Source: Muribaculaceae bacterium
Lineage (GTDB): Bacteria; Bacteroidota; Bacteroidia; Bacteroidales; Muribaculaceae
Length of the DNA: 64,000 nucleotides
Direction: 5' to 3'
Assembly (NCBI GenBank): GCA_017405965.1
Contig: JAFQZK010000037.1
Span: forward strand, 62,001-126,000
The translations under genes and the position numbers were made by a program. Below the pieces are notes generated by a model, which saw nothing but the letters and a program-made list of their open reading frames with translations, made no database searches and was not told the origin of the DNA. Below are positions 1 to 64,000 of the stretch, piece after piece. Each line of letters begins with the position of its first letter. Position 1 is the first letter of the stretch.

Positions 1-1605
1 GATACCGGCGCGGTAGGCGTTGGCCTGGTTACTGTTCTCGAGCACGTAGTGGTTCTGCTCAGAGTTCACCGAACGCATCGAACCCAAGATGTTGAACTCA
101 AGAGACTGATCCTGCTTGAGGATGGGCTTGATGTTCAATTCGCCCTGGAACTTAAGGTCGGTCACCTCAACGTCGATGTAGTTGGACTCCAACTCATCGA
201 AGATGTTGAAGTTGGTGTAGTTACGGATATAACGCCTGTTGGGGTCAAGGGTGCGGGCGGTATTCAACGCGAAGCTGTAGGGGTTGATATCGAAGTCACG
301 CTTTACCTCACCGTAAACAACGTCAACATTCTGGCTCAAGGTACCGGGAGCCTTCTGGTCACGGAAACTGTTACTGTTCAGAATCTTGATCCTGATCTTG
401 TCGGTCAGGTTGTAGATTGCATTAGCATTGAAGGTATAACGCTCAACACGGCTGCTCTTGTACCAACCCGGATCGGTCATCACCGATGCTGAGGTGTAGA
501 ACGAACCCTTCTCGGTACCACCCGAGATGCTGACAGCATGGTTCTGCATCACGTTGTTGTTGAACAGCAGGTCAAACCAGTCGGTGTTGCGCATCTCGGC
601 CTCACGCAGATACTGGTTGCGAGCGTTCTGGGTATTGGGCAGACCGTAGCCGGTAACCGGATCATAGGTGTCCATCAAGGTGTACATCTGACCATAGATA
701 CCCGAGGTGGTGCTGTTCACCAGGCTGGCATACTCGAGCCAACCCTTCTGCTCCATCTCACGCAAGATACTCATCTGCTCCTGAGAGTTACAGATGTTGA
801 AGTCGCGGTAGTTGGGCTTCAAGCGATAGGTGAACTCACCAGTGTAGTTGATTGAAGAAGTACCCTTGCGACCGGTCTTGGTCGTGATAACGATCACACC
901 GGCGTTGGCCTTAGCACCGTAGATAGATGTTGCTGAACCATCCTTCAGGATCTGGAAGCTCTCGATATCGTCGGCGTTAAGACCGGCAACAGCCGAGGCG
1001 ATCAGCGTGGTAGCGTCACCCGACGACAGATCGTCGGCGCTGATGTCCACGTTGTCCTCCAGAATCACACCATCCACAACCCACAGGGGCTTGGAGCTAC
1101 CGTAGATAGAGGTAGCACCGCGCACGCGGATTTTGGGTGCAGTACCAAAGGTACCTGACACGTTCTGTACCTGCACACCCGACACGCGGCCCTCAAGACC
1201 ACGGCTGACGTCGGCAACACCCGAGAGTTTGGTCTTCTCGGCGTCGACGCTCTGGGTAGCACCGGTAAAGAGTCGTTTGTCCACCTTCTGGTAACCGGTG
1301 ACAACGACCTCGTTAAGCATCTCACCCTTGGGCTTAAGAATGATGGTCATGCCGGACTTAGCAGCCACGATGGCATCCTCATAACCCACATAGGTGACTT
1401 TAATCTTTGTGCCTGCCGGCACATTCAATGTGAAATGACCGTCAAAATCGGTAGCCACGCCGTTCTTGGGATTGCTCTGCTGAACGACCGAAGCACCGAT
1501 TACCGGTTCGTTGTTCTCGTCATACACCGTTCCGCTCACCTGTGCCGAAACACCAAGCGCGGCAAGTGCCATGACAAGGAACAAGAGTAAATGTTTAAGA
1601 CTCAT
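1..1605 (-). CDS. SusC/RagA-family TonB-dependent outer membrane receptor (N-terminal part)
   Basis: The frame runs from an ATG at 1605 to the window edge, giving 535 residues of a protein normally near 1000, so its beta-barrel C-terminus and any SusD partner lie outside. Seen: a signal peptide ending near ALGVSAQ, a carboxypeptidase-regulatory-like domain (VSGTVYDENNEPVIGASV, about residues 22-95), the TonB-box-like EVVVTGYQ, and a plug domain with IRVRGATSIYGSSKPLWVVDG and a typical SusC segment (SIYGAKANAGVIVITTKTG). The family imports glycans or other large nutrients across the outer membrane using TonB energy. The substrate cannot be told from this part. A leader of roughly 215 nt precedes it. 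Confidence 0.95.
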   Translation of the reverse strand, partial: MSLKHLLLFLVMALAALGVSAQVSGTVYDENNEPVIGASVVQQSNPKNGVATDFDGHFTLNVPAGTKIKVTYVGYEDAIVAAKSGMTIILKPKGEMLNEVVVTGYQKVDKRLFTGATQSVDAEKTKLSGVADVSRGLEGRVSGVQVQNVSGTFGTAPKIRVRGATSIYGSSKPLWVVDGVILEDNVDISADDLSSGDATTLIASAVAGLNADDIESFQILKDGSATSIYGAKANAGVIVITTKTGRKGTSSINYTGEFTYRLKPNYRDFNICNSQEQMSILREMEQKGWLEYASLVNSTTSGIYGQMYTLMDTYDPVTGYGLPNTQNARNQYLREAEMRNTDWFDLLFNNNVMQNHAVSISGGTEKGSFYTSASVMTDPGWYKSSRVERYTFNANAIYNLTDKIRIKILNSNSFRDQKAPGTLSQNVDVVYGEVKRDFDINPYSFALNTARTLDPNRRYIRNYTNFNIFDELESNYIDVEVTDLKFQGELNIKPILKQDQSLEFNILGSMRSVNSEQNHYVLENSNQANAYRAGI

Positions 1606-1827
1606 AAATTTTAGTTTAATTGATTAATTATTAATGTTTTAAAAGTTTTTACTTCATTTGTGGTATTACCCATCTTTCGGCAAAGGGCGTTAAAACATAA
1701 AACTAGCGTAAAACCTGGGCGGCATTAATTCCAGGCTCTACTTCAGATTCAGGCTCCAATCTATACAACAGATTGATTATCTACAGTTTCTCTGTTTCTT
1801 AACAACATCTTTAAAAAGATAGGCTTG

Positions 1828-1835
1828 CAAAGTTA
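1828..1835 (-). promoter_or_regulatory. Bacteroidetes -7 box for the SusC gene
   Basis: On the minus strand this reads TAACTTTG, matching TAnnTTTG. No convincing TTTG -33 element is found at the expected distance. It would give a 5' leader of about 215 nt before the receptor start. The interval 1606-2055 holds no other gene; the part from 1840 to 1900 is very AT-rich. Confidence 0.6.
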
Positions 1836-2014
1836 CTACTATTTTTTTATAAATAATGTAATTTTGTCAAAAAGTTTCTATTTTTTTTGCCATAATGCTA
1901 CTGGAAATACCCAAAAATATTGATTCACAAGATTTTAACTGACATATCCCGAAAATAAACGAAAACTATCGGAATTTATGGTCCCAGACAGGCCGCAAAT
2001 TGGAAGAAAGACAG

Positions 2015-2022
2015 TAACTTTG
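2015..2022 (+). promoter_or_regulatory. -7 box for the pseudouridine synthase gene
   Basis: TAACTTTG matches the Bacteroidetes TAnnTTTG box and lies 33 bases before the chosen ATG at 2056. An ATG at 1978 lies upstream of this box, which argues against it as the real start. Confidence 0.6.
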
Positions 2023-2055
2023 CACGGCCGCCCACAACGACGCGCCCACAACGAC

Positions 2056-2724
2056 ATGGAAATCGTATATGAAGACAACCACATCATCGTCGTCAACAAG
2101 AGCGCTGGCGAACTGGTGCAGGGCGACCGCACCGGCGACCCCACGCTCATCGACACGGTGAAAGCCTGGATCAAGGAGAAATATGACAAGCCCGGCAATG
2201 TGTTCCTGGGCGTGACTCACCGCATCGACCGTCCCACCTGCGGCCTTGTGGTGATGGCCAAGACCAGCAAGGGCCTGTCGAGGATGAACGAACTCTTCCG
2301 CAAGGGCGAGGTCCACAAGACCTACTGGGCCGTGGTCGGCAAGCAACCGCCCGAACAGGAAGCCACCCTCACCCACTACCTCAAGAGCGTGGAAAGCAAC
2401 AACAAGACCCACGTGAGCATCGTGCCGCGTGAAGGTCACCAGAAGGCAGTGCTGCACTACCGCGTCATCGCTGCCAGCCAGCGTTACTGGCTCCTTGAGG
2501 TGGACCTGATCACCGGACGCAAACACCAGATTCGCGCCCAGCTGTCGGCCATCGGCTGTCCCATCAAGGGCGACCTCAAGTACGGCGCGCCGCGCAGCAA
2601 CCCCGACGGCGGCATCTCGCTGCAGGCCCACCGCATCCGCTTCACCCACCCCGTCAGCGGCAATGAAATCGACATCACCGCCCCGCTGCCCGACGACTTC
2701 CGCCGCCTGGGCTTTGACATGTGA
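2056..2724 (+). CDS. RluA/RluD-family 23S rRNA or tRNA pseudouridine synthase
   Basis: A 222-residue protein starting MEIVYEDNHIIVVNK, the usual opening of this family. The catalytic motif HRIDRPTCGLVV (family form HRLDxxTSGL) carries the active Asp near residue 59; GRKHQIRAQLSAIG and SLQAHRIRFTHP are the other conserved blocks. There is no N-terminal S4 domain, so it resembles the short RluA/RluC-like enzymes of Bacteroidetes rather than RluD. The frame is open from 1978, but the promoter box at 2015-2022 and the family start support 2056. It isomerises uridine in structured RNA; the target site is not deducible. Confidence 0.9.
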   Translation: MEIVYEDNHIIVVNKSAGELVQGDRTGDPTLIDTVKAWIKEKYDKPGNVFLGVTHRIDRPTCGLVVMAKTSKGLSRMNELFRKGEVHKTYWAVVGKQPPEQEATLTHYLKSVESNNKTHVSIVPREGHQKAVLHYRVIAASQRYWLLEVDLITGRKHQIRAQLSAIGCPIKGDLKYGAPRSNPDGGISLQAHRIRFTHPVSGNEIDITAPLPDDFRRLGFDM

Positions 2725-2735
2725 CGAAAAAAAGT

Positions 2736-2743
2736 TATCTTTG
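2736..2743 (+). promoter_or_regulatory. -7 box for fumarase
   Basis: TATCTTTG matches TAnnTTTG and lies 43 bases before the fumarase ATG and directly after the stop of the pseudouridine synthase gene, so fumarase has its own promoter. Confidence 0.6.
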
Positions 2744-2786
2744 CGGCACCGAAATCAACTATTAACAAAATAACGTTAACTAAATT

Positions 2787-4412
2787 ATGGCAAACAATCC
2801 CGAATTCCGCTATGCGCCCATGTTCCAGTTGGGCAAAGACGACACTGAATACTACAAACTCACCAGCGACTACGTGTCGGTGGGCGAGTTTGAAGGCAAG
2901 CCCATCCTCAAAATCGAGCCCGAGGCTCTGACGATGCTTGCCCAGCAGGCATTCCGCGACGTGAACTTCCTGTTACGCCGCTCCCACAACGAGCAGGTGG
3001 CCAAGATCCTGCGCGACCCCGAGGCCAGCGACAACGACAAGTACGTGGCACTGACCTTCCTGCGCAACGCCGAGGTGGCCGCCAAGGGGCAGTTGCCCTT
3101 GTGCCAGGATACCGGCACCGCCATCATCCACGGCGAGAAGGGCCAGCAGGTGTGGACGGGTTTCTGTGACGAGGAGGCCCTGGCCCGCGGTGTTTACAAC
3201 ACCTACACCCAAGAGAACCTGCGCTACTCGCAGAATGCCCCCCTGAGCATGTATGAGGAGGTGAACACCCGTTGCAACCTGCCCGCTCAGATTGACCTGG
3301 AGTGCGCCGAGGGCATGGAATACCACTTCCTGTGCGTCACCAAGGGTGGCGGCAGCGCCAACAAGACTTACCTGTACCAGATGACCAAGGCCGTGCTCAA
3401 CCCCGCCACGCTGGTGCCCTTCCTGGTTGAAAAGATGCGCAGCCTGGGCACTGCAGCCTGCCCGCCCTACCATATCGCGTTTGTCATCGGCGGCACCAGT
3501 GCCGAGAAGAACTTGCTGACTGTCAAGCTGGCTTCGACCCATTACTATGACAACTTGCCCACCACGGGCGACGAGACAGGCCGCGCCTTCCGCGACGTGG
3601 AGCTGGAGAAGCAAGTGTTCGAGGAGGCCTGTAAAATTGGCTTGGGCGCCCAATTCGGCGGCAAATTCATGGCTCATGACGTGCGCATCGTGCGTCTGCC
3701 GCGCCATGGTGCATCCTGCCCCATCGGCCTGGGCGTGAGCTGCAGTGCCGACCGCAACATCAAGGCGAAGATCAACAAGGACGGCGTGTGGATCGAGAAA
3801 CTCGACGACAAGCCCACCGAGCTGATTCCCGAAGAACTGCGCCAGGCTGGCGAAGGCGACGGCATCAAGATTGACCTGGACAAGCCCATGAGCGAGACGC
3901 TCGCCATCCTCGACAAGTATCCCGTATCGACCCGCCTGTCGCTGAGCGGCACCATCATTGTGGGCCGAGACATTGCCCACGCCAAGTGGAAAGAGCGCTA
4001 TGACCGCGGTGACGGCATCCCCCAGTACATCAAGGATCACCCCGTGCTCTATGCCGGTCCGGCCAAGACCCCGAAGGGCATGCCGTGTGGCTCGATGGGC
4101 CCGACGACAGCCAACCGCATGGATCCCTATGTTGACCTGTTCCAGAGCCTGGGCGGCAGTATGGTGATGATTGCCAAGGGCAATCGCAGCCAGGAGGTCA
4201 CCGATGCCTGCAAGAAGCACGGTGGTTTCTACCTGGGCAGCATCGGCGGTCCCGCTGCCATCCTGTCTCAGGAGAGCATCAAGAGCATCGAGTGCGTCGA
4301 GTATCCCGAGCTGGGTATGGAAGCCGTATGGAAAATCCGCGTCGTGGACTTCCCGGCCTTCATCCTCGTGGACAACAAGGGCAACGATTTCTTCAAGAAA
4401 ATCGGTCTCTAA
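2787..4412 (+). CDS. Class I (iron-sulfur) fumarate hydratase
   Basis: A 541-residue protein, the normal length for the [4Fe-4S] class I fumarases (FumA/FumB type) that interconvert fumarate and malate. Conserved blocks visible: [11 protein letters not shown] with a cluster-ligand Cys near residue 105, [27 protein letters not shown] with another candidate ligand Cys, [14 protein letters not shown], and the C-terminal [14 protein letters not shown]. In anaerobic Bacteroidales this enzyme works in the reductive branch that leads to succinate. It is monocistronic, with its own promoter box upstream and a strong hairpin terminator downstream. Confidence 0.96.
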
Positions 4413-4446
4413 TCCCATCTTCGACGCTTGAAACATGACATCATTT

Positions 4447-4480
4447 GGGGCTGCACCAGCGTTGGTGCAGCCCCTTTTTT
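4447..4480 (+). terminator. Intrinsic terminator after fumarase
   Basis: An 11-bp GC-rich perfect stem (4447-4457 with 4464-4474), a 6-base loop and six T residues at 4475-4480. Confidence 0.9.
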
Positions 4481-4554
4481 GCCATTTTAGTCGCCAAAAC
4501 ACTATGGTTTCTGGTAAAAATATGTTAAAAAACACATTTTTTTGGCTTCAACAC

Positions 4555-4584
4555 TTGTCGGGTTGGGAAAAAGCAGTACCTTTG
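4555..4584 (+). promoter_or_regulatory. Promoter of tRNA-fMet
   Basis: TTG at 4555-4557, a 19-base spacer, then TACCTTTG at 4577-4584: a textbook Bacteroidetes -33/-7 pair, 11 bases before the tRNA. Confidence 0.8.
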
Positions 4585-4595
4585 CAGTCGCAAAT

Positions 4596-4667
4596 TGCGG
4601 GATGGAGCAGTGGCAGCTCGTTGGGCTCATAACCCAAAGGTCGTCAGTTCGAGTCTGGCTCCCGCTA
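4596..4667 (+). tRNA. Initiator tRNA-fMet (CAT)
   Basis: A complete cloverleaf with anticodon loop CTCATAA. Initiator hallmarks are present: three consecutive G-C pairs at the base of the anticodon stem (TTGGG with CCCAA), an A11-T24 pair in the D stem (GAGC with GCTC), and an unpaired first position (T opposite T) before the GCGGGA/TCCCGC acceptor stem. The discriminator is A; CCA is not encoded (CTA follows). A promoter and a terminator flank it closely, so it is a single-gene unit. Confidence 0.93.
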
Positions 4668-4675
4668 CTAACGAG

Positions 4676-4707
4676 GAGGTTGAGCGCAAGCTTGACCTCT
4701 TTTTTTT
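4676..4707 (+). terminator. Intrinsic terminator after tRNA-fMet
   Basis: A 10-bp stem with two G-T pairs (4676-4685 with 4690-4699), loop GCAA, followed by eight T residues. Confidence 0.85.
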
Positions 4708-4739
4708 GTGCCGTTTTGTGACTTAATGAGAGCCGCGTC

Positions 4740-4770
4740 TTGCACAGTTGTCAAAAGTTGTGTAAATTTG
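4740..4770 (+). promoter_or_regulatory. Promoter of the GT4 gene
   Basis: TTG at 4740-4742, a 20-base spacer, and TAAATTTG at 4763-4770, 28 bases before the ATG at 4799. Confidence 0.65.
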
Positions 4771-4798
4771 CCTTCGGCAAAACAAAAAACACCAAGTT

Positions 4799-5974
4799 AT
4801 GAAACAGATTGCGGTACTCTTTGAAGGTGACATCAATCGGCGACTCGGCGTGTTCAATGCGGTGATCAGCCGCGTGAAACATCTGCAGCAAATCGCTGAT
4901 TACAAGATAGATGTCCACATGTTGCAAGTCTATGACGGCTGGCTGATGAGGCGTGTGAGGCACACGCGCAAGGTCGATTTCCGCCCCGATTACATCGAGG
5001 CCGACGGCGTGAACGTGCACGTCACCTGGTTCAGGCGCCGCTGGAGCGACGCCATCATGCACCGGCTCTTCAAGAAGCCGCCGCGCCAGCTGCTGCGCCG
5101 CCTGCATCGCCTGGGTTGGGAGATGCGCGGCCACGACTTGGTGAGCGCTCACGACCGCATCATGGGCCATGTCGCCGTCTTCGCCGGCGAGAAGCTCCAC
5201 ATTCCCAGCTTCATCACCTGGCACGGCGCCAGCATCTACACCGACCCTCCCCGCGACCCGATGATAAAAGACCTGACCATCAAGCTGTTGCATAGCGCCA
5301 CCTGTAATTTCTTCGTCAGTCAGGGTCTGCTCGACAAAGCGCACGCCGAGCTCACGACAGGCTTCCCTGCCGATATCCTGCTCAACGGCGCCAGCGAGCA
5401 ATTCCGCCGCTACAGTGATGAGGAACGCGCCCTCTTGCGTGATAAATACAACGTCAACTACGACCAAAAGGTTGTCGCCTTTGTGGGCCGCTTCGAACCC
5501 GTGAAGAATGTCACCCTGCTGCCCGACATCTACAAGATGCTCGAAACAAAGTATGGCAGCGAGCTGACATTCTGGGCGATTGGCGACGGCATTCAGCTTG
5601 AAGAGACGCGCCGACTGATGAAAGAAAAAGGCGTGAAATGCCATTTCACCGGCAAGGTGCCGCCCGAAGAAATCCCTGACTTGCTCAACTGCGTGGATCT
5701 GCTCGTGCTGCCCAGCAGCCTCGAGGGCCTGCCCCTCGTGGTCATCGAGGCCCTGTCGTGCGGAGCCCATGTCGTGGCCACCAACGTCATCGGCACCGCC
5801 GAGGCCGTTGGCCGTGAAAACGCCATCGATCTGGGCGACAATTTTGTGGAGCGTTTCACCGACCGCGCCGTGCAATTGCTCACTGGCGATATCGATCAGC
5901 TACTGCCTCCCGAGGTGAGCTGGACCGCCACTGCCGACAAAGAAAACCGCATTTACCACCAATATCTTGATTAG
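4799..5974 (+). CDS. GT4-family glycosyltransferase
   Basis: A 391-residue GT-B fold enzyme. The C-terminal half has the GT4 signatures: VVAFVGRFEPVKNV near residue 223, a GDG turn, and the PSSLEGLPLVVIEALSCG block carrying the E-x7-E nucleotide-sugar site near residue 305. The N-terminal half (DINRRLGVFNAVI, SAHDRIMGHVAV, TWHGASI) is the acceptor domain. It stands alone with its own promoter, away from the polysaccharide locus at 31-64 kb, so it may serve another glycan. Sugar and acceptor are unknown. Confidence 0.85.
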   Translation: MKQIAVLFEGDINRRLGVFNAVISRVKHLQQIADYKIDVHMLQVYDGWLMRRVRHTRKVDFRPDYIEADGVNVHVTWFRRRWSDAIMHRLFKKPPRQLLRRLHRLGWEMRGHDLVSAHDRIMGHVAVFAGEKLHIPSFITWHGASIYTDPPRDPMIKDLTIKLLHSATCNFFVSQGLLDKAHAELTTGFPADILLNGASEQFRRYSDEERALLRDKYNVNYDQKVVAFVGRFEPVKNVTLLPDIYKMLETKYGSELTFWAIGDGIQLEETRRLMKEKGVKCHFTGKVPPEEIPDLLNCVDLLVLPSSLEGLPLVVIEALSCGAHVVATNVIGTAEAVGRENAIDLGDNFVERFTDRAVQLLTGDIDQLLPPEVSWTATADKENRIYHQYLD

Positions 5975-6013
5975 CAACAAACACATGATTGATTATCAGT
6001 TAATTTATAATCA

Positions 6014-6038
6014 AGTATTAAAGTGATTGTTTAATACT
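6014..6038. other. AT-rich stem-loop between the GT4 gene and priA
   Basis: A perfect 9-bp AT-rich inverted repeat (6014-6022 with 6030-6038) with a 7-base loop, in the gene-free interval 5975-6151. There is no T tract, so it is a weak terminator candidate at best. Confidence 0.35.
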
Positions 6039-6151
6039 GAATCAGATTGTTACAATTTGACAACCGATGTAAATATTCCTTTTGTCTATTCATTGATAAT
6101 CAATGATAATAAATCGTAAACTTCAAGTAAAAATTTAATTCCTCAATATTT

Positions 6152-8614
6152 ATGCCCAAATTCGCCGAAACACTGCTTCCGTTGGCCCTTCCGGGGACCT
6201 ACACCTATCGTATTCCTGAGGGGATGACGCTGTCGATAGGGATGCGTGTTTTGGTGCCTTTTGGCCGCAAGAAAATCTTCACTGCCATCGTGATGAGTTT
6301 GCACGACAGGGAGCCCAAGGGCTATGACGTGAAGGAGATTTTGGGCACCCTTGACGACAAACCCATCGTGCGTCATCCGCAGTTAGACTTCTGGCAATGG
6401 ATTGCCGATTATTACCTCTGCTCGATGGGCGAGGTGTATAAGGCCGCTGTTCCATCGGGACTGAAAGTGGAGAGCGAGACGACCATCAGCGTCAATCCCG
6501 ACTTTGAGGAGAGCGAACCCGGGCAACTCACCGATCACGAACGGGTGATTCTGGACTTCACAGCGCAGCGCGGACGCGTTCAGATTGCCGAAATCGCCAA
6601 GGCAACCGGCTTCAAGACCGTAGAACGAAATGTCAGCCGCTTGCTCGACATGGACGCGTTACACGTGAGCGAGCGCGTCATCGACAACTACCGTCCTAAA
6701 ACCGAGCCTTGCGTCCGTCTGACGGTCGCCCGTGACAACGAACAGGCTCTGCATCAATACTTTGACCAACTCAAGCGGGCGCCCAAACAAGAGACGCTGC
6801 TGCTGGCCTACCTGGACATGTCGCACTGGCTGCAGGGCGGTGAAGTCAAGGAGGTGAGCAAGGAGAACCTATTGAAACGCGCCGGCGTGAGCAGTGCAGT
6901 GCTCCACGAAGCTGTGAAACGCGGCATTTTTGAGATTTACAAGAAAGAAATCAACCGTTTTGCCGAACTGGGCAGCATACTGGAAGCACCCCCCGCATTG
7001 AGTGAGGAGCAAAAACGAGCCTATACCGAGATCCATCAATCGATGCGCCAGCACCCCATCACCCTGCTGCACGGCGTCACCAGCAGCGGCAAGACATCGG
7101 TCTATATGCACCTGATCACCGACGCCCTGCAACTGGGCAAGCAAGTGCTTTACCTCGTGCCCGAGATCGCGTTGACGACCCAACTCACCCGTCGGTTGCG
7201 CCGCGTGTTCGGCGACCGTCTGCTCATCTACCATTCCAAGTTCAGCGACAACGAGCGCGTTGACATCTGGAAACGGCTGTTAGGCTCCAATGAGCCCTGC
7301 GTGGTCATCGGCGTACGTTCGTCGGTATTTCTCCCCTACTCCAACCTGGGCCTGGTCATCGTCGACGAAGAGCACGACAGCAGCTATAAGCAGCAAGACC
7401 CCGCTCCACGCTACAACGGCCGCAACGCCGCGCTGGTGCTGGCCCAGATGCACGGCGCCAAGACCGTCCTGGGCTCGGCGACGCCTGCCATCGAAGTCTA
7501 TCACATGGCCCAGGAAGGCCGCTATGGCCTGGTGAAGCTGATGACCCGCTACGGAGACATCAAGATGCCCGATGTCAAGGTCATCGATACCATCGAAGCC
7601 CGCAAGCGCCGCGAAATGAGCGGTCTGTTCAGCCACGAACTCATCGCCAATTGCCGCAAGGCGCTCAATAACGGCGAGCAAGTCATCCTGTTCCAGAACC
7701 GACGCGGCTACTCCCCCATGGTGCGTTGCAAAGAATGTGGCTGGGTGCCCAAATGTGAGAACTGCGACGTGTCGCTCACCTATCACAAGCACAACCGCAG
7801 CCTGGTGTGCCACTATTGCGGCTACACCATCTCGTTGCCCGACCTTTGCCCCGCATGTCAACTTCCTGGCATCGAGATTGTTGGCTACGGCACCGAACGC
7901 ATCGAAGACGACATCGATGCCGTGTTCCCCGGTGAAAAGATCTCCCGCATGGATCTGGACACCACGCGCAGCAAGAACAGCTATGACCGCATCATCGACG
8001 AGTTCTCCCAGCACCGCACCAACATCCTGGTGGGCACCCAGATGGTGACCAAGGGACTGGACTTTGATGCGGTGAGCATTGTGGGCATCCTCAATGCCGA
8101 CACGATGATCAATTTCCCCGATTTCCGCAGCCACGAACGGGCCTTCGACATGCTGGAGCAAGTGTCGGGACGAGCCGGCAGGGCTCACAAGCAAGGCCAA
8201 GTCATCATCCAGACCAGCCAGCCCGACCACGACGTCATCAAGTATGTCCAGGCCCATGACTACGAGGGCTTTTACCAGCATGAACTGGCTGACCGCCAAA
8301 AGTTTGGCTACCCGCCGTTCACCAAGGTCATCAACATCTACCTCAAGCACCGCGAGGACACGACTGTGGGCGAACTGGCCGTGCGATACAGCAGCCTGCT
8401 CAGGCAAGTCTTCGGCACGCGCGTGTTAGGTCCCATGGCACCCTTCGTGTCAAAGGTCCAGAACCTCTACATCCGCCAAATTACCCTCAAGATGGAGACT
8501 GCCGCCTCGATGACCAAGGTCAAGAAAATCCTGCGCGACCTCTACGAGCAGATGATCGCCGCCGACGCCCGCATGAAGGCCGTCAAACTCTACTACGACG
8601 TCGATCCCGTGTAA
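6152..8614 (+). CDS. priA: Primosomal protein N' (replication restart helicase PriA)
   Basis: An 820-residue superfamily 2 helicase. Seen: an N-terminal DNA-binding domain beginning with FAETLLPLALPGTYTYRIP, Walker A GVTSSGKT near residue 308, Walker B DEEHD near 404, GSATPAIE, then the zinc-binding insertion with paired cysteines (CKECGW, CENCD, CHYCG, CPAC, about residues 527-570), and the C-terminal helicase motifs GTQMVTKGLDF and QVSGRAGRAHK. PriA reloads the replisome at stalled forks. Length and domain order are normal. Confidence 0.96.
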   Translation: MPKFAETLLPLALPGTYTYRIPEGMTLSIGMRVLVPFGRKKIFTAIVMSLHDREPKGYDVKEILGTLDDKPIVRHPQLDFWQWIADYYLCSMGEVYKAAVPSGLKVESETTISVNPDFEESEPGQLTDHERVILDFTAQRGRVQIAEIAKATGFKTVERNVSRLLDMDALHVSERVIDNYRPKTEPCVRLTVARDNEQALHQYFDQLKRAPKQETLLLAYLDMSHWLQGGEVKEVSKENLLKRAGVSSAVLHEAVKRGIFEIYKKEINRFAELGSILEAPPALSEEQKRAYTEIHQSMRQHPITLLHGVTSSGKTSVYMHLITDALQLGKQVLYLVPEIALTTQLTRRLRRVFGDRLLIYHSKFSDNERVDIWKRLLGSNEPCVVIGVRSSVFLPYSNLGLVIVDEEHDSSYKQQDPAPRYNGRNAALVLAQMHGAKTVLGSATPAIEVYHMAQEGRYGLVKLMTRYGDIKMPDVKVIDTIEARKRREMSGLFSHELIANCRKALNNGEQVILFQNRRGYSPMVRCKECGWVPKCENCDVSLTYHKHNRSLVCHYCGYTISLPDLCPACQLPGIEIVGYGTERIEDDIDAVFPGEKISRMDLDTTRSKNSYDRIIDEFSQHRTNILVGTQMVTKGLDFDAVSIVGILNADTMINFPDFRSHERAFDMLEQVSGRAGRAHKQGQVIIQTSQPDHDVIKYVQAHDYEGFYQHELADRQKFGYPPFTKVINIYLKHREDTTVGELAVRYSSLLRQVFGTRVLGPMAPFVSKVQNLYIRQITLKMETAASMTKVKKILRDLYEQMIAADARMKAVKLYYDVDPV

Positions 8615-8723
8615 CCCGACGACAACGTGACAGCGATCGCCCGTCAGTTCCCATATCGCAAGTCAAAGAAAGTCACATCTTGAAAAAAACGGGATGATTA
8701 GGTGATAATTGGATTTTTTGGAG

Positions 8724-8731
8724 TAATTTTG
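8724..8731 (+). promoter_or_regulatory. -7 box for folD
   Basis: TAATTTTG matches TAnnTTTG and lies 53 bases before the folD ATG; no clear -33 TTG at standard spacing. Confidence 0.5.
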
Positions 8732-8784
8732 TGCCCGATTTTGAGAACAAGAACAAAACAAACAAAAAAGACATATAGATAAGT

Positions 8785-9660
8785 ATGAAACTGATAGACG
8801 GAAAAGCGACTGCAGCGGCCATCAAGGAAGAGATCAAGGCCGAGGTAGACCAGATGATAGCCGCGGGCATGAAGCGCCCGCACCTGGCAGCCGTGCTCGT
8901 GGGACACGACGGCGGCTCGGAGGCCTATGTGAAGAACAAGGTCATCGCCTGTGAGAAATGTGGTTTCAAGTCATCGCTCATCCGCATGGACGAGGATGCC
9001 AGCGAGGAACAACTGCTTGACTGCATCAAGCAGCTCAACGAGGATCCTGATGTTGACGGATTCATCGTGCAGCTGCCTCTGCCCAAGCACATCGACGAGC
9101 AACACGTGATCAATGCCATCGACTACCGCAAGGACGTTGACGGCATCCACCCGATGAACGCCGGCCGCATGGCCCTGGGTCTGCCCAGTTTCATTTCAGC
9201 CACCCCGCTGGGTATCGTCACCCTGCTGCAACGCTACAACATCCCCACTTCGGGCAAGAAATGCGTGGTGCTGGGCCGCAGCAACATCGTGGGCAAGCCC
9301 ATGGCTCAGCTTATGCTCCAGAAGCAACACGGTGACGCCACGGTAACCGTATGCCACAGCCACTCGGCGACCCTGAAAGAGGAGTGCCGCCAGGCCGACA
9401 TCATCATCGCTGCCATCGGCCGTCCCGACTTCGTCACCGCCGACATGGTGAAGGATGGCGCCGTCATCATCGACGTGGGCACCACCCGCGTTCCCGATGC
9501 CACCAGCAAGACCGGTTACCGCCTGAACGGTGACGTGAAGTTTGACGAGGTGGCTCCCAAGTGCGAGTACATCACTCCCGTCCCCGGTGGCGTTGGTCCC
9601 ATGACCATCTGCTCGCTGATGAAGAACACCCTCGCTGCCGCCAAAAAAGAGATTTATTAA
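8785..9660 (+). CDS. folD: Bifunctional methylenetetrahydrofolate dehydrogenase / methenyltetrahydrofolate cyclohydrolase
   Basis: A 291-residue protein of normal FolD length. Diagnostic blocks are the catalytic YVKNK lysine segment near residue 52, VQLPLPKHI, the [13 protein letters not shown] block, the NADP site GRSNIVGKP, and the C-terminal [10 protein letters not shown]. It interconverts 5,10-methylene- and 10-formyl-tetrahydrofolate. Together with glyA at 25.5 kb it supplies one-carbon units. It is a single gene with a long hairpin terminator immediately downstream. Confidence 0.97.
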
Positions 9661-9681
9661 TACATTAGTATTTAACTAATT

Positions 9682-9721
9682 AAACAAGAAAGTCGAGCCA
9701 TCAGGCTCGACTTTCTTGTTT
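9682..9721. terminator. Bidirectional terminator between folD and the PBP gene
   Basis: A perfect 18-bp stem (9682-9699 with 9704-9721) with loop ATCA, ending in TTGTTT on the plus strand and matching A/T-rich ends on the other. It sits between two convergent genes; its right arm overlaps the stop codon of the minus-strand PBP gene. Confidence 0.88.
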
Positions 9722-12179
9722 AGTCAAAGACGCCTTCGACTGCGTCGTCGTGGTCGCCTCCGCCACCACCGCCGTCGCCTTCACCGCCGCCGCCTCCGCC
9801 GCCGTGCCAGCTACCGCCGCCACTGCCGGCATAAGCGCCGAGTTCGTCGCCACAAGCGTTGAAGTTCTTGGGGAATTCAAATTTGGTGCTCTGCTTGTAA
9901 GGAAGGTTCTTGTCGTCATAGATCCACTTCATGAAGTAACCCAGGATGGGAAGTGCAGCCTCGGCACCTTGACCCATTGCCATGCTGTTGAAGTGGATGT
10001 AGCGTTCCTCACCGCCTACCCACACACCGGTCACCAGTTCGGGCGTGAAGCCCATGAACCAACCGTCGCTGTGGAAGTTGGTGGTACCGGTCTTGCCGCC
10101 CATGTCGGCCGTGATGCCGTAAGCATAGCGCAGACGGGCACCAGTACCCTCGTTCACGACATTGAGGAGCATCGAGAGCATCTTCAGGTAAGTGTCCTCG
10201 CTCATGATCTCGGTCTGGTTACCGGTGAACTCGGCCAGCACATTACCGCGATTGTCGGTGATGCGTGACACATAGACGGGCTCAACGCGCATGCCACCGT
10301 TGGCAAATGCCGAATAAGCAGCAACCATCTCACGCAACGACACCTCACATGCACCAAGGCTCAACGAGGGCACCGGATCGAGGTAACTCGTGATACCGAA
10401 GCTGTGCATCCACTTGGCCAGCTCATCGGGGGCCATCGTGTAATAGCCATTGCGTTCGATCCAGTTCTCGCGCGTGCCTCGCATGAAGCCTGCCGAGATC
10501 CAGTTCTTGGAGTAGGTCAACGCCTGCTTCAAGGTCATTCCGCCGCCGCTGCCCTCATTGGCAGGGTTATACACCTCGTTGTTCCAGATGATGTTGGGCG
10601 CACCGCCGGGGCGGGTCGAACACGGTGTCAAGCCACCGAACTCAATAGCCTGGGAATAAACGAACGGTTTTACTGTCGAACCGATCTGGCGACGGCCTGT
10701 CGATACCATGTCATACTTGAAGAAACGGAAATTAGGACCGCCCACATAGGCCTTGACAAAGCCGGTGACGGGATCCATCGACATCATGGCGCAACGCAGG
10801 AACGACTTGGTGTAGAGCAACGAGTCGAGCGGCGACATCTGAGCGTCAAAGCCACCCTCGTAGTTGAACAAGTGCATCTGCACAGGTTTCTTGAAGTTGT
10901 CCATGATCTGGGCATCGCTCATACCCTGTTCCTTGAGCACACGGTAGCGCTCGCTGTGACGGATGGCAGCGTTGATGAGCGCCTGCTTACCAGCACTGGA
11001 AAGCTCTTGCTTGTTGTTGGTATAGGGATTCTTGGTGCCACCGCGCTCACGCAGGAAGGCAGGCTGCAACGTCTTGCTCATGTGCTTGTGCACAGCCTTC
11101 TCGGCATAATCCTGCATGCGGGAATCGATGGTCGTGTAAATCTTCAAGCCATCGGTATAGATATCATAATGTGAGCCGTCGGGCTTGGTGTTCTTGTTAC
11201 ACCAGCCGAAGAGAGGATTCACGGCCCAAGCCACCGAGTCGTCGACAAAGGCCTGCTGGTTCCACGAGGGATAATCCTTGCGGTTGGGCTTCTTGGCCAT
11301 CATCACACGACGCAGCTCCTCACGGAAGTAAGGCGCCGGGCCATCGTTGTGGTCCAGTTTCTTAAACTTGATGACCAGGGGCAACGTCTTGAGCTGGTCA
11401 CACTCGGCCTGGCTCAGATAGCCAGCCTTGACCATCTGCTCGAACACCACATTGCGACGCTGACGCGTACGCTCGGCATGGCGCACGGGGTTGAAATAAG
11501 ACGGGTTCTTGCACATGCCCACCAACGTAGCGGCCTCCTGGATGTTCAAGTCCTTGGGATCTTTATCAAAATACACCTCGCTGGCCATCTTGATGCCCAC
11601 AGCGTTGTTGAGGAAGTCAAACTGGTTGAAGTACATCTTGATAATCTCGTCCTTGGTGTAATAACGCTCGAGCTTGACGGCGATTACCCACTCCACGGGT
11701 TTCTTCAAGGCGCGGTCAAAGATGTTGTGGGACTCGGGCGAATACAACTGCTTGGCCAACTGCTGCGTGATGGTACTGCCACCACCGGCGCTCTTCTGTC
11801 CCATGATGATGCGCTTGATAACGGCACGCATGATGGCGCGCACGTCAATGCCCGAGTGCTCGTCAAAACGCGAATCCTCGGTGGCAATCAGCGCGTCGGT
11901 CAAGTGGGGGGACATCTCGTCGAAGTCCACATAGATGCGGTTGCTGCGGCTGCGGTAATAACGTCCCATCTCCACTCCGTCGGCACTGTAGATGGTCGAG
12001 GCGAACTTGTCGGTGGGATTCTTCAACTGATCGATAGCCGGCATGTAACCGATCACGCCATTGTAGATCAACACAAACAGCAGCACAATCAGGCCCACAA
12101 AGATGGCAAACCAGGTCCACATTTTGCGGACAATGCTGCGACGCTTGTTTTTCTTCTTTCCAGTAGTTTTTTCGCTCAT
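9720..12179 (-). CDS. Class A penicillin-binding protein (PBP1a type)
   Basis: An 819-residue bifunctional peptidoglycan synthase. One N-terminal membrane segment (about residues 20-45) follows a Lys/Arg-rich cytoplasmic tail. The GT51 glycosyltransferase domain shows EDSRFDEHSGID, GGGSTITQQLAKQ and the KLERYYTKDEIIKMYFN block. The transpeptidase domain shows the active-site motif GSTVKPF near residue 500, SKN, and GKTGTT near 695. The last 40 or so residues are almost entirely Gly, with Asp, Glu and His, an unusual low-complexity tail of unknown use. It polymerises and crosslinks peptidoglycan outside the inner membrane. Confidence 0.95.
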   Translation of the reverse strand: MSEKTTGKKKNKRRSIVRKMWTWFAIFVGLIVLLFVLIYNGVIGYMPAIDQLKNPTDKFASTIYSADGVEMGRYYRSRSNRIYVDFDEMSPHLTDALIATEDSRFDEHSGIDVRAIMRAVIKRIIMGQKSAGGGSTITQQLAKQLYSPESHNIFDRALKKPVEWVIAVKLERYYTKDEIIKMYFNQFDFLNNAVGIKMASEVYFDKDPKDLNIQEAATLVGMCKNPSYFNPVRHAERTRQRRNVVFEQMVKAGYLSQAECDQLKTLPLVIKFKKLDHNDGPAPYFREELRRVMMAKKPNRKDYPSWNQQAFVDDSVAWAVNPLFGWCNKNTKPDGSHYDIYTDGLKIYTTIDSRMQDYAEKAVHKHMSKTLQPAFLRERGGTKNPYTNNKQELSSAGKQALINAAIRHSERYRVLKEQGMSDAQIMDNFKKPVQMHLFNYEGGFDAQMSPLDSLLYTKSFLRCAMMSMDPVTGFVKAYVGGPNFRFFKYDMVSTGRRQIGSTVKPFVYSQAIEFGGLTPCSTRPGGAPNIIWNNEVYNPANEGSGGGMTLKQALTYSKNWISAGFMRGTRENWIERNGYYTMAPDELAKWMHSFGITSYLDPVPSLSLGACEVSLREMVAAYSAFANGGMRVEPVYVSRITDNRGNVLAEFTGNQTEIMSEDTYLKMLSMLLNVVNEGTGARLRYAYGITADMGGKTGTTNFHSDGWFMGFTPELVTGVWVGGEERYIHFNSMAMGQGAEAALPILGYFMKWIYDDKNLPYKQSTKFEFPKNFNACGDELGAYAGSGGGSWHGGGGGGGEGDGGGGGGDHDDAVEGVFD

Positions 12180-12266
12180 ATCTTGGTATAGTTATATACT
12201 TAATTAATCCATTATCATTCAGCCCATTGAAACAAATCAGCAGGCAAAACGACACTTATCAAACTG

Positions 12267-12274
12267 CAAATATA
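12267..12274 (-). promoter_or_regulatory. -7 box for the PBP gene
   Basis: TATATTTG on the minus strand matches TAnnTTTG, about 88 bases before the ATG at 12179. Confidence 0.45.
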
Positions 12275-12363
12275 AACAAAAGTTTTCAGTTGATGTCGTT
12301 TTGCCCAGATAATTATCCCATAAAAAACTGATTGCCAAAGACTGAAAAATGACAACTAAATCG

Positions 12364-12371
12364 TACCTTTG
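12364..12371 (+). promoter_or_regulatory. -7 box directly abutting the EamA start codon
   Basis: TACCTTTG ends only five bases before the ATG at 12377, so the transcript would start at or beside the start codon. No -33 TTG is seen at standard spacing. Confidence 0.6.
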
Positions 12372-12376
12372 CAGCC

Positions 12377-13303
12377 ATGCAATACGTCGGTGAACTGATT
12401 TCAATAGGGGTGGCATTCTCGTGGACAGCCACAGCGTTGTTAAGCGAGTTTGGCAGCAAGCGCATGGGCAACCTGACGCTGAACCTCACGCGCATGGTCA
12501 TCACACTCATTTTCTCGGGCATCCTGTTCTGGTTTATGGGAGGCACTCCCCTGCCTGCTCAAGCAAGCACCGAGGCCTACCTGTGGATGATGCTTTCGGG
12601 CCTCGTGGGATATGTGATCGGCGACTTCTGTCTGTTCCAGTGTTACATTATCATCGGTTCCAAGTTCGGCCAGTTGTTCATGACACTGGCGCCAATCACT
12701 GCTGCCATCATGGCGTGGTTCACTCTGGGTCAGCAAATTCGTCCGACGGCGATGCTGGCGATGCTGGTCACGCTGGAAGGTATCGCCATCAGTGTGCTGG
12801 GCCGTGGTGACGACCACAAGCTGTCGCTGAAGTTACCGTTGGCAGGCGTGCTGTTCGCCATCGGAGCCGCCATCTGTCAAGGTGTGGGATTGGTATTGAG
12901 CAAAATCGGCATGGACCATTATGAGGCATCTCTCACGACCGACTTGGCCGGATGGTTGTTGCCCTTCCACGCCAACTTCTTCCGCTGCATAGCCGGCACC
13001 ATCGGCTTCGCATTGCTGTTGGCCGTGCGCGAGGGATTCGGGCCGTTGCGCAAGGGGTTGCATGACCGCAAGGGCATGACGGCCGCTGTTGCGACGACCA
13101 TCTTCGGGCCGTTTGTCGGCGTGGGCGCGTCGTTGCTTGCAGTACAATACACTGCAGCCGGCATCGCCAGCACCCTGATGGCCCTGACGCCCATCATCAT
13201 CATCCTGCCCGCCTGGTGGTTGTTCAAGCAGCCCATCACATTGAAGAGCATCCTCGGTGCCCTCATCTCGGTCATCGGCGTGTCGCTGTTCTTCCTGCTT
13301 TGA
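12377..13303 (+). CDS. EamA/DMT-superfamily transporter
   Basis: A 308-residue, strongly hydrophobic protein with about ten predicted membrane segments arranged as two EamA repeats (roughly 1-140 and 150-308). The first helix starts at residue 4, so the annotated ATG is the only plausible start. The second repeat ends with TLMALTPIIIILPAWWLFKQP, typical of this family. DMT transporters export or exchange small metabolites; the substrate cannot be inferred. It is convergent with thrC and shares a bidirectional terminator. Confidence 0.87.
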   Translation: MQYVGELISIGVAFSWTATALLSEFGSKRMGNLTLNLTRMVITLIFSGILFWFMGGTPLPAQASTEAYLWMMLSGLVGYVIGDFCLFQCYIIIGSKFGQLFMTLAPITAAIMAWFTLGQQIRPTAMLAMLVTLEGIAISVLGRGDDHKLSLKLPLAGVLFAIGAAICQGVGLVLSKIGMDHYEASLTTDLAGWLLPFHANFFRCIAGTIGFALLLAVREGFGPLRKGLHDRKGMTAAVATTIFGPFVGVGASLLAVQYTAAGIASTLMALTPIIIILPAWWLFKQPITLKSILGALISVIGVSLFFLL

Positions 13304-13346
13304 CATTATCCCACTGCACCAAGCAATAACCGTCCTGAAATAAACG

Positions 13347-13373
13347 AAAAAGGAGCCCTCTAGGCTCCTTTTT
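13347..13373. terminator. Bidirectional terminator between the EamA gene and thrC
   Basis: An 11-bp stem AAAAAGGAGCC/GGCTCCTTTTT with a 5-base loop, giving a T run on both strands, between convergent genes. Confidence 0.88.
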
Positions 13374-13401
13374 ATATTTCACACTAACAACTTCGGATTC
13401 A

Positions 13402-14709
13402 TCAAGCGTTGTCGAGGAGGAGGCGCTTGAATGCGGTGAAGCCGTTGGGCATCTTCTTGACACTCAGGTCACTGCTGACGAAGCTGGCCAACTGGGAGGG
13501 AAGAATCACAGGCTCCTCGATGATGTTTTCCATCATGTGCTGAAGCTTGGCAGGGTGAGCCGTTGCCAGTGTTACTCCCGTCTCGCCTGGCTGCAAGTCC
13601 TCGGCCAGGGCACGGTATGCCACTGCACTGTGGGGATCAAGCAGATAACCTTCGTCATCATAGGTGCGCATGATGGTATCGATGATCTGGTTGTCGTCAT
13701 AGCTGTAGGCATGGATGTGACGGCACAGGTTCTCGTAGGACCCCATGATCTCTACCACACGGCCGAAGTTGTTCGGGCAACCGGCATCCAGAGCCGGAGC
13801 GATACTGTATTGGGTGGGCTTAGGCGTGAAAACGCCAGTTTTGACATAGTTGTAGAAGATGTTGTTCTGATTCTCGACGCTGACAAACCGCTTGACCGGC
13901 AGGCCCATCGCCTGAGCCATCAGTCCGCTGGCCAGATTGCCCAGATTGGAACACGGCACCGCAAACACCAAGTTGCTCGTATCCACCTGATTACGGACCA
14001 GTTGAGCATAGGCCCAAAAATAATACACCATCTGGGGCACGATGCGGGCATAGTTGATGGACATGGCACTGGTGAGACGCATCGCGTCATTGAGCTCGGG
14101 ATCCATGAAGGCTTTCTCGACCAGTGACTTGCAGTCGTCGAACGAGCCGTTCACCTCAAGGGCTGTCACGTTGAACCCCAGTGACGCAAACTGCGACTTC
14201 TGTATCTTATTCACCGCGCCGCGAGGATAGAGCACATAGACATTGACACCCGGCATGCGCCAGAAACTGTTGGCAACGGCACTGCCCGTGTCACCGCTGG
14301 TAGGCACCAGTACATTGAGCGTGGTCCACTCGGGATGCAACTTGCGGTAATAGTCGAGCAAACGGGCCATGAAGCGCGTGCCCACATCCTTGAAAGCCAT
14401 GGTGGGCCCGTGGAAGAGCTCAAGCACATAATGACCACCGGCCGTCTTGACCAACGGAATGTCGAAATCGAAAGCGTCGAACACGATATCGTGCAACACA
14501 TCGGTGGGCACATCACCGTTGAGGGCAAACGAGGCGATGGCATAAGCCACCTCCTGCAAGGTCATGCCGCTCATGTTTTGCAGAACGGCCTTGGGCAACC
14601 GTGGCAACCTTTCTGGCATATACAATCCGCCGTCAGGAGCAAGCCCCTTGGTGACCGCCTGCTCCAGCGTTGCAGTAAACTGCCTGTTCGAAGTACTATA
14701 ATACCTCAT
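13402..14709 (-). CDS. thrC: Threonine synthase
   Basis: A 435-residue PLP enzyme converting O-phosphohomoserine to threonine. Visible: N-terminal MRYYSTSNRQFT, GLAPDGGLYMPE, the PLP-lysine segment GPTMAFKDVG near residue 110, VPTSGDTGSAVA, and VPCSNLGNLASGLMA. Length and motifs fit the short bacterial threonine synthases. Its ATG follows the stop of the aspartokinase gene directly (TAAATG), so the two are surely cotranscribed and probably translationally coupled. Confidence 0.96.
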   Translation of the reverse strand: MRYYSTSNRQFTATLEQAVTKGLAPDGGLYMPERLPRLPKAVLQNMSGMTLQEVAYAIASFALNGDVPTDVLHDIVFDAFDFDIPLVKTAGGHYVLELFHGPTMAFKDVGTRFMARLLDYYRKLHPEWTTLNVLVPTSGDTGSAVANSFWRMPGVNVYVLYPRGAVNKIQKSQFASLGFNVTALEVNGSFDDCKSLVEKAFMDPELNDAMRLTSAMSINYARIVPQMVYYFWAYAQLVRNQVDTSNLVFAVPCSNLGNLASGLMAQAMGLPVKRFVSVENQNNIFYNYVKTGVFTPKPTQYSIAPALDAGCPNNFGRVVEIMGSYENLCRHIHAYSYDDNQIIDTIMRTYDDEGYLLDPHSAVAYRALAEDLQPGETGVTLATAHPAKLQHMMENIIEEPVILPSQLASFVSSDLSVKKMPNGFTAFKRLLLDNA

Positions 14710-15600
14710 TTAGTCAACGATTACAGTACCGGGTGCCGAAGGATTGAAAGTGTTCTTGACCCATACGGGAATCTTTTTCATGGCTACAGGTGCTATAGTG
14801 GGCGGATAGATGACCTTTGCTCCGGCATCACACATCTCCTGGGCCTGGGCATAAGTCATCTGAGGGATGACGGTGGCATCGGGATGGGTGCGCGGGTCGG
14901 CGGTCATAAAGCCGTCGACATCGGTCCAAATCTCCAGGGCCTCGGCATCCAGCAAAGTGGCCAAGATAGCGGCCGTGTAGTCACTGCCGCCCCGTCCCAG
15001 ATTGGTGACGGCGCCCGAAGTCTTGTCGCGCGAGATGAATCCCTGAGCCACATGCACGCCCTCGTCTAGCAAAGCGAAGTCCTCTTTCACCAGCCGCTCG
15101 GTCTCCTCCCAATCAAGGACACGGCCACCGGCATCGGGCACGGTGCGCATGTAATTGAGCGACAGATGAGGCACACCGTCCTCGAACATTCCCGCCACGA
15201 TGGCCGATGACAGGATTTCGCCGTGAGCGACAATGGCGTCGCACACGCGCTCAATCTCCTCGACCGGCATGTGGGGGTTGGTGGCCAGGGCCAGATAATA
15301 AGGCTTGAGACTCTCGTCAACAAAGCGGTCGATGGTTGCATGCACCTCGTCGCGCATCGACTCGACGACAACGCCATCGATGGCATCGTGGTGGCGCTTG
15401 CGGGCTGCCTCGAGCGTGTCGAGGCACGAGATATCGCGCTGTTGCGCCTGCTCGCACATCGCCAGCAGCTGATTGGTGAAACCACCCATGGCCGAAACGA
15501 CAACCACTACCGGTTTGGTCTCGGCATTCACTATATCCTTGAGGTTGAGCAGGCTCTCGATGCTTCCGACCGAAGTCCCGCCAAATTTCATGACTTTCAT
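14710..15600 (-). CDS. Aspartate kinase lacking ACT regulatory domains
   Basis: A 296-residue protein that is the catalytic amino-acid-kinase domain only: VMKFGGTSVGS at the start, VVVVSAMGGFTNQLL, RGGSDYTAAI near residue 230, and WTDVDGFMTADPR near 247. It ends after KNTFNPSAPGTVIVD, exactly where the tandem ACT domains begin in ordinary aspartokinases of about 440 residues. The gene ends cleanly with a stop followed at once by thrC, so this is not an obvious truncation. Loss of the ACT domains should remove allosteric feedback by lysine or threonine; control may instead lie in the leader RNA. A fused aspartokinase-homoserine dehydrogenase elsewhere in the genome would be usual. Confidence 0.9.
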   Translation of the reverse strand: MKVMKFGGTSVGSIESLLNLKDIVNAETKPVVVVVSAMGGFTNQLLAMCEQAQQRDISCLDTLEAARKRHHDAIDGVVVESMRDEVHATIDRFVDESLKPYYLALATNPHMPVEEIERVCDAIVAHGEILSSAIVAGMFEDGVPHLSLNYMRTVPDAGGRVLDWEETERLVKEDFALLDEGVHVAQGFISRDKTSGAVTNLGRGGSDYTAAILATLLDAEALEIWTDVDGFMTADPRTHPDATVIPQMTYAQAQEMCDAGAKVIYPPTIAPVAMKKIPVWVKNTFNPSAPGTVIVD

Positions 15601-15670
15601 TGCTATCAGTTGTAGTATTCTTTTTATTATATAACGTGAAAAACGGCGATTTATTGGAGAAAAACAAAGA

Positions 15671-15695
15671 AAAAAACACCCCTGCCGCCAGCAGG
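15671..15695 (-). terminator. Intrinsic-terminator-like hairpin in the aspartokinase leader (candidate attenuator)
   Basis: On the minus strand a CCTGC/GCAGG stem with a 5-base loop is followed by GGTG and seven T residues, 70 bases before the aspartokinase ATG. No minus-strand gene lies upstream that it could serve, as the neighbouring gene is divergent. Upstream, about 15730-15775, short repeats (ACGGG/CCCGT and GCAAC/GTTGC) could form alternative pairings. Confidence 0.45.
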
Positions 15696-15834
15696 TTTCA
15701 TGTCCGGCTCCAAGAGCGTTTTTCAGCGCTTAGCAACGGGATAAAAACCGTATTGTTGCCCGTAACAGAATGGTCGGGCATGGCCAACAATGATAATAAA
15801 CACGCATTGTATTCGCTTTATCGGAATTTTACAC

Positions 15835-15842
15835 TACCTTTG
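15835..15842 (+). promoter_or_regulatory. -7 box directly abutting the YqgE start codon
   Basis: TACCTTTG ends five bases before the ATG at 15848. A TTG at 15807-15809 is 25 bases upstream, a little too far for a standard -33 element. Confidence 0.55.
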
Positions 15843-15847
15843 CAAGC

Positions 15848-16453
15848 ATGAACGACTGGGATCAGGACATCTATCACCTCAACGACGAGCAACCTCAGCC
15901 CCAAAGAGGATCGCTGCTGGTCGCCAAGCCCACCGTGGGCGACTTCTTTTTCAAGAAATCGCTCGTGCTCATTGTGGACCCCGACGAAGGAGAAGGCGCC
16001 ATGGGGGTGGTCGTGAACCACTATACGGGATACAACCTGCGGGACATCATGCCCGAAATCGAGACCGTGGAGGAGATTCCCTTGTTCTTGGGAGGCCCAG
16101 TAGGGACCCAGATGCTGTTTTACATGCACACGCTGGGGCCCGAAATCGTTCCCGAAGCCATCGATGTGGGCGACGGCGTGTGGTTTGGAGGCGACTTTGA
16201 AGCCATCAGACGCTATGTTGAGCTGGGCGGTCCTGTCGATGGACGCGTCAAGTTCATCGTCGGCTACAGCGGTTGGGAGAAAGACCAGATAGCCAGCGAG
16301 CTCAAGCGGCACGACTGGGCAGTGCTACACGACGGTGGCCGTGACCTGCTCATGGGCGAAGGCGACGACGACCAGTGGCGCGAGGCGGTGGAACGCTTCG
16401 GCGACCGCTATCGACTGTGGTTGAATCTGCCCAACGACCCCTTGTGCAATTGA
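15848..16453 (+). CDS. YqgE/AlgH family protein
   Basis: A 201-residue protein of the UPF0301 family. Conserved features: RGSLLVAKPTVGDFFFKKSLVLIVD near residue 19, GAMGVVVNHYTGYNL, PLFLGGPVG, and GYSGWEKDQIASEL. The family fold is known but its biochemical role is not firmly established; AlgH affects alginate regulation in Pseudomonas. The acidic C-terminal tail is normal for Bacteroidetes members. Confidence 0.9.
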   Translation: MNDWDQDIYHLNDEQPQPQRGSLLVAKPTVGDFFFKKSLVLIVDPDEGEGAMGVVVNHYTGYNLRDIMPEIETVEEIPLFLGGPVGTQMLFYMHTLGPEIVPEAIDVGDGVWFGGDFEAIRRYVELGGPVDGRVKFIVGYSGWEKDQIASELKRHDWAVLHDGGRDLLMGEGDDDQWREAVERFGDRYRLWLNLPNDPLCN

Positions 16454-16513
16454 TTTGCAGACTGGACACCAAAATCATTATTTAGATAAAGAACTGACAA
16501 TTAAAGAGATACA

Positions 16514-17347
16514 ATGAGTATAGTCATCGGCATAGACAAGGGCATCAGCTCCACCAAAATCATCGGCATCGAGAACGGCAAGCGCATCATGGCGCCCATG
16601 TCCATTTCGTGCCATGACGATATCGCAGCCATTTATGGTGCGTTCGGCGCTTACCTGCAGACGAACAACATCACCCTCGACAACATTGAGCATATCATGC
16701 TCACCGGCATTGGAGCCCAGGACGTGAAATTCCCCCTCTTTGATTGCCCCACAACCTTTATTGACGAATTCAAAGCCAACGGATTGGGGGCACGCTTTGA
16801 CAGCGGGCTGGATCACATCATCGTGGTGTCGATGGGTTCGGGGACCTCACTGGTGCGTGTCGATGGCGACGACATCAGCCACATCGGCGGCATCGGGATG
16901 GGTGGCGGCACCTTGCTGGGCTTGTCCAAACTGTTGCTCGGCACCAGCAATATCGAGGAAATCAAGACAATGGCCGATAACGGTTACCCAGAACTGATCA
17001 ACCTTAGAATCCGCGATGTGTGTGACGGCGGTTATGACACTTTGCTCCGCGAGGCCACCGCATCGCTGTTCGCCAATGTGCTTAACATAACACCGAGCAA
17101 GGACGACATTGCCGCTGGCATCGTCCACATGGTGCTGGAGACCATCGGTTCGGCCGCTGTACTGTCCCAAATCAACGGCGGATTCAAGGACTTCGTGCTC
17201 ATCGGCAAACTCACCGAACTGACATCGTGCAAATACATTTTCACATTGTTGGAAAACCTGTATAAAGTGAATTTCCACATACCCAAGTATGCACCCTACT
17301 GCACCGCATTGGGAGCAGCCTTGAGTTATGGATACGAGAATAATTAA
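16514..17347 (+). CDS. coaW: Type II pantothenate kinase
   Basis: A 277-residue ASKHA-fold kinase. It opens with GIDKGISSTKIIGI (phosphate-1 loop), has VSMGSGTSLV near residue 116 and the glycine-rich GGIGMGGGTLLGLSKLLLG, all characteristic of the Fumble/CoaW pantothenate kinases. It phosphorylates pantothenate, the first step of CoA synthesis, and type II enzymes are typically poorly inhibited by CoA. It starts a plus-strand group with the next three genes. A related BadF/BcrA-type ATPase is the main alternative; the motifs favour pantothenate kinase. Confidence 0.85.
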   Translation: MSIVIGIDKGISSTKIIGIENGKRIMAPMSISCHDDIAAIYGAFGAYLQTNNITLDNIEHIMLTGIGAQDVKFPLFDCPTTFIDEFKANGLGARFDSGLDHIIVVSMGSGTSLVRVDGDDISHIGGIGMGGGTLLGLSKLLLGTSNIEEIKTMADNGYPELINLRIRDVCDGGYDTLLREATASLFANVLNITPSKDDIAAGIVHMVLETIGSAAVLSQINGGFKDFVLIGKLTELTSCKYIFTLLENLYKVNFHIPKYAPYCTALGAALSYGYENN

Positions 17348-17368
17348 CCGCGTGGAATCATTGCTGCT

Positions 17369-18490
17369 ATGGAACTGACTGTCGTCATCGTCAACTACCG
17401 CGTGAAGTATCTGCTGGAGCAGACACTACGCTCGGTCGAGCAAGCCATGCAGGGCATCACGGGCGAGGTCATCGTCGTCGATAACCTGTCGGGCGACGAC
17501 AGCATCGCCTTCTCGCGAGAGCGTCATCCTGAGGTCACCTACATCGAGAACCAGGAGAATGTGGGCTTTGCCCGCGCCAACAACCAGGCCATCATGCAGG
17601 CCCGCGGCGAGTACACCCTCATCCTTAACCCAGACACCATCATCACGCCACGCTGCCTGCAAGACGGCATCGCGTGGATGCGGTCACACCCCAAGTGCGG
17701 AGCCATCGGCGCCCGCATGATGGACGGCAACGGTGTGTTCCTTCCTGAGAGCAAGCGTTCCTTCCCCACCCCGTGGGTGTCGTTCTGCAAGATTTTCGGC
17801 CTCTCCAAACTGTTCCCGCGCTCGCCATGGTTCGCCAAGTATCACCTGCGGTACTTGAGTGACCTGGAGCCGCAATGCATCGACATCCTGTCGGGCGCCT
17901 ATATGCTGTGCCGCACCAGCGTGCTGCAGCAGTTGGGCGGGTTTGACGAGGACTTCTTCATGTACGGTGAGGACATCGACCTGAGCTACCGCATTGTCAA
18001 GGCAGGTTACGAGAACTGGTTCCTGCCCACGCCCATGGTGCATTACAAGGGCGAGAGCACGCACAAGGACTCGATGCGCTATGTGCGCGTGTTCTATGAT
18101 GCGATGCTCATCTTCTACCGCAAGCATTTCCCGCGCTTCAACGTCATTTTCTACCCCATCGTCAAACTGGGCGTGATGGTGCGCGCCGGCATGGCGATGG
18201 CCAAGCGACTGATCAAGCGCATGCTGCCCAAGGGGGGTAAACCAGTCTCTGAATTGTGGCCCTGGGTCATCATCAGCGACAATCCTCAAGCGGTGGCCGA
18301 GCGCGCCGGCATCAGCACGTTCCAAGACAGCATCCCCACAACGGGCAACTGCAACGTGCTCATCGACGACGGTTGCCACAGCTATGCCCAAGTGGTGGAC
18401 TACATTCGTGAGCACAGCGACAGCAGTCGCCTGGCTTTCCATATCTTCGCCGACCGTCACGGCATCATCATCTCCCCTAAAATGTCCTGA
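17369..18490 (+). CDS. GT2-family glycosyltransferase with a C-terminal extra domain
   Basis: A 373-residue protein. Residues 1-270 are a GT-A glycosyltransferase of rhamnosyltransferase type: VVIVNYRVKYLLEQTLRS, DNLSGDDS, NVGFARANNQAI, the DxD-like LNPDT, GAYMLCRTSVLQQLGGFDEDFFMYGEDIDL. Residues about 295-373 form a separate segment (WVIISDNPQAVAERAG, NVLIDDGCHSYAQVVDYI) that I do not recognise. Only 21 bases separate it from the pantothenate kinase gene, and 2 bases from the next gene. Confidence 0.87.
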   Translation: MELTVVIVNYRVKYLLEQTLRSVEQAMQGITGEVIVVDNLSGDDSIAFSRERHPEVTYIENQENVGFARANNQAIMQARGEYTLILNPDTIITPRCLQDGIAWMRSHPKCGAIGARMMDGNGVFLPESKRSFPTPWVSFCKIFGLSKLFPRSPWFAKYHLRYLSDLEPQCIDILSGAYMLCRTSVLQQLGGFDEDFFMYGEDIDLSYRIVKAGYENWFLPTPMVHYKGESTHKDSMRYVRVFYDAMLIFYRKHFPRFNVIFYPIVKLGVMVRAGMAMAKRLIKRMLPKGGKPVSELWPWVIISDNPQAVAERAGISTFQDSIPTTGNCNVLIDDGCHSYAQVVDYIREHSDSSRLAFHIFADRHGIIISPKMS

Positions 18491-18492
18491 CC

Positions 18493-19017
18493 ATGAGCCA
18501 GTTGCTGAGTAATGACACCGTAACCCTGCGCGCACTCGAGCCCACCGACCTCGACACGCTTTACCGTTGGGAAAACGACACGGCCCTGTGGTCCGTGAGC
18601 GACACGGCGGCGCCTTATTCCCGCGAAGCCTTGTGGCACTATCTGCAACAATACACAGGCGACATCTATGCCCAGCGGCAGCTGCGCCTGATGATTACCC
18701 TGACCAACGACGGCACCCCCGTGGGCACCGTTGATTTCCTGAATTTTGACCCGCTGAACAATCGCGCCGAATTGGGGCTGTTCATCGCTAACGAATGGCG
18801 AGGCAAGGGACTAGGCCGTCAAGCATTGGAGAGGCTCACAGCCTATGCCCGTGACCATATCGGCCTGCGCCAGCTCTACGTGTTCATCGCGCTTGACAAC
18901 GAGGTGTGTCTCAAGCTGTTTGAAGACTTTGGATACAGCCGCAGCGGCATTCTCAAGTTGTGGGTAAAACGCGGTAACACCTATCGCGATGTAGCGTTAC
19001 TTCAAATGATATTCTGA
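18493..19017 (+). CDS. GNAT-family N-acetyltransferase (RimJ/RimL-like)
   Basis: A 174-residue single-domain GNAT. The acetyl-CoA loop is visible in LFIANEWRGKGLGRQALE near residue 95, followed by GLRQLYVFIALDNEVCLKLFEDFGY, the standard C-terminal half. The start is two bases after the preceding stop, so it is in the same operon. Substrate unknown; related proteins acetylate ribosomal-protein N-termini, polyamines or sugars. Confidence 0.88.
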   Translation: MSQLLSNDTVTLRALEPTDLDTLYRWENDTALWSVSDTAAPYSREALWHYLQQYTGDIYAQRQLRLMITLTNDGTPVGTVDFLNFDPLNNRAELGLFIANEWRGKGLGRQALERLTAYARDHIGLRQLYVFIALDNEVCLKLFEDFGYSRSGILKLWVKRGNTYRDVALLQMIF

Positions 19018-19023
19018 CACGCC

Positions 19024-19992
19024 ATGGCCAGAGACAACAGGTTAGATACGCTCAAGGGATTCTTGATCATACTGGTCATCCTGGGTCACATCATCCAGAC
19101 GATTGACCCCGGAGATTTCATCAATCATGGCGTCATGGGGCTCATCTACATCTTCCACATGCCCCTTTTCATCCTCATCTCAGGATATCTGACCCATCCG
19201 CCCGAGCAAGAGCCGCCACGTGTCATGTGGCGCAGGATACTCGACATCTTTGTCACACTGCTCACCTTCCATGTCATCAGCGTCCTGTGGGTCGTGATTG
19301 ACCATGGTGATTACGTGCGAGCCGCAATAGCATTCCCATTCGGCATCCTGTGGTACTTGCTGAGCCTGATCTACTGGAGAATCATGCTGTACTACTCACC
19401 CCGATGGCTACGCAACAGGCCAGTCATCTATCTCGCCATCGCTCTGCTGGTCTCGGTTCTGGTGGGTTTCACCTGGTGGGGCAACACGCTGTCGATAAAA
19501 CGCGCACTCAACTTCTATCCGTTCTTCCTGCTGGGCTATTTCTACCATCAGGGTTTGCTCAACAAGCGTTGGTGGAGCAATACCAAGCTGCATGCTGCAG
19601 TATCGGTTGTGCTGCTGGCACTCATCTTCTGGCAATTTCCCGAATGCGGCAAAGTGATGAATGGCGCCGATCACTATGACCTGGCCGGAGTTCCCGAGAA
19701 AATCGCCATCCTTGCCTGCTCAATATCCATGTGCCTGTTCTTCGTCAACATCGTCAGGGACGTCAAGTGGCTTCGTGTCATCGGCAAGGAGAGCATGTTT
19801 TATTACCTGTACCACATCTTCCTCGTGTGCATTCCCCTGTATGAGCTCGTCAAGGTGTTTGATTTACCCAGCACCTTCCCCTATATGGTGCTTTATACCG
19901 CAGCCGTCACGTTGACGCTGTTCCTGATGAGCAAAGTGAAGTTCTTCAAGTGGCTCACCCACCCCACAAGGCGACTGCACCAACACCAATGA
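19024..19992 (+). CDS. Acyltransferase family 3 membrane protein
   Basis: A 322-residue polytopic protein with about ten membrane helices. The N-terminus has the family pattern R-x-DTLKGFLIILVILGH, with the Arg/Asp and His expected for acyl transfer, then YIFHMPLFILISGYL. Such proteins (OafA/OatA/WecH group) O-acetylate glycans at the periplasmic face. It is last in the operon beginning with the pantothenate kinase and is followed by a terminator. Confidence 0.85.
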   Translation: MARDNRLDTLKGFLIILVILGHIIQTIDPGDFINHGVMGLIYIFHMPLFILISGYLTHPPEQEPPRVMWRRILDIFVTLLTFHVISVLWVVIDHGDYVRAAIAFPFGILWYLLSLIYWRIMLYYSPRWLRNRPVIYLAIALLVSVLVGFTWWGNTLSIKRALNFYPFFLLGYFYHQGLLNKRWWSNTKLHAAVSVVLLALIFWQFPECGKVMNGADHYDLAGVPEKIAILACSISMCLFFVNIVRDVKWLRVIGKESMFYYLYHIFLVCIPLYELVKVFDLPSTFPYMVLYTAAVTLTLFLMSKVKFFKWLTHPTRRLHQHQ

Positions 19993-19998
19993 AACAGA

Positions 19999-20034
19999 AA
20001 CCGGGACCTCCGCTCAGGAAGCCCCGGTTATTTT
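19999..20034. terminator. Terminator between convergent genes
   Basis: A 7-bp stem AACCGGG/CCCGGTT (19999-20005 with 20023-20029) followed by ATTTTAT on the plus strand. Confidence 0.65.
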
Positions 20035-20054
20035 ATCGTCATTGTCTTACAGAT

Positions 20055-20537
20055 TCACTTGATACTTGCCAACGTCTTGGCATCGGGGTCAATTGCCACG
20101 ATGCGACCCTGGCCGTCGATCAGGAACGAGTGATAGCCCTCATTCAGGCGCCAACTCTTGATGATGGCATCCTGAGCGTCCAACGAGGTACCGAACTGAG
20201 CCGAGCGGTTGAGGTCATCAAGCTTGACAATGCTGTTGAAGACACCAATGCTGCGGTCCAGGTTAACCGAAACATGCACATAGCCTGAATTGTCCTGACG
20301 CGAGAGGCGGTCGTAGCGCATATTGTCCAATCGGGACTGGGCATCGGCCGAGGTCCAGAAGGTGAGCAGCACATTCTCGCCACGGTGTTGGAGAAGCGGT
20401 GACAGACCATTGTTGTTGTCCAGTACCAGGGCAGGAGCCTTGTAACCGATGCGGCCATCGGCAGGCGTGGAATAATAAGCCGATGTGAGCAACATCAGCA
20501 ACCCTGAAACGGCAATCGTCAATAACGTCTTGTTCAT
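20055..20537 (-). CDS. Secreted thioredoxin-fold (TlpA-like) protein without CxxC
   Basis: A 160-residue protein with an N-terminal hydrophobic export segment (residues 5-20). The rest fits a TlpA/peroxiredoxin-like fold: GYKAPALVLDN, NVLLTFWTSADAQSR, and the cis-Pro region replaced by HSFLIDGQGRIVA. Where redox members have WCxxC, this has WTSADA, so both catalytic cysteines are missing and it cannot be a classic thiol oxidoreductase. A binding or structural role is likely; function unknown. It has its own promoter and an unusually structured leader. Confidence 0.75.
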   Translation of the reverse strand: MNKTLLTIAVSGLLMLLTSAYYSTPADGRIGYKAPALVLDNNNGLSPLLQHRGENVLLTFWTSADAQSRLDNMRYDRLSRQDNSGYVHVSVNLDRSIGVFNSIVKLDDLNRSAQFGTSLDAQDAIIKSWRLNEGYHSFLIDGQGRIVAIDPDAKTLASIK

Positions 20538-20575
20538 TAATTCAATGTTTTGTTCTACAATAACGAGGGTTTATT

Positions 20576-20639
20576 GGCCTGACATGTCACATGAGGCCCC
20601 CCGCGCCGATTCTCGGCAACCCCATTCCAACCCTTGCCG
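20576..20639 (-). promoter_or_regulatory. Structured 5' leader of the thioredoxin-fold gene
   Basis: Two hairpins lie between the promoter and the ATG on the minus strand: CGGCAA/TTGCCG (20639-20634 with 20619-20614) and GGCCTCATG/CATG-GA-like GGCC partner at 20598-20576. They fill a leader of about 113 nt. No known riboswitch consensus was recognised. Confidence 0.4.
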
Positions 20640-20655
20640 ATTTGAATAGGGTCTG

Positions 20656-20684
20656 CAAAAGTAATCAAAAAAAGTTATTAACAA
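20656..20684 (-). promoter_or_regulatory. Promoter of the thioredoxin-fold gene
   Basis: On the minus strand TTG (20684-20682), an 18-base spacer and TACTTTTG (20663-20656) form a good -33/-7 pair. The 394-base interval 20538-20931 holds this promoter, the leader above and the divergent promoter at 20895; nothing else was seen. Confidence 0.7.
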
Positions 20685-20894
20685 GAGTTTTTAGCAGTTT
20701 TTTGTGCTTTTTTACAATAATTTTTAGAAAACGCCTAAAGGCCCATTCAGGAATTAAATCATTATACATCAGAGGATTAGACTTCATATGACCTAAAAAA
20801 CACAAATGAGGGAAATGTGCACCTGCGGCTCGTCAAAAAACAATAAAGGAGGGAATATTTCGGACTATTTTCCGCGTAATCACAAAATTATGAC

Positions 20895-20902
20895 TAACTT
20901 TG
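20895..20902 (+). promoter_or_regulatory. -7 box for the lipoprotein gene
   Basis: TAACTTTG lies 29 bases before the ATG at 20932. Confidence 0.6.
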
Positions 20903-20931
20903 TACGATTTTAAAAGACTTATACACAGACA

Positions 20932-21396
20932 ATGAAAAGCGTGTTCAGAATTACACTTTTGATGACTCTCATGATACTTGCTTCGGGAGCATTCACATCA
21001 TGTGAATTTGACACTAGTCCCGAGTATGATCATCCCCTTTACGTCACCTATACCATCTCGGCCGGGACTCTCGAATACGTTGGCCCCGAGCAACTCATTG
21101 TTGACATCAATGCATGGATCAAGGCCAATCAAATCGTGTATGATAAACAGGTAAACTACTCCACCGGCGATGCTTCAGAATTCGCCAAGACCGATGCCGA
21201 GGCCATCACGCAATACGACTCCTTCAGTCCTAAATTCAGGGCCCATCTCGAGGAAGTAAAGGGCAAGCTGGCCGCCGGCACCTACGGAGAACTGGAGCAA
21301 CCGATTAAGGCCATCTTCTACGTCAGTGCTTCCCGTACCCAAGGCAAGGAAGGCCATCTGAGGTATGACCAGATCACATTTAACTATCCCGAGTAA
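20932..21396 (+). CDS. Hypothetical lipoprotein
   Basis: A 154-residue protein with a hydrophobic signal and a lipobox-like end at FTSC (Cys near residue 25), so probably lipid-anchored. The mature part (YDHPLYVTYTISAGTLEYVG, INAWIKANQIVYDKQVNYSTG) has no domain I recognise. It is followed after 21 bases by a DUF695-like gene, so the two are likely cotranscribed. Confidence 0.7.
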   Translation: MKSVFRITLLMTLMILASGAFTSCEFDTSPEYDHPLYVTYTISAGTLEYVGPEQLIVDINAWIKANQIVYDKQVNYSTGDASEFAKTDAEAITQYDSFSPKFRAHLEEVKGKLAAGTYGELEQPIKAIFYVSASRTQGKEGHLRYDQITFNYPE

Positions 21397-21417
21397 ACTC
21401 ATCAACAGCACCACATC

Positions 21418-21867
21418 ATGGCAAAGTTGAAAATCAGCGATGACTGGTGGACCGCTCCCGCCGAGGGCGAGAACGGCAACCTCATCCTTGTCACCGGAAG
21501 GCGTGCGATGAACAACGTCATCGAGACAGGGCTTTACCGCTACCGCGTAGAGGTGACATGGCCCTACGAGGGTGACGACAAGGGCCTGCCCGTGTATGCC
21601 GACAGCAAGGTGATGGAAGAGGTCACCGATGCCCTGAACGAGAGTTTTGACCGCGATCCGGTGGCCGTGATGACGGGCATCTATACCGGTGACGGGCAGC
21701 GCAACTGGGTGTTCTATACCCGCTCACTGCACATCTTCCAGCGCAAGTTCAACGAGGTGATGGCGCCCTTCCCCGCCCTGCCCTTACAATTTGAGGCCGA
21801 AGAAGACCCCGACTGGCAGGAATACCGCGAAATGAGCCTCTGCGAGGTCGCCGACAGCGAGGATTGA
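21418..21867 (+). CDS. DUF695-like cytoplasmic protein
   Basis: A 149-residue soluble protein with no signal. It resembles the DUF695 family: DDWWTAPAEGENGNLILVTGR at the start, TGLYRYRVEVTWPYEG, VAVMTGIYTGDGQRNWVFYT, and an acidic C-terminus (FEAEEDPDWQEYREM). The role of the family is not known. The assignment is from pattern memory and should be treated as probable. Confidence 0.7.
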   Translation: MAKLKISDDWWTAPAEGENGNLILVTGRRAMNNVIETGLYRYRVEVTWPYEGDDKGLPVYADSKVMEEVTDALNESFDRDPVAVMTGIYTGDGQRNWVFYTRSLHIFQRKFNEVMAPFPALPLQFEAEEDPDWQEYREMSLCEVADSED

Positions 21868-21954
21868 TGCGTGCTGCAATGCAAGCCACAGGCTTGCAAC
21901 ACATCGACGTCACACACAAACGCTTACAATTGACAACAACTACCATAATGACAG

Positions 21955-21992
21955 CAACCGGTTCATGATCACAAGGATCCATGAATCGGTTG
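21955..21992. terminator. Hairpin between convergent genes
   Basis: A 13-bp stem with one G-T pair (21955-21967 with 21980-21992) between the DUF695-like gene and fabG. The T tract is poor on both sides, so termination here is only probable. Confidence 0.5.
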
Positions 21993-22027
21993 TGGTATCT
22001 ATTGGTGTAAGACAGCGTCTGCCTTGA

Positions 22028-22774
22028 TTACATGTTCATGCCGCCGTCGACCTGGATGACCTGGCCGGTGACGTAGCTCGACATATCGCTGGCGAGGAAG
22101 GTGGCCACGTTGGCGATATCCTCGACAGTGCCGCCGCGGCGCAGGGGGATGCGCTGGCACCATTCCTTGCGCACCTCGTCGCTGAGGGCCTGAGTCATGG
22201 CCGTGTCGATGAAGCCGGGAGCGATGGCATTGGCACGGATGCCGCGGCTACCCATCTCCTGGGCGATGCTCTTGGCCAGAGCGATGAGGCCAGCCTTAGA
22301 GGCGGCGTAGTTGGCCTGACCGGCGTTTCCATGAACACCTACCACCGATGCCATGTTGATGATGGAACCGGCACGCTGGCGCATCATGATGGGCACCAGG
22401 GCATGGATGAAGTTGAACGCACTCTTGAGGTTAACGGCGATAACGGCGTCCCACTGTTGCTCGGTCATGCGCAGCATGATACCGTCCTTGGTGATACCGG
22501 CGTTGTTGACCAGGATGTCGATGTGGCCGAAGTCCTCGTGAATCTGCTTCACCACAGCCTCGGTCTCCTCGAAGTTGGCAGCGTTGCTGGCATAACCCTT
22601 GGCCTTAACGCCCAGGGCTGCGATTTCCTGCTCGGTCTGCTTGCCGCTGTCGTCAATGACGAGGTCGGTGAATGCGATGTCGGCACCCTCGGCAGCAAAC
22701 TTCAGCGCGATAGCCTTGCCAATACCCCTGGCTGCTCCAGTAATGAGCGCCACTTTTCCTTCTAACATTTTCAT
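22028..22774 (-). CDS. fabG: 3-oxoacyl-ACP reductase
   Basis: A 248-residue SDR enzyme starting MKMLEGKVALITG; an earlier in-frame ATG at 22786 is less like the family. Seen: the NADP site GAARGIGKAIA, NNAGI, and the catalytic S-x12-YxxxK in MASVVGVHGNAGQANYAASK, and the C-terminal SYVTGQVIQVDGGMNM typical of FabG. It reduces 3-oxoacyl-ACP in fatty acid synthesis. It is a lone gene here, distinct from the SDR gene inside the polysaccharide locus at 47.7 kb. Confidence 0.93.
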   Translation of the reverse strand: MKMLEGKVALITGAARGIGKAIALKFAAEGADIAFTDLVIDDSGKQTEQEIAALGVKAKGYASNAANFEETEAVVKQIHEDFGHIDILVNNAGITKDGIMLRMTEQQWDAVIAVNLKSAFNFIHALVPIMMRQRAGSIINMASVVGVHGNAGQANYAASKAGLIALAKSIAQEMGSRGIRANAIAPGFIDTAMTQALSDEVRKEWCQRIPLRRGGTVEDIANVATFLASDMSSYVTGQVIQVDGGMNM

Positions 22775-22823
22775 TTGTCTTTTCAATTATAATGGTTATT
22801 AATGTTGTTTCATTCAAACAAAT

Positions 22824-22849
22824 GCACGGCTTCTCGAAAAAAGCCGTGC
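22824..22849 (-). terminator. Hairpin overlapping the fabG promoter
   Basis: A 9-bp stem GCACGGCTT/AAGCCGTGC with a T-rich loop, followed on the minus strand by ATTTGTTTG. It starts at the last base of the -7 box, so it is either the terminator of the upstream BspA-like gene or a 5' stem-loop on the fabG mRNA. Confidence 0.5.
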
Positions 22850-22856
22850 AAAGATA
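22849..22856 (-). promoter_or_regulatory. -7 box for fabG
   Basis: TATCTTTG on the minus strand, about 75 bases before the fabG ATG. Confidence 0.55.
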
Positions 22857-22896
22857 GTGTAAGTCGGGCGGAGAACAAAAAGAATTCTTTCTTTTT

Positions 22897-25239
22897 TTAT
22901 CTAGTGGCACTGAGCACTAAGCTGATCAGTGCAGTCACATCGCTGATATTGACAACGCCGTCATTATTTACGTCAGCACCCGACATATTGATGCCTGTCG
23001 GATTTTCGGTCATCACATAATTGATCAAGGCAGTCACGTCGCTGATGTTTCTCACACCATCAGAGTTCACGTCACCAGGCAGGACCTTGGGCCTGATTTG
23101 GATATTGTCCAAGGCGAAGTAGTCGCCCACGCCATTGTCGCTGACATCCTTGTGATAGTACCAGCGTATTTGGTAGGTGACATTGGGCTGCAGTTCATAA
23201 GTGAAGGTCTCCCAATCGTTGTCACGGGCGCCGTAACGGAATACCGAAGTGCCGTTCACCATAAACACGCATTCATCATAGGTTGTGTTTGGATTGTCCG
23301 GTGCACTTTCACCCCAGGCCTTGAAATCAAACGACAAGATGGACGGTACAGAGACTTTGACCGTGGTCGACAGTGTAGATGAGCTATTATGCACGCCTGC
23401 ATTGCCTGACTTGGCAAAGAGTCTCTCGCCATCGTTCCACACGATCCAGGAATAGTCGCTTTCTATAAAGTGGATGTTACCACCAGGCACATTCAAGGCT
23501 TCGTCCAGCGTGTGCATACCCACAATATTGTAGAAATTCCGCCATCCCACAGCGGCCTGATAGGCAGGAAGTGACATAACCGCGGCATATAACGTGGCCT
23601 GATTATAGGTATCATTAGAGAATACATCTACATCGATCACAGGCGGAATGAGCGGATAACTGATTATTCTATTGAGATTGTTACAACGGTAAAACCCATA
23701 TTTTTCAATCTGCTCTACACCAGCTCCCAAGAAAAGATTCTGGAGACTACTACAGCCATAGAAAGCACCATACCCGATGGATTTCACTGTATTGGGTATC
23801 AAAAACGACTGCAGGCTTGTGCATTCACGGAAAGCCAGTCTACCGATACTGGTCACACCTTCCGAGAAATTGATGGTTTCCAATTTGTCACAGAAGCCAG
23901 CAGCATGGGGTTCGATGCTCTGGATGCTACTGGGCAACGAGAGTTCCTTCATGTCCCACTCATAGAATGCAAAACATCCAACCCGATTGACGGTATACTC
24001 TACCCCATCGTAGGTAACAGTGCGCGGAACGTTTATAACCTCCTGCTTGGAATAGGCGCTGTACAATCTTGTAGTATCGACAGACATGGCATAAGCCGAC
24101 ACCTCCACGGTATTTACATAGGAGTTGATTCCATAATATACACCGTCAATGATGAAGTCATAGCCATAAAACAGATGATTCTGGCTGAAGTTCTTCCAAT
24201 AGTTCGCAGACGTGTATCTACCATAGGCCATGCGCGGTATCCACAGGTTGACATTATCAAGCGTTTCCTGGGCAAAAGTGTTTGACGCGATTGAGGGAGG
24301 CATCATCGCGTGACAGTTAATGATATTAAGCGTGTTCTCGGTACCCACAAAAGCGAGTCCGCCGATAGAGGAAACCTTATTTCCCAACTCAATGGAAAAG
24401 ATATTGGACATATAGAAAGCATAGGTTCCGATGGAGGTCACTGTATTGGGCAATGTGACGAACAAATACCTATCGGCATCGTGACATTCCCTGAATGCCG
24501 ATTCGCCAATTCCGGTCACGGTATAGGTCACGCCATGATAGGTCACGGTTTCAGGAATAACCACATTGCCATAGTAGCTGCAATAAGTCGGCGAATCCCT
24601 GTAGGTCACGCTAACGTTATTGCCGCTTGTTACCATGTAATAGATGCCGTCAACAACAAACTTATTGATTTCCTGAATGTTGGAGAACTGTGACCAGGCA
24701 GAGGTGCTCTGGTAACTGGTTTTGCTGCCCAGAGGAACCTTCAGCGTGGCGTTGGCATAGGTGCTCGCATCAAAGTTGTTTGCATTGAACGAATGAGGAT
24801 TAGGATTCATGCATGTGATGCTGGTCAGGCTAGTGCAGCCGACAAAGACATTGTTATAAATGGATACCATCGTGCTGGGCAGGGTGATGCTGGACAACGA
24901 GGTGCAGCCGGCAAAACTCTCGTTCAACATCATCGTGACACCCTCAGGGATCGTGACCGCCGTGAGCCCTGTACAATTCTTGAACGCCTGGTAGCCAATA
25001 CCCGTTACAGGGTAATAAACGCCATTGTATTGAACGCTGTCGGGGATGTTGACAACACCCGAATAGGTGTTGAACGACCCGTTGTTCTGTACAGAGAGAA
25101 CACCGCTACCGTCGGAGTAAGTCGTCAACTGATAGTAAATGCCGTCTTTCGAGAATTTTTCTGTTGCCGCGCTAGCAGCCAATGCGCATGTCAGAAACGC
25201 CAGCAGAGCAATGGCCCTAAAAAGTAATCCTCTCTTCAT
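22897..25239 (-). CDS. Secreted BspA-like leucine-rich repeat protein with dockerin-like C-terminus
   Basis: A 780-residue protein with a signal peptide ending near ALAASA. It carries several blocks of LRR_5/BspA-type repeats, for example FKNCTGLTAVTIPEGVT, CTSLSSITLPSTM and LEIINFSEG-like units, separated by IDGIYYMV/IDGVYYGI segments, down to about residue 560. A beta-sandwich-like region ending DNIQIRPK (about 620-715) follows, then two calcium-loop repeats GDVNSDGVRNISDVTALINYV and GADVNNDGVVNISDVTALI of dockerin type I. BspA-like proteins bind host or bacterial surfaces. No sorting signal was seen. Confidence 0.88.
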   Translation of the reverse strand: MKRGLLFRAIALLAFLTCALAASAATEKFSKDGIYYQLTTYSDGSGVLSVQNNGSFNTYSGVVNIPDSVQYNGVYYPVTGIGYQAFKNCTGLTAVTIPEGVTMMLNESFAGCTSLSSITLPSTMVSIYNNVFVGCTSLTSITCMNPNPHSFNANNFDASTYANATLKVPLGSKTSYQSTSAWSQFSNIQEINKFVVDGIYYMVTSGNNVSVTYRDSPTYCSYYGNVVIPETVTYHGVTYTVTGIGESAFRECHDADRYLFVTLPNTVTSIGTYAFYMSNIFSIELGNKVSSIGGLAFVGTENTLNIINCHAMMPPSIASNTFAQETLDNVNLWIPRMAYGRYTSANYWKNFSQNHLFYGYDFIIDGVYYGINSYVNTVEVSAYAMSVDTTRLYSAYSKQEVINVPRTVTYDGVEYTVNRVGCFAFYEWDMKELSLPSSIQSIEPHAAGFCDKLETINFSEGVTSIGRLAFRECTSLQSFLIPNTVKSIGYGAFYGCSSLQNLFLGAGVEQIEKYGFYRCNNLNRIISYPLIPPVIDVDVFSNDTYNQATLYAAVMSLPAYQAAVGWRNFYNIVGMHTLDEALNVPGGNIHFIESDYSWIVWNDGERLFAKSGNAGVHNSSSTLSTTVKVSVPSILSFDFKAWGESAPDNPNTTYDECVFMVNGTSVFRYGARDNDWETFTYELQPNVTYQIRWYYHKDVSDNGVGDYFALDNIQIRPKVLPGDVNSDGVRNISDVTALINYVMTENPTGINMSGADVNNDGVVNISDVTALISLVLSATR

Positions 25240-25353
25240 AATCCATAGATTTTAATGAGTTATCAATTCTTGTTTGTCGCAAAAATACAAAATATTACTG
25301 AAAAACGAAAGAAAATTGAGAAAAAACGACAATAATCATGCGAGCAAATTCAC

Positions 25354-25390
25354 AGGTTAAAGGTTAGAGGTTAAAGATTAAAGGTTAAAG
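25354..25390. repeat. Short AGGTTAA tandem motif in the glyA downstream region
   Basis: About five imperfect copies of a 7-9 base unit (AGGTTAA, AGGTTAG, AGATTAA) in a row. It lies in the 305-base gene-free interval 25240-25544, which otherwise shows only weak inverted repeats. Confidence 0.6.
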
Positions 25391-25544
25391 AGGCATCCGC
25401 ACTCAGCCAAGAGACGGAGTGCGGATGCAACTAAGCTAAAATATCTTTGCGCCTTAGCGGCTTAGCGTGAGGTTTCCCGTCGTAAAGGGGCGGCCACGCC
25501 AAGGCGAGGCCCTACCTCGCTAAACTGCGAGCGCTGTGAGCATT

Positions 25545-26825
25545 TTACCAGGCGAACATGGGATAGTCCTTCATCATGTCGTTGACCTTGCCACGAACGG
25601 CGGCGATAACGGCCTCGTCCTCGGGAGCGCGGAGCACGGTGTCGATGAGCTCGACGATGTCGCCCATCTTGTCCTCCTTGAGGCCACGGGTGGTGATGGC
25701 GGGAGTACCCAGACGCAGACCGCTGGTCTGGAAGGCACTGCGGTCGTCGAAGGGAACCATGTTCTTGTTGACGGTGATGTCGGCAGCAACGAGGGCAGCC
25801 TCGGCAACCTTACCGGTCAACTCGGGATACTTGGTGCGCAGGTCAACCAGCATGCAGTGGTTGTCGGTACCGCCCGAGCAGATCTTGTACCCCTTGTCGA
25901 TGAGGGCCTGAGCCATAGCGGCGGCGTTGGTGCGAACCTGGATGGCATAGTCCTTGAACGAAGGCTGCAGAATCTCACCGAAGGCGACAGCCTTAGCGGC
26001 AATCACGTGCTCGAGGGGACCGCCTTGAACACCGGGGAAGACGGCGCTGTCGAGCAGCGACGACATCTTGCGGATGACACCCTTCTTGGTGGTCTTGCCC
26101 CAGGGGTTGTCGAAGTCCTTACCCAGCAGGATGATACCGCCACGGGGACCACGCAGGGTCTTGTGGGTGGTGCTGGTAACGATGTGGGCATACTTCAAGG
26201 GGTTGTTCAGCAGACCTGCTGCGATGAGGCCGGCGGGGTGTGCCATGTCGATCATGAGCAGTGCGCCCACGCTGTCGGCGATCTTGCGCATGCGCTCGTA
26301 GTCCCACTCGCGGCTGTAGGCGCTGGCGCCACCGACGATCAGCTTGGGACGCTCGCGCTGTGCCACCTCTTCCATCTGGTCATAGTCCACCAGGTTGGTG
26401 TCGGGGGTAACGTTATATTCACAAGCCTGGAACATCAGACCCGAGAAGTTAACGGGGCTACCGTGTGAGAGGTGACCACCATGAGCCAGGTTCAGACCCA
26501 TGAACTTGTCGCCGGGCTTGAGGCAAGCCATGAAGACTGCCATGTTGGCCTGTGCACCCGAGTGGGGCTGCACGTTGACGTAGTCGGCATCAAAGATCTG
26601 TTTCAGGCGCTCGATGGCTACGTTCTCGCTCTCGTCAACGCACTGGCAACCGCCATAGTAGCGGTGGCCGGGATAACCCTCGGCATACTTGTTGGTCAGG
26701 CAGCTGCCCATGGCCTGCATTACCTGATCGCTCACGAAGTTCTCACTGGCGATGAGCTCAATGCCGTGTTGCTGACGCTGATGTTCACGCTCGATGATGT
26801 CAAAAATCACTTTGTCTCGTTCCAT
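25545..26825 (-). CDS. glyA: Serine hydroxymethyltransferase
   Basis: A 426-residue PLP enzyme. Diagnostic: [54 protein letters not shown], and the PLP-lysine block [15 protein letters not shown] near residue 225. It transfers the serine hydroxymethyl group to tetrahydrofolate, feeding the one-carbon pool used by FolD. Normal length and start. Confidence 0.98.
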
Positions 26826-26891
26826 TGATTTTTAGTTTTAGTTTTTTTGTTGAGAAGCAAAATCTTGCGTCTCGGTTTGTTAGTATTAAAG

Positions 26892-27470
26892 TTATTTAGT
26901 CGTTTTCGGTTTCTTGCGGACTGTCCAGCCAAAGTGCCCCAGTTCCTCGCCCATCGCATAGTAATGGCCGTGGCAATAGGTAATCAGGTCGGCGGCCTTG
27001 AGGTCGAGGGCTCCGGTCTCGGGGTCGATGAAGCGGACATCGGCGATGACGTTCATCACCTCGGCGATGAACATGTCATGGGTGCCCAGTCGCATGATAT
27101 CCCTCACCCGGCACTCGATGCTCACGGGAGCCTCCTGGATGTAGGGAGCAGCGACCGTTTCACCCTTGACGGGCGTCAGCCCCATTTCGCGCCACTTGTC
27201 GTAGTCGCGTCCCGAACGCACGCCGCACCAGTCGGTGGCACGGGCCAGGTCGCGGTTGGTCAAGTTGAGCGTGAACGCCATGTTGCGCTCCACGATGCCG
27301 TGGCTGTGGCGCTCGGGCCTGATAGACACATAACACAAAGCCGGGTCACTGCAGATGGTACCCGTCCACGCCGCCGTGAACACGTTATATTCCTCGGGCG
27401 ACGCCCCGCAACTGACCAGCAGTGCGGGCAGCGGGTATATCATGGTGCCTGGTCTCCAGTTCTGTTTCAT
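26892..27470 (-). CDS. Flavin reductase family / FMN-binding split-barrel protein
   Basis: About 192 residues from MKQNWRPGTMIYPLPALLVSCG; an in-frame ATG six codons upstream is less family-like. The pattern NVFTAAWTGTICSDPALCYVSIRPERHSH and FTLNLTNRDLARATDWCGVRSGRD is typical of flavoredoxin-type proteins that bind FMN in a split barrel. It probably reduces flavins or transfers electrons in the cytoplasm; the partner is unknown. It lies just upstream of glyA on the same strand (67 bases). Confidence 0.85.
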   Translation of the reverse strand: MKQNWRPGTMIYPLPALLVSCGASPEEYNVFTAAWTGTICSDPALCYVSIRPERHSHGIVERNMAFTLNLTNRDLARATDWCGVRSGRDYDKWREMGLTPVKGETVAAPYIQEAPVSIECRVRDIMRLGTHDMFIAEVMNVIADVRFIDPETGALDLKAADLITYCHGHYYAMGEELGHFGWTVRKKPKTTK

Positions 27471-27584
27471 ATCACAGTCACAATTCAAGGTGCAAAAATA
27501 GGCATTTTTTCCTTAACGCAGGCGCTTTTAGTGAAAATTTTCGGCACTTTCCCGGTTGTTAATAACTTTCCCTTATCGGGTGCT

Positions 27585-27613
27585 TGGCGGGACGGCGAAA
27601 AAGTTTATCTTTG
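27585..27613 (+). promoter_or_regulatory. Promoter of the first deoxynucleoside kinase gene
   Basis: TTG at 27585-27587, an 18-base spacer and TATCTTTG at 27606-27613, 35 bases before the GTG start. Confidence 0.7.
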
Positions 27614-27648
27614 TGGATTGTAAAACAACCTATCATTATTGACCCACC

Positions 27649-28275
27649 GTGCACATCGTAATAGCAGGAAATATCGGTAGCGGTAAGTCCACACTGGCCG
27701 AAATGCTTGCCAAGCATTACGGCTGGGAGCCTTTTATGGAGCCCGTGATAGACAATCCCTACCTGAGCGACTACTACAAGGACATCAAGCGCTGGTCCTT
27801 TGCCCTCGAGGTGTTTTTCCTGAAACAGCGTTTCAAGGACATCCTGGGCATCAACGCCAGCGACAAGACCATCATCCAGGACCGCAGCATCTTTGAAGGC
27901 GTGTACATCTTCACCGCCAACAACCATGACATGGGCAACATGGATGACCGTGACTTCGAGACCTATATGGAACTGTTCGAGCAGATGATGACCATCGTCA
28001 GGTTACCCGACCTGATGATCTATCTGCGCTCCAGTGTGGCCCATCTGGTGGACAATATCCACAAGCGCGGGCGTGACTACGAGCAGACGATGCCGTTGAA
28101 GTACCTGTCCAACCTGAACGAGCGCTACGAGGAGTTTGTCATGAACACCTATCAGGGCCGCAAACTCGTCATCGACGTGGACGATATCGACTACAAGAAC
28201 AATCCCGAGGACTTTGCCGCCATCGTGGACAGAATCGACGCGACCATGTTCGGCATCTTCGGGCCGCTGGATTGA
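27649..28275 (+). CDS. Deoxynucleoside kinase (first of two)
   Basis: A 208-residue kinase beginning at a GTG codon; the paralogue 600 bases on begins at the same position with ATG, which supports this start. Walker A GNIGSGKST at residues 7-15, the DRS motif (IIQDRSIFEGVYIF) near residue 83, and the lid RGRDYEQ near 145 are those of dNK/dGK-type deoxynucleoside kinases. It phosphorylates deoxynucleosides, usually purine ones, for salvage. Which substrate each of the two copies prefers cannot be told. Confidence 0.9.
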   Translation: MHIVIAGNIGSGKSTLAEMLAKHYGWEPFMEPVIDNPYLSDYYKDIKRWSFALEVFFLKQRFKDILGINASDKTIIQDRSIFEGVYIFTANNHDMGNMDDRDFETYMELFEQMMTIVRLPDLMIYLRSSVAHLVDNIHKRGRDYEQTMPLKYLSNLNERYEEFVMNTYQGRKLVIDVDDIDYKNNPEDFAAIVDRIDATMFGIFGPLD

Positions 28276-28276
28276 C

Positions 28277-28316
28277 GTTAACAGTTAACAGTTAACAGAG
28301 AACAGTTAACAGTTAG
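28277..28316. repeat. ACAGTTA-type short tandem repeat
   Basis: About five copies of a 7-base GTTAACA/ACAGTTA unit, one interrupted by GAGA, directly after the first kinase stop codon. Confidence 0.75.
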
Positions 28317-28330
28317 CCAACGACAACAAA

Positions 28331-28421
28331 CTAGAAACTAAGGACTAAGGACTAGAAACTAAGGACTAAGGACTAGAAACTAAGGACTAAGGACTAGAAA
28401 CTAAGGACTAAGGACTAAGGA
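28331..28421. repeat. 21-base tandem repeat between the two kinase genes
   Basis: Four exact consecutive copies of a 21-base unit beginning CTAGAAACTAAGG (28331, 28352, 28373, 28394), followed by a further CTAAGGA and a degenerate end. The repeat has no G-C rich stem and no open frame. The 183-base interval contains nothing else except a weak ribosome-binding region. Confidence 0.95.
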
Positions 28422-28458
28422 CTAAAAACCAAAGAACTAACAACTTAAAACTAAAGAT

Positions 28459-29091
28459 ATGCATATAGCAGTAGCAGGAAACATCGGCAGCGGCAAGACC
28501 ACCTTGACCAAGCTGCTCGCCAAGCACTACGGATGGAGCCCACGGTTTGAACCGGTGGACAACAATCCCTATCTGGAAGATTTCTATGCCGACATGTCTC
28601 GCTGGTCTTTCAACCTGCAGATCTACTTCCTGAACAAGCGTTTCAAGGAGGTGGTGGAAATCTCACAGAGCGACGCGAACATCATTCAGGACCGCACCAT
28701 CTATGAGGACGCGTGCATCTTTGCACCCAATCTGCACGGCCAGGGCCACATGAGTGACCGCGATTTCAACAACTACAAGGACTTGTTTGAGTTGATGATG
28801 TCACTGGTCAAGATGCCCGACCTGATGATTTACATCCGTTCCACCATCCCCAACCTGGTTCAGCAGATTCAGAAGCGCGGTCGCGAATACGAGCAGACCA
28901 TGCGTCTGGATTACCTTGAAGGCCTCAACAAGCGCTACGAGGACTGGATTGCCGACTACAAGGGCAACCTGATCATCATCAACGGTGATGAGATCAAGTT
29001 CGGCGACACTCCGGAGGACTTCCAGAAGGTGTGCGACTTGATTGATGCCAACCTGTTCGGCATCTTCTCCCCTTTCAACCAGCAACGTTGA
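28459..29091 (+). CDS. Deoxynucleoside kinase (second of two)
   Basis: A 210-residue paralogue of the preceding gene, collinear and more than half identical by eye: GNIGSGKTT at residues 7-15, IIQDRTIYEDACIF, and the lid RGREYEQT. The motif Ser after DR is Thr here (DRT rather than DRS). Two adjacent kinases with different specificities are known in several bacteria, where they form heterodimers with complementary purine specificity; that may apply here but is inference. Confidence 0.9.
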   Translation: MHIAVAGNIGSGKTTLTKLLAKHYGWSPRFEPVDNNPYLEDFYADMSRWSFNLQIYFLNKRFKEVVEISQSDANIIQDRTIYEDACIFAPNLHGQGHMSDRDFNNYKDLFELMMSLVKMPDLMIYIRSTIPNLVQQIQKRGREYEQTMRLDYLEGLNKRYEDWIADYKGNLIIINGDEIKFGDTPEDFQKVCDLIDANLFGIFSPFNQQR

Positions 29092-29135
29092 CAAGGCAGG
29101 ATTCGGTCTTCAACGGGCCTACAGCCTGAGGAAGA

Positions 29136-29167
29136 TTTGCCCAATTCGCGGTTTTATGGTACTTTTG
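29136..29167 (+). promoter_or_regulatory. Promoter abutting the secreted hypothetical gene
   Basis: TTTG at 29136-29139, a 20-base spacer and TACTTTTG at 29160-29167: a textbook promoter whose -7 box ends four bases before the ATG at 29172. Confidence 0.8.
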
Positions 29168-29171
29168 CGGC

Positions 29172-29711
29172 ATGATTGCCAAGCGTCTGATATGGGCAAT
29201 CGTGCTGACGGCGGCATGTGTGCTGCCCGCATTGGCACAGGTAGCCGTTGACCACTACAGGGACAACGGCACTCGGTATGTGTGCTCACAGCAAGAAACA
29301 CTGTATGACAACTTTTTCCACGCGGCCCGTTTTGCCTTGGCGGCCACTGCCGACGCCAGCGGCCTGGTATCGTTCTCGCTCGAGGTGACCTACGACGAGG
29401 GACTGCTGCACGTCTCGCGCGGCGACAGCCTGACGTTGACACTGCGAGGCGGAGACCGCATCGTGCTCACCACCGACCGCGACATCGGGCGCGGCGATAT
29501 CGTCAAGCGGCATTATCTCACCTATAACGACTACTATGTGACCTGCCATTACCAGATCAGCTCCTATGATATCCAACGCATCACGCGCAACAAGGTCACC
29601 AAGCTGTCCTTCAAAAATGAGAAGCACTCCTTTGACAGGAAACTCGACAAGTTCCAGGACCGTTTCAGGCGGCAATTCACCGCGGTGTACCGGTACTTGA
29701 TGGGTAACTGA
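29172..29711 (+). CDS. Secreted hypothetical protein
   Basis: A 179-residue protein with a clear signal peptide (hydrophobic residues 6-20, cleavage near LPALAQ). The mature part is beta-rich (ASGLVSFSLEVTYDEG, SRGDSLTLTLRGGDRIVLTTDRD) and ends with a basic segment (FQDRFRRQFTAVYRYLMGN). No domain recognised. The start is fixed by the signal peptide, which places the promoter right at the ATG. It is followed by a strong hairpin shared with the convergent M23 peptidase gene. Confidence 0.75.
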   Translation: MIAKRLIWAIVLTAACVLPALAQVAVDHYRDNGTRYVCSQQETLYDNFFHAARFALAATADASGLVSFSLEVTYDEGLLHVSRGDSLTLTLRGGDRIVLTTDRDIGRGDIVKRHYLTYNDYYVTCHYQISSYDIQRITRNKVTKLSFKNEKHSFDRKLDKFQDRFRRQFTAVYRYLMGN

Positions 29712-29745
29712 CGGAGATAACGGAGATTGCAGCAGTGAAAACAAA

Positions 29746-29778
29746 CAAGGCGGCCAGGATTGAATCCTGGCCGCCTTG
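29746..29778. terminator. Bidirectional hairpin between convergent genes
   Basis: A perfect 15-bp GC-rich stem (29746-29760 with 29764-29778) with a 3-base loop; on the minus strand it is followed by TTTGTTTTC. Confidence 0.82.
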
Positions 29779-29798
29779 CTGTAACGTTATAATGGTGA

Positions 29799-30824
29799 TT
29801 ATTTCACTTTCAGCACCTTGCCTTCAACGACCTTGTCGCTGGTCATGCCGTTCAATTTCTTGAGCTGGGCAACGGTGGTGTTGTTGCGGGCTGCAATCTT
29901 TTCCAGGTTATCACCCTTCTGGACCTGATAGGTCGAACGGCTCTTCTCACGGCTTTCCTTGGTGGATTTCTTGGTGCTTGCCGTTACCTGAGGCTGCTCC
30001 TTCTTGCTGCTGCGAGTGCTCGTTGTGGCGGGCTCGGAAGACTTCTCGGTCGACTTCTTGGCGGCAGCGTAACGCTTGCTGGGCGCATAATCACGAGCCT
30101 TGGTGTAAGTGCTCTTGGTGAAGGTGTAGCTGTCGGTGTGGGTGCAACGGTTACCGAAATCAAAGATAGCCTCGGGGTTGATGGCGTAGCCCATGAAGCG
30201 AGTCTCGAAATGCAGGTGGGGACCCGTGCTGCGGCCGGTGTTGCCACTCAATGCGATGGGCTGGCCTGCCTTGACATACTGGTCGGGCTTCACGAGGAAG
30301 CGTGACAGGTGGCCGTAAACAGTCTCAAGACCGTTCTCATGACGCACGATGACATAGAAGCCGTAACCGCCACGTTCGAAGCGCGTCAAGCGCACGCGGC
30401 CCGAGAAAGCCGAGTAAACAGTGTCACCGATAGCCGAACGCAGGTCAATACCCTTGTGGGAACGACCGAATTGGGGACGATAGCCGTAGTGTGAAGTCAC
30501 ATAGTTACCCTTGATGGGCATCACATAGTGGCGAACGTCAATCACCTTGGTGTTAGGCACGTTGGCGTCCTTATAGCAGTTAACGAGGTCACTGTCCCAA
30601 CCCTCGGTGTAAATGTCGGGCTCGGGCTCACATTCCTCGTAAAGGTCAGCGGCATATTTCTGGGCTTCCTGGACGCGGATCTGGTCCTTCACTCGGTTCT
30701 GCTTTGCCAGCAGATCGTTGTGTCTCTTGCTGAAACTTGAAGCCGATTGCATATTCTGAGCCGATATGCTAAGCACAAAAAAGGTTATCGCCGTCAAGGC
30801 GAGATATAATCGTTTTATACTCAT
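29799..30824 (-). CDS. M23-family peptidoglycan endopeptidase with C-terminal LysM
   Basis: A 341-residue protein with an N-terminal signal (ending near SISAQ). The M23 domain carries the zinc ligands in GRSHKGIDLRSAIGD (H, D near residues 135-139) and in GPHLHFETRF (HxH near 205). A Ser/Lys/Thr-rich linker (about 235-295) leads to one LysM domain, TYQVQKGDNLEKIAARNNTT, that binds peptidoglycan. It should cut peptide crosslinks in the periplasm, or act as an activator. It resembles other Bacteroidetes M23 LysM proteins. Confidence 0.93.
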   Translation of the reverse strand: MSIKRLYLALTAITFFVLSISAQNMQSASSFSKRHNDLLAKQNRVKDQIRVQEAQKYAADLYEECEPEPDIYTEGWDSDLVNCYKDANVPNTKVIDVRHYVMPIKGNYVTSHYGYRPQFGRSHKGIDLRSAIGDTVYSAFSGRVRLTRFERGGYGFYVIVRHENGLETVYGHLSRFLVKPDQYVKAGQPIALSGNTGRSTGPHLHFETRFMGYAINPEAIFDFGNRCTHTDSYTFTKSTYTKARDYAPSKRYAAAKKSTEKSSEPATTSTRSSKKEQPQVTASTKKSTKESREKSRSTYQVQKGDNLEKIAARNNTTVAQLKKLNGMTSDKVVEGKVLKVK

Positions 30825-30863
30825 TGCTGATGATTTTCTAAGTCATTTGTTTTTAAGAACGTC

Positions 30864-30871
30864 CAAAATTA
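30864..30871 (-). promoter_or_regulatory. -7 box for the M23 peptidase gene
   Basis: TAATTTTG on the minus strand, 39 bases before the ATG. The 204-base interval 30825-31028 holds nothing else that I can see. Confidence 0.55.
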
Positions 30872-31028
30872 CTCATTTATTTTGTAAGACAGGGCATTTA
30901 CTCTGCTAAAAAGTGTAAAGTTTGGTTTCATTCTCTAAACAAAGCACATTAACTATTTGTGTTCCAGTGAGATAAAAAATTCACAAATGCAAACAGTTTT
31001 GATTCCAAAATCCAATAATCAGGCCCTA

Positions 31029-32531
31029 TTATTTCCATTCGGGATCGCTCTCGTTCCAGCACCGGTCGAGGGCAGTGACAGCATATTGCCAGTTGCCCTT
31101 TCCTCCGTCAGGCAGGACGAATGAGGTCTCGCCCGTGATGGCCAAGATGTTTGCGGCATCGTTGAGTTTACCCTTCTTGCCCTTGGGGAAACGGTAAACG
31201 ACAAAACGCACTGCCTGCTGCAAGGGATCGTCGGTATTGTGGGCGTTCCATGTCAGGCACTTCTTACCGTTGATTTTCTTGACCTTGACATCGTGGACAT
31301 GGTGAGGCTTCTCACTGTCCAGCCACGTGTAGGCCGGAATGAGCGCCGGATGGCTCATCTGGTTGTTCTGCAGCGAGTCCAGCACACCCTTGAAGTTACT
31401 GGTAATGCTGTAGGCGGGCCACCAGGTCACGCCATGCACATCGTCCATCGCGCGCTGCAAGCGCAGCTTGTGGTCAAGCTGGGTGGGATTGGCGGTGTCA
31501 CCGCCCTCGTCGGCGATATCTTGATGTGTCATCACGTTGTTGACGGCCTGTCCATAGTACATGTGACGGCCGTTGGCATGCTCGTTCCACCAGTGCATGA
31601 GGACGAGGTCACTGGCCTTCTCGTGCTCAAGTTCCCAATAGAGTTGCGGCACCATATAGTCCACCCACCCCTCGGCCGTCCACTTGGGACAGTCGGCATA
31701 GAGGGCATCATAGCACTGCAGGCCATTGGTCTCGCTGCCGTCGGGGTCACTGGCCTTGTTGCGCCAGATGCCGAAGGGGCTGATGCCGAAACGCACCCAG
31801 GGCTTCACCTCCTGGATGGTGCCATGCAGCTGCTCGATGAGCAAGTCCACGTTGTGACGACGCCAGTCGTTCTTGTCCCAACCGATGCCGTAAGCATTGT
31901 AAGATGCCGTGTCGGGGAATTCCACTCCGGTGACCGGATAGGGATAGAAATAATCGTCCATGTGCAGGGCATCGATGTCATAGCGCACCAGGATGTCCCT
32001 GACCACCGTGTCGATGAAGTCGCGGCACTCGGGCAATCCCGGGTCAAAGTACAACTTGCCGTCGGCATACTTGAGGAACCACTCGGGGTGCTCATAATAG
32101 ATGTGTCCCGGTGCGGGCTTATCCTCCTCGCTGCTGGTTACACGATAAGGGTTGATCCAGGCGTGCAGTTCCATGCCGCGTTTGTGCGTCTGCTCGATCA
32201 TGAACTGCAGGGGATCCCACACGGGCTGCGGTGCCTTACCCGGCTCGCCCGTGAGCCATCGGCTCCACGGCTCAAGCTCGCTCTGGTAAGCAGCGTCGGC
32301 CTGGGGACGAATCTGCCAAATGACGGCATTGCAGTTGGCACGTTGCAACAGGTCCAGTTGCTTGATAAGATAATCACGCGTTTGCTCAGGTGTCATCTGG
32401 GCATATTGTTTCTGCCCGATGATGTGCATCCAAGCACCGCGGAATTCATGTTTAATCGCAGGGCCATCGTTGGCCGTCAAGCAACCTGCCAGTGTCACAA
32501 CCAGCAAGGCCATCAGCAGAAATCGTTTCAT
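31029..32531 (-). CDS. GHL10 (DUF187-type) family glycoside hydrolase-like lipoprotein
   Basis: A 500-residue protein with a lipoprotein signal ending LAGC (Cys 17). The TIM-barrel part starts HEFRGAWMHIIGQKQYAQM, then AVIWQIRPQADA, ELHAWINPYRVT, YFDPGLPECRDFI and DALHMDDYFYPYP, the pattern of the YngK/DUF187 group with paired acidic residues at the barrel end. A C-terminal beta-sandwich-like part (about 405-500) follows. It probably hydrolyses a glycan at the cell surface or in the periplasm. It is 21 bases downstream of the beta-helix lipoprotein gene in the same block. Confidence 0.88.
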   Translation of the reverse strand: MKRFLLMALLVVTLAGCLTANDGPAIKHEFRGAWMHIIGQKQYAQMTPEQTRDYLIKQLDLLQRANCNAVIWQIRPQADAAYQSELEPWSRWLTGEPGKAPQPVWDPLQFMIEQTHKRGMELHAWINPYRVTSSEEDKPAPGHIYYEHPEWFLKYADGKLYFDPGLPECRDFIDTVVRDILVRYDIDALHMDDYFYPYPVTGVEFPDTASYNAYGIGWDKNDWRRHNVDLLIEQLHGTIQEVKPWVRFGISPFGIWRNKASDPDGSETNGLQCYDALYADCPKWTAEGWVDYMVPQLYWELEHEKASDLVLMHWWNEHANGRHMYYGQAVNNVMTHQDIADEGGDTANPTQLDHKLRLQRAMDDVHGVTWWPAYSITSNFKGVLDSLQNNQMSHPALIPAYTWLDSEKPHHVHDVKVKKINGKKCLTWNAHNTDDPLQQAVRFVVYRFPKGKKGKLNDAANILAITGETSFVLPDGGKGNWQYAVTALDRCWNESDPEWK

Positions 32532-32552
32532 CTTTATTACTTGAATTATCGG

Positions 32553-33995
32553 TTATTCTTCGTCAGGGATGTATTTCCAAACATAGGCACCCAGGTCCAC
32601 AGCGCCACCAGAGAAGCGGTCGTAGCCATAGCGGTCATAGCGCGCCTCCTCGGGGCAGAGTGCAGGATTGCCCTTGCCGATGGCATCACTCTCGTTGCCC
32701 AACCTGTAGTCGAAGTAATGGTCGTCGCGCACAGTGAGGAACATGGGGTCACCCTCCCAGATGCAATTGATGAAATGGCTATCGTCTTTACCACCGCTCT
32801 TGAGCAGGCAATAACGCAGATAGACATCAAAATCATCCAGTACACCTTCGTTGATATCGGGGGCAATGCCATAGATGATGCAGTTATCGAAATAAGCCTT
32901 GAGCTTGCCGATGGCACCATTACTGTACTTCACGTCAAAGACGTTGAGAATAGGGTACTTAGGAGCGACAAACAAATAGTTGTTGGCAAACGTGCACTGG
33001 CTCATCTTCACCTTACCTCCGGCAAAATAGACCACCTCCTCGGCCGCGTCGCTGAACTCTGTACCGATGGCCTCCACCAAGCAGGTCTGTGTTACCAAGC
33101 AAGTGGTGGCTGAGTTAGTGAGCACACAGTTTATGAGTTTCAGGGCACAATTAACCGTGTCGCCATTAACCACATCATTGTCCACACTGCAATGCATGCC
33201 GATGGTGCTACCCTTCATCACAACGTGCTTCAAGACATTACCCATCGTGGGAGGAGTGAAAATGATACCACCCCACTGTCCCGACATGACATCGAAACTG
33301 GTCTCTCCCACGATGCGGTCCAAACGGTCGCCGCGGAAAGTGATCGGCTCCTCGGCAGTGCCGTTGGCCAGCATGCGGCCCGCACAACGTATCGCCGCCT
33401 TGTCGTGGAACAGGAGCGTTACACCGGGATCGAGGGTCAGCGTTGCACGTTGTGAAACAAACATCGTGTCATAGATCAAATAGGGCTTCTCGGCAGTGAG
33501 ACGGGTGTTGCGCAGAACCGTATCGCCATTGATGCGGATGACATCCTGTCCCCAGGCGCTGAGCAGCACTTTCTGGTTCACGCCGTTGGTGACAAACTCG
33601 AGGCGATCCTCGATCAAGGTGGGCTCGTTCTGCTCCATCTCGTCGAGATAGGCCTCGACGAAGATGAATATCGAGTCGTTACCGCGGATTTCCACATTCT
33701 GGAACTCGTCGCCGCGCACGCCGTCAACATTTAGGTGGAAATGCCCCTTGGATGCCAGGCCGGCAACCTTGATGGACGAGATATTGATCTGTTTCTTGCT
33801 GCGGTTATAGACCACCATCTGCTTGGTGGCGGTGCCCTGGAGCGTGATGACCGTGTCAAACGCAATAGTATCCTTGTTGAATGCCAAATAGTCGCTGGAC
33901 GAGGTGGTGAAACCGTCCTCGATACACGAGGAGAACATGGCCATGAGTGAGATCACGGCCGAAATCGTCCACAGTAACTTTCTCATCTTATTCAT
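32553..33995 (-). CDS. Beta-helix lipoprotein
   Basis: About 480 residues from MNKMRKLLWT; the frame is open further upstream but the lipoprotein signal (MAMFSSC) fixes this start. An N-terminal beta-sandwich-like region (about 30-170) precedes a right-handed parallel beta-helix rich in short N/C-capped repeats, for example LKLINCVLTNSATT and KVKMSQCTFANNYLF. Such lipoproteins are common in Bacteroidetes and may bind or cleave polysaccharide; no catalytic residues could be assigned. It follows the EEP gene by 61 bases on the same strand. Confidence 0.78.
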   Translation of the reverse strand: MNKMRKLLWTISAVISLMAMFSSCIEDGFTTSSSDYLAFNKDTIAFDTVITLQGTATKQMVVYNRSKKQINISSIKVAGLASKGHFHLNVDGVRGDEFQNVEIRGNDSIFIFVEAYLDEMEQNEPTLIEDRLEFVTNGVNQKVLLSAWGQDVIRINGDTVLRNTRLTAEKPYLIYDTMFVSQRATLTLDPGVTLLFHDKAAIRCAGRMLANGTAEEPITFRGDRLDRIVGETSFDVMSGQWGGIIFTPPTMGNVLKHVVMKGSTIGMHCSVDNDVVNGDTVNCALKLINCVLTNSATTCLVTQTCLVEAIGTEFSDAAEEVVYFAGGKVKMSQCTFANNYLFVAPKYPILNVFDVKYSNGAIGKLKAYFDNCIIYGIAPDINEGVLDDFDVYLRYCLLKSGGKDDSHFINCIWEGDPMFLTVRDDHYFDYRLGNESDAIGKGNPALCPEEARYDRYGYDRFSGGAVDLGAYVWKYIPDEE

Positions 33996-34056
33996 TGTCA
34001 AATATTCTCTTATGAAATAAGAACGTGAAAAAAGAGAATTTAGTGTGTGCCTGGTG

Positions 34057-35109
34057 TTAACGTTCAAAAACGGCGACCATCGGATAATGGTCACTCTCGC
34101 CCTTCTTGTCACGACGGCATGACAAAACCCGCATGTCTCCACGATACAAGATATGGTCGATTTTCACGTACAAGTGATGAGCGTGGAACGTGTAAATGGG
34201 GCCAAAACCGGTGTCGGCCCAAGCGTCACGCAAGTCATCGCCGCAGATGGTGCGGTAAGCGAACGAGCCGGGCGTGTCATTCATGTCGCCCATCACCAGG
34301 ACGTCGCCCGGCGTCTCGTCAAGCACCTGACGCACGGCCCCGGCCTGCCGCGCATGGGACCGGAATCCCACATCCAGTTTTTTGGTCACCGACTTGATGC
34401 GCTTCTTGCGCCCCGACGGCGTGTTCATGGACTCTATCACCTGGCTGTCGTTTCCCGTAAACCGCAGTGAACTCAAGTGCATGTTCACCACCCTGATATT
34501 GCCACCGGGCGCATCCACATCCCAAGCCTTGATGAAATAACCCAACGAATCCTGAGCAAGAACAGGAGACTCGACCTCGTCGAACGGGTATTTGGAGAGG
34601 ATACCGACATCAAAAAAGTGCTTCTTGCGATAAGGGTACTTCTTGTACAATTCCTGGAGCATAGGCTTGACCGTCTTGAGTTGCTCGTAAGAGAAATAGA
34701 CAAGTCCCTCCTGGATGACCACGATATCGGCGTCCTCATCGAGGATGTAGCGCATATTCTTGCTGGGATGATCCCCGTCGTTCCAGTTGAACTGGGTCAC
34801 GTTCATCGTCAACACCTTGAGTGGCGTCTTGCCCTCCTTGGCTTCTCGATGCCCCAGATTGAACGGGGAGATGAGCCGCAATGTGGGCCACGACAGCATG
34901 AGGGCACCGACGATGATGACCGCGGCGCGCCACTGCTTGCACAAGGCCAGCACGGCCAGCAGCAACAGGACCACGAGTGTCACAATCGGCAGGGCCAGCG
35001 TAGCCATCGAGGGCATGACCCAAACAGTGGGATCCACTCGCCCGCCATAGGCTGAGATGAGCAACACAAAGGCCGCTATGATGGCCAGTAAACGTGCAAT
35101 GTATTTCAT
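34057..35109 (-). CDS. Endonuclease/exonuclease/phosphatase-family membrane protein
   Basis: A 350-residue protein with three N-terminal membrane helices (about residues 5-25, 37-58, 63-80). The remainder is the EEP domain: VLTMNVTQFNW near residue 98, ADIVVIQEG near 130, VLVMGDMNDTPGSFAY near 272, and the terminal GESDHYPMVAVFE with the catalytic His. The family cleaves phosphodiester bonds in nucleic acids, lipids or sugar-phosphates; a periplasmic catalytic domain is likely given the anchor. It starts 16 bases after the acyltransferase stop, so it is part of the block. Confidence 0.85.
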   Translation of the reverse strand: MKYIARLLAIIAAFVLLISAYGGRVDPTVWVMPSMATLALPIVTLVVLLLLAVLALCKQWRAAVIIVGALMLSWPTLRLISPFNLGHREAKEGKTPLKVLTMNVTQFNWNDGDHPSKNMRYILDEDADIVVIQEGLVYFSYEQLKTVKPMLQELYKKYPYRKKHFFDVGILSKYPFDEVESPVLAQDSLGYFIKAWDVDAPGGNIRVVNMHLSSLRFTGNDSQVIESMNTPSGRKKRIKSVTKKLDVGFRSHARQAGAVRQVLDETPGDVLVMGDMNDTPGSFAYRTICGDDLRDAWADTGFGPIYTFHAHHLYVKIDHILYRGDMRVLSCRRDKKGESDHYPMVAVFER

Positions 35110-35125
35110 TATATAATCATCAAGT

Positions 35126-36148
35126 TCATTTCAGTTTCCAACCCGACTGGAAGAAGGGTTGTTGAGCGGTAAATCGGGGAGCATAGGTTTTCAAGAGCCA
35201 TATCAAGGGCCACTCCAGCAACATCGTCAGCGCGAACACCAGCAATGTCAACCCGATGCCCGGCTCCATACCCTGACGAATGAGCAGGAAACGGATGGGT
35301 TGCAGAATGAGCGGATGGGTTCCCAGGATAATCAAGGAATAACGCCCGTAGTGACACAGAACGGGGATGCGGGGCAAGGGCTTGCAAGCCCAGAACAGCG
35401 CCAAGATGGCTACAAAGGGCAAGACGTACAATTTCCAGTAAGCCGGCAGAATCTGGAAATGCAGATTCGTGAAGTCGCTCAACCAGTAGATGGGCAAGGC
35501 GACAAGCAACAGTGCCACGATGCCGATACGGTCCCAGGATGAAGACTGTAGGGCGCCGATGCGTTTCATGCCCCAACCCAGCACAAAATAGGGCAACGCC
35601 ACCAGCGAGGTATCAAGCATGAGCGGTAACTCAATCTTGTGCACACCCAGTTCGTAGCCGACCACCGAGATTGCCGCCGTCGTGAGCAGGATGCCCCACA
35701 GCGGTTTGATCCATCGCTGCATGGCATAGAAGATGACATTTACCCAAAAGAGGCTCAGCAGGAACCACAACGGCGTGGTGTTGGGCCAATAGCGCAGGGT
35801 GAACGGCTCAATCAGTTCGGCAAGATGCACCTCGATGGGTTCGGCCCCAAGTGCCATGCGCACGACCAGTTCCAGCAGGCGCATCCCGAAGGCAAAGAGC
35901 ACGAAAAAAACAAACGGCACAAGGATGTTGTTGACCTTGCGCCGCGTGAAATCGGCATACCCGTCATAGAGTTTGAAGAAGATGCCCGAGATGAAGTAGT
36001 ACATCGGCAGCCTGAACGCCTGCAGAGCGTCGTTCAAGTGCGGAGCCAGATAATTGAAGAACTCATGGTCGATGTGGTACATCACGATGAGCATGATGCA
36101 CAGGCACTTCATGAAGTCGATGTAGGCAATGCGCCGCTTTTCCATCAT
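35126..36148 (-). CDS. Acyltransferase family 3 membrane protein (polysaccharide O-acyltransferase)
   Basis: A 340-residue protein with about ten membrane helices and the family N-terminus RRIAYIDFMKCLCIMLIVMYHID, containing the Arg and His required for acyl transfer, and FRLPMYYFISGIFF. In capsule and O-antigen loci these enzymes add O-acetyl or other acyl groups to the glycan. It lies 34 bases downstream of an acyl carrier protein gene, which raises the possibility of an acyl donor other than acetyl-CoA. Confidence 0.85.
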   Translation of the reverse strand: MMEKRRIAYIDFMKCLCIMLIVMYHIDHEFFNYLAPHLNDALQAFRLPMYYFISGIFFKLYDGYADFTRRKVNNILVPFVFFVLFAFGMRLLELVVRMALGAEPIEVHLAELIEPFTLRYWPNTTPLWFLLSLFWVNVIFYAMQRWIKPLWGILLTTAAISVVGYELGVHKIELPLMLDTSLVALPYFVLGWGMKRIGALQSSSWDRIGIVALLLVALPIYWLSDFTNLHFQILPAYWKLYVLPFVAILALFWACKPLPRIPVLCHYGRYSLIILGTHPLILQPIRFLLIRQGMEPGIGLTLLVFALTMLLEWPLIWLLKTYAPRFTAQQPFFQSGWKLK

Positions 36149-36182
36149 TCCAGCACTCCAGTCAGGCTGTGCAAATCACGGC

Positions 36183-36407
36183 TCAAAGCTTGGACTTCAC
36201 CATTTCCACGACACGCGAGAAGTCGGTCATCTCGGCAATCTCCTCGGGCTCCAAGTCGATGTCGAAACTGTCCTCAATCTCGGATGCCAGCGTGAGGTGA
36301 TGCAACGAGTCCCAGCGTTCACAATTCTTCTGTGAAGCCGTTGTCGAGACATCTTCCATTTCAAACACCTCGCGCATAATCTCTAAAATCCTATCTTCCA
36401 GGTTCAT
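36183..36407 (-). CDS. Acyl carrier protein (ACP1)
   Basis: A 74-residue acidic protein with the phosphopantetheine motif ERWDSLHHL (Ser 34) and the four-helix pattern of carrier proteins. Its start overlaps the stop of the FkbH-like gene by four bases (ATGA type), so the two are translationally coupled. FkbH proteins load a carrier protein, so ACP1 is the obvious partner. Confidence 0.92.
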   Translation of the reverse strand: MNLEDRILEIMREVFEMEDVSTTASQKNCERWDSLHHLTLASEIEDSFDIDLEPEEIAEMTDFSRVVEMVKSKL

Positions 36408-37996
36408 AAAACTCTAATATTGTAACAATTCTTGATTTCAAACACAGTATTGAGCATCATCTCATAATGCTTCGTCCCGTCGTCTTCCTTGCTCACACAA
36501 GTCATGCCCATGCGGTCATAGAAATCGGCCGTCTGGCCATTCTTAGCCGTGGGCAAGTAAGAAGCCGTCAACTTGCGGTAGCCGTCAAGCCTCATGAGAT
36601 TGAGCACCGTCTTGAAGAATGCCTCCTCGATGCCCTTGCCCAGAATGCGGCAACTGAGCAACATTGTGTCGATATTCAAGGTGATGTCGTCGACCGGCTC
36701 CAAGAATATCGTGCCCGTGATGCCGCTGTCGCCGAAACGGTCACTCACAGCCATGCAACAAATGTGCCAACCGCTGTCAATCAACCGGTTTACCTGGTCC
36801 TCGGCATAACGCCTCGTGGTGAGGTTGAACTGGTTGGTCTTCTGCGTCATCTGAGCGATGCGCGGCAGGTTATGCTCGTCGGCGGGAATGACATCGATAG
36901 AAATATCCAGGCTGTAAAGATAATCATCAAAATCGGTGAAGCGAGACTGCTCGGCCTGTCGCAGGGCATTGGCCTGATATTGCTTGTTCTTGGCCCGATC
37001 CTCGTCGGTCACCGCATAGATGCGGAAGTATTTCCCGACCAGGTCCTTGAAGAACGGCATGAGTTGGTAGGGTTTAGCGGGGAACTCGGGCACCTCGACC
37101 TGCGGCAACATCTGCCTGATGAGTTCCCGTTCGGCAGGATTGTCATCAAGAAAGACCATACTGTCCAAGCCGATGTTCAATTCCTGAGCCAGTTCACGCA
37201 TGTTGGTGGCCTTGTCTTGCCAGTTGATGCGCAAGGCGCTGAAGTGCTCCCGCTTTAGCACCATCGCCGGATTCTTTTCCCATGCCTCCTGCACGTCGGC
37301 CTCATTGTTCTTGCTGCACACCGCCAGTATCACGCCATCTGCAGCCAGTTGCTTCAATGCCCGCTGCCAATAGGAATAGGCCTTGCCGGGATAGTCGCCG
37401 CCCAGCTGGATGCCGTCAACGCCATCCTCGCCGAGCACCCCACCCCACAGCGTGTTATCGAGGTCCAGAACCAGGCACTTCATGCGTCGCAGGGCCATCT
37501 CCTCCTCGATGCGCTGCCACCATGACTTGAAATCACGCTTCAGTTTGGGATTGAGCAGCGACTGAGACATCATGTAATACTTCCAGTCCACCAGGGTCGC
37601 AGCATCGTAGTGGGATGTGAATTCACTGAAGTCCACCCACTTGACTCCGGGGCGCTGCTGCGACAAGCGCATCGCATGGCTGTTGAACGCCGCAATCGCC
37701 TCATCGACCGCTACTTCATCACCAGTGAGCCTCAAGGGAAACAGGTTAACCAGCGAAAAGATGATAAACGGCTTGGCTGTATCGATGCCCGAAAGCACCA
37801 AGTCCAACTGATCAATATAAGCCGTGATTTCCTGGGCCAACTGATTGGCATCGGCATTGACCGGTACCTGATAGAACCAGATGTAACGGTCAACGTCACC
37901 CGGGACCATACTGATGTCGCCATAGCCCGAATAGGCCACGCCGTCATCGCCCAAGAAGGCCTCTATCGTTTGATTACGGAAAACGTAAGTTGACAT
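36404..37996 (-). CDS. FkbH-like HAD/GNAT protein
   Basis: A 530-residue three-part protein: an SGNH-like N-terminal region (about 1-165), a HAD-IIIC domain with CLVLDLDNTLWGGVLGEDG (nucleophile Asp 178, then DNT), and a C-terminal GNAT domain (about 370-530; GDSGITGTIFLEP, SCRILGKGIEEAF). FkbH in polyketide pathways takes glyceryl from 1,3-bisphosphoglycerate and loads it on an ACP. The immediate ACP1 partner suggests a similar loading, with glyceryl-ACP or a derivative as product, but this is inference. Confidence 0.88.
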   Translation of the reverse strand: MSTYVFRNQTIEAFLGDDGVAYSGYGDISMVPGDVDRYIWFYQVPVNADANQLAQEITAYIDQLDLVLSGIDTAKPFIIFSLVNLFPLRLTGDEVAVDEAIAAFNSHAMRLSQQRPGVKWVDFSEFTSHYDAATLVDWKYYMMSQSLLNPKLKRDFKSWWQRIEEEMALRRMKCLVLDLDNTLWGGVLGEDGVDGIQLGGDYPGKAYSYWQRALKQLAADGVILAVCSKNNEADVQEAWEKNPAMVLKREHFSALRINWQDKATNMRELAQELNIGLDSMVFLDDNPAERELIRQMLPQVEVPEFPAKPYQLMPFFKDLVGKYFRIYAVTDEDRAKNKQYQANALRQAEQSRFTDFDDYLYSLDISIDVIPADEHNLPRIAQMTQKTNQFNLTTRRYAEDQVNRLIDSGWHICCMAVSDRFGDSGITGTIFLEPVDDITLNIDTMLLSCRILGKGIEEAFFKTVLNLMRLDGYRKLTASYLPTAKNGQTADFYDRMGMTCVSKEDDGTKHYEMMLNTVFEIKNCYNIRVL

Positions 37997-38005
37997 GCTC
38001 TTCTT

Positions 38006-39016
38006 TTATTTTCTGATCTTGCGATATATACCACTCATCAGTTTCCACAGGCGGGGACGCATCATCAGGAAGTGGATGAGTTTCCATTTTGCACCATGAT
38101 AACATGCCTCGGGACCGACGCAGGGAAACGGATACAATCCCGCTTGACGGATTCGCTCCAAGATATCGTCCACGCAGCCACAGGTCATGGCTTTGGTCAT
38201 GGCAAAATACAAGTAAACGTTTCTCAGGCCCGACACACTGGCGGGTGAAGTCTCACCCGTTGCCACCTCATAGCTGCGGATGGTCTCATTAATGGAGGCA
38301 GCCGAGTCCACTTGGCTCAAGATGCGCCGTTTCAAGTGCGTGATGTCGGTGTTGTGCATCGCGCTGTCGCCACGCTTGACATAGCAATAGACCGTTGCTT
38401 CATCATGTGCCACCCGGCTGGCATTGAGCAGCAAGCGGGCTATGAGCTCGCCATCCTCACACACGATGAGCGACTGGTCGAAACGCCACTGGTTTCCATT
38501 CAGATAGTCACGGTTGACCAGGAAGCGCCAGATGTAAGGAGTCATCACGTGTGACTTCAGGTATTCAACGCCCGTCAGGTTTCCTGTTGAAGGATAGTTG
38601 TCGCCCCGATGGGAAGCGAGCAGATTACCGTCACTGTCCAGATTCTTGTAGTTGAACACAAGCACATCCAGTTCATCGTCCACCACACGATTCAGCAGAC
38701 GTTTCATCATGCCCGATTCCAGATGGTCGTCACTGTCGACAAACTGCAGATACTTGCCACGAGCCTGGTCAATAGCCCGGTTGCGCGCAGCGCTCACGCC
38801 GGCATTGGCCTGAGTCAGCAGCCTGACCTGAGGATGCTCACCGATAAAGGCCTCGACAACAGCCTTACTGCCATCGGTAGAACCGTCATCGACCACCAGC
38901 ACCTCATACTGGTCATCTTCCAACCCCTGGTCAACAATAGACTGCAAACACCGCTGCACATAGGCCTCGGTGTTGTAAAGAGGGACAATATATGTCAACA
39001 GGGGGAATGTCATCAA
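38006..39016 (-). CDS. GT2-family glycosyltransferase
   Basis: A 336-residue GT-A enzyme: PLLTYIVPLYNTEAYVQRCLQSI, VDDGSTDGSKAV, QANAGVSAARNRAIDQARGKYLQFVDSDDHL with the DxD-type metal site near residue 100. The C-terminal half includes a conserved CYVKRGDSAMHN segment. Its start overlaps the VOC gene stop by four bases, so it is read with the acyl genes. Donor and acceptor unknown. Confidence 0.9.
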   Translation of the reverse strand: MMTFPLLTYIVPLYNTEAYVQRCLQSIVDQGLEDDQYEVLVVDDGSTDGSKAVVEAFIGEHPQVRLLTQANAGVSAARNRAIDQARGKYLQFVDSDDHLESGMMKRLLNRVVDDELDVLVFNYKNLDSDGNLLASHRGDNYPSTGNLTGVEYLKSHVMTPYIWRFLVNRDYLNGNQWRFDQSLIVCEDGELIARLLLNASRVAHDEATVYCYVKRGDSAMHNTDITHLKRRILSQVDSAASINETIRSYEVATGETSPASVSGLRNVYLYFAMTKAMTCGCVDDILERIRQAGLYPFPCVGPEACYHGAKWKLIHFLMMRPRLWKLMSGIYRKIRK

Positions 39017-39426
39017 GTCAGGTCTTGCTCGACCAATTCAACCAGGCCCACATCCTTCTTGAACAAGAAAGCGATGCGGCGATTCCCCATCGCACAAGCG
39101 GGTACCGGCCCTGTCACCAGCAGGAATCGCTGGCCACGCAGGGATTGAATAGCGTTCTCGATATCTTGCACCTGGTAACACAGGTGATAAGGCGTCACGC
39201 CCGAACTGGCAAGCGTGCGGGCCACAGGGCTCTGATCGTCGAGCGGTTCCAGCAATTCGAGACGGGGAGCGCCCTCCTTGTCCAGAAAACAAACGCGCAC
39301 GTGCTGTATTAAATCATCGACAACAGGCGCTGCGGCATAGCCCATCGCCGCATAGAACGGCAAGGTTTTTTCTATATTGTGGCAGGCGATGCCAACGTGG
39401 TGGAAAGTCAATTCGCTATTCATCAA
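39013..39426 (-). CDS. VOC-family protein, methylmalonyl-CoA-epimerase-like
   Basis: A 137-residue double-beta-alpha fold protein: FHHVGIACHNIEKTLPFY, PRLELLEPLDD, YHLCYQVQDIENAI, VGLVELVEQD. The likely metal ligands (His 10 region, Glu of ELLEP, His of YHLCY, Glu of VELVE) match the glyoxalase/methylmalonyl-CoA epimerase pattern. It overlaps its neighbours by four bases on each side, so it is locked into the KAS III and GT2 unit. It may epimerise an alpha-substituted acyl thioester, but a lyase role is also possible. Confidence 0.8.
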   Translation of the reverse strand: MMNSELTFHHVGIACHNIEKTLPFYAAMGYAAAPVVDDLIQHVRVCFLDKEGAPRLELLEPLDDQSPVARTLASSGVTPYHLCYQVQDIENAIQSLRGQRFLLVTGPVPACAMGNRRIAFLFKKDVGLVELVEQDLT

Positions 39427-40472
39427 TACTCGATAACGGGCGAAACCTTGCAGTCACGCATCTGCATGATCGTGGCACCCCAACTCAAACCGGCACCAAA
39501 TGCGCTCATCACCACCGTGTGGCTACCATCGAGCTGACCACTCAACTCGCTGGAGACGGTCAAGGGCACCGATGCGCTACTTGTATTGCCATACTTGCTG
39601 ATGCAGTAAGGAACACGGTCGGGCGAAATCTTCAGTTTCTTCACAAAGAAATCCATCATGAAGCGGTTGGCCTGATGAAATACCAGGTAATCCACATCGT
39701 CGATGGTCTTGTCGGTTTCCTTAAGCAGGAGTTTGATGCTCTTGGGCACCTTGCTGATGGCAAAGTTAAAGACGTCCATGCCATCCATGAACACCTCCAG
39801 GTCGTTGCGGATGTTACCTTCCTCCTGCTCACGTTCGACACACGAGTCGGGCGTGATGGGGTTTCGCATTCCTGCATGAATCTTGAGGGTGTTCTCGCCA
39901 CTGCCGTCGGTATAGAGCATGAAGGTTGAATCGCCATAGTCGCCCTTCTCGATCAGCGTGGCGGTTCCGGCGTCACCATAGAGGGGCCAATCCACCTTGT
40001 CGCGGCGATTCACTATCTTGGAAAACGTCTCACCGTCAAGCAGCAACACGCGGTTAATGCCCTGCATCGAAGCGTAGGCAAATGCAGTGCTCAGAGCGAA
40101 CAGATAGCCCGAGCAACCCAGCGAGATGTCAAAACACAAAGTCTCTCGCGGCAGTCCCAAACGCTGCTGCAGCAGACAAGATGTTGCAGGGATACGGTAG
40201 TCGGCCGTCTGGCTCATGAACAACAGGACATCGATGCTCTCGGGAGCGATCTGATTGTCTTCCATCAGCCGACGTGCAGCCTTGAAACACAAATCACTAG
40301 CAGTGACATCGGGGGCAGCGATTCGGCGCTGTTCAATACCGATGTTACTGATAGTCTTCTCGATCTCTTCCTCGGGAATCAGGTATCCTAAATCCTTGTT
40401 GTAAACAATTTCGGAGGGCACACAAGCACTCAGTGCCTTGATACCCACTCCATGAAATGTTATCTTAGCCAT
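39423..40472 (-). CDS. 3-oxoacyl-ACP synthase III family protein (KAS-A)
   Basis: A 349-residue thiolase-fold enzyme. The catalytic triad is intact: Cys 120 in LGCSGY, His in FHQANRFMMDFF (near 255) and Asn in YGNTSSASVPL (near 287). The N-terminal part GVGIKALSACVPSE and IGIEQRR is typical of FabH-like proteins of biosynthetic clusters. It should condense an acyl group with malonyl-ACP or transfer an acyl group. ACP2 lies just upstream on the same strand. Confidence 0.9.
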   Translation of the reverse strand: MAKITFHGVGIKALSACVPSEIVYNKDLGYLIPEEEIEKTISNIGIEQRRIAAPDVTASDLCFKAARRLMEDNQIAPESIDVLLFMSQTADYRIPATSCLLQQRLGLPRETLCFDISLGCSGYLFALSTAFAYASMQGINRVLLLDGETFSKIVNRRDKVDWPLYGDAGTATLIEKGDYGDSTFMLYTDGSGENTLKIHAGMRNPITPDSCVEREQEEGNIRNDLEVFMDGMDVFNFAISKVPKSIKLLLKETDKTIDDVDYLVFHQANRFMMDFFVKKLKISPDRVPYCISKYGNTSSASVPLTVSSELSGQLDGSHTVVMSAFGAGLSWGATIMQMRDCKVSPVIEY

Positions 40473-40596
40473 AAATTATCAGGCGATTAATCGTTCAAAT
40501 CTTCTCTTGAACCTCAAAGGAGAAATCACGCCAATATATACACAAAGACCGCTCTAGTCCATTCACTACAGCAGTCATCATACTATTTCACAGTAC

Positions 40597-40833
40597 TTAC
40601 TCGACCCGGGATTTGACAATATCATACAAATCCTTAATTGTAGTGCTGTTGCGGATATCATCACCGCGGAATTCAACATTATACTCCTCGTCAATCATAG
40701 CGATGACCGACAAAGCGAACAACGAGGACCATTCCTCCAGTTCCTTGAACCGAGTTGTGGCGCATATAGTATCGGGGTCTGTTTCATCAAACAGATCCGT
40801 GAAGTTCTCTATGAATTGTTCAAGACTCATCAT
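40597..40833 (-). CDS. Acyl carrier protein (ACP2)
   Basis: A 78-residue acidic protein: EQFIENFTDLFDETDPDT, then EEWSSLFALSVIAMIDEEY. The phosphopantetheine Ser is Ser 37; the preceding residue is Ser instead of the usual Asp of the DSL motif. It is a close relative of ACP4. It has its own promoter box 43 bases upstream and is followed 124 bases later by KAS-A. Confidence 0.88.
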   Translation of the reverse strand: MMSLEQFIENFTDLFDETDPDTICATTRFKELEEWSSLFALSVIAMIDEEYNVEFRGDDIRNSTTIKDLYDIVKSRVE

Positions 40834-40875
40834 TTTACTAACGTAAAATCAGACGATATATTTTTTCACGAGGCG

Positions 40876-40883
40876 CAAAATTA
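40876..40883 (-). promoter_or_regulatory. Internal promoter box before ACP2
   Basis: TAATTTTG on the minus strand with TTTG at 40910-40907, spacer 23 bases (a little long), in the 150-base interval between the NeuD-like gene and ACP2. It suggests a separate transcript for ACP2 to the hydrolase genes. Confidence 0.55.
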
Positions 40884-40983
40884 CGCAAAATTTCTCACTC
40901 GGGGCTCAAATATCACTAAAAAAATGCATTTTCTCAGTATCCTTACTGATAACAGTCATCTAATCAGCGCCTTTTCTTCCTCT

Positions 40984-41631
40984 TTAGAAGTCAAATTTCT
41001 TGGCGGGAACTCCCAAGTAAGTGCAGTTATCACGCGGTGTGGTCATGAGCACACTGTTGGCTGCCAGCGTAACGCCATTGCCGATGGTCATCCCTTGAAG
41101 GACCACACTCGCTACTCCAAGCAGATTGCTGTTGCCAATGGTGATGCCACCTGAGAGATGGGCTCCAGGCATGAGGCCGTTAAAGTCTCCGATGGTGTTA
41201 TCATGGCCAATGACGACATGATCGTTGATCAGGTTGAAACTGCCGATGGTGACATCGCAAGAGATCATGCAATCATTCTGAATCACATTCCCCTCGCCCA
41301 TAGTAACCGTCTGCTTATCAACGTAAAACAGCGACGGGTCGATGAGGTTGGGAAATGAGATATGGTCGTTGGTGATGCTCTCGCGGATGCGGCGAACAGC
41401 CTTGTTGTCGTTGATGGCTATAGCGACTGCCAGCGGCTCATTTATTTGTAACAGGGCATCCATGCCGCCCAGCACGGTGCCGTAAGATGACACCGGGGTT
41501 CCGGCTTGCTTGGTGTCGTCGAAGAAGCCTATCAGATTCCAATCACCACCATTGGCATTGATTCTCTTGATCAGACAGGCCGTTTCCTTGCCGAATCCAC
41601 CAGCTCCATAAATTGCTATGTTCATACTCAT
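40984..41631 (-). CDS. PglD/NeuD-family sugar O/N-acyltransferase
   Basis: A 215-residue protein with an N-terminal Rossmann-like part (MNIAIYGAGGFGKE) and a C-terminal left-handed beta-helix of hexapeptide repeats. The catalytic His is in VVIGHDNTIGD near residue 145, as in PglD. The family acetylates 4-amino sugars such as UDP-diamino-trideoxyhexoses, or sialic acid. It follows a PglE-like aminotransferase, the same order as in bacillosamine synthesis. The C-terminal halves of this gene and the fusion at 48467-50224 are close paralogues, ending alike in PAKKFDF. Confidence 0.9.
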   Translation of the reverse strand: MSMNIAIYGAGGFGKETACLIKRINANGGDWNLIGFFDDTKQAGTPVSSYGTVLGGMDALLQINEPLAVAIAINDNKAVRRIRESITNDHISFPNLIDPSLFYVDKQTVTMGEGNVIQNDCMISCDVTIGSFNLINDHVVIGHDNTIGDFNGLMPGAHLSGGITIGNSNLLGVASVVLQGMTIGNGVTLAANSVLMTTPRDNCTYLGVPAKKFDF

Positions 41632-41658
41632 TTGTGTTTTAGGTATTTGGGTATAGGC

Positions 41659-42801
41659 TCATTTCTTGCAGCAAGCCTTGATTTCTCGTGCCACGCGTTC
41701 CACATCCTCATCGCTCACCCAAGGGCCGCTGGGAAGACACAATCCTATTGAGAAGAGCTCCTCGCTCACGCCGTTGACAAATGCGGGCGCGCCGCTGAAC
41801 ACAGGCTGTGTGTGCATCGGTTTCCACAAGGGGCGAGACTCGATATTGCAACTTTCAAGATGCTGACGCACAGCCTCATAGTCGGTTCCCGTCTTGTTGG
41901 GGTCAATAAGAATCGTGTTGAGCCAGTAGTTGCTGTCGGAACGCTCATCGGCATTGGTGTGAACACTGATGCCGTCAACATCGGCAAAGAGTTCAACATA
42001 GCGGTCGCACAGGTGCTTGTGATGGGCCAAGTGCTCATCCAACACAAACATCTGGCCACGGCCAATGCCCGCACAAATGTTACTCATGCGGTAGTTATAG
42101 CCGATTTCCTTGTGCAGATAATAAGGCATGGGTTCACGGGACTGTGTCGCATAGAACATGGTCTTCTTCTTGGTAGCCTCATCGGGGCAAATCAAGGCAC
42201 CTCCACCACTGGTGGTGATCATCTTGTTGCCGTTGAAGCTCATGATGCCAAATTGGCCGAACGTGCCGCACAACTGTCCACGGTAACGTGATCCGAAAGC
42301 CTCGGCCGAATCCTCAATGACAGGGATCTCGTAGCGGCGGGCTACCTCCATAATGTCGTCAATCTTGGCTGGCATGCCATACAGATAGACCGGGATGATG
42401 GCCTTGGGCTTGCGACCTGTTTTGGCGATGCGGTCCTTGATGGCATCCTCGAGCAGATTGGGATCGATGTTCCATGTGTCGCGCTCGCTATCCACAAACA
42501 CGGGAGTAGCGCCCTGATAAACAACGGGATTGGCACTTGCCGAGAACGTCATGGACTGACAGATGACCTCGTCATCGCGTCCCACGCCCAAATTAACCAG
42601 TGCCAGATGAATCGCAGCTGTGCCCGAGCTGAGGGCCACCACGTGTTTTCCCTCGCCACACAACTGCTCCAAGTCTTGCTCAAACGCATTCACATTGGGA
42701 CCCAGGGGCACTACCCAATTGGTGTCGAATGCCTCTTGGATGTATTTCATTTCCTGACCGCTCATGTGAGCCAGGCAGAGTAAAATCTTGTTGTTTGCCA
42801 T
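41659..42801 (-). CDS. DegT/DnrJ-family PLP aminotransferase, PglE-like
   Basis: A 380-residue sugar aminotransferase. The opening LAHMSGQEMKYIQEAF, NWVVPLGPNVNAFEQ resembles PglE. Also seen: ALSSGTAAIHLAL, EDSAEAFGSRY, and the PLP-lysine segment MSFNGNKMITTSGGG near residue 180. It transfers an amino group to a 4-keto-6-deoxy nucleotide sugar. The 4,6-dehydratase needed to make that substrate is not in the window. Confidence 0.9.
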   Translation of the reverse strand: MANNKILLCLAHMSGQEMKYIQEAFDTNWVVPLGPNVNAFEQDLEQLCGEGKHVVALSSGTAAIHLALVNLGVGRDDEVICQSMTFSASANPVVYQGATPVFVDSERDTWNIDPNLLEDAIKDRIAKTGRKPKAIIPVYLYGMPAKIDDIMEVARRYEIPVIEDSAEAFGSRYRGQLCGTFGQFGIMSFNGNKMITTSGGGALICPDEATKKKTMFYATQSREPMPYYLHKEIGYNYRMSNICAGIGRGQMFVLDEHLAHHKHLCDRYVELFADVDGISVHTNADERSDSNYWLNTILIDPNKTGTDYEAVRQHLESCNIESRPLWKPMHTQPVFSGAPAFVNGVSEELFSIGLCLPSGPWVSDEDVERVAREIKACCKK

Positions 42802-42824
42802 AATATATTTTCTTCTTTAATTAT

Positions 42825-43397
42825 TTACACTTCAGGTGCGTGACCGGCATATACAGTTCGATGTGCCGCCAGTTCACGGATAAGGACCTCACTCTTGGCG
42901 GCCAACGCCTTATCTGAAAGCGGGAGGTTGGTCACCGTTTTGACACCGGGGATGAAACTGTCACCCGTGAGAATGATATCGTCTATCATCCATGTCACGC
43001 AGGACGGATTGTGGCCCGGAGTGAAAACAGCCTCGGCCTTGATGCCGTCAAACAAATCCACACATTCACCGTTCTCGACCAGATGAACATTGGTGGTGTC
43101 AATGAGCACAAAGGGGTCGCCGTTGTATTTTGAAAGGTTCAGCTTGTCGTTCAACAACGCTTCCAGTCCCGGCTCATTGGTGAAAACCGGCAATGAGGGG
43201 ATCAATTCGGCCAACTGATTCAAGCCATAAATGTGATCGAAGTGGGCATGGGTGAGCAACACCCCTTTCAGCGGGCCAACGATTGCAGGAAGTATCTTGT
43301 CCACATCACCGCAGTCTACAAGCCATGAAGCGCCATCGTGGACGATGACATAGCTGCAAGACCTGAAAAGTGAATTGACTATCTGACGAACTTCCAC
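42825..43397 (-). CDS. MBL-fold metallo-hydrolase
   Basis: A 190-residue metallo-beta-lactamase-fold enzyme: THAHFDHIYGL (the HxHxDH zinc motif near residue 50), FTPGHNPSCVTW with the next His, GDSFIPG with Asp, and a final YAGHAPEV His. These are the standard zinc ligands of glyoxalase-II-like hydrolases. Within this cluster a thioesterase-type editing or release function on an acyl thioester is plausible, but not proven. Confidence 0.88.
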   Translation of the reverse strand: MEVRQIVNSLFRSCSYVIVHDGASWLVDCGDVDKILPAIVGPLKGVLLTHAHFDHIYGLNQLAELIPSLPVFTNEPGLEALLNDKLNLSKYNGDPFVLIDTTNVHLVENGECVDLFDGIKAEAVFTPGHNPSCVTWMIDDIILTGDSFIPGVKTVTNLPLSDKALAAKSEVLIRELAAHRTVYAGHAPEV

Positions 43398-43454
43398 CCC
43401 TAATGTCTATTGTATTCTTATGATAGAACGATAAATTGCTGACTATATTGCCCG

Positions 43455-44573
43455 TCACTGGGCATGGAGGTAGAAGACAGAGTCGTTGGGGAAAACCTTC
43501 TTGAGAGACTGCACCTTGGAGCACTCGGCCTGACGAGCCCGTTCAATGACCTCGTCAAGATGCTCGGCGAACATGGGACCAGCCTGAATCTGCGGGCCCT
43601 CGATGCTGGGTTGCAAGTTGAATTCGATGAACAGAGGCTCGCCATCGGCAGTCACCGTCATATCCCACCCTACCAGATCGAAATAAGGCAGGCGCTTGTG
43701 CATGCCGAGCAGGGTCTCCACCACCTTGTCGAAGTGAGGAATCACCAGATTCTCGACACCGGTCTCCTCGGCGAGAGAGGTCACCTTCATGCTCTTGAAG
43801 CGATAGGCCCTGTCGTCGACCGTTCCGTCAGCACCGACGCGGCACATGGCACCGCCCTGCGACACATTATCCTTGATCGCGCCCTTGTTTCCATAACGGA
43901 TAAACGAGTAAGGATACAGGAACTCGTAGGTGCCATCAAGTTTGCGGTAAGAAAACAGACGCATCGAGTTGAGCGAAGTGGGATTCAATCGCTGGATATC
44001 GGGGTGCTGTTTCACCTTCTCCTGAACGATGAAATTGTGGCCATATTGCTTCAGTAATGCTACCAGTTCGTCGGTACCCAAGTCCTGGATCTGGGCTACA
44101 CCGTCGCCGTTACACGTATCAACGGTGGGCTTGATGATCATTTCTTTTCCGTATTGCTGTATCAGGCTCACTGCATCCAGCAACTGAATTTCTTCTCCAC
44201 AATGGGAATAGTGGCCGTTCATGTTCTTGACCACACTCTGGGGCTGTTTCACATTGGGAAACAGCTCGGTGTAGATATTCTTGTCAAGATAAGCATTGAT
44301 GAAGTCAAACCGATTCAGGGCCGGCAGGACGTAGAAATAATAAACATCCATCGAGATATACCGGTCGCTGCGGATACCATTCAATTGGGAATAGTAATCG
44401 GCAAACATCATCGACACCTTGAAGTCGCGCTCCTGGAAATAGGGCGACAACTCCTTCTTGTGAGCCTTATAATCAAAGTCGGGGGGCATCACATGGTCCT
44501 TGAAATACCAGTCACCCCAATGAAATTCTTTGTTGGAATTTATGTACTGAGCCATATCGCTGTAAGCATTCAT
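43455..44573 (-). CDS. ATP-grasp enzyme of the sugar-transfer-associated family
   Basis: A 372-residue protein. The ATP-grasp part shows EMIIKPTVDTCNGDGV (near residue 140), NFIVQEKVKQHPDI, SLNSMRLFSYR, and the C-terminal metal-binding GWDMTVTADGEPLFIEFNLQPSIEG. It is found beside glycosyltransferases and sugar-modifying enzymes in many capsule loci, where it probably ligates an amino or carboxylate group to a sugar. Its ATG overlaps the KAS-B stop by one base. Confidence 0.83.
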   Translation of the reverse strand: MNAYSDMAQYINSNKEFHWGDWYFKDHVMPPDFDYKAHKKELSPYFQERDFKVSMMFADYYSQLNGIRSDRYISMDVYYFYVLPALNRFDFINAYLDKNIYTELFPNVKQPQSVVKNMNGHYSHCGEEIQLLDAVSLIQQYGKEMIIKPTVDTCNGDGVAQIQDLGTDELVALLKQYGHNFIVQEKVKQHPDIQRLNPTSLNSMRLFSYRKLDGTYEFLYPYSFIRYGNKGAIKDNVSQGGAMCRVGADGTVDDRAYRFKSMKVTSLAEETGVENLVIPHFDKVVETLLGMHKRLPYFDLVGWDMTVTADGEPLFIEFNLQPSIEGPQIQAGPMFAEHLDEVIERARQAECSKVQSLKKVFPNDSVFYLHAQ

Positions 44574-45634
44574 TAATAATCTATCACATCAACCATCTTC
44601 ACGTCACCGGCATAGAACTCCATGCTGGCCCATGCCAGACCCACACCGAAGCCGCACGCGATGCAGTGCTTCTCGGCCCCTGCCAATTGCTCACTGCAGC
44701 GAGTGACCATGGTCAAGGGGATGGAGGCGCTGGTTACATTGCCGTATTCCTCGAGGCAATAAGGTGTCTTCTCAGCCGGAATCTTGACGGCTTTGCGGAT
44801 TTTCTCGTCAATGAACTTGTTGGCCTGGTGAAGCAACAACAGATCGACACTCTCGACATCAATCTCGAAAGTGGCAATCAACTCCTTGAGGGAGCGTGGC
44901 GGTTGCTTGATGGCAAAGCCGAACACGTCCATACCGTTGACGATCATGTCCACGCCGCGACGGAAGACGCCGGGCGACACTTCCTTCTCCTCGAGGGCCT
45001 CGGGGGTCACCGGCTGGCGGATGCCGCCAAAGGGAGCCCACACGGCATCATAGCCGCTGCCGTCAACACCGTACATGAAGTTCATGGGACGGGCATGCTC
45101 GGGGTCATACTCCAGCGCTGTCGCTGTGGCAGCATCGCCGAACAAGGGGCGCACCGCCGTGTCGCGCGGATTGCGGTTACGGGTATTGGTCTCGGCGGCC
45201 ACGAGGATGGCGCGCTTGAGGGTGCCATGAGACATCATGGAGCCGACAATGCTCATGCCGTAAACCCAGCCCGAGCAACCGAAAGGCAGGTCAAAGACAC
45301 AGCAATCGTTGCGCAGCTTCAAACGATCCTGCAGAATGCAGGCCGTTTGCGGCGCGATATAGTCCCTTGAAGTGCAGACATAGGCAAAGCAATCCACATC
45401 CTGAGGCTCCCACCCCATCTTGTCGAGCAACGCTTCTACGGCCTTGACCGTGAGGTCGGAGGCCGTGGTGTTGTCATCCACCTTGTGATGGCGCTCGATG
45501 CCTGTAGAGGCTATCACCTTGAGAGCATCGTTCTCATCCTTGTAGATGGGGAGTGTGCGGTTGTCCTCGACTGTTGTCGGCACACAGGCACTCATACCTG
45601 CAATGCGCACGTTATTGATGGTTAATTGTGACAT
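44573..45634 (-). CDS. 3-oxoacyl-ACP synthase III family protein (KAS-B)
   Basis: A 353-residue thiolase-fold enzyme with an intact triad: Cys 120 in FGCSGW, His in LLHQANKFID (near 258), Asn in YGNVTSASIPL (near 290). It is nearest in sequence to KAS-A. It lies 11 bases after the AMP-ligase stop, so the ligase, two ACPs and KAS-B form a compact unit: acid activation, loading and condensation. Confidence 0.9.
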   Translation of the reverse strand: MSQLTINNVRIAGMSACVPTTVEDNRTLPIYKDENDALKVIASTGIERHHKVDDNTTASDLTVKAVEALLDKMGWEPQDVDCFAYVCTSRDYIAPQTACILQDRLKLRNDCCVFDLPFGCSGWVYGMSIVGSMMSHGTLKRAILVAAETNTRNRNPRDTAVRPLFGDAATATALEYDPEHARPMNFMYGVDGSGYDAVWAPFGGIRQPVTPEALEEKEVSPGVFRRGVDMIVNGMDVFGFAIKQPPRSLKELIATFEIDVESVDLLLLHQANKFIDEKIRKAVKIPAEKTPYCLEEYGNVTSASIPLTMVTRCSEQLAGAEKHCIACGFGVGLAWASMEFYAGDVKMVDVIDY

Positions 45635-45645
45635 ATTATCGTCAT

Positions 45646-47109
45646 TTAAGATTTAAGCTTTAATCGTTGTATTTTTCCTGATGAAGTTCGCGGGATGAGA
45701 TCCACCCATTCCCACTGTACAGGGATTTCGTGAGGGGGCAGCAAATCAGACAGACGTTGCTTGATGTCGTCGATCTCGAGAGCCACATCGCCTTTTACCA
45801 AATAGGCTTTAGGCACCTCGCCCAATACGCCTTGCGGATCGGGAACGGCGACACAAGCACAATCGGCCACGCCCAGCGAGAGAATGGCTTTCTCGATTGT
45901 TACGGGACTGACTTTCTCGCCTCCCACATTGATGAGTTCCTTCTTGCGCCCCGTGAGATAAAAACGGCCATTGCTGTCACGATGGCCCCAGTCGCCGGTG
46001 CGGAACCATTCGCCATGAAATGCATCGTGGTTGTCTTGTGGCAAGAAATATGAGCTACAGACCATATTGCCTCGCACACAGATCTCACCGTCGACACCGT
46101 TGGCAAGCGGCTGTCCGTCATCATCAAGAACCCGAACATCGACCAGCGATGAAGCAGGATGGCCCACACTGTCAAGATTGTCGGCATCGGAATGGAACTC
46201 ACAGAACATGGCGCGTGAAGCCTCAGTGAGACCGTAGTGCATACAGAGGCGAGTCGTGGGGAAGATTTCCATGAGCAGATGCTTGTCCTCGAGCGGCATG
46301 GCAGCGCTTCCGATTTCTATATAACGCAACTGACCAGCGAATTTCGATATCCGCCTTCCGCTCAATCGCTTAATATACTGCCAAACAGCCGGCACCATGC
46401 CGAAACCTGTCACATGCTCTGTCTCGAGAACATTGAAGAATGATTTGAGATTGGCAAAACTGCCCACCAAGACAAGAGTGGCGCCAACCGACAGAACGCA
46501 ACGCATACGTCCAAGGCCGAAAGAATGACTCAACGGCAAGGCCAAGGCTTCGACATCATCAAAACACGTTCCGATGAATCCATTGGTATTGCTTGCCGAG
46601 CCTGCGATATTGGCATGAGACAGGCACACGCCCTTTGGTGCTCCAGTCGTCCCCGTAGTGAACATCACATCAGCCACATCGGTCGCCTTTAGGTCTGACG
46701 GCAACGACACGGCATCGCACTTGTCAAACGGGATATCGCCAAATGAGCAGCATCGGCAGCCGTCAACTGCCAGGTTGTTGCCAAAAACGACCAAGGGCTT
46801 GGCGATGTCCATGATGTAGTCGAGCCGATCCCTTGGAGAAGCGGCATCCACCACCACATTTACGATGCCCAACAGATGTGCCGCAAAATAGAGATAGACA
46901 AACTCAACTTCTTTCTGGGCTGACAGCATAATGCGATTGCCCGGTTTCAGCCCAAGCGATTGCAGATAGCCAGCAGCCGAATACACATTTGCCAGCAACC
47001 GCTTATATGACACACGCTCAGTTCCCTCGACAAGTGCAATCTTGTCAGGGGAATTCACCGCATGTCTTATCATGTCGCACAGCACAGGGCTGTGTGGTGC
47101 ATCAAACAT
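45646..47109 (-). CDS. AMP-binding acyl-CoA/acyl-ACP ligase
   Basis: About 487 residues of the ANL superfamily. Core motifs: MFTTGTTGAPKGVCLSH (ATP loop, near residue 155), MHYGLTEASRAMFCEF, GDWGHRDSNGRFYLTGRKKELINVGGEKV, and the C-terminal lysine in RTSSGKIQR. It activates a carboxylic acid as acyl-AMP. The frame is open from 47133, but an ATG at 47109 gives a smaller overlap with the ACP3 stop; both start choices overlap ACP3. The adjacent ACPs suggest loading onto a carrier protein rather than CoA. Confidence 0.92.
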   Translation of the reverse strand: MFDAPHSPVLCDMIRHAVNSPDKIALVEGTERVSYKRLLANVYSAAGYLQSLGLKPGNRIMLSAQKEVEFVYLYFAAHLLGIVNVVVDAASPRDRLDYIMDIAKPLVVFGNNLAVDGCRCCSFGDIPFDKCDAVSLPSDLKATDVADVMFTTGTTGAPKGVCLSHANIAGSASNTNGFIGTCFDDVEALALPLSHSFGLGRMRCVLSVGATLVLVGSFANLKSFFNVLETEHVTGFGMVPAVWQYIKRLSGRRISKFAGQLRYIEIGSAAMPLEDKHLLMEIFPTTRLCMHYGLTEASRAMFCEFHSDADNLDSVGHPASSLVDVRVLDDDGQPLANGVDGEICVRGNMVCSSYFLPQDNHDAFHGEWFRTGDWGHRDSNGRFYLTGRKKELINVGGEKVSPVTIEKAILSLGVADCACVAVPDPQGVLGEVPKAYLVKGDVALEIDDIKQRLSDLLPPHEIPVQWEWVDLIPRTSSGKIQRLKLKS

Positions 47110-47332
47110 CTGAAAGCTTGTTGACTTCGTCAATCAATGATCTGACAGAGGTCAAATCAAAAAGATCTTCGAGGGGAAACTCCAAGTCAAGTTCCTGTTC
47201 CAGCGTGCTGATAATCGCGAGATTGCCGACCGAGTCCCATTCGGGGATATCACCCGAAGACAGGTCATCGGTAACAACAGCAATGTCCACGTTCAATACG
47301 CGTGCAATGATTTCCTTAACTTGTGACTCCAT
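47102..47332 (-). CDS. Acyl carrier protein (ACP3)
   Basis: A 76-residue acidic protein with PEWDSVGNL (Ser 34) as phosphopantetheine site. It differs from ACP2 and ACP4 in the first helix (MESQVKEIIARVLNVD) and is closer to ordinary carrier proteins. It lies 25 bases after ACP4, and its end overlaps the ligase start. Confidence 0.9.
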   Translation of the reverse strand: MESQVKEIIARVLNVDIAVVTDDLSSGDIPEWDSVGNLAIISTLEQELDLEFPLEDLFDLTSVRSLIDEVNKLSDV

Positions 47333-47356
47333 TAAGAACGATGATTTGTTTTCAAG

Positions 47357-47590
47357 TCAAGATTTACGCTTCTCTACAATCGAGAACAAGTCCTGGATCG
47401 TGTCGGATGAGATGATATCATTACCCTTGATAATGACATCATACTCATCGTCAACCATGGCGATGATTGACAGGGCCATCAGCGATGACCACTCTTCCAG
47501 GTCCTTGAATTTGGTCTCGGCAGAGAACTCTTCGGGATCAGTTTCGTCGAACTGTCCTGCAAAATTTTCTATAAATTCCTGTAAGTTCAT
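47357..47590 (-). CDS. Acyl carrier protein (ACP4)
   Basis: A 77-residue protein very like ACP2: LQEFIENFAGQFDETDPEEF and EEWSSLMALSIIAMVDDEY, with Ser 36 as the site and Ser in place of Asp before it. It is the first gene after the promoter at 47646-47676. Having two carriers side by side ahead of the ligase is unusual. Confidence 0.88.
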   Translation of the reverse strand: MNLQEFIENFAGQFDETDPEEFSAETKFKDLEEWSSLMALSIIAMVDDEYDVIIKGNDIISSDTIQDLFSIVEKRKS

Positions 47591-47645
47591 AGTCTTTCTA
47601 CTTACTTAATTCGGTCTGGAATGTCTAATCCTAAATATTAGGCGA

Positions 47646-47676
47646 CAAAAGTACATTTATTTTTGAAAAGAGCAAA
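47646..47676 (-). promoter_or_regulatory. Internal promoter before ACP4
   Basis: On the minus strand TTTG (47676-47673), a 19-base spacer and TACTTTTG (47653-47646): a textbook Bacteroidetes promoter in the 109-base interval after the SDR gene. It would start the ACP4, ACP3, ligase, KAS-B, ATP-grasp, MBL, aminotransferase, NeuD unit. Confidence 0.82.
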
Positions 47677-47699
47677 ATTATCACATGAAAACCGCGTCA

Positions 47700-48470
47700 C
47701 TAAATCGAAAAACCTCCATCTATCACCAAGTCGTGACCCGTCAACCAACTTGAGGCATCGCTCAACAGATAGATGGCGCCATTGGCAATATCATCAGGGT
47801 TGCCATAGCGACCAAGGGGATAACGCTTAGCGTCCTCGGCCAATTGCTCCTCGGTGATGGTTCCACGGTGGATGAGCGGCGTGTCAACCATACCGGGACA
47901 GATGCTGTTGACGCGCACACGACGAGTGGCGAACTCACGAGCGGCATACCTCATTACCGAGTTGAGAGCGGCTTTTGAGGCTCCATACACACCATTGCCT
48001 GGCATGAAACTGTGGGTACCGCCTATAGAGGCAATCAGCACAACCGATGAATTCTTCTGCAACAGTTTCTTCTTGTACATCAACCGCATCAATTCAACCG
48101 GGGCAAAGAAATTGACGTCGAACATCTCGTCAAACTTCTCGCGTGAGCCGAACTGCAGCGGCAAAGTCGTTGAATTGCCAGCACACAGCACTGCGCCGTT
48201 CAACGGCGGCAAAGCTGCCACCATACGCTCAACCTCCTCTTGCACGGTCAAGTCGGCCAATAATGTCACATGACCATCGGGGTGCTCGTTCAACTGGTTT
48301 AAGGTCTCCTGAAGGCGCTCCTGATTACGAGCCGCCAACACGAGGCGCGCTCCCATTCGTGAGCACAGAATCGCAGTGCACTGTCCTATGCCAGAAGAGG
48401 CACCAGTGACCAATATGGTCTTACCCGCGAGCGAGAAAGGATTATAGTCTGTATTCATCATAAAAATCAT
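47700..48470 (-). CDS. SDR-family reductase, FabG-like
   Basis: A 256-residue short-chain dehydrogenase: NADP site GASSGIGQCTAI, LCAGNSTTL, catalytic Ser and YxxxK in SIGGTHSFMPGNGVYGASK, and a final DLVIDGGFSI. The start overlaps the stop of the fusion gene (ATGA). In this setting reduction of a 3-oxoacyl-ACP to a 3-hydroxyacyl-ACP is the likely task, though reduction of a keto-sugar cannot be excluded. Confidence 0.88.
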   Translation of the reverse strand: MIFMMNTDYNPFSLAGKTILVTGASSGIGQCTAILCSRMGARLVLAARNQERLQETLNQLNEHPDGHVTLLADLTVQEEVERMVAALPPLNGAVLCAGNSTTLPLQFGSREKFDEMFDVNFFAPVELMRLMYKKKLLQKNSSVVLIASIGGTHSFMPGNGVYGASKAALNSVMRYAAREFATRRVRVNSICPGMVDTPLIHRGTITEEQLAEDAKRYPLGRYGNPDDIANGAIYLLSDASSWLTGHDLVIDGGFSI

Positions 48471-50224
48471 TTAAAGTCAAACTTCTTGGCAGGAATACCG
48501 ATGTAGGTATTACCATCTTTGGGCTTTGTCATCAGCACACTGCCGGCGCCGAGTGTGATATGGTTGCCAATCTTAACCTTCTGCAGCACAACACTGTTCA
48601 CACCCAACAGATTACAATCGCCGATATGCACGTTGCCAGACAGATGCACACTGGGCATCAGAACATTGAAGTTGCCGATAACGTCGTCATGACCAAGGAC
48701 GTTCAAGCCATTGAATACATTGAAATCACCGACTGAGACATCACAAGTCACGCTGCAACTGTCTTGAATGATATTACCGCGACCAATCTTGAATGTCTTG
48801 CTATCCAACACCTTGAATGACGGAGCGATGAGATTAGGATAGGAGATATTCGGATTGTCGATGCTCTCAAATATTGACTTTCGGATATTGGGATCGCCTA
48901 CCGCGATAGCAAGGGCCAAGGGTTCTTCAAGAGCATTCAGGGCATCCCGTCCACCCAGAATGCATCCATAGTGAGAGATCTGCGTCCCGACAGGGATGTT
49001 ATCATCAAAGAATCCGATGAATTCCCACTTCTCATCGCTATCCATATTAATGCGAGCGATGCCGCCGGCCACTTCACGTCCAAGGCCACCAGCGCCATAG
49101 ATTGCAATCTTTTTAGTCTTCGGATTGCTGCCCTCATCACAGATCGTAAGTTCGTCAATACCGCGACGATATACAGGGAAGAACGATGAGTTATGATTAA
49201 ACTCGGGATCCTTTTCCTTTCTCCAGTCCACCAACTGGTTATACATTCCCAGATTGAAAACTTCCCTACCAATAGCGAACTGGTAATCGCTGTTCCGGTT
49301 AAATGCCGCCTTGAACTTGTAGAGGTTGTCCTCGCCTGATCCGACGCCGCCGCCAAGATGGAACAACTTGAGTCCTTGCCGGCAACCCCACAATGCTGCT
49401 TCATACAGCAGCAAGTTTGTGGGTGCGTATTTACGATAATCTGCAACGGTGCCTGACAGATGATAATGCATCATGTCATTGCAATACAGAATAATTGAGA
49501 TAGCTATGATTTTGCCATCCATCATGGCGTAGAACACCTCGGTATTATCGCTTAGACTGTCGATTATTGACCGATAGAATGAGTCCTTGAAGAAGTAATA
49601 ATCTACTGCATGATCGATCCTCATCGTTTCATCATAGATCTCCTTGAAGATTGTCATCAACTCAGGAGTAGGCTTACTGTGCTCAATGACCACACCATTC
49701 TTGCGAGCCTTGCGAATCATATTGCGATTCTTGCTCTTGATGTTCTCCCAGATAATCTTTTCACTGCTGAGGTCGATGGCAATCGTCTTGCCCAAGTCCT
49801 GAACCTGGCTCACAAGACTCATTGAAACGGCATTCTTGAGTATAGGGCTGTACCTCACAAAATTGCTAACGCAATTGTGCTCAAGCATAAAAGTCTTATA
49901 CTCCTCATTAAAGACCTGCAAATTGTGCAGGTTCACTTCGCCTTCAAAGAGCCATCCTCCATAGCCATACGGTGAAGTTAAGTCAAACCATTTGTCGGCT
50001 CTAATCTTCCCTTCGGTCCAAGGCAACAGAGACAAATCTCGTTTCATGGCCACATACATGCCACGCATCTTATCCGATTCATAATAAATGAGTATCGGTT
50101 CGCCATCGCCATGAAGCATAAAAGCCTCAACATATCCATGTGAATAATACACATCGTGGTTGGCAAATGCATGGACAACATCATTCCATTCAGCCTTGTT
50201 CTTGAATGTAATTATCTTTATCAT
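48467..50224 (-). CDS. FemAB-like GNAT fused to a PglD/NeuD-family acyltransferase
   Basis: A 585-residue protein from the ATG at 50224. Residues 1-355 are FemAB/GNAT-like: WFDLTSPYGYGGWLFEG, SKNRNMIRKARKNG, GKIIAISIILY, HYHLSGTVADYRKYAPTNLLLYEA, LFHLGGGVGSGEDNLYKFK. Residues from about 372 to the end are a complete NeuD/PglD unit (KKIAIYGAGGLGREV, catalytic NVLGHDDVIGN, final PAKKFDF). The two parts join without frameshift. FemAB proteins transfer aminoacyl groups; PglD-type units acylate amino sugars. One polypeptide could do both steps on one sugar. Confidence 0.88.
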   Translation of the reverse strand: MIKIITFKNKAEWNDVVHAFANHDVYYSHGYVEAFMLHGDGEPILIYYESDKMRGMYVAMKRDLSLLPWTEGKIRADKWFDLTSPYGYGGWLFEGEVNLHNLQVFNEEYKTFMLEHNCVSNFVRYSPILKNAVSMSLVSQVQDLGKTIAIDLSSEKIIWENIKSKNRNMIRKARKNGVVIEHSKPTPELMTIFKEIYDETMRIDHAVDYYFFKDSFYRSIIDSLSDNTEVFYAMMDGKIIAISIILYCNDMMHYHLSGTVADYRKYAPTNLLLYEAALWGCRQGLKLFHLGGGVGSGEDNLYKFKAAFNRNSDYQFAIGREVFNLGMYNQLVDWRKEKDPEFNHNSSFFPVYRRGIDELTICDEGSNPKTKKIAIYGAGGLGREVAGGIARINMDSDEKWEFIGFFDDNIPVGTQISHYGCILGGRDALNALEEPLALAIAVGDPNIRKSIFESIDNPNISYPNLIAPSFKVLDSKTFKIGRGNIIQDSCSVTCDVSVGDFNVFNGLNVLGHDDVIGNFNVLMPSVHLSGNVHIGDCNLLGVNSVVLQKVKIGNHITLGAGSVLMTKPKDGNTYIGIPAKKFDFK

Positions 50225-50234
50225 AGCTAAAATC

Positions 50235-51254
50235 TCAACTATCAGCAATGATATCACGCAATTGCATCATATCGTTGCTGTTGTATCTTCCGTCACAGTG
50301 TACCGACAATATCCTTTTCGAGAAATCATTGACCTCCTGACTTGCATTCTCAGGGACATTCCACAATATCGCCGGATAGACACAGCTATTAATCAAATAC
50401 TTACGGAAATCGTTCCTCGCGCCCTCAGAATCAAAGAGCAATGTCAGGGAAAACGGATTGCAATCCGGGCCTTCGGGCTCAAGAACAATCGAGATTTTAG
50501 AAAAAGATTCCACGAGAACTTCTCGATTATCCTTTTTCCTCCCATACCATTGCTCAACATCAAATCGGCTCAAGTAGTCCAAGGTCTCTTTATCTATCGA
50601 AGAAACGCTCATTACATCGAACTGCTCTTCGGTTGAAAGAAAAACTGACCAGAATTCACTCTTGTCTTCTATCTCATCATTCAGATAAAGTGTCTTCTTC
50701 CTCATGGCTTCCCACCTTGACGAGGCAAGATCGGTGTTTTCAGACACTATCTGCGGAGATTCCTGCAACCTCAGGCCTTTGGGAGACCACAACATCCCTC
50801 CCTCGGCCAGTGGCAACGTTTTTCTCAATGATGCGATGCACCAATCGGCATCGCTATTAATGGCCCAGTCACCGATCAAATCATGCGTATGATCTTCAAC
50901 TACTGGTACCGGGATTCCATGATTACTCCTTCTTGACCTTAGGCCGAAATAATTCATCCTTAACAGCGCGTCACCCTCTTCAAACGGCAACGAACGCACT
51001 ATCTCGCTCTCGTTGGCCAAAGGGTAATCCCGATAAGATTGCCAGTTAACGCCGTTCTGTTCCAAAGAAGACAAAACATCATAGCAGAAATACTCGGGAA
51101 CCCACAAGCGCTTCCAATTATTCTTTTTATACAGGTCAATTATCGGGTGCCGCCCACAAGCATAGTAAAGCGCATCAGGGAAAAAGTCCTTGATAGTCCT
51201 ACCTCGACTCTCTCGAATCGGCAAATAATGGAAATCGGAACCGAATTCTTTCAT
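50235..51254 (-). CDS. PLP-dependent-aminotransferase-like protein of the DegT type
   Basis: A 339-residue protein (GTG 51257 or ATG 51254). It has a weak aminotransferase pattern: KRLWVPEYFCYDVLSSLE, VVEDHTHDL, and ASLRKTLPLAEGGMLW, where Lys near residue 155 sits where the PLP lysine of DegT enzymes lies. Overall similarity to true DegT enzymes is low, so it may be a diverged member with another role. It lies 10 bases before the fusion gene, so the two belong together. Confidence 0.6.
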   Translation of the reverse strand: MKEFGSDFHYLPIRESRGRTIKDFFPDALYYACGRHPIIDLYKKNNWKRLWVPEYFCYDVLSSLEQNGVNWQSYRDYPLANESEIVRSLPFEEGDALLRMNYFGLRSRRSNHGIPVPVVEDHTHDLIGDWAINSDADWCIASLRKTLPLAEGGMLWSPKGLRLQESPQIVSENTDLASSRWEAMRKKTLYLNDEIEDKSEFWSVFLSTEEQFDVMSVSSIDKETLDYLSRFDVEQWYGRKKDNREVLVESFSKISIVLEPEGPDCNPFSLTLLFDSEGARNDFRKYLINSCVYPAILWNVPENASQEVNDFSKRILSVHCDGRYNSNDMMQLRDIIADS

Positions 51255-51378
51255 CACTTCACCGATAAACCCAATTACAAGGAAACATTCTTAATTATAG
51301 AGGTCTACAAATTAATTGATCATTATTCTCCCAAAACAGTCTTTTCAAATAAAGCAATATTTGGGAGCAGCTATTCAA

Positions 51379-51900
51379 TTATTTAAGAAACTCTTTACTA
51401 AGAATAGACATCACAACAACATCCTTGAATGTGCCATTCTTGAACACAGCCTGACGGAGCACACCTTCTTGTTTATAACCGCATTTCTCGTGCATTCGTA
51501 GAGAAGCCTCATTATCAATATTGATATGTGCATAAATACGATTAAGGCCACGCTCCTCAAAACCGTAGTGAAGCATCTGAAGCAATGCTTCACAGGCATA
51601 GCCTTGCCCCCAATAATCCTTATTACCTATCAGGATATGAGATTCTGCAGTCCTATTGACATTATTAATATCCGTCAGATAAACATTGCCAATGTGGAGG
51701 TTATTCTGTATGAGGCAAATGGCCAATTTGATGTCAGAAGAATGGAAGATAGTATCTTCTATCCATTTCTTTTCGCGAGCTTCTGACACATACAATCTCA
51801 TCCCCCCCAATTTATCTGATACCTCCTTATCATTGCGCCATGCAATGGTTGTCTTGTAATCGTCAAGCTCAAAGGCCCTGAGATAGATTCTTGTCTGCAT
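51379..51900 (-). CDS. GNAT-family N-acetyltransferase
   Basis: A 173-residue RimJ/RimL-type GNAT beginning MQTRIYLRAFELDDYKTT; the frame is open upstream but overlaps the sugar transferase gene, so 51900 is preferred. The CoA-loop is in GNKDYWGQGYACEALLQM, then IYAHINIDNEASLRMHEKCGY. In this locus acetylation of an amino sugar is a reasonable guess. The 121-base interval 51258-51378 holds no gene. Confidence 0.85.
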   Translation of the reverse strand: MQTRIYLRAFELDDYKTTIAWRNDKEVSDKLGGMRLYVSEAREKKWIEDTIFHSSDIKLAICLIQNNLHIGNVYLTDINNVNRTAESHILIGNKDYWGQGYACEALLQMLHYGFEERGLNRIYAHINIDNEASLRMHEKCGYKQEGVLRQAVFKNGTFKDVVVMSILSKEFLK

Positions 51901-51910
51901 AGTGTTAATA

Positions 51911-52567
51911 CTATTTGTGTCTATAATACTGTTCAAAAAGATTTTCTGCCTCTCTTTTGCGAGCGTTCCATCCGAGATCATCGACCTCGTCTTGCAGCCC
52001 ATTACCAATGTCCTTAGATGATAGCACGTTCTTGATGGTCATGTAGAATATTTTCAAGTCTAAGGTAAATGACAGATGGTCAACATACCACACATCATAT
52101 TTAAACTTATTTCCGTAAGTCAAAGTATTGCGGCCATTTACCTGGGCCCATCCAGTAATGCCAGGTCTTACTTCATGACGTCGGGCCTGTTCATCATTAT
52201 AAAGCGGCAAAAACCATGTGAGTAAGGGACGCGGACCTATCAAAGCCATATCACCTTTGAGAACATTGAATAATTGGGGAAACTCATCAATTGAAGCAGC
52301 ACGGACCAAACGACCGACCTTAGTCAAACGTTCATTGTTCGGCAGCAATTCACCATTGGCATCACGTTCATCGGTCATCGTCTTGAACTTGATAATCTTG
52401 AAGATTTTGCCGTGAAGTCCGGGGCGTTCCTGGAAGAAAAACGCGCCGCCTCCTTTGTTGGCAAAATGCAGCCATATAGTCACCACCAGCAGAATCGGGC
52501 TCACACAAATCAACCCAATCAATGCCAATGTAAAATCTATTATCCTCTTAAAAAAATGCTTGTACAT
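51911..52567 (-). CDS. PglC-like initiating sugar-phosphate transferase 1
   Basis: A 218-residue monotopic bacterial sugar transferase: a single N-terminal membrane segment, then FFQERPG, FKIIKFKTMTDERDANGE, SIDEFPQLFNVLKGDMALIGPRPL, and PGITGWAQVNGRN. It has the PglC size, with no WcaJ-type N-terminal membrane domain. It transfers a sugar-1-phosphate to undecaprenyl phosphate to start the repeat unit. A second, similar copy follows upstream at 52589-53203. Confidence 0.92.
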   Translation of the reverse strand: MYKHFFKRIIDFTLALIGLICVSPILLVVTIWLHFANKGGGAFFFQERPGLHGKIFKIIKFKTMTDERDANGELLPNNERLTKVGRLVRAASIDEFPQLFNVLKGDMALIGPRPLLTWFLPLYNDEQARRHEVRPGITGWAQVNGRNTLTYGNKFKYDVWYVDHLSFTLDLKIFYMTIKNVLSSKDIGNGLQDEVDDLGWNARKREAENLFEQYYRHK

Positions 52568-52588
52568 TATTTGTCAGGATTATGATTA

Positions 52589-53203
52589 TCAGTTTCCCTT
52601 GAACTCTTCCATCGTGGCATTGCCTTCCTGAGAAATACCATCATGGATGAGCACCTTGCGTATTGTGATGAACAAAATCTTCAGATCTGTCATCAACGTG
52701 CAGTGGTCAACATACCAGACATCAAGTTTGAACTTCTCGGCCCATGAAATCGCATTTCGACCATTGCACTGGGCCCAACCAGTAATTCCCGGCCGCACTT
52801 CATGACGTCGGGCCTGCTCAGGAGAATAACGCGACAGATACTGAACCAGCAGAGGGCGCGGGCCTATCAGGGCCATATCACCAACGAGAACATTGAACAA
52901 TTGAGGCAATTCATCGATGCTTGTAGAACGAACGAAACGACCCACTCGTGTAAGGCGCACCTCATCTGGCAAGAGTTTTCCGTCTTCATCACGTTCATCG
53001 GTCATTGTCTTGAACTTGATGATCTTAAAGATTTTAGCATTCTTCCCTGGGCGTTCCTGAACAAAAAACGCTCCAGCACCCTTGTTAGCGAAATGCAGCC
53101 AGATAGTGACCACCAGCAGCAAGGGAGATAAGCAGATGAGTGCAGTCAGGGCAATCAAGAAGCCCAACATGCGCTTAATATAATCACGGTACAGATTCTT
53201 CAT
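52589..53203 (-). CDS. PglC-like initiating sugar-phosphate transferase 2
   Basis: A 204-residue paralogue of the previous gene with the same blocks (FVQERPG, FKTMTDERDEDGK, SIDELPQLFNVLVGDMALIGPRPL, PGITGWAQCNGRN). Large stretches of DNA are nearly identical between the two, for example around 52170 and 52800. Two initiating transferases side by side suggest two starter sugars or a recent duplication. Confidence 0.92.
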   Translation of the reverse strand: MKNLYRDYIKRMLGFLIALTALICLSPLLLVVTIWLHFANKGAGAFFVQERPGKNAKIFKIIKFKTMTDERDEDGKLLPDEVRLTRVGRFVRSTSIDELPQLFNVLVGDMALIGPRPLLVQYLSRYSPEQARRHEVRPGITGWAQCNGRNAISWAEKFKLDVWYVDHCTLMTDLKILFITIRKVLIHDGISQEGNATMEEFKGN

Positions 53204-53246
53204 TATTCTAATACTAACAATCTCTCACCACAGCGTTCAGCTGTTA

Positions 53247-54125
53247 TTAGATAACGATTCGCGGCGCCGCAGTCCAATCAATTTGGCTGATGGCTTGAGG
53301 TATCGAGATGAAACGCTGACTGCGAATGAGTTGATTCATCCTGTCAAGTGCTGTCTTCTTACCAAGATTTGATTTCAGGTGACGCTTATACCTGTTCAAC
53401 AAGGTGCCTGATTCCTTGAAATAATCCTCATATTCGGCCCTTGTCATCATCTTCTCGCTGGACGGTATCAGGTCTTCGATGTGGAAGTAGCAGATGTTGT
53501 AATCACGCTTCTTCATCTGACCGGTCACGAACCACAAGGGGAAGAAACGAAAATAGCCTCCACCTGAAAATGCGATATCCTTACCCAAAATGTGAGCCGT
53601 AGCAATCGGGAACTCCTTGATATCCCCTGCCCCAGTTGAGATCAGCGTGGGTACCTGATTCCCGAAATCAGGAAAGCCTCCAAAATCACGCGTTGCAGGG
53701 AAAACTGAGGCGTCACATTCTATGCCACATTGAGCCAAAACCTCAAATGCCCATTGATTGCTTTTGCCAATGGAAAATGCAGGGGCGCGGTAACTCTTCA
53801 CCTTCTTGCCGATGCATTGCTCCAAGGAATCAACCGCCTGCCTCGTGTCCTGATAGACCTCTTCACGAGTCATCTTGTTGAGCCATGTGTGAGTGTTGGA
53901 ATGGCAACCGATATCGTGTCCTCTCCCCTGGATGCGTTTCACCACTTGGGGAAAGCATTCTGCCATCTTGCCGACGACAAAAAAGGTTGCTTGAGTTTTT
54001 TGTTCATCCAGCAAATCGAGAATCCCCTCAAGGTATTTGTCAAAGGCGTCATATTGCTCTTGACGGCCACCATTAAAGGCCCTCTCGATATACCATTCCT
54101 CTATGTCAAACGACAAAATATTCAT
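53247..54125 (-). CDS. Polysaccharide deacetylase (NodB/XrtA-associated type)
   Basis: A 292-residue NodB-fold enzyme: FDIEEWY near residue 5, TFFVVGKMAECFP, GHDIGCHSNTHTW with the two metal His residues near 75, SYRAPAFSIGK near 115, and a C-terminal part (GGGYFRFFP) like the deacetylases of PEP-CTERM/exosortase polysaccharide loci. It removes N-acetyl groups from glycan. The FemAB-like protein is another feature those loci share. Confidence 0.88.
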   Translation of the reverse strand: MNILSFDIEEWYIERAFNGGRQEQYDAFDKYLEGILDLLDEQKTQATFFVVGKMAECFPQVVKRIQGRGHDIGCHSNTHTWLNKMTREEVYQDTRQAVDSLEQCIGKKVKSYRAPAFSIGKSNQWAFEVLAQCGIECDASVFPATRDFGGFPDFGNQVPTLISTGAGDIKEFPIATAHILGKDIAFSGGGYFRFFPLWFVTGQMKKRDYNICYFHIEDLIPSSEKMMTRAEYEDYFKESGTLLNRYKRHLKSNLGKKTALDRMNQLIRSQRFISIPQAISQIDWTAAPRIVI

Positions 54126-54145
54126 GAATCAATTCATTAGCCGTT

Positions 54146-55144
54146 TTACATCTTGAGAATCACAGCACCCCACGAATAGCCTACTCCGAATCCGCACAAG
54201 AGCACATTGCCTTTCAGGCGGTTCTCTTTATGAGCTTCTACAAGGCACAAGGGTATACTGTTGGAAACCGTATTGCCCACATTCTCCATGAAGATATAGA
54301 ACTTGTCTTCGGGAATATCCATTTTGTTTCTCAAGAAATCAAGCATGTATCGGTTTGCCTGATGCAAAACGAACATATCTATATCTTCTTTGGCAAGATT
54401 ATTTTTCTCAAGAACTTCGTTGATGACTTTGGGAACGTTGCGCTGGGTGAACGCGAAAATCTGGGCTCCGTTCATGAACAGATGATCGGATGAGACCGGA
54501 TTCCCGTTCTTGTCAAAGAGCAAATCATTCTGTTTCTCGGGCAAACGGGAAGCGCCCGACTTGACAATCAGGTTGTTGGCACCCTTGCCGTTGGTTCCTA
54601 AAGCAAAATCCAACACTTCGGCCTCACCATCAACCGACACGAGGGTTGCAGATGCGGCATCACCAAAGATGGTGCGGTTCCCTTTGTCTTTAGGATGAAG
54701 ATACTTGTTATAGGTCTCAGCCGTCAACAAGAGGACATTCTCTGCAATACCGCCAGCTATAAGTCCCTTGGCGATTGACAAACCGTAAACATAGCCTGAG
54801 CATCCCAGATTAAAATCAAATGCACCGATATCTTGCCGCAACCCCAAGCGGGTCTGCAACAGGCATGCCGATGTGGGCAAAAAGTAATCGGGGCTCTGCG
54901 TGCAAAGGATAACGAAATCGATGATCTCCTTATCGATGTTGTTTTCCTCGATCAGCTTAATCGCAGCTTTCTCAGCAAGGTCGGTTGCTGTTTCGTCCTC
55001 AGCGGCGACATGGCGTTGATTGACTCCGACTTTCTCGGTGATTTTCTCTACCGACCACTCGGGGAAGTCATTCACTATCGCCTCGTTTGTGACGACTTTA
55101 TCGGGCAAACAATATGCCACATATTTGATAAACGCCTTCTTCAT
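54146..55144 (-). CDS. 3-oxoacyl-ACP synthase III family protein (KAS-C)
   Basis: A 332-residue thiolase-fold enzyme with Cys 115 in LGCSGY, His in VLHQANRYMLDFL (near 245), and Asn in VGNTVSNSIPL (near 277), so the triad is complete. It is shorter and differs more from KAS-A and KAS-B than they do from each other. ACP5 lies 6 bases upstream, so KAS-C and ACP5 are one unit. Confidence 0.9.
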   Translation of the reverse strand: MKKAFIKYVAYCLPDKVVTNEAIVNDFPEWSVEKITEKVGVNQRHVAAEDETATDLAEKAAIKLIEENNIDKEIIDFVILCTQSPDYFLPTSACLLQTRLGLRQDIGAFDFNLGCSGYVYGLSIAKGLIAGGIAENVLLLTAETYNKYLHPKDKGNRTIFGDAASATLVSVDGEAEVLDFALGTNGKGANNLIVKSGASRLPEKQNDLLFDKNGNPVSSDHLFMNGAQIFAFTQRNVPKVINEVLEKNNLAKEDIDMFVLHQANRYMLDFLRNKMDIPEDKFYIFMENVGNTVSNSIPLCLVEAHKENRLKGNVLLCGFGVGYSWGAVILKM

Positions 55145-55149
55145 GAACC

Positions 55150-55383
55150 TTACTCGGTCAGAGATTTAACATAGTTGAACAGGTCTTCGACAGTACGGGT
55201 CTCATTCATCTCATCGACATCAACCACGGCATCATATTCCTGGTCGATCATAGAAATCAACGAGAGGACCATGACTGAATCCCATTCTTCCAGTTCCGAA
55301 TACACAGTGTCTGCATGAATGCTATCGGCACTGGTCTCCTCAAAGATACTCGCAAAATTGTTTATAAAATCTTTTAATTCCAT
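55150..55383 (-). CDS. Acyl carrier protein (ACP5)
   Basis: A 77-residue acidic protein: MELKDFINNFASIFEET and EEWDSVMVLSLISMIDQEY, with the phosphopantetheine Ser in WDSV. An ATG three codons upstream (55392) is also possible. It is in the same carrier family as ACP2 and ACP4 but keeps the Asp before the Ser. Confidence 0.9.
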   Translation of the reverse strand: MELKDFINNFASIFEETSADSIHADTVYSELEEWDSVMVLSLISMIDQEYDAVVDVDEMNETRTVEDLFNYVKSLTE

Positions 55384-55420
55384 AATGATCATTATTTAAG
55401 TTCTAATTCGTTATCAAAAT

Positions 55421-56401
55421 TCATCTCACATCAAAACTCATCAGCGAAAAATTCCAGTTATCAGGGTTCGCCACATCACTGAATTGAGTTTCCTTCTCCT
55501 TGTTGAGAACATAACAAGTCAATGGCAGCCGCTTGGGCGCCATTCTCTTGGGCAATTTTATCATCAGGCACTGCGGAAAGTGCATGAAACCGACATACAG
55601 CACTGCATCAGGATGCTCTTTTTTTATGATGTCTCGGGATGCGTCAACCAACGCCTTATAGGATTTCTTGCCTCGAATACGACAATCCATCAGGTAGGCG
55701 ACACGCTTGTCGTCTTCATCATACATCCGGTAAGCGAATCTGCTCTCCCCCTGAGAAACACACTTGTAGTCTTTACCGCCGAATCTGGTCTTATAAAACA
55801 CGTCATCGGTAGCGACAGAGAATTTGCGTTGGCGCTCTTTTCCGTTGAAAAGCCTCGAGAGGACGACATTGAGAGCCATGTGTACCTTGAGGTAAACCCT
55901 CCATAAAGCATCAACAAATCCTGGCAGTGATTTTCCGGCTGTCTTAGATAATGAAACCGGCAGGACATAATAGGACAGATCGTCCACCATCTGCACCTTG
56001 TTCACCTTACAATGGTAGTTGATGGAGTTGTGATTGGGTACCCCCACCTCAAGATCGAAGCCATCGTCAGCGCAGCGTTTTCTCAGGGCTTTGATCAACT
56101 GAGCAAACAACATCACGTTTTTGCGATACTTCGGTCTCACATAAGTGCTTCCACTGACGACCACCTTAATGTCATTCTCATATTGTGAGGGCGTGAACAC
56201 ATTATAGGCCATCAATTCGTTGTCGTCATCAAAGGCCATAGCATGGTAGGCATACCCCCAGGGATTAGCCACATACCATCCGTTCTTTAATCCTTCTGCG
56301 CTCAGATTCAAGTCAAACGACTCGTTGAAGCCGTCAACAATCTTTGTCCACAGCTCATCGTCGATCTCGTTGGTCCGCTTTATCTGAATCCTCGTTGCCA
56401 T
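55421..56401 (-). CDS. GNAT/FemAB-like protein
   Basis: A 326-residue soluble protein. The N-terminal half has GNAT-like features (MAFDDDNELMAYNVF, VVSGSTYVRPKYRKNVMLFAQLI, VGVPNHNSINYHCKVNKVQ), the C-terminal half a less clear second domain (RFAYRMYDEDDKRVAYLMDC). It is most like acetyltransferase-type proteins of polysaccharide loci. Substrate unknown. It sits between the ACP5/KAS-C pair and the glycosyltransferases. Confidence 0.65.
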   Translation of the reverse strand: MATRIQIKRTNEIDDELWTKIVDGFNESFDLNLSAEGLKNGWYVANPWGYAYHAMAFDDDNELMAYNVFTPSQYENDIKVVVSGSTYVRPKYRKNVMLFAQLIKALRKRCADDGFDLEVGVPNHNSINYHCKVNKVQMVDDLSYYVLPVSLSKTAGKSLPGFVDALWRVYLKVHMALNVVLSRLFNGKERQRKFSVATDDVFYKTRFGGKDYKCVSQGESRFAYRMYDEDDKRVAYLMDCRIRGKKSYKALVDASRDIIKKEHPDAVLYVGFMHFPQCLMIKLPKRMAPKRLPLTCYVLNKEKETQFSDVANPDNWNFSLMSFDVR

Positions 56402-56408
56402 AACAAAT

Positions 56409-57569
56409 TCAAGAAAACACTTGATTTACAAATGCGAGCATATTTTCCTTCACTATTGTATGCTCAAAATTTTTCAAGACAAATCTGCGTCCCGCTTCAC
56501 CATATCGACGGGCTTTCTCCTTGTCAAAGAATCCTTCAATGGCATCGGCGATAGATTCTGGTTGAATATCACAATAGACACCTGTTTCATTCTCGATGAT
56601 TGAATCGATACAACCGGTTGAACGAGAGACTATCATCGGGAGTTCCATAGCCGAGGCCTCAAGAGCCACAGTAGGAAATCCTTCACGATAAGAAGGAAGG
56701 ATAAAGGCGTCCATTACAGAATAGTAATTCTGAATCTCAGAATAGTTGACTTTTCCGGTAAAGACCACGTGCTCAGAACTCTTCAAGAAGTCTATTGTCT
56801 CATCAGGTAATGCGTCCCGCTTTTCGGGGGAACCTATTACAAATAACTTAAGCGGTTTATTCTGATGTCTTTCGGTCAGCAGCTTTATGGCTTCGGCCAG
56901 TTCGACAATGCCCTTGTCTCTAACAAGTCGGCCGCAGAAGCCGATGATGAAGTCATCCTTTGACAAACCATATTTTTCGCGGATCTCCTCACGCACCGAT
57001 TCAGGCACATTCTGGGGGTTGAACTTTTTCAGGGCATCAACTCCGTTGCAGGAACCCTTACCCAACAGATACTGTTTTCCAGGAGGATCAATACCTAATG
57101 CCACTCTCCTTTTCATCACCGACGGACTGACACACAACACATGTGTCGCACACATGGTCATCAACTTGTTCTCGGTAGCAAAGATTTTCTGTTTCAGTCC
57201 GGTCATTGTGTCTTCAAGTACCCCGTGGGCAAGAACGACACGACGTTCGGTGCCAGCCAATTTGCTGGCTATCATTCCATAAAGGACGCCTTTGGACTGA
57301 TGACCGATAACCATATCAATCCTGTGCTTGCGCACATAACGGAATATTTTCCAAATGTTCTTGAGATCCTGTAGTGGCTTGATCGAACGGGGAATCTCCA
57401 ACGGAAAATAAGTGATACCTTCACGTTTAACAAACTCGTCCAAGCCATCTCCAGGTGTGCTTATCAAGTGCATATCATAACCACCCTTTTCTCTAAAATA
57501 AGAGAACTGGTCACCGATGAACACCATAGCAGATGACGCTAATGGCATGATCTCCAAAATCTTTTTCAT
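56409..57569 (-). CDS. GT4-family glycosyltransferase
   Basis: A 386-residue GT-B enzyme. The C-terminal nucleotide-sugar domain shows IGFCGRLVRDKGIVELAEAI near residue 205 and the E-x7-E site in PSYREGFPTVALEASAMELP near 305. The N-terminal domain (ISTPGDGLDEFVKREGITYF, GHQSKGVLYGMIAS) is of capsule-type transferases. It overlaps the next gene by one base. Confidence 0.9.
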   Translation of the reverse strand: MKKILEIMPLASSAMVFIGDQFSYFREKGGYDMHLISTPGDGLDEFVKREGITYFPLEIPRSIKPLQDLKNIWKIFRYVRKHRIDMVIGHQSKGVLYGMIASKLAGTERRVVLAHGVLEDTMTGLKQKIFATENKLMTMCATHVLCVSPSVMKRRVALGIDPPGKQYLLGKGSCNGVDALKKFNPQNVPESVREEIREKYGLSKDDFIIGFCGRLVRDKGIVELAEAIKLLTERHQNKPLKLFVIGSPEKRDALPDETIDFLKSSEHVVFTGKVNYSEIQNYYSVMDAFILPSYREGFPTVALEASAMELPMIVSRSTGCIDSIIENETGVYCDIQPESIADAIEGFFDKEKARRYGEAGRRFVLKNFEHTIVKENMLAFVNQVFS

Positions 57570-58489
57570 TAAGAATTTGCTTTTACTCGTTTGTTAAACT
57601 TCATCAATGAGTTATGTTTCACTTTATATCTAATCAGCAAGTAAAGTGCCAATCCACTTGGAATACACAGTAATGTCAATAATTTTTTGGGGCTCTCTTG
57701 GATGAACTTCCAATTACCGCTGATGATGCTGCTTGACACATAATGGGTGCAGACCATCAGCTTGCGTTTCAAACCATGGGCAAGAATCATCTCTGTCTTG
57801 CGATAAAAAGCCATGCCCTTGGGATTGTTCCAATACTGTTTGAACATATTGAAACTGGAGCCGTCTTGCTGGTACTCCACGATTACCAAAGGCTCGTTGA
57901 GTGTAATCAGCTCATAGTCCTGGTCTATAAGTAAGTATTTATAGCCCAGGCCGACATAGCGCTCGCCCTCAAACAAGGGGTACTCGGGATAACGCTTGAT
58001 GACATCGGTGCGGTAAACCAGCTTCTTGTCGCCACTGCCGCCCGCATCATAATAGGCTTGCAGAGTTGTCGTCTTCATTCCCTCGGGAAAGGCTGCGCCG
58101 ATAATCTTTCCGTCTTCGGTCACATCAAGTCCCACGAGTCCTGCCAGTTTATCGTTTCCTTTTTCTCGCCAACTTGCCAAAATCTTCTCCACGGCATCAT
58201 CGGGCATGAAATCATCACTGTCGATGCAGGTGTTCAGCGGAGTTGTGATGTTTCGGTAAGCTGTATTATGGGCGCCGTGCATTCCCTGGTTTTGCTGGTA
58301 GATGTAGCGAATGGGGATTTTCCCCTCTGCAATCCAGCCTTCAACCAATTCACGGGTATTGTCAGACGAGCCGTCATCAATGACAAGCCACTCAAAATCT
58401 TTGCAGGTTTGTCGGCACAGACTCTGATAAGTCCGTCCGATGGTATGAGCCCGGTTATAAGCCGGTGTAAATACTGTTAATGTTGCCAT
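57569..58489 (-). CDS. GT2-family glycosyltransferase
   Basis: A 306-residue GT-A enzyme: TVFTPAYNRAHTIGRTYQSL, VIDDGSSDNTRELV, QNQGMHGAHNTAY, and the metal site CIDSDDFM near residue 93. The C-terminal membrane-proximal stretch (SGLALYLLIRYKVKHNS) could anchor it to the inner membrane. Overlaps the GT4 gene by one base. Confidence 0.9.
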   Translation of the reverse strand: MATLTVFTPAYNRAHTIGRTYQSLCRQTCKDFEWLVIDDGSSDNTRELVEGWIAEGKIPIRYIYQQNQGMHGAHNTAYRNITTPLNTCIDSDDFMPDDAVEKILASWREKGNDKLAGLVGLDVTEDGKIIGAAFPEGMKTTTLQAYYDAGGSGDKKLVYRTDVIKRYPEYPLFEGERYVGLGYKYLLIDQDYELITLNEPLVIVEYQQDGSSFNMFKQYWNNPKGMAFYRKTEMILAHGLKRKLMVCTHYVSSSIISGNWKFIQESPKKLLTLLCIPSGLALYLLIRYKVKHNSLMKFNKRVKANS

Positions 58490-58528
58490 TAAGCCAAAAA
58501 ATATTTATTATCAGGAGCTAACGGACTG

Positions 58529-59608
58529 TTAAGCTCCGTACAATTCATTATAAAGCTCAAGATACTTGTCAATGGTCACCGAGATATCATAATGCCGTGC
58601 CTTTTCCTGGCATCGGCAAGCCACCTCATGGTATTCATCGGGATGCTCGCAAAGCCACTGTATCTTCTCGGCCAGCGCTTTGTCGTCACCATGGGGGAAC
58701 AAAACTCCTGCGTCGCCAACGACCTCATTCAATCCATTGACATCGCTAGCCACGAAGGGACGCCCTGAGGCCATGCCTTCGACAGCTGATAATCCGAATC
58801 CTTCCCAATGTGATGAAAGAACCGCGACATCACTCTGCTCCAAAACATCAGGGACATCTGACCTCACGCCTAAAAACGCTACACGATCGTTCAAGCCCAG
58901 ACCACTGGTGTACTCTTTCAATTCCTTATCCCGCGGGCCAGCACCCACTAATTGCAGACGATAATTATCAGGCAAATGAGTCATAGCACGCAACAAGGTC
59001 TCGTGATCCTTTTCGGGCCTTGAGCCTGCAACCATGGTAATGACAAAACGCTCTTGGCCTGCAATATCTTTAATCGGACGCAAGAAGCTATCAACGTCAA
59101 CCCCGTTGTAAATCGTTACCAAGTTGACTTGTTTGCCAATATAGCCTTCAAGGGAAATGCGAGTCGGATCCGAGATGCAGATTATAGCGTCATAGCGGTT
59201 ATACATCCATCGGTCTACAGGTCGAAGCCATCTTTTGTCTCGTCGCCGGTTATTAGAACTGTGCTCTGTTGTCACCAGTTTTCCGGCATGGGGTGCCAAT
59301 ACCCTGGCAAGAGGCACAAAGAACTGACATGCAGTATTGTGGGTATGTATAATATCGAATCTATTATGGGACAAGAAACGACGTACGCCTAACAGTTTCT
59401 TAGGATTATACACATCATTCGTCATTGACAAACTGTGTATCTTGACATCGCTTTGTTTCAGTTTTTTCTTGAACTGGGTCTCCACGCCATTCAGCAGCAG
59501 TAATTCTATTTGGTTATTGCCTCCGTCACTCAATCGTGGTAGCATATCAACCAGCAAGCGTTCAGCGCCACCGATATAAAGTGATGTTATCACATGGAGG
59601 ATTCTCAT
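58529..59608 (-). CDS. GT4-family glycosyltransferase (paralogue 1)
   Basis: About 359 residues from MRILHVITSLYIGGAERLLVDML; the frame is open six codons further up, but the neighbour paralogue starts at the same place. GT4 blocks: TIYNGVDVDSFLRP, MVAGSRPEKDHETLLRAM, and SSHWEGFGLSAVEGMASG with the E-x7-E site near 280. It is closely related to the next gene. The TEHSSNNRRRDKRW acceptor-site block is shared by both. Confidence 0.9.
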   Translation of the reverse strand: MRILHVITSLYIGGAERLLVDMLPRLSDGGNNQIELLLLNGVETQFKKKLKQSDVKIHSLSMTNDVYNPKKLLGVRRFLSHNRFDIIHTHNTACQFFVPLARVLAPHAGKLVTTEHSSNNRRRDKRWLRPVDRWMYNRYDAIICISDPTRISLEGYIGKQVNLVTIYNGVDVDSFLRPIKDIAGQERFVITMVAGSRPEKDHETLLRAMTHLPDNYRLQLVGAGPRDKELKEYTSGLGLNDRVAFLGVRSDVPDVLEQSDVAVLSSHWEGFGLSAVEGMASGRPFVASDVNGLNEVVGDAGVLFPHGDDKALAEKIQWLCEHPDEYHEVACRCQEKARHYDISVTIDKYLELYNELYGA

Positions 59609-59634
59609 GATACTAGTCTCTAACAAAGAATAAC

Positions 59635-60720
59635 TTACTGCAACAAAGACTGATATAATTTGTGATAAGAGTCAGCCATTAAACTGATATCGTACTGTTG
59701 CGCACGTTTCTGGCAAGCCTCTGCCACTTCACGATAATAGGCCGGGTTCTCACACAGGCGCTGAATTGACTCGGCCAACGATTTGTCATCACCATGAGGG
59801 AACAGCACTCCAGCACCACCGACAACTTCACGCAGTCCATCAACATCACTGGCAATAAACGGACGTCCAGACGCCATACCTTCGACACTCGACAAGCTTA
59901 ATCCCTCCCAATGGGAAGATAAGACCACGACATCGCTTTGTTCCAAAATGTCAGGTACGTCTGACCTCAAGCCCAAAAACTCGACTCTGTCCTGAATACC
60001 CATTTCCTGTGTTAGCGCTTTAAGCTCTGGCTCACGCACGCCGATACCGACCAACTTAAGATGATAGTTTCCCGGCAAATGTGTAAGGGCACGGAAAACG
60101 GTCTCATGATCCTTTTCAACTCTCAGTCCAGCCACCATTGTGACGATATAATCCTCTTGCGCTAAGACATTCTTGATTGGACGCACAAAACGTTTGACAT
60201 CCACTCCATTATTAATAGTCAGGACTTTTTCACTCTTTCCGATGTAGCCTTCTAAAGAAGTTTGAGCTTTCTCTGAGATACATACAACAGCATCATAGTG
60301 TTTGTACATCCACCTATCAATAGGTTTGAACCACCATATGTCGCGACGCCTGTTATTGGAACTGTGTTCAGTTGTTACCAAGATCACTTTTTTTCCGAAA
60401 AGTGTCTTTGCTAATGGGACATAAAACTGACAAGCCGTGTTATGGGTATGAATAATGTCATAGCCATTGAGGAACCGCGATAATCTTTTGATATTCAATG
60501 GATTATATACACCAGACCCCTTATAATTGAATTCTTTGCTGAACAATTCATGAACAAGCACTCCTCGCTGCTCTAACTCCGTCCTTAAATGAGTTCTAAA
60601 ACCATTAAATAGAAGAAGTTCGGCCTGATCTCCTTTTGCATTGAGCAAGGGCAAAAGATCTACCATCAAGCGTTCTGCGCCTCCAGTATCCAATGTTGTA
60701 ATTACATGAAGAATCCTCAT
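59635..60720 (-). CDS. GT4-family glycosyltransferase (paralogue 2)
   Basis: A 361-residue enzyme collinear with the previous gene: MRILHVITTLDTGGAERLMVDL, TEHSSNNRRRDIWW, MVAGLRVEKDHETVFRAL, SSHWEGLSLSSVEGMASG. It is clearly a duplicate; the two genes are separated by 26 bases. The composition here is more AT-rich than in the household part of the window. Confidence 0.9.
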   Translation of the reverse strand: MRILHVITTLDTGGAERLMVDLLPLLNAKGDQAELLLFNGFRTHLRTELEQRGVLVHELFSKEFNYKGSGVYNPLNIKRLSRFLNGYDIIHTHNTACQFYVPLAKTLFGKKVILVTTEHSSNNRRRDIWWFKPIDRWMYKHYDAVVCISEKAQTSLEGYIGKSEKVLTINNGVDVKRFVRPIKNVLAQEDYIVTMVAGLRVEKDHETVFRALTHLPGNYHLKLVGIGVREPELKALTQEMGIQDRVEFLGLRSDVPDILEQSDVVVLSSHWEGLSLSSVEGMASGRPFIASDVDGLREVVGGAGVLFPHGDDKSLAESIQRLCENPAYYREVAEACQKRAQQYDISLMADSYHKLYQSLLQ

Positions 60721-60793
60721 AGGCTATAAGAATAATACATTTATAGCGATTGGGTAACTAAACATATCAGACTAATATGACAACAGACAACTA

Positions 60794-61891
60794 TTAAGAA
60801 AACCTTGTGAACAACTTGACAATGAATTCAAAAAGTCTGTATTTATAAGAGCAGAACATGCGTTTAGCATCTTTCATAGCATAATCAAACATCGCCTCAT
60901 AATCTTTACTGCACAATAATTTAACAGCTTCACTATTACTTCCATTCTGAGAGTAAAAATCAACTAATCTGGGCATTAGCTCACGATTGTTTATCTCATG
61001 TTTGAGAAAATCAATTACATCATCTTTTCTGCATTTTTTATAGTGAATCATCTGAGACGCATGGTAATACAAACAGGCTACATACTCTTCAAATAATGGC
61101 TGGTAGCCTTCAGTATAACTATACTCATCCAACAAATGCAAACGTTTATCAGACAGAATGAACAATTGTGGAAAATTCTTGTTAAACCCATAAGTACCAC
61201 CGCCATAACGATAATTGTAGACTGACTTGTCAATGCGATACATGGAACCCAAATATGGAAAAAGCTTCATATTAAAATAAAGATCCTCTCCCATTAAATT
61301 TACTTCAGAGGAAAACAATTCAGTATTCTGAAAAGCTTTATCCAGAACGCTCTTGCGATATAGTTTCCCCCACATTAAAATCGGGAACACCTTATTGCTA
61401 AAGAAACCAACGTAATACCTTTCAAATAATTCGGGTTGCGAAATCAATTGATTGTAAGGAAACATGTAATTCCTGTCTGCTTTTCGTCGCTTAATGAAAC
61501 CAATCTGTTTATCGTATGAACACTGAACCAAGTCGACATCTGTATTTAGGGCACATTCAACCATTATTTCAATAGAATACCTTTTTAGAGTATCATCACT
61601 ATCTAAAAAAGTAACATAATCACCATTTGCTGCAAGCAGGCCATCACGACGAGCTAAACTAACACCTTGATTCTGTTTATCTATTACACTAATGCGTTCA
61701 TCCTTCTCAGCCCAATTGTGTGCCATTTTCGGACTAGAATCGGTAGAGCCATCATTGATAACAATAATTTCAAGATTCTTGTATGTCTGGCGACACACAG
61801 AACGCAGACAGGCCCCAATATACTTTTCCTGGTTATATAGGGGAACTATGATGCTGACAAGTGGTTGAAATGACGATTCCATAAGAAACAT
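60794..61891 (-). CDS. GT2-family glycosyltransferase (paralogue 1)
   Basis: A 365-residue GT-A enzyme: PLVSIIVPLYNQEKYIGACLRSV, VINDGSTDSSPKM, QNQGVSLARRDGLLAANGDYVTFLDSDDTL with the metal site near residue 95. The C-terminal part (AWGK-like LYRKSVLDKAF, GEDLYFNMKLFPYLGS, YNYRYGGGTYGFNKNF) is shared with the next two genes. The start may be the ATG at 61882. Confidence 0.9.
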   Translation of the reverse strand: MFLMESSFQPLVSIIVPLYNQEKYIGACLRSVCRQTYKNLEIIVINDGSTDSSPKMAHNWAEKDERISVIDKQNQGVSLARRDGLLAANGDYVTFLDSDDTLKRYSIEIMVECALNTDVDLVQCSYDKQIGFIKRRKADRNYMFPYNQLISQPELFERYYVGFFSNKVFPILMWGKLYRKSVLDKAFQNTELFSSEVNLMGEDLYFNMKLFPYLGSMYRIDKSVYNYRYGGGTYGFNKNFPQLFILSDKRLHLLDEYSYTEGYQPLFEEYVACLYYHASQMIHYKKCRKDDVIDFLKHEINNRELMPRLVDFYSQNGSNSEAVKLLCSKDYEAMFDYAMKDAKRMFCSYKYRLFEFIVKLFTRFS

Positions 61892-61927
61892 GATTTTTTA
61901 ATTTCAACCTATTAACACAATTAAGAA

Positions 61928-63013
61928 TTATGAGAAAGCCTTAACCAAAAGACCGATCACTTTATACTTTAATGAGCCAAATATCGTTTTACCCAAAGCT
62001 TCGCAATAACTATACATACCCTCATAGTCCATGTTCAAAAGCAACCTATCCCCCTCTGACAAACTATCTTTTTGAGCAAAGAACTCCTTTATTCTGTGTA
62101 AAATATTACGATTCTCCAACTCTTGCCTCAAAAATGAAATGACTTCTTGCTTATTAGATTTCTTAAAATAAATCAATTGTGAAGCATGATGATACAAAAA
62201 CGCCTCATACTGTTCAAACAAAGGAACATAACCTTGTGTGTAATTATAATTGTCTAACAATTCCAAACGCCTGTCAAACAGAAAGGACATCATGGGATAA
62301 TCCTTGTTAAAACCAAAAGTGCCACCTCCATAACGATATTTATAAACTGAAGCATCAATGCGATATGCCGAGTTCAAAAACGGAAACACTTTCATATTAA
62401 GATAAAGATCCTCGCCCATGAAAGGTATATTCGGAGAAAATAATTCTGTTTCCCGATACGCCTTATCAAGAATTCTTTTACGATACAATTTCCCCCACGC
62501 ATTGATTGGGAACATCCTGATTGAGCCAAAAAAATTCACGTAATATTTGTCAAATAGCTCTGGTTGAGAAATCACCCGTCCACAGGGGAATAAACACAAC
62601 TTATCAACTTTACGATGAGTAGTGATATTCCCTGCAACATTGTCATACATACCCATAACAAGATCCACTCCATTGTTTTTTACAGCACTCATCATGAGTT
62701 CAATGGAGCGATGTGTCATCATATCATCACTGTCTAGAAATGACACAAAATCACCTGTTGCAGCAAGCAAGCCATCCCTTCGAGCATAGGCTAGCCCTTC
62801 ATTCTCCTTGTCAACTATTTTAATTCGTTCGTCTCGAGAAGCCCAGTCATGAACAATTTGCAAACTACGATCTGTAGATCCATCATTTACAATGATTATC
62901 TCTAGATTTTTATATGTTTGGCGACACACAGAACGCAAACAGGCTCTTAAATACCGTTCCTGATTATATAGGGGCACTATAATGCTGACAAGTGGTAGAG
63001 AATCAGATTTCAT
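61928..63013 (-). CDS. GT2-family glycosyltransferase (paralogue 2)
   Basis: A 361-residue paralogue of the preceding gene, with PLVSIIVPLYNQERYLRACLRS, VNDGSTDRSLQIV, GDFVSFLDSDDMM and the same C-terminal blocks (GEDLYLNMKVFPFLNS, YKYRYGGGTFGFNKDY). The DNA near the start is almost identical to that of its neighbour. Markedly AT-rich. Confidence 0.9.
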   Translation of the reverse strand: MKSDSLPLVSIIVPLYNQERYLRACLRSVCRQTYKNLEIIIVNDGSTDRSLQIVHDWASRDERIKIVDKENEGLAYARRDGLLAATGDFVSFLDSDDMMTHRSIELMMSAVKNNGVDLVMGMYDNVAGNITTHRKVDKLCLFPCGRVISQPELFDKYYVNFFGSIRMFPINAWGKLYRKRILDKAYRETELFSPNIPFMGEDLYLNMKVFPFLNSAYRIDASVYKYRYGGGTFGFNKDYPMMSFLFDRRLELLDNYNYTQGYVPLFEQYEAFLYHHASQLIYFKKSNKQEVISFLRQELENRNILHRIKEFFAQKDSLSEGDRLLLNMDYEGMYSYCEALGKTIFGSLKYKVIGLLVKAFS

Positions 63014-63034
63014 TAACCCTACAACGTTTAATTT

Positions 63035-64000
63035 TCAAGAGAACTTCTTGAGCAAGCTAATCACCATGCTTCTGGCTCTCTGCTTCAATGAGCCTTTGCG
63101 CTGTTGCACCAAATCGACAGCGTATTGATACATGCCCTCGTAATCATGCATGAGCAAGAGCTTAACCTCATTATCTGATGTCGGATTCTCGGCATAATAG
63201 GCCTCGAGACGAGGCATGAGCTCACGGTTCTCCACTTCTTGCTTGAAAAAGTTTATAACACCTTGCTTGTCCTCGACTTTGCATGATATCAATCGTGATG
63301 CGTGGAAGTACAGACAGAGGATATATTCATCAAACAAAGGTCCATATCCCTGAGAATAGTTATACTGATCCAACAGGTTGAGCCTCTTGTCCGACATAGT
63401 AAACCATTGGATGAAATTAGGATTGAAACGGTTGGTTCCACCACCATAACGATAGATATACACCGTCTCATCTGTGCGATACACCGAATTCAAGGACGGA
63501 AACAGTTTCATATTAAAAAACTGATCCTCTCCCATCAAAGTCACATCCTTATCGCACAATGTGGTCTCTTGAATGGCCTTGTCAATCACACTTTTCCGAT
63601 ACAAACGTGCACACATGGATATCGGGAATATATCCTTCCTGAAAAAGCCTGAATAGTACTTATCAAACAACTCAGGCTGAGCAACAACTTGATGAATCGG
63701 AAAAGTATAAGATTTGTCGATGTGTGATTGCTTGATAAAGGCCAGCTTCCTGGTCATTGAGCCTATCACCAGATCAACATTTCTCTCAACTATATGACCA
63801 GCCAGAATGGCGATTGCATTTTTAGGCAGGAGGTCATCACTATCCACGAATGCGATGTAGTCACCCTTAGCTATCCGATAGCCATCAAGCCTAGCTAAAA
63901 TAGCGCCAGCATTTGGTTTATCGATGACTTTGATGCGTTCATCCCTGCCGGCCCATTGCTTTGCCATTAACGGACTATCATCAGTTGAGCCGTCATTGAC
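63035..64000 (-). CDS. GT2-family glycosyltransferase (paralogue 3, partial)
   Basis: The first ~70 residues lie beyond the window; 322 codons to the edge are in frame without stop (VNDGSTDDSPLMAKQWAGRDER). Visible blocks: GDYIAFVDSDDLLPKN (metal site), PISMCARLYRKSVIDKA, GEDQFFNMKLFPSLNS, YIYRYGGGTNRFNPNF. It belongs with the two preceding genes, making a tandem triple. Confidence 0.9.
   Translation of the reverse strand, partial: VNDGSTDDSPLMAKQWAGRDERIKVIDKPNAGAILARLDGYRIAKGDYIAFVDSDDLLPKNAIAILAGHIVERNVDLVIGSMTRKLAFIKQSHIDKSYTFPIHQVVAQPELFDKYYSGFFRKDIFPISMCARLYRKSVIDKAIQETTLCDKDVTLMGEDQFFNMKLFPSLNSVYRTDETVYIYRYGGGTNRFNPNFIQWFTMSDKRLNLLDQYNYSQGYGPLFDEYILCLYFHASRLISCKVEDKQGVINFFKQEVENRELMPRLEAYYAENPTSDNEVKLLLMHDYEGMYQYAVDLVQQRKGSLKQRARSMVISLLKKFS

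Follow-up and report, generated by a model that had tools for sequence, protein, structure and literature searches.

In the O-polysaccharide of Flavobacterium psychrophilum, the genes wfpC-wfpG have been associated with a 3,5-dihydroxyhexanoyl group on Qui2NAc4N; according to the available part of that report, the acyl group was established by NMR and the roles of the genes were predicted (PMC6519341). The viosamine island of Pseudomonas syringae pv. tabaci (vioS/vioB/vioR/acp) is described, in the text available, as responsible for N-(3-hydroxybutyryl)viosamine, and vioR and vioB mutants as devoid of the sugar (PMC3927599). In the tetronate glycerate-utilisation operon (Mad7/Mad8/Mad16), an FkbH-like protein and a stand-alone ACP yield glyceryl-ACP, which is used by a FabH-like enzyme, as outlined in the accessible sections of PMC7489565. 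The first two systems, as far as their available descriptions go, do not bear out two statements in a first-pass annotation of the locus analyzed here, namely that the acyltransferases of ordinary capsule loci are all acetyl-CoA-dependent and that the gene set is not recognisable as a described system (PMC6519341, PMC3927599). The same kind of gene set was also retrieved from the stretches of 20 FkbH-free relatives (ACP in 19, SDR in 18, and a clear PglD in 15; in one of them, L270, the PglD match reached 22 bits only).

In the window (i.e., the whole analyzed stretch of 64,000 nucleotides from a Muribaculaceae bacterium, a gut organism probably of rumen origin), the ORF list and family scans delimited a single minus-strand polysaccharide block at 36183-55392, the last ACP of which ends at 55392, as opposed to 55383 in the first-pass annotation. 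The genes listed by that annotation were all found on this one strand, namely five ACPs, three KAS III with intact triads, a ligase, an SDR, an MBL and a VOC protein, FkbH, and two PglD domains. Genes beyond that list are an ATP-grasp (43455), a LegC/PglE aminotransferase (41659), a weakly DegT-like gene (50235), and a second PglC. The features are as follows (identified by family scan unless another basis is given):

36183..36407, minus strand: ACPf, the FkbH-paired carrier (4-bp overlap); NCBIfam ACP matches below cut-off only
36404..37996, minus strand: FkbH-type HAD/GNAT protein (TIGR01686); predicted glyceryl-ACP loading from 1,3-bisphosphoglycerate
38006..39016, minus strand: GT2 glycosyltransferase within the block
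39013..39426, minus strand: VOC protein of the glyoxalase/methylmalonyl-CoA epimerase type with conserved putative metal ligands
39423..40472, minus strand: KAS III "KS1", FkbH-linked clade (family scan, tree, triad intact)
40597..40833, minus strand: ACP2 (60% identity to ACP4 at 47357)
40984..41631, minus strand: PglD1, PglD/VioB-family N-acyltransferase (Pfam PglD_N)
41659..42801, minus strand: LegC/PglE-family aminotransferase, predicted 4-amino sugar maker (family scan, PDB matches)
42825..43397, minus strand: MBL-fold hydrolase, possible thioester editing
43455..44573, minus strand: ATP-grasp of the sugar-transfer associated type; terminal gene of the five-gene block
44573..45634, minus strand: KAS III "KS2", ligase-linked (family scan, tree, triad intact)
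45646..47133, minus strand: AMP-forming acyl-activating ligase (AMP-binding)
47102..47332, minus strand: ACP3, adjoining the ligase (Pfam PP-binding)
47357..47590, minus strand: ACP4, terminal gene of the five-gene block at the opposite end (Pfam PP-binding)
47700..48470, minus strand: SDR, FabG-like reductase
48467..50257, minus strand: FemAB/GNAT domain fused to PglD2 (C-terminal part)
50235..51257, minus strand: weakly DegT-like protein, possible second aminotransferase (without family match)
51379..52008, minus strand: GNAT acetyltransferase; start codon probably later
51911..52567, minus strand: PglC-type initiating sugar-phosphate transferase
52589..53203, minus strand: second PglC-type transferase
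53247..54125, minus strand: polysaccharide deacetylase
54146..55144, minus strand: KAS III "KS3", separate clade without FkbH within 4 kb (family scan, tree, triad intact)
55150..55392, minus strand: ACP5, paired with KS3 (Pfam PP-binding)

The block displays the traits of an N-acyl amino-sugar cassette, i.e., a dedicated ACP in a sugar locus, a KAS III with its triad, an SDR, and a PglD/VioB-family protein together with genes for 4-amino sugar supply. Gene order and families support the earlier proposal of a dedicated acyl line on carriers ending at PglD-like N-acyltransferases. The most specific part had nevertheless been missed: KS1 goes with FkbH and ACPf, and a unit of its own is formed by ATP-grasp, KAS III, ligase, and two ACPs. 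We consider it about an even chance that the core of the locus works as a type II acyl line primed with glycerate, the product of which is attached to an early sugar of a surface polysaccharide. The new element is how the acyl line starts (i.e., the FkbH-linked KAS III), since the idea of an ACP, KAS III, reductase, and PglD/VioB transferase acting together is already published.

In the KAS III tree, FkbH lay within 4 kb in 46/48 non-redundant rows of the KS1 clade (SH-aLRT 98; none detected in L162 and L182), as opposed to 0/8 rows of the neighbouring clade. The 80 compared loci had been picked by likeness to KS1. In 75 of them a KAS III lies no more than 1.6 kb from FkbH, 75 have an ACP gene at most 150 bp away from FkbH, and 71 have a VOC gene between FkbH and KAS III. 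The genes shared one strand in all 78 loci with FkbH, seven of which lacked the VOC gene at that position. The core order of the window recurs in 37 window-like loci, which indicates that the grouping is not due to chance; the five-gene block (43455-47590: ATP-grasp, KS2, ligase, ACP3, and ACP4) is present in 32 of these, cleanly absent from three, and cut by contig ends in two. Elsewhere, compact loci follow the order PglC-PglD-ACP-SDR-KAS III-(VOC)-FkbH-ACP. A minimal operon occurs in Bergeyella cardium, where each gene is found once except for two ACPs (PglC-PglD-ACP-KAS-VOC-FkbH-ACP-SDR-DegT). In Prevotella sp. MA2016 (L163), presumably a cultured isolate, a 5.3-kb contig bears ACP-SDR-KAS-VOC-FkbH-ACP. 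Correlations of pairwise distances were 0.67-0.82 among KS1, FkbH, and VOC, lower (0.33-0.56) once SDR or PglD was involved, and only 0.46 between KS1 and ACPf, bearing in mind that operon neighbours evolve jointly anyway.

From these genes we infer every reaction of the glycerate-primed line, its C5 product, and the following order of steps. FkbH (36404) would transfer glyceryl from 1,3-bisphosphoglycerate to ACPf, after which KS1 (39423) would join the glyceryl of ACPf to malonyl carried by ACP2 in a condensation that yields a 4,5-dihydroxy-3-oxopentanoyl thioester. The VOC protein may epimerise or isomerise the hydroxy-keto centre, and the ketone would then be reduced by the SDR (47700). 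PglD would next acylate the 4-amino group of a UDP sugar, the amino group being supplied by the PglE-like aminotransferase (41659) and the UDP sugar by a PglF-like dehydratase encoded elsewhere in the genome. Lastly, PglC would load the sugar phosphate onto the carrier lipid, so that the decorated sugar would be an early one, probably the first, of the surface polysaccharide. In two FkbH operons (L184 and L086), a FabD above its curated cut-off lies beside the ACP, a hint of a malonyl extender, although FabD was present in only 2/141 stretches. In the window, FkbH and KS1 sit 7-10 kb from the SDR, and the two PglDs and five ACPs allow several partner pairings.

FkbH (36404) scored 297.1 bits against TIGR01686 (cut-off 146.65), and the HAD Asp178 is kept in 78/78 aligned FkbH sequences. 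Three of the five ACPs matched Pfam PP-binding; those at 36183 and 40597 had no Pfam match at E 0.001, and inspection by eye located the Ser of the attachment site in both. The SDR (47700) exceeded the cut-offs of SDR/KR families and fell below those of the FabG equivalog models, its role as a 3-oxoacyl reductase being predicted. The Cys-His-Asn triad is intact in all three KAS III of the window and in 88/88 KAS III of the residue tally, which covered four clades and left out four further tree rows. The Trp that we take to be the CoA-adenine contact of FabH is absent from all 88 (one gap), a loss common to all clades, whether FkbH-linked or not. The position that we presume to correspond to Arg36 (E. 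coli numbering) is uncharged in 47/47 filled KS1 rows vs Lys in 8/8 rows of the FkbH-free neighbouring clade.

The altered positions in what we presume to be the CoA site, the separate clade, and the FkbH-ACP pairing in 75/80 loci speak against an ordinary system of the F. psychrophilum or viosamine kind, in which the hydroxyacyl group would derive from acetyl or malonyl and FkbH would be an unrelated phosphatase or acyl step. We regard such a system as improbable, even though the 20 FkbH-free relatives mentioned above combine the same kinds of genes.

The PglD1 and PglD2 domains are 55% identical; both exceeded the Pfam PglD_N cut-off and, with scores of 157.1 and 153.8, fell just short of the curated TIGR03570 cut-off (160.8). 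No sequence mark favouring ACP over CoA as acyl donor was found in PglD1 or PglD2, and several of their closest solved relatives are named acetyltransferases. In many relatives, PglD adjoins ACP, KAS III, and SDR, often along with PglC. Among the sugar-supply genes, the PglE-like aminotransferase (41659) had 4ztc within its top two PDB matches, a PglF-like dehydratase was found elsewhere in the same genome (G000:C17), and the likeness of the 50235 protein to DegT was weak (27% in a gappy alignment).

The presence of two PglDs would also suit a rather unlikely scheme of two separate acyl groups, with FkbH and ACPf providing direct N- (or O-) glyceroylation and KS1, SDR, and ACP2 an acetyl-primed 3-hydroxybutyryl group as in the viosamine island. 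There, N-(3-hydroxybutyryl)viosamine accompanies KAS III, reductase, ACP, and VioB genes, and mass spectrometry, in the part of the report available, found it absent from vioR and vioB mutants (PMC3927599). Compact loci argue otherwise: among the 23 with full context (out of 43 non-window-like loci), all carry two ACPs, 12 a single KAS III and 11 two, and 15 only one PglD next to FkbH, KAS III, and SDR. Moreover, FkbH tracks one KAS III clade (46/48), which would be needless for direct glyceryl transfer. No PglD was seen in 7/23 compact loci, and a GNAT protein takes its place in L184, suggesting that another transferase acts there or that PglD is not the partner.

The five-gene block is probably a second, separate line primed by a free acid that the ligase activates, and KS3/ACP5 would make up a third, so that up to three different acyl groups could be derived from one locus. 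Across 13 genomes, KS2 sequences share 86-99% identity, as opposed to 64-75% for the adjoining ATP-grasp and ligase (the near-identical G232 aside). This conservation, the fact that the block is either there as a whole or cleanly missing, and the triad kept throughout the tally weigh against the notion of relic carriers and relic KAS III, with PglD1 and PglD2 depending on acetyl-CoA. That notion draws on the acetyltransferase names of several solved PglD relatives, and we hold it to be highly improbable.

Other identities were considered and rejected. Membership in the tetronate glycerate-utilisation group was discarded as family scans found no partner PKS among the block genes, only the FkbH/ACP/FabH-like front end matching, which may work alike. 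General family scans also detected no look-alike of Agg4/Agg5-type acyltransferases or dehydratases among these genes. FkbH, ACP, and FabH-like genes do act in tetronate formation according to the available text of PMC7489565, and they would be explained if a cluster for a secreted polyketide of tetronate or tetramate type had entered the capsule locus; given the missing PKS and the many relatives that carry these genes alongside PglD, PglC, or DegT, the chances of such a cluster appear very slim. A methoxymalonyl-ACP operon (FkbH, ACP, two dehydrogenases, and O-methyltransferase) was dismissed since neither dehydrogenases nor a methyltransferase lie beside FkbH. An exosortase (XrtA) locus was dismissed as well, as PF09721 matched nothing in the draft genome and the XrtA-type ligase, FemAB, and deacetylase models (TIGR03098, TIGR03019, and TIGR03006) all scored below cut-off in the block. 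For an aryl-polyene/flexirubin cluster, inspection by eye found neither KAS I/II nor dehydratase among the block genes.

A mobile cassette is not our main reading, although the five-gene block does come and go. The locus lies beside the same DUF/EEP genes in 16/19 other genomes sampled from the same genus. Of the 14 stretches covering the far side, five extend as far as PdxA, which was also reached in the genome of the window; G222, G135, and G109 have the compact form, without the DUF/EEP/PdxA markers in the stretch. Within the family draw, FkbH was detected in 41/297 genomes (38 over cut-off). A random draw of 395 genomes from the phylum yielded FkbH in 33 (28 over cut-off) and a KS1-like gene (E 1e-80) in 24. 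The two occurred together in three, i.e., the window's genome, G419 (on different contigs), and G317 (FkbH far below cut-off and ~190 kb away), which suggests that the linked form is rare outside its own clade. This draw counts against the glycerate-primed reading.

Tentatively, and with somewhat less than even confidence, we propose a widespread and apparently undescribed class of glycan acylation, in which a dedicated KAS III would join a glyceryl-ACP starter to malonyl and PglD would attach the resulting acyl chain, a polyhydroxylated C5 unit or its VOC-rearranged form, to the lipid-linked amino sugar that initiates the glycan. If true, tetronate-type chemistry (FkbH glyceryl-ACP and a FabH-like enzyme) would be wired into the capsule or O-antigen sugars that gut Bacteroidota, and perhaps members of other phyla, produce, with glycolysis feeding the acyl group of a surface glycan. 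A definite, unusual acyl group would be predicted in the glycan, and the recurrence of KAS III, ACP, and FkbH genes in uncharacterised polysaccharide loci would be explained. Acyl chemistry would also become predictable from genes, FkbH denoting glycerate priming, the ligase free-acid priming, and neither of them acetyl priming. An N-glyceroyl nonulosonate of Tannerella forsythia, a possible precedent, was not confirmed in the literature searched, as neither "glyceric acid" nor "fkbh" occurs in the 10 of 46 matching papers listed. Titles and abstract openings of the papers listed likewise gave no link between FkbH and an O-antigen or capsule acyl group, and FkbH is missing from the 12 of 70 papers listed in a further search, subscription papers being mostly uncovered and absence therefore unproven.

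In comparison with described systems, the locus shares PglE-, PglD-, and PglC-like genes with the bacillosamine pathway (Pgl) of Campylobacter jejuni, the PglF-like gene lying elsewhere. PglD of C. jejuni uses acetyl-CoA as donor, whereas here carrier genes adjoin PglD. With the group II flagellin glycosylation islands of Aeromonas it shares an ACP, a 3-oxoacyl-ACP reductase, and an AMP-dependent synthetase within a glycan locus; those islands contain luxC/luxE, and their available description names no KAS III and leaves FkbH unmentioned in the main text (PMC7874193). KAS III, reductase, ACP, and VioB (i.e., the PglD family) are common to the viosamine island, which differs by a dTDP sugar on flagellin, a proposed acetoacetyl route, and seven genes that, in the text available, include no FkbH, VOC, or ligase (PMC3927599). 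The wfpC-wfpG genes likewise comprise an ACP and KAS III (two KAS there), along with a reductase and a homologue of PglD for which transfer of the acyl group from ACP to UDP-Qui2NAc4NH2 is predicted, but with one ACP vs five here and, in the available part of the report, no FkbH, VOC, ligase, or ATP-grasp named (PMC6519341). Lastly, FkbH, a stand-alone ACP, and a FabH-like gene are shared with the tetronate operon, where the accessible sections describe a polyketide chain released as a ring (PMC7489565), whereas here reductase, PglD, and PglC follow.

The locus under study probably builds acyl groups other than acetyl on carriers that serve PglD. It lies in a 3.6-Mb draft genome (G000), in the window at positions 62001-126000 of contig C33, and consists of 23 minus-strand genes running from position 55392 down to 36183, with 18 of the 22 intergenic gaps shorter than 60 bp or overlapping. 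Gene calls and family scans confirmed the tally of the first-pass annotation, namely five ACPs, three KAS III enzymes, one ligase, one FabG-like SDR, one MBL protein, one VOC protein, one FkbH and two PglD domains, and added to it an ATP-grasp gene (43455) and a weakly DegT-like gene (50235). The features discussed here are as follows.

36183 (-), ACP next to FkbH (ACPf)
36404 (-), FkbH
39013-39426 (-), VOC protein
39423 (-), first KAS III (KS1)
40597 (-), second ACP (ACP2)
40984 (-), first PglD (PglD1)
41659 (-), aminotransferase
42825-43397 (-), MBL protein
43455-47590 (-), five-gene block: ATP-grasp (43455), second KAS III (KS2, 44573), ligase, ACP3 (47102) and ACP4 (47357)
47700 (-), SDR
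48467-50257 (-), FemAB-PglD fusion (PglD2 in its C-terminal part)
50235-51257 (-), weakly DegT-like gene
51379-52008 (-), GNAT open frame
54146 (-), third KAS III (KS3)
55150 (-), ACP5

The ACPs at 36183 and 40597 had no Pfam match at E 0.001, and the latter shares 60% identity with an ACP that was recognised. PglD2 is the in-frame C-terminal portion of a 596-aa protein with a FemAB/GNAT domain; the entire fusion was matched at 94% in a near-identical genome (G232), and other relatives of the same genus showed a PglD match of 54-58% at this position. The locus extends beyond the window; judged from sequence, the next 10-11 kb hold a Wzy-like gene together with more transferases.

The gene at 50235-51257 had no match in Pfam, NCBIfam or PDB, and a 24% identical protein in locus L184 adjoins WbqC and GNAT genes. 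The GNAT frame shares 98 bp with that of PglC, so its true start probably lies downstream. At 58529-63967, two similar glycosyltransferase genes (58529, 59635) adjoin a run of three GT2-like genes that resemble one another (60794, 61928, 63035); by eye, the arrangement suggests that this variable part has undergone tandem duplication. The nearest structure to the VOC protein is a glyoxalase I, the MBL protein has a weak, sub-cut-off glyoxalase II match, and both lie near ACP genes; conceivably, they form a glyoxalase-like pair working on carrier thioesters.

A search of GTDB contigs with the KS1 alignment retrieved 463 relatives, and the best 80 of these 463, chosen by likeness to KS1, were analyzed as loci. 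Among these best 80, FkbH was detected in 78 (on the same strand in 78/78) and was no more than 1.6 kb from a KAS III in 75; an ACP lay within 150 bp of FkbH in 75, and VOC stood between FkbH and KAS III in 71. Thirty-seven of the best 80, grouped by hand from gene maps (L114-L147, L153, L171, L176), resemble the window. They are named Prevotellaceae, Muribaculaceae, Bacteroidales or Porphyromonadaceae, those with a stated source came from ruminant stomachs or ruminants, and they include a near-identical relative (L114, uncultured Prevotellaceae) whose KS1 is 99% identical to that of the window.

Stretches from 19 other genomes of the same genus were also compared. The order EEP, (acyltransferase), ACPf, FkbH, GT, VOC, KS1, ACP2, (PglD1), aminotransferase, (MBL), [ATP-grasp, KS2, ligase, ACP3, ACP4], SDR, PglD2, followed by a variable glycosyltransferase region, is shared by 16 of them, with acyltransferase, PglD1 and MBL each absent from one or two of the 16. 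A compact arrangement is seen in the remaining three (G222, G135, G109). A Wzy-like gene was found in 13 of 14 far-side stretches of same-genus genomes. The five-gene block was present in 32 of the 37 window-like loci, absent from three (L128, L133, L153), where MBL and SDR are only 18-21 bp apart, and undecidable in two at contig ends. Since its five genes are present or absent together, they behave as one unit; without it, the line keeps FkbH, one KAS III, two ACPs, SDR and PglD. KS2, ligase, ACP3 and SDR also occur without FkbH in two genomes of the same family (L106 in G261, L107 in G209), both outside the 41 FkbH carriers of the family draw. The block would be a second starter module, its ligase loading a free acid onto ACP3. 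KS3 and ACP5, found in few relatives, are a third unit.

The remaining 43 of the best 80 loci, some from the genus of the window, are compact, their fullest order being PglC-PglD-ACP-(KAS)-SDR-KAS-VOC-FkbH-ACP. These loci are mostly from Bacteroidota, together with possibly mis-binned MAG contigs named Treponema, Sedimentibacter and Opitutales/Opitutia. The minimal set, in Bergeyella cardium (L187), comprises PglC, PglD, ACP, KAS III, VOC, FkbH, ACP, SDR and DegT, in single copies except for the two ACPs. Among the 23 compact loci that contain FkbH and have sufficient flanking sequence, all had two ACPs, KAS III was single in 12 and double in 11, PglD numbered one in 15, none in seven and two in one, and PglC was found in nine.

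In a tree of 93 non-redundant KAS III proteins (quick method, without bootstrap), the KS1 clade (48 rows, SH-aLRT 98) had FkbH within 4 kb in 46 rows, the exceptions being L162 and L182. In its neighbour clade of eight rows, none had FkbH and seven had ACP, SDR and PglD. KS2 and KS3 belong to two other clades, and the second KAS III of FkbH operons groups with KS2. Since the 80 loci were KS1-selected, 395 genomes were drawn from the phylum as a control. FkbH was present in 33 (28 over cut-off), a KS1-like gene at E 1e-80 in 24, and both in only three: the window's own, G419 (on different contigs) and G317 (sub-cut-off FkbH match, about 190 kb away). Stretches from 20 of the 23 other KS1-like genomes contained FkbH in 0/20, ACP in 19, SDR in 18 and a clear PglD in 15. 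Therefore, the ACP/KAS III/SDR/PglD kind is broad, with FkbH marking one branch.

The Cys, His, Asn triad is kept in 88/88 KAS III of four clades (four tree rows outside them left out), and decarboxylative condensation is therefore possible. At the position of Trp32 of E. coli FabH, the residue that stacks on the CoA adenine, the FabH of the genome itself (L194) has Trp and none of the 88 does (one gap). At the Arg36 position, 47/47 filled KS1 rows have an uncharged residue and 8/8 FkbH-free neighbours have Lys; at that of Arg151, 43/48 KS1 rows have Lys and 8/8 neighbours have Arg. These changes would fit a starter not delivered on CoA, yet the Trp32 loss is common to all clades. Presumed catalytic or metal-binding residues are likewise kept: the HAD Asp of FkbH (78/78), two His and Glu of VOC (72/72; Gln41 in 70/72) and the PglD His (110/110).

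That the FkbH line is glyceryl-primed and malonyl-extended is an evenly balanced proposition. One KAS III round would give 3,4,5-trihydroxypentanoyl amide as the simplest product, although it is doubtful that the product is exactly this C5 trihydroxy amide. VOC enzymes of the glyoxalase/epimerase type shift a proton next to a carbonyl via a metal-bound enediolate, which would suit a hydroxy-ketone made by KS1; this step would be optional, since VOC is not between FkbH and KAS III in 7/78 FkbH loci among the best 80 of 463. Pairwise distance correlations over 43 loci were 0.67-0.82 among KS1, FkbH and VOC, 0.73 for FkbH-ACPf, 0.46 for KS1-ACPf and 0.33-0.56 for KS1, FkbH or VOC versus SDR or PglD. 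The starter module looks like the inherited unit, with the reducing and transferring parts swapped more, although neighbouring genes correlate anyway.

In two FkbH operons, the ACP has as its direct neighbour a FabD-type malonyltransferase that scores over the curated cut-off.

L184, 6964-7899, FabD, 280.4 bits (cut-off 260.9), in an FkbH/KAS III/ACP sugar operon
L086, 7623-8558, FabD, 272.9 bits, in a locus of the window's genus

The L184 operon has a GNAT gene and no PglD; L086 has the order PglC-PglD-FabD-ACP-SDR-KAS-FkbH-ACP. By tblastn with the L184 FabD, these were the only two of 141 stretches with the gene; elsewhere, the housekeeping enzyme would have to supply malonyl. As for the acceptor, the two best PDB matches of aminotransferase 41659 were 1o61 and 4ztc (C. 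jejuni PglE), a 666-aa dehydratase on contig C17 best matched WlaL entries (WlaL being PglF), and the nearest entries to PglD1 were a pilin glycosylation protein, perosamine transferases, VioB and PglD. Because of these PglE-, PglF- and PglD-type matches, the likely acceptor is UDP-4-amino-4,6-dideoxy-GlcNAc, presumably the product of a PglF/PglE-type pair. In some of the compact loci PglC adjoins PglD, which suggests that the sugar bearing the acyl group would be the first on the lipid.

The first-pass proposal of a dedicated acyl line is probably right in general but not unprecedented, as ACP/KAS III/reductase/PglD acyl lines in glycan loci are already known. In F. psychrophilum, the predicted role of the PglD homologue wfpG is to move 3,5-dihydroxyhexanoyl onto UDP-Qui2NAc4NH2 from wfpD, the ACP; wfpC/wfpE are the predicted KAS and wfpF the predicted reductase (PMC6519341). 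In P. syringae, N-(3-hydroxybutyryl)viosamine is missing from mutants in vioR and from those in vioB (PMC3927599). The literature searched yielded no account of a glycan acyl line fed by FkbH; what is specifically new is the FkbH-ACP-VOC-KAS III starter module. In contrast to the F. psychrophilum and P. syringae systems, that of the window is FkbH-linked and has an extra ligase-linked block. With the tetronate glycerate system (PMC7489565), it has the FkbH, ACP and FabH-like trio in common, here accompanied by a reductase, by PglD and PglC, and by a second ACP.
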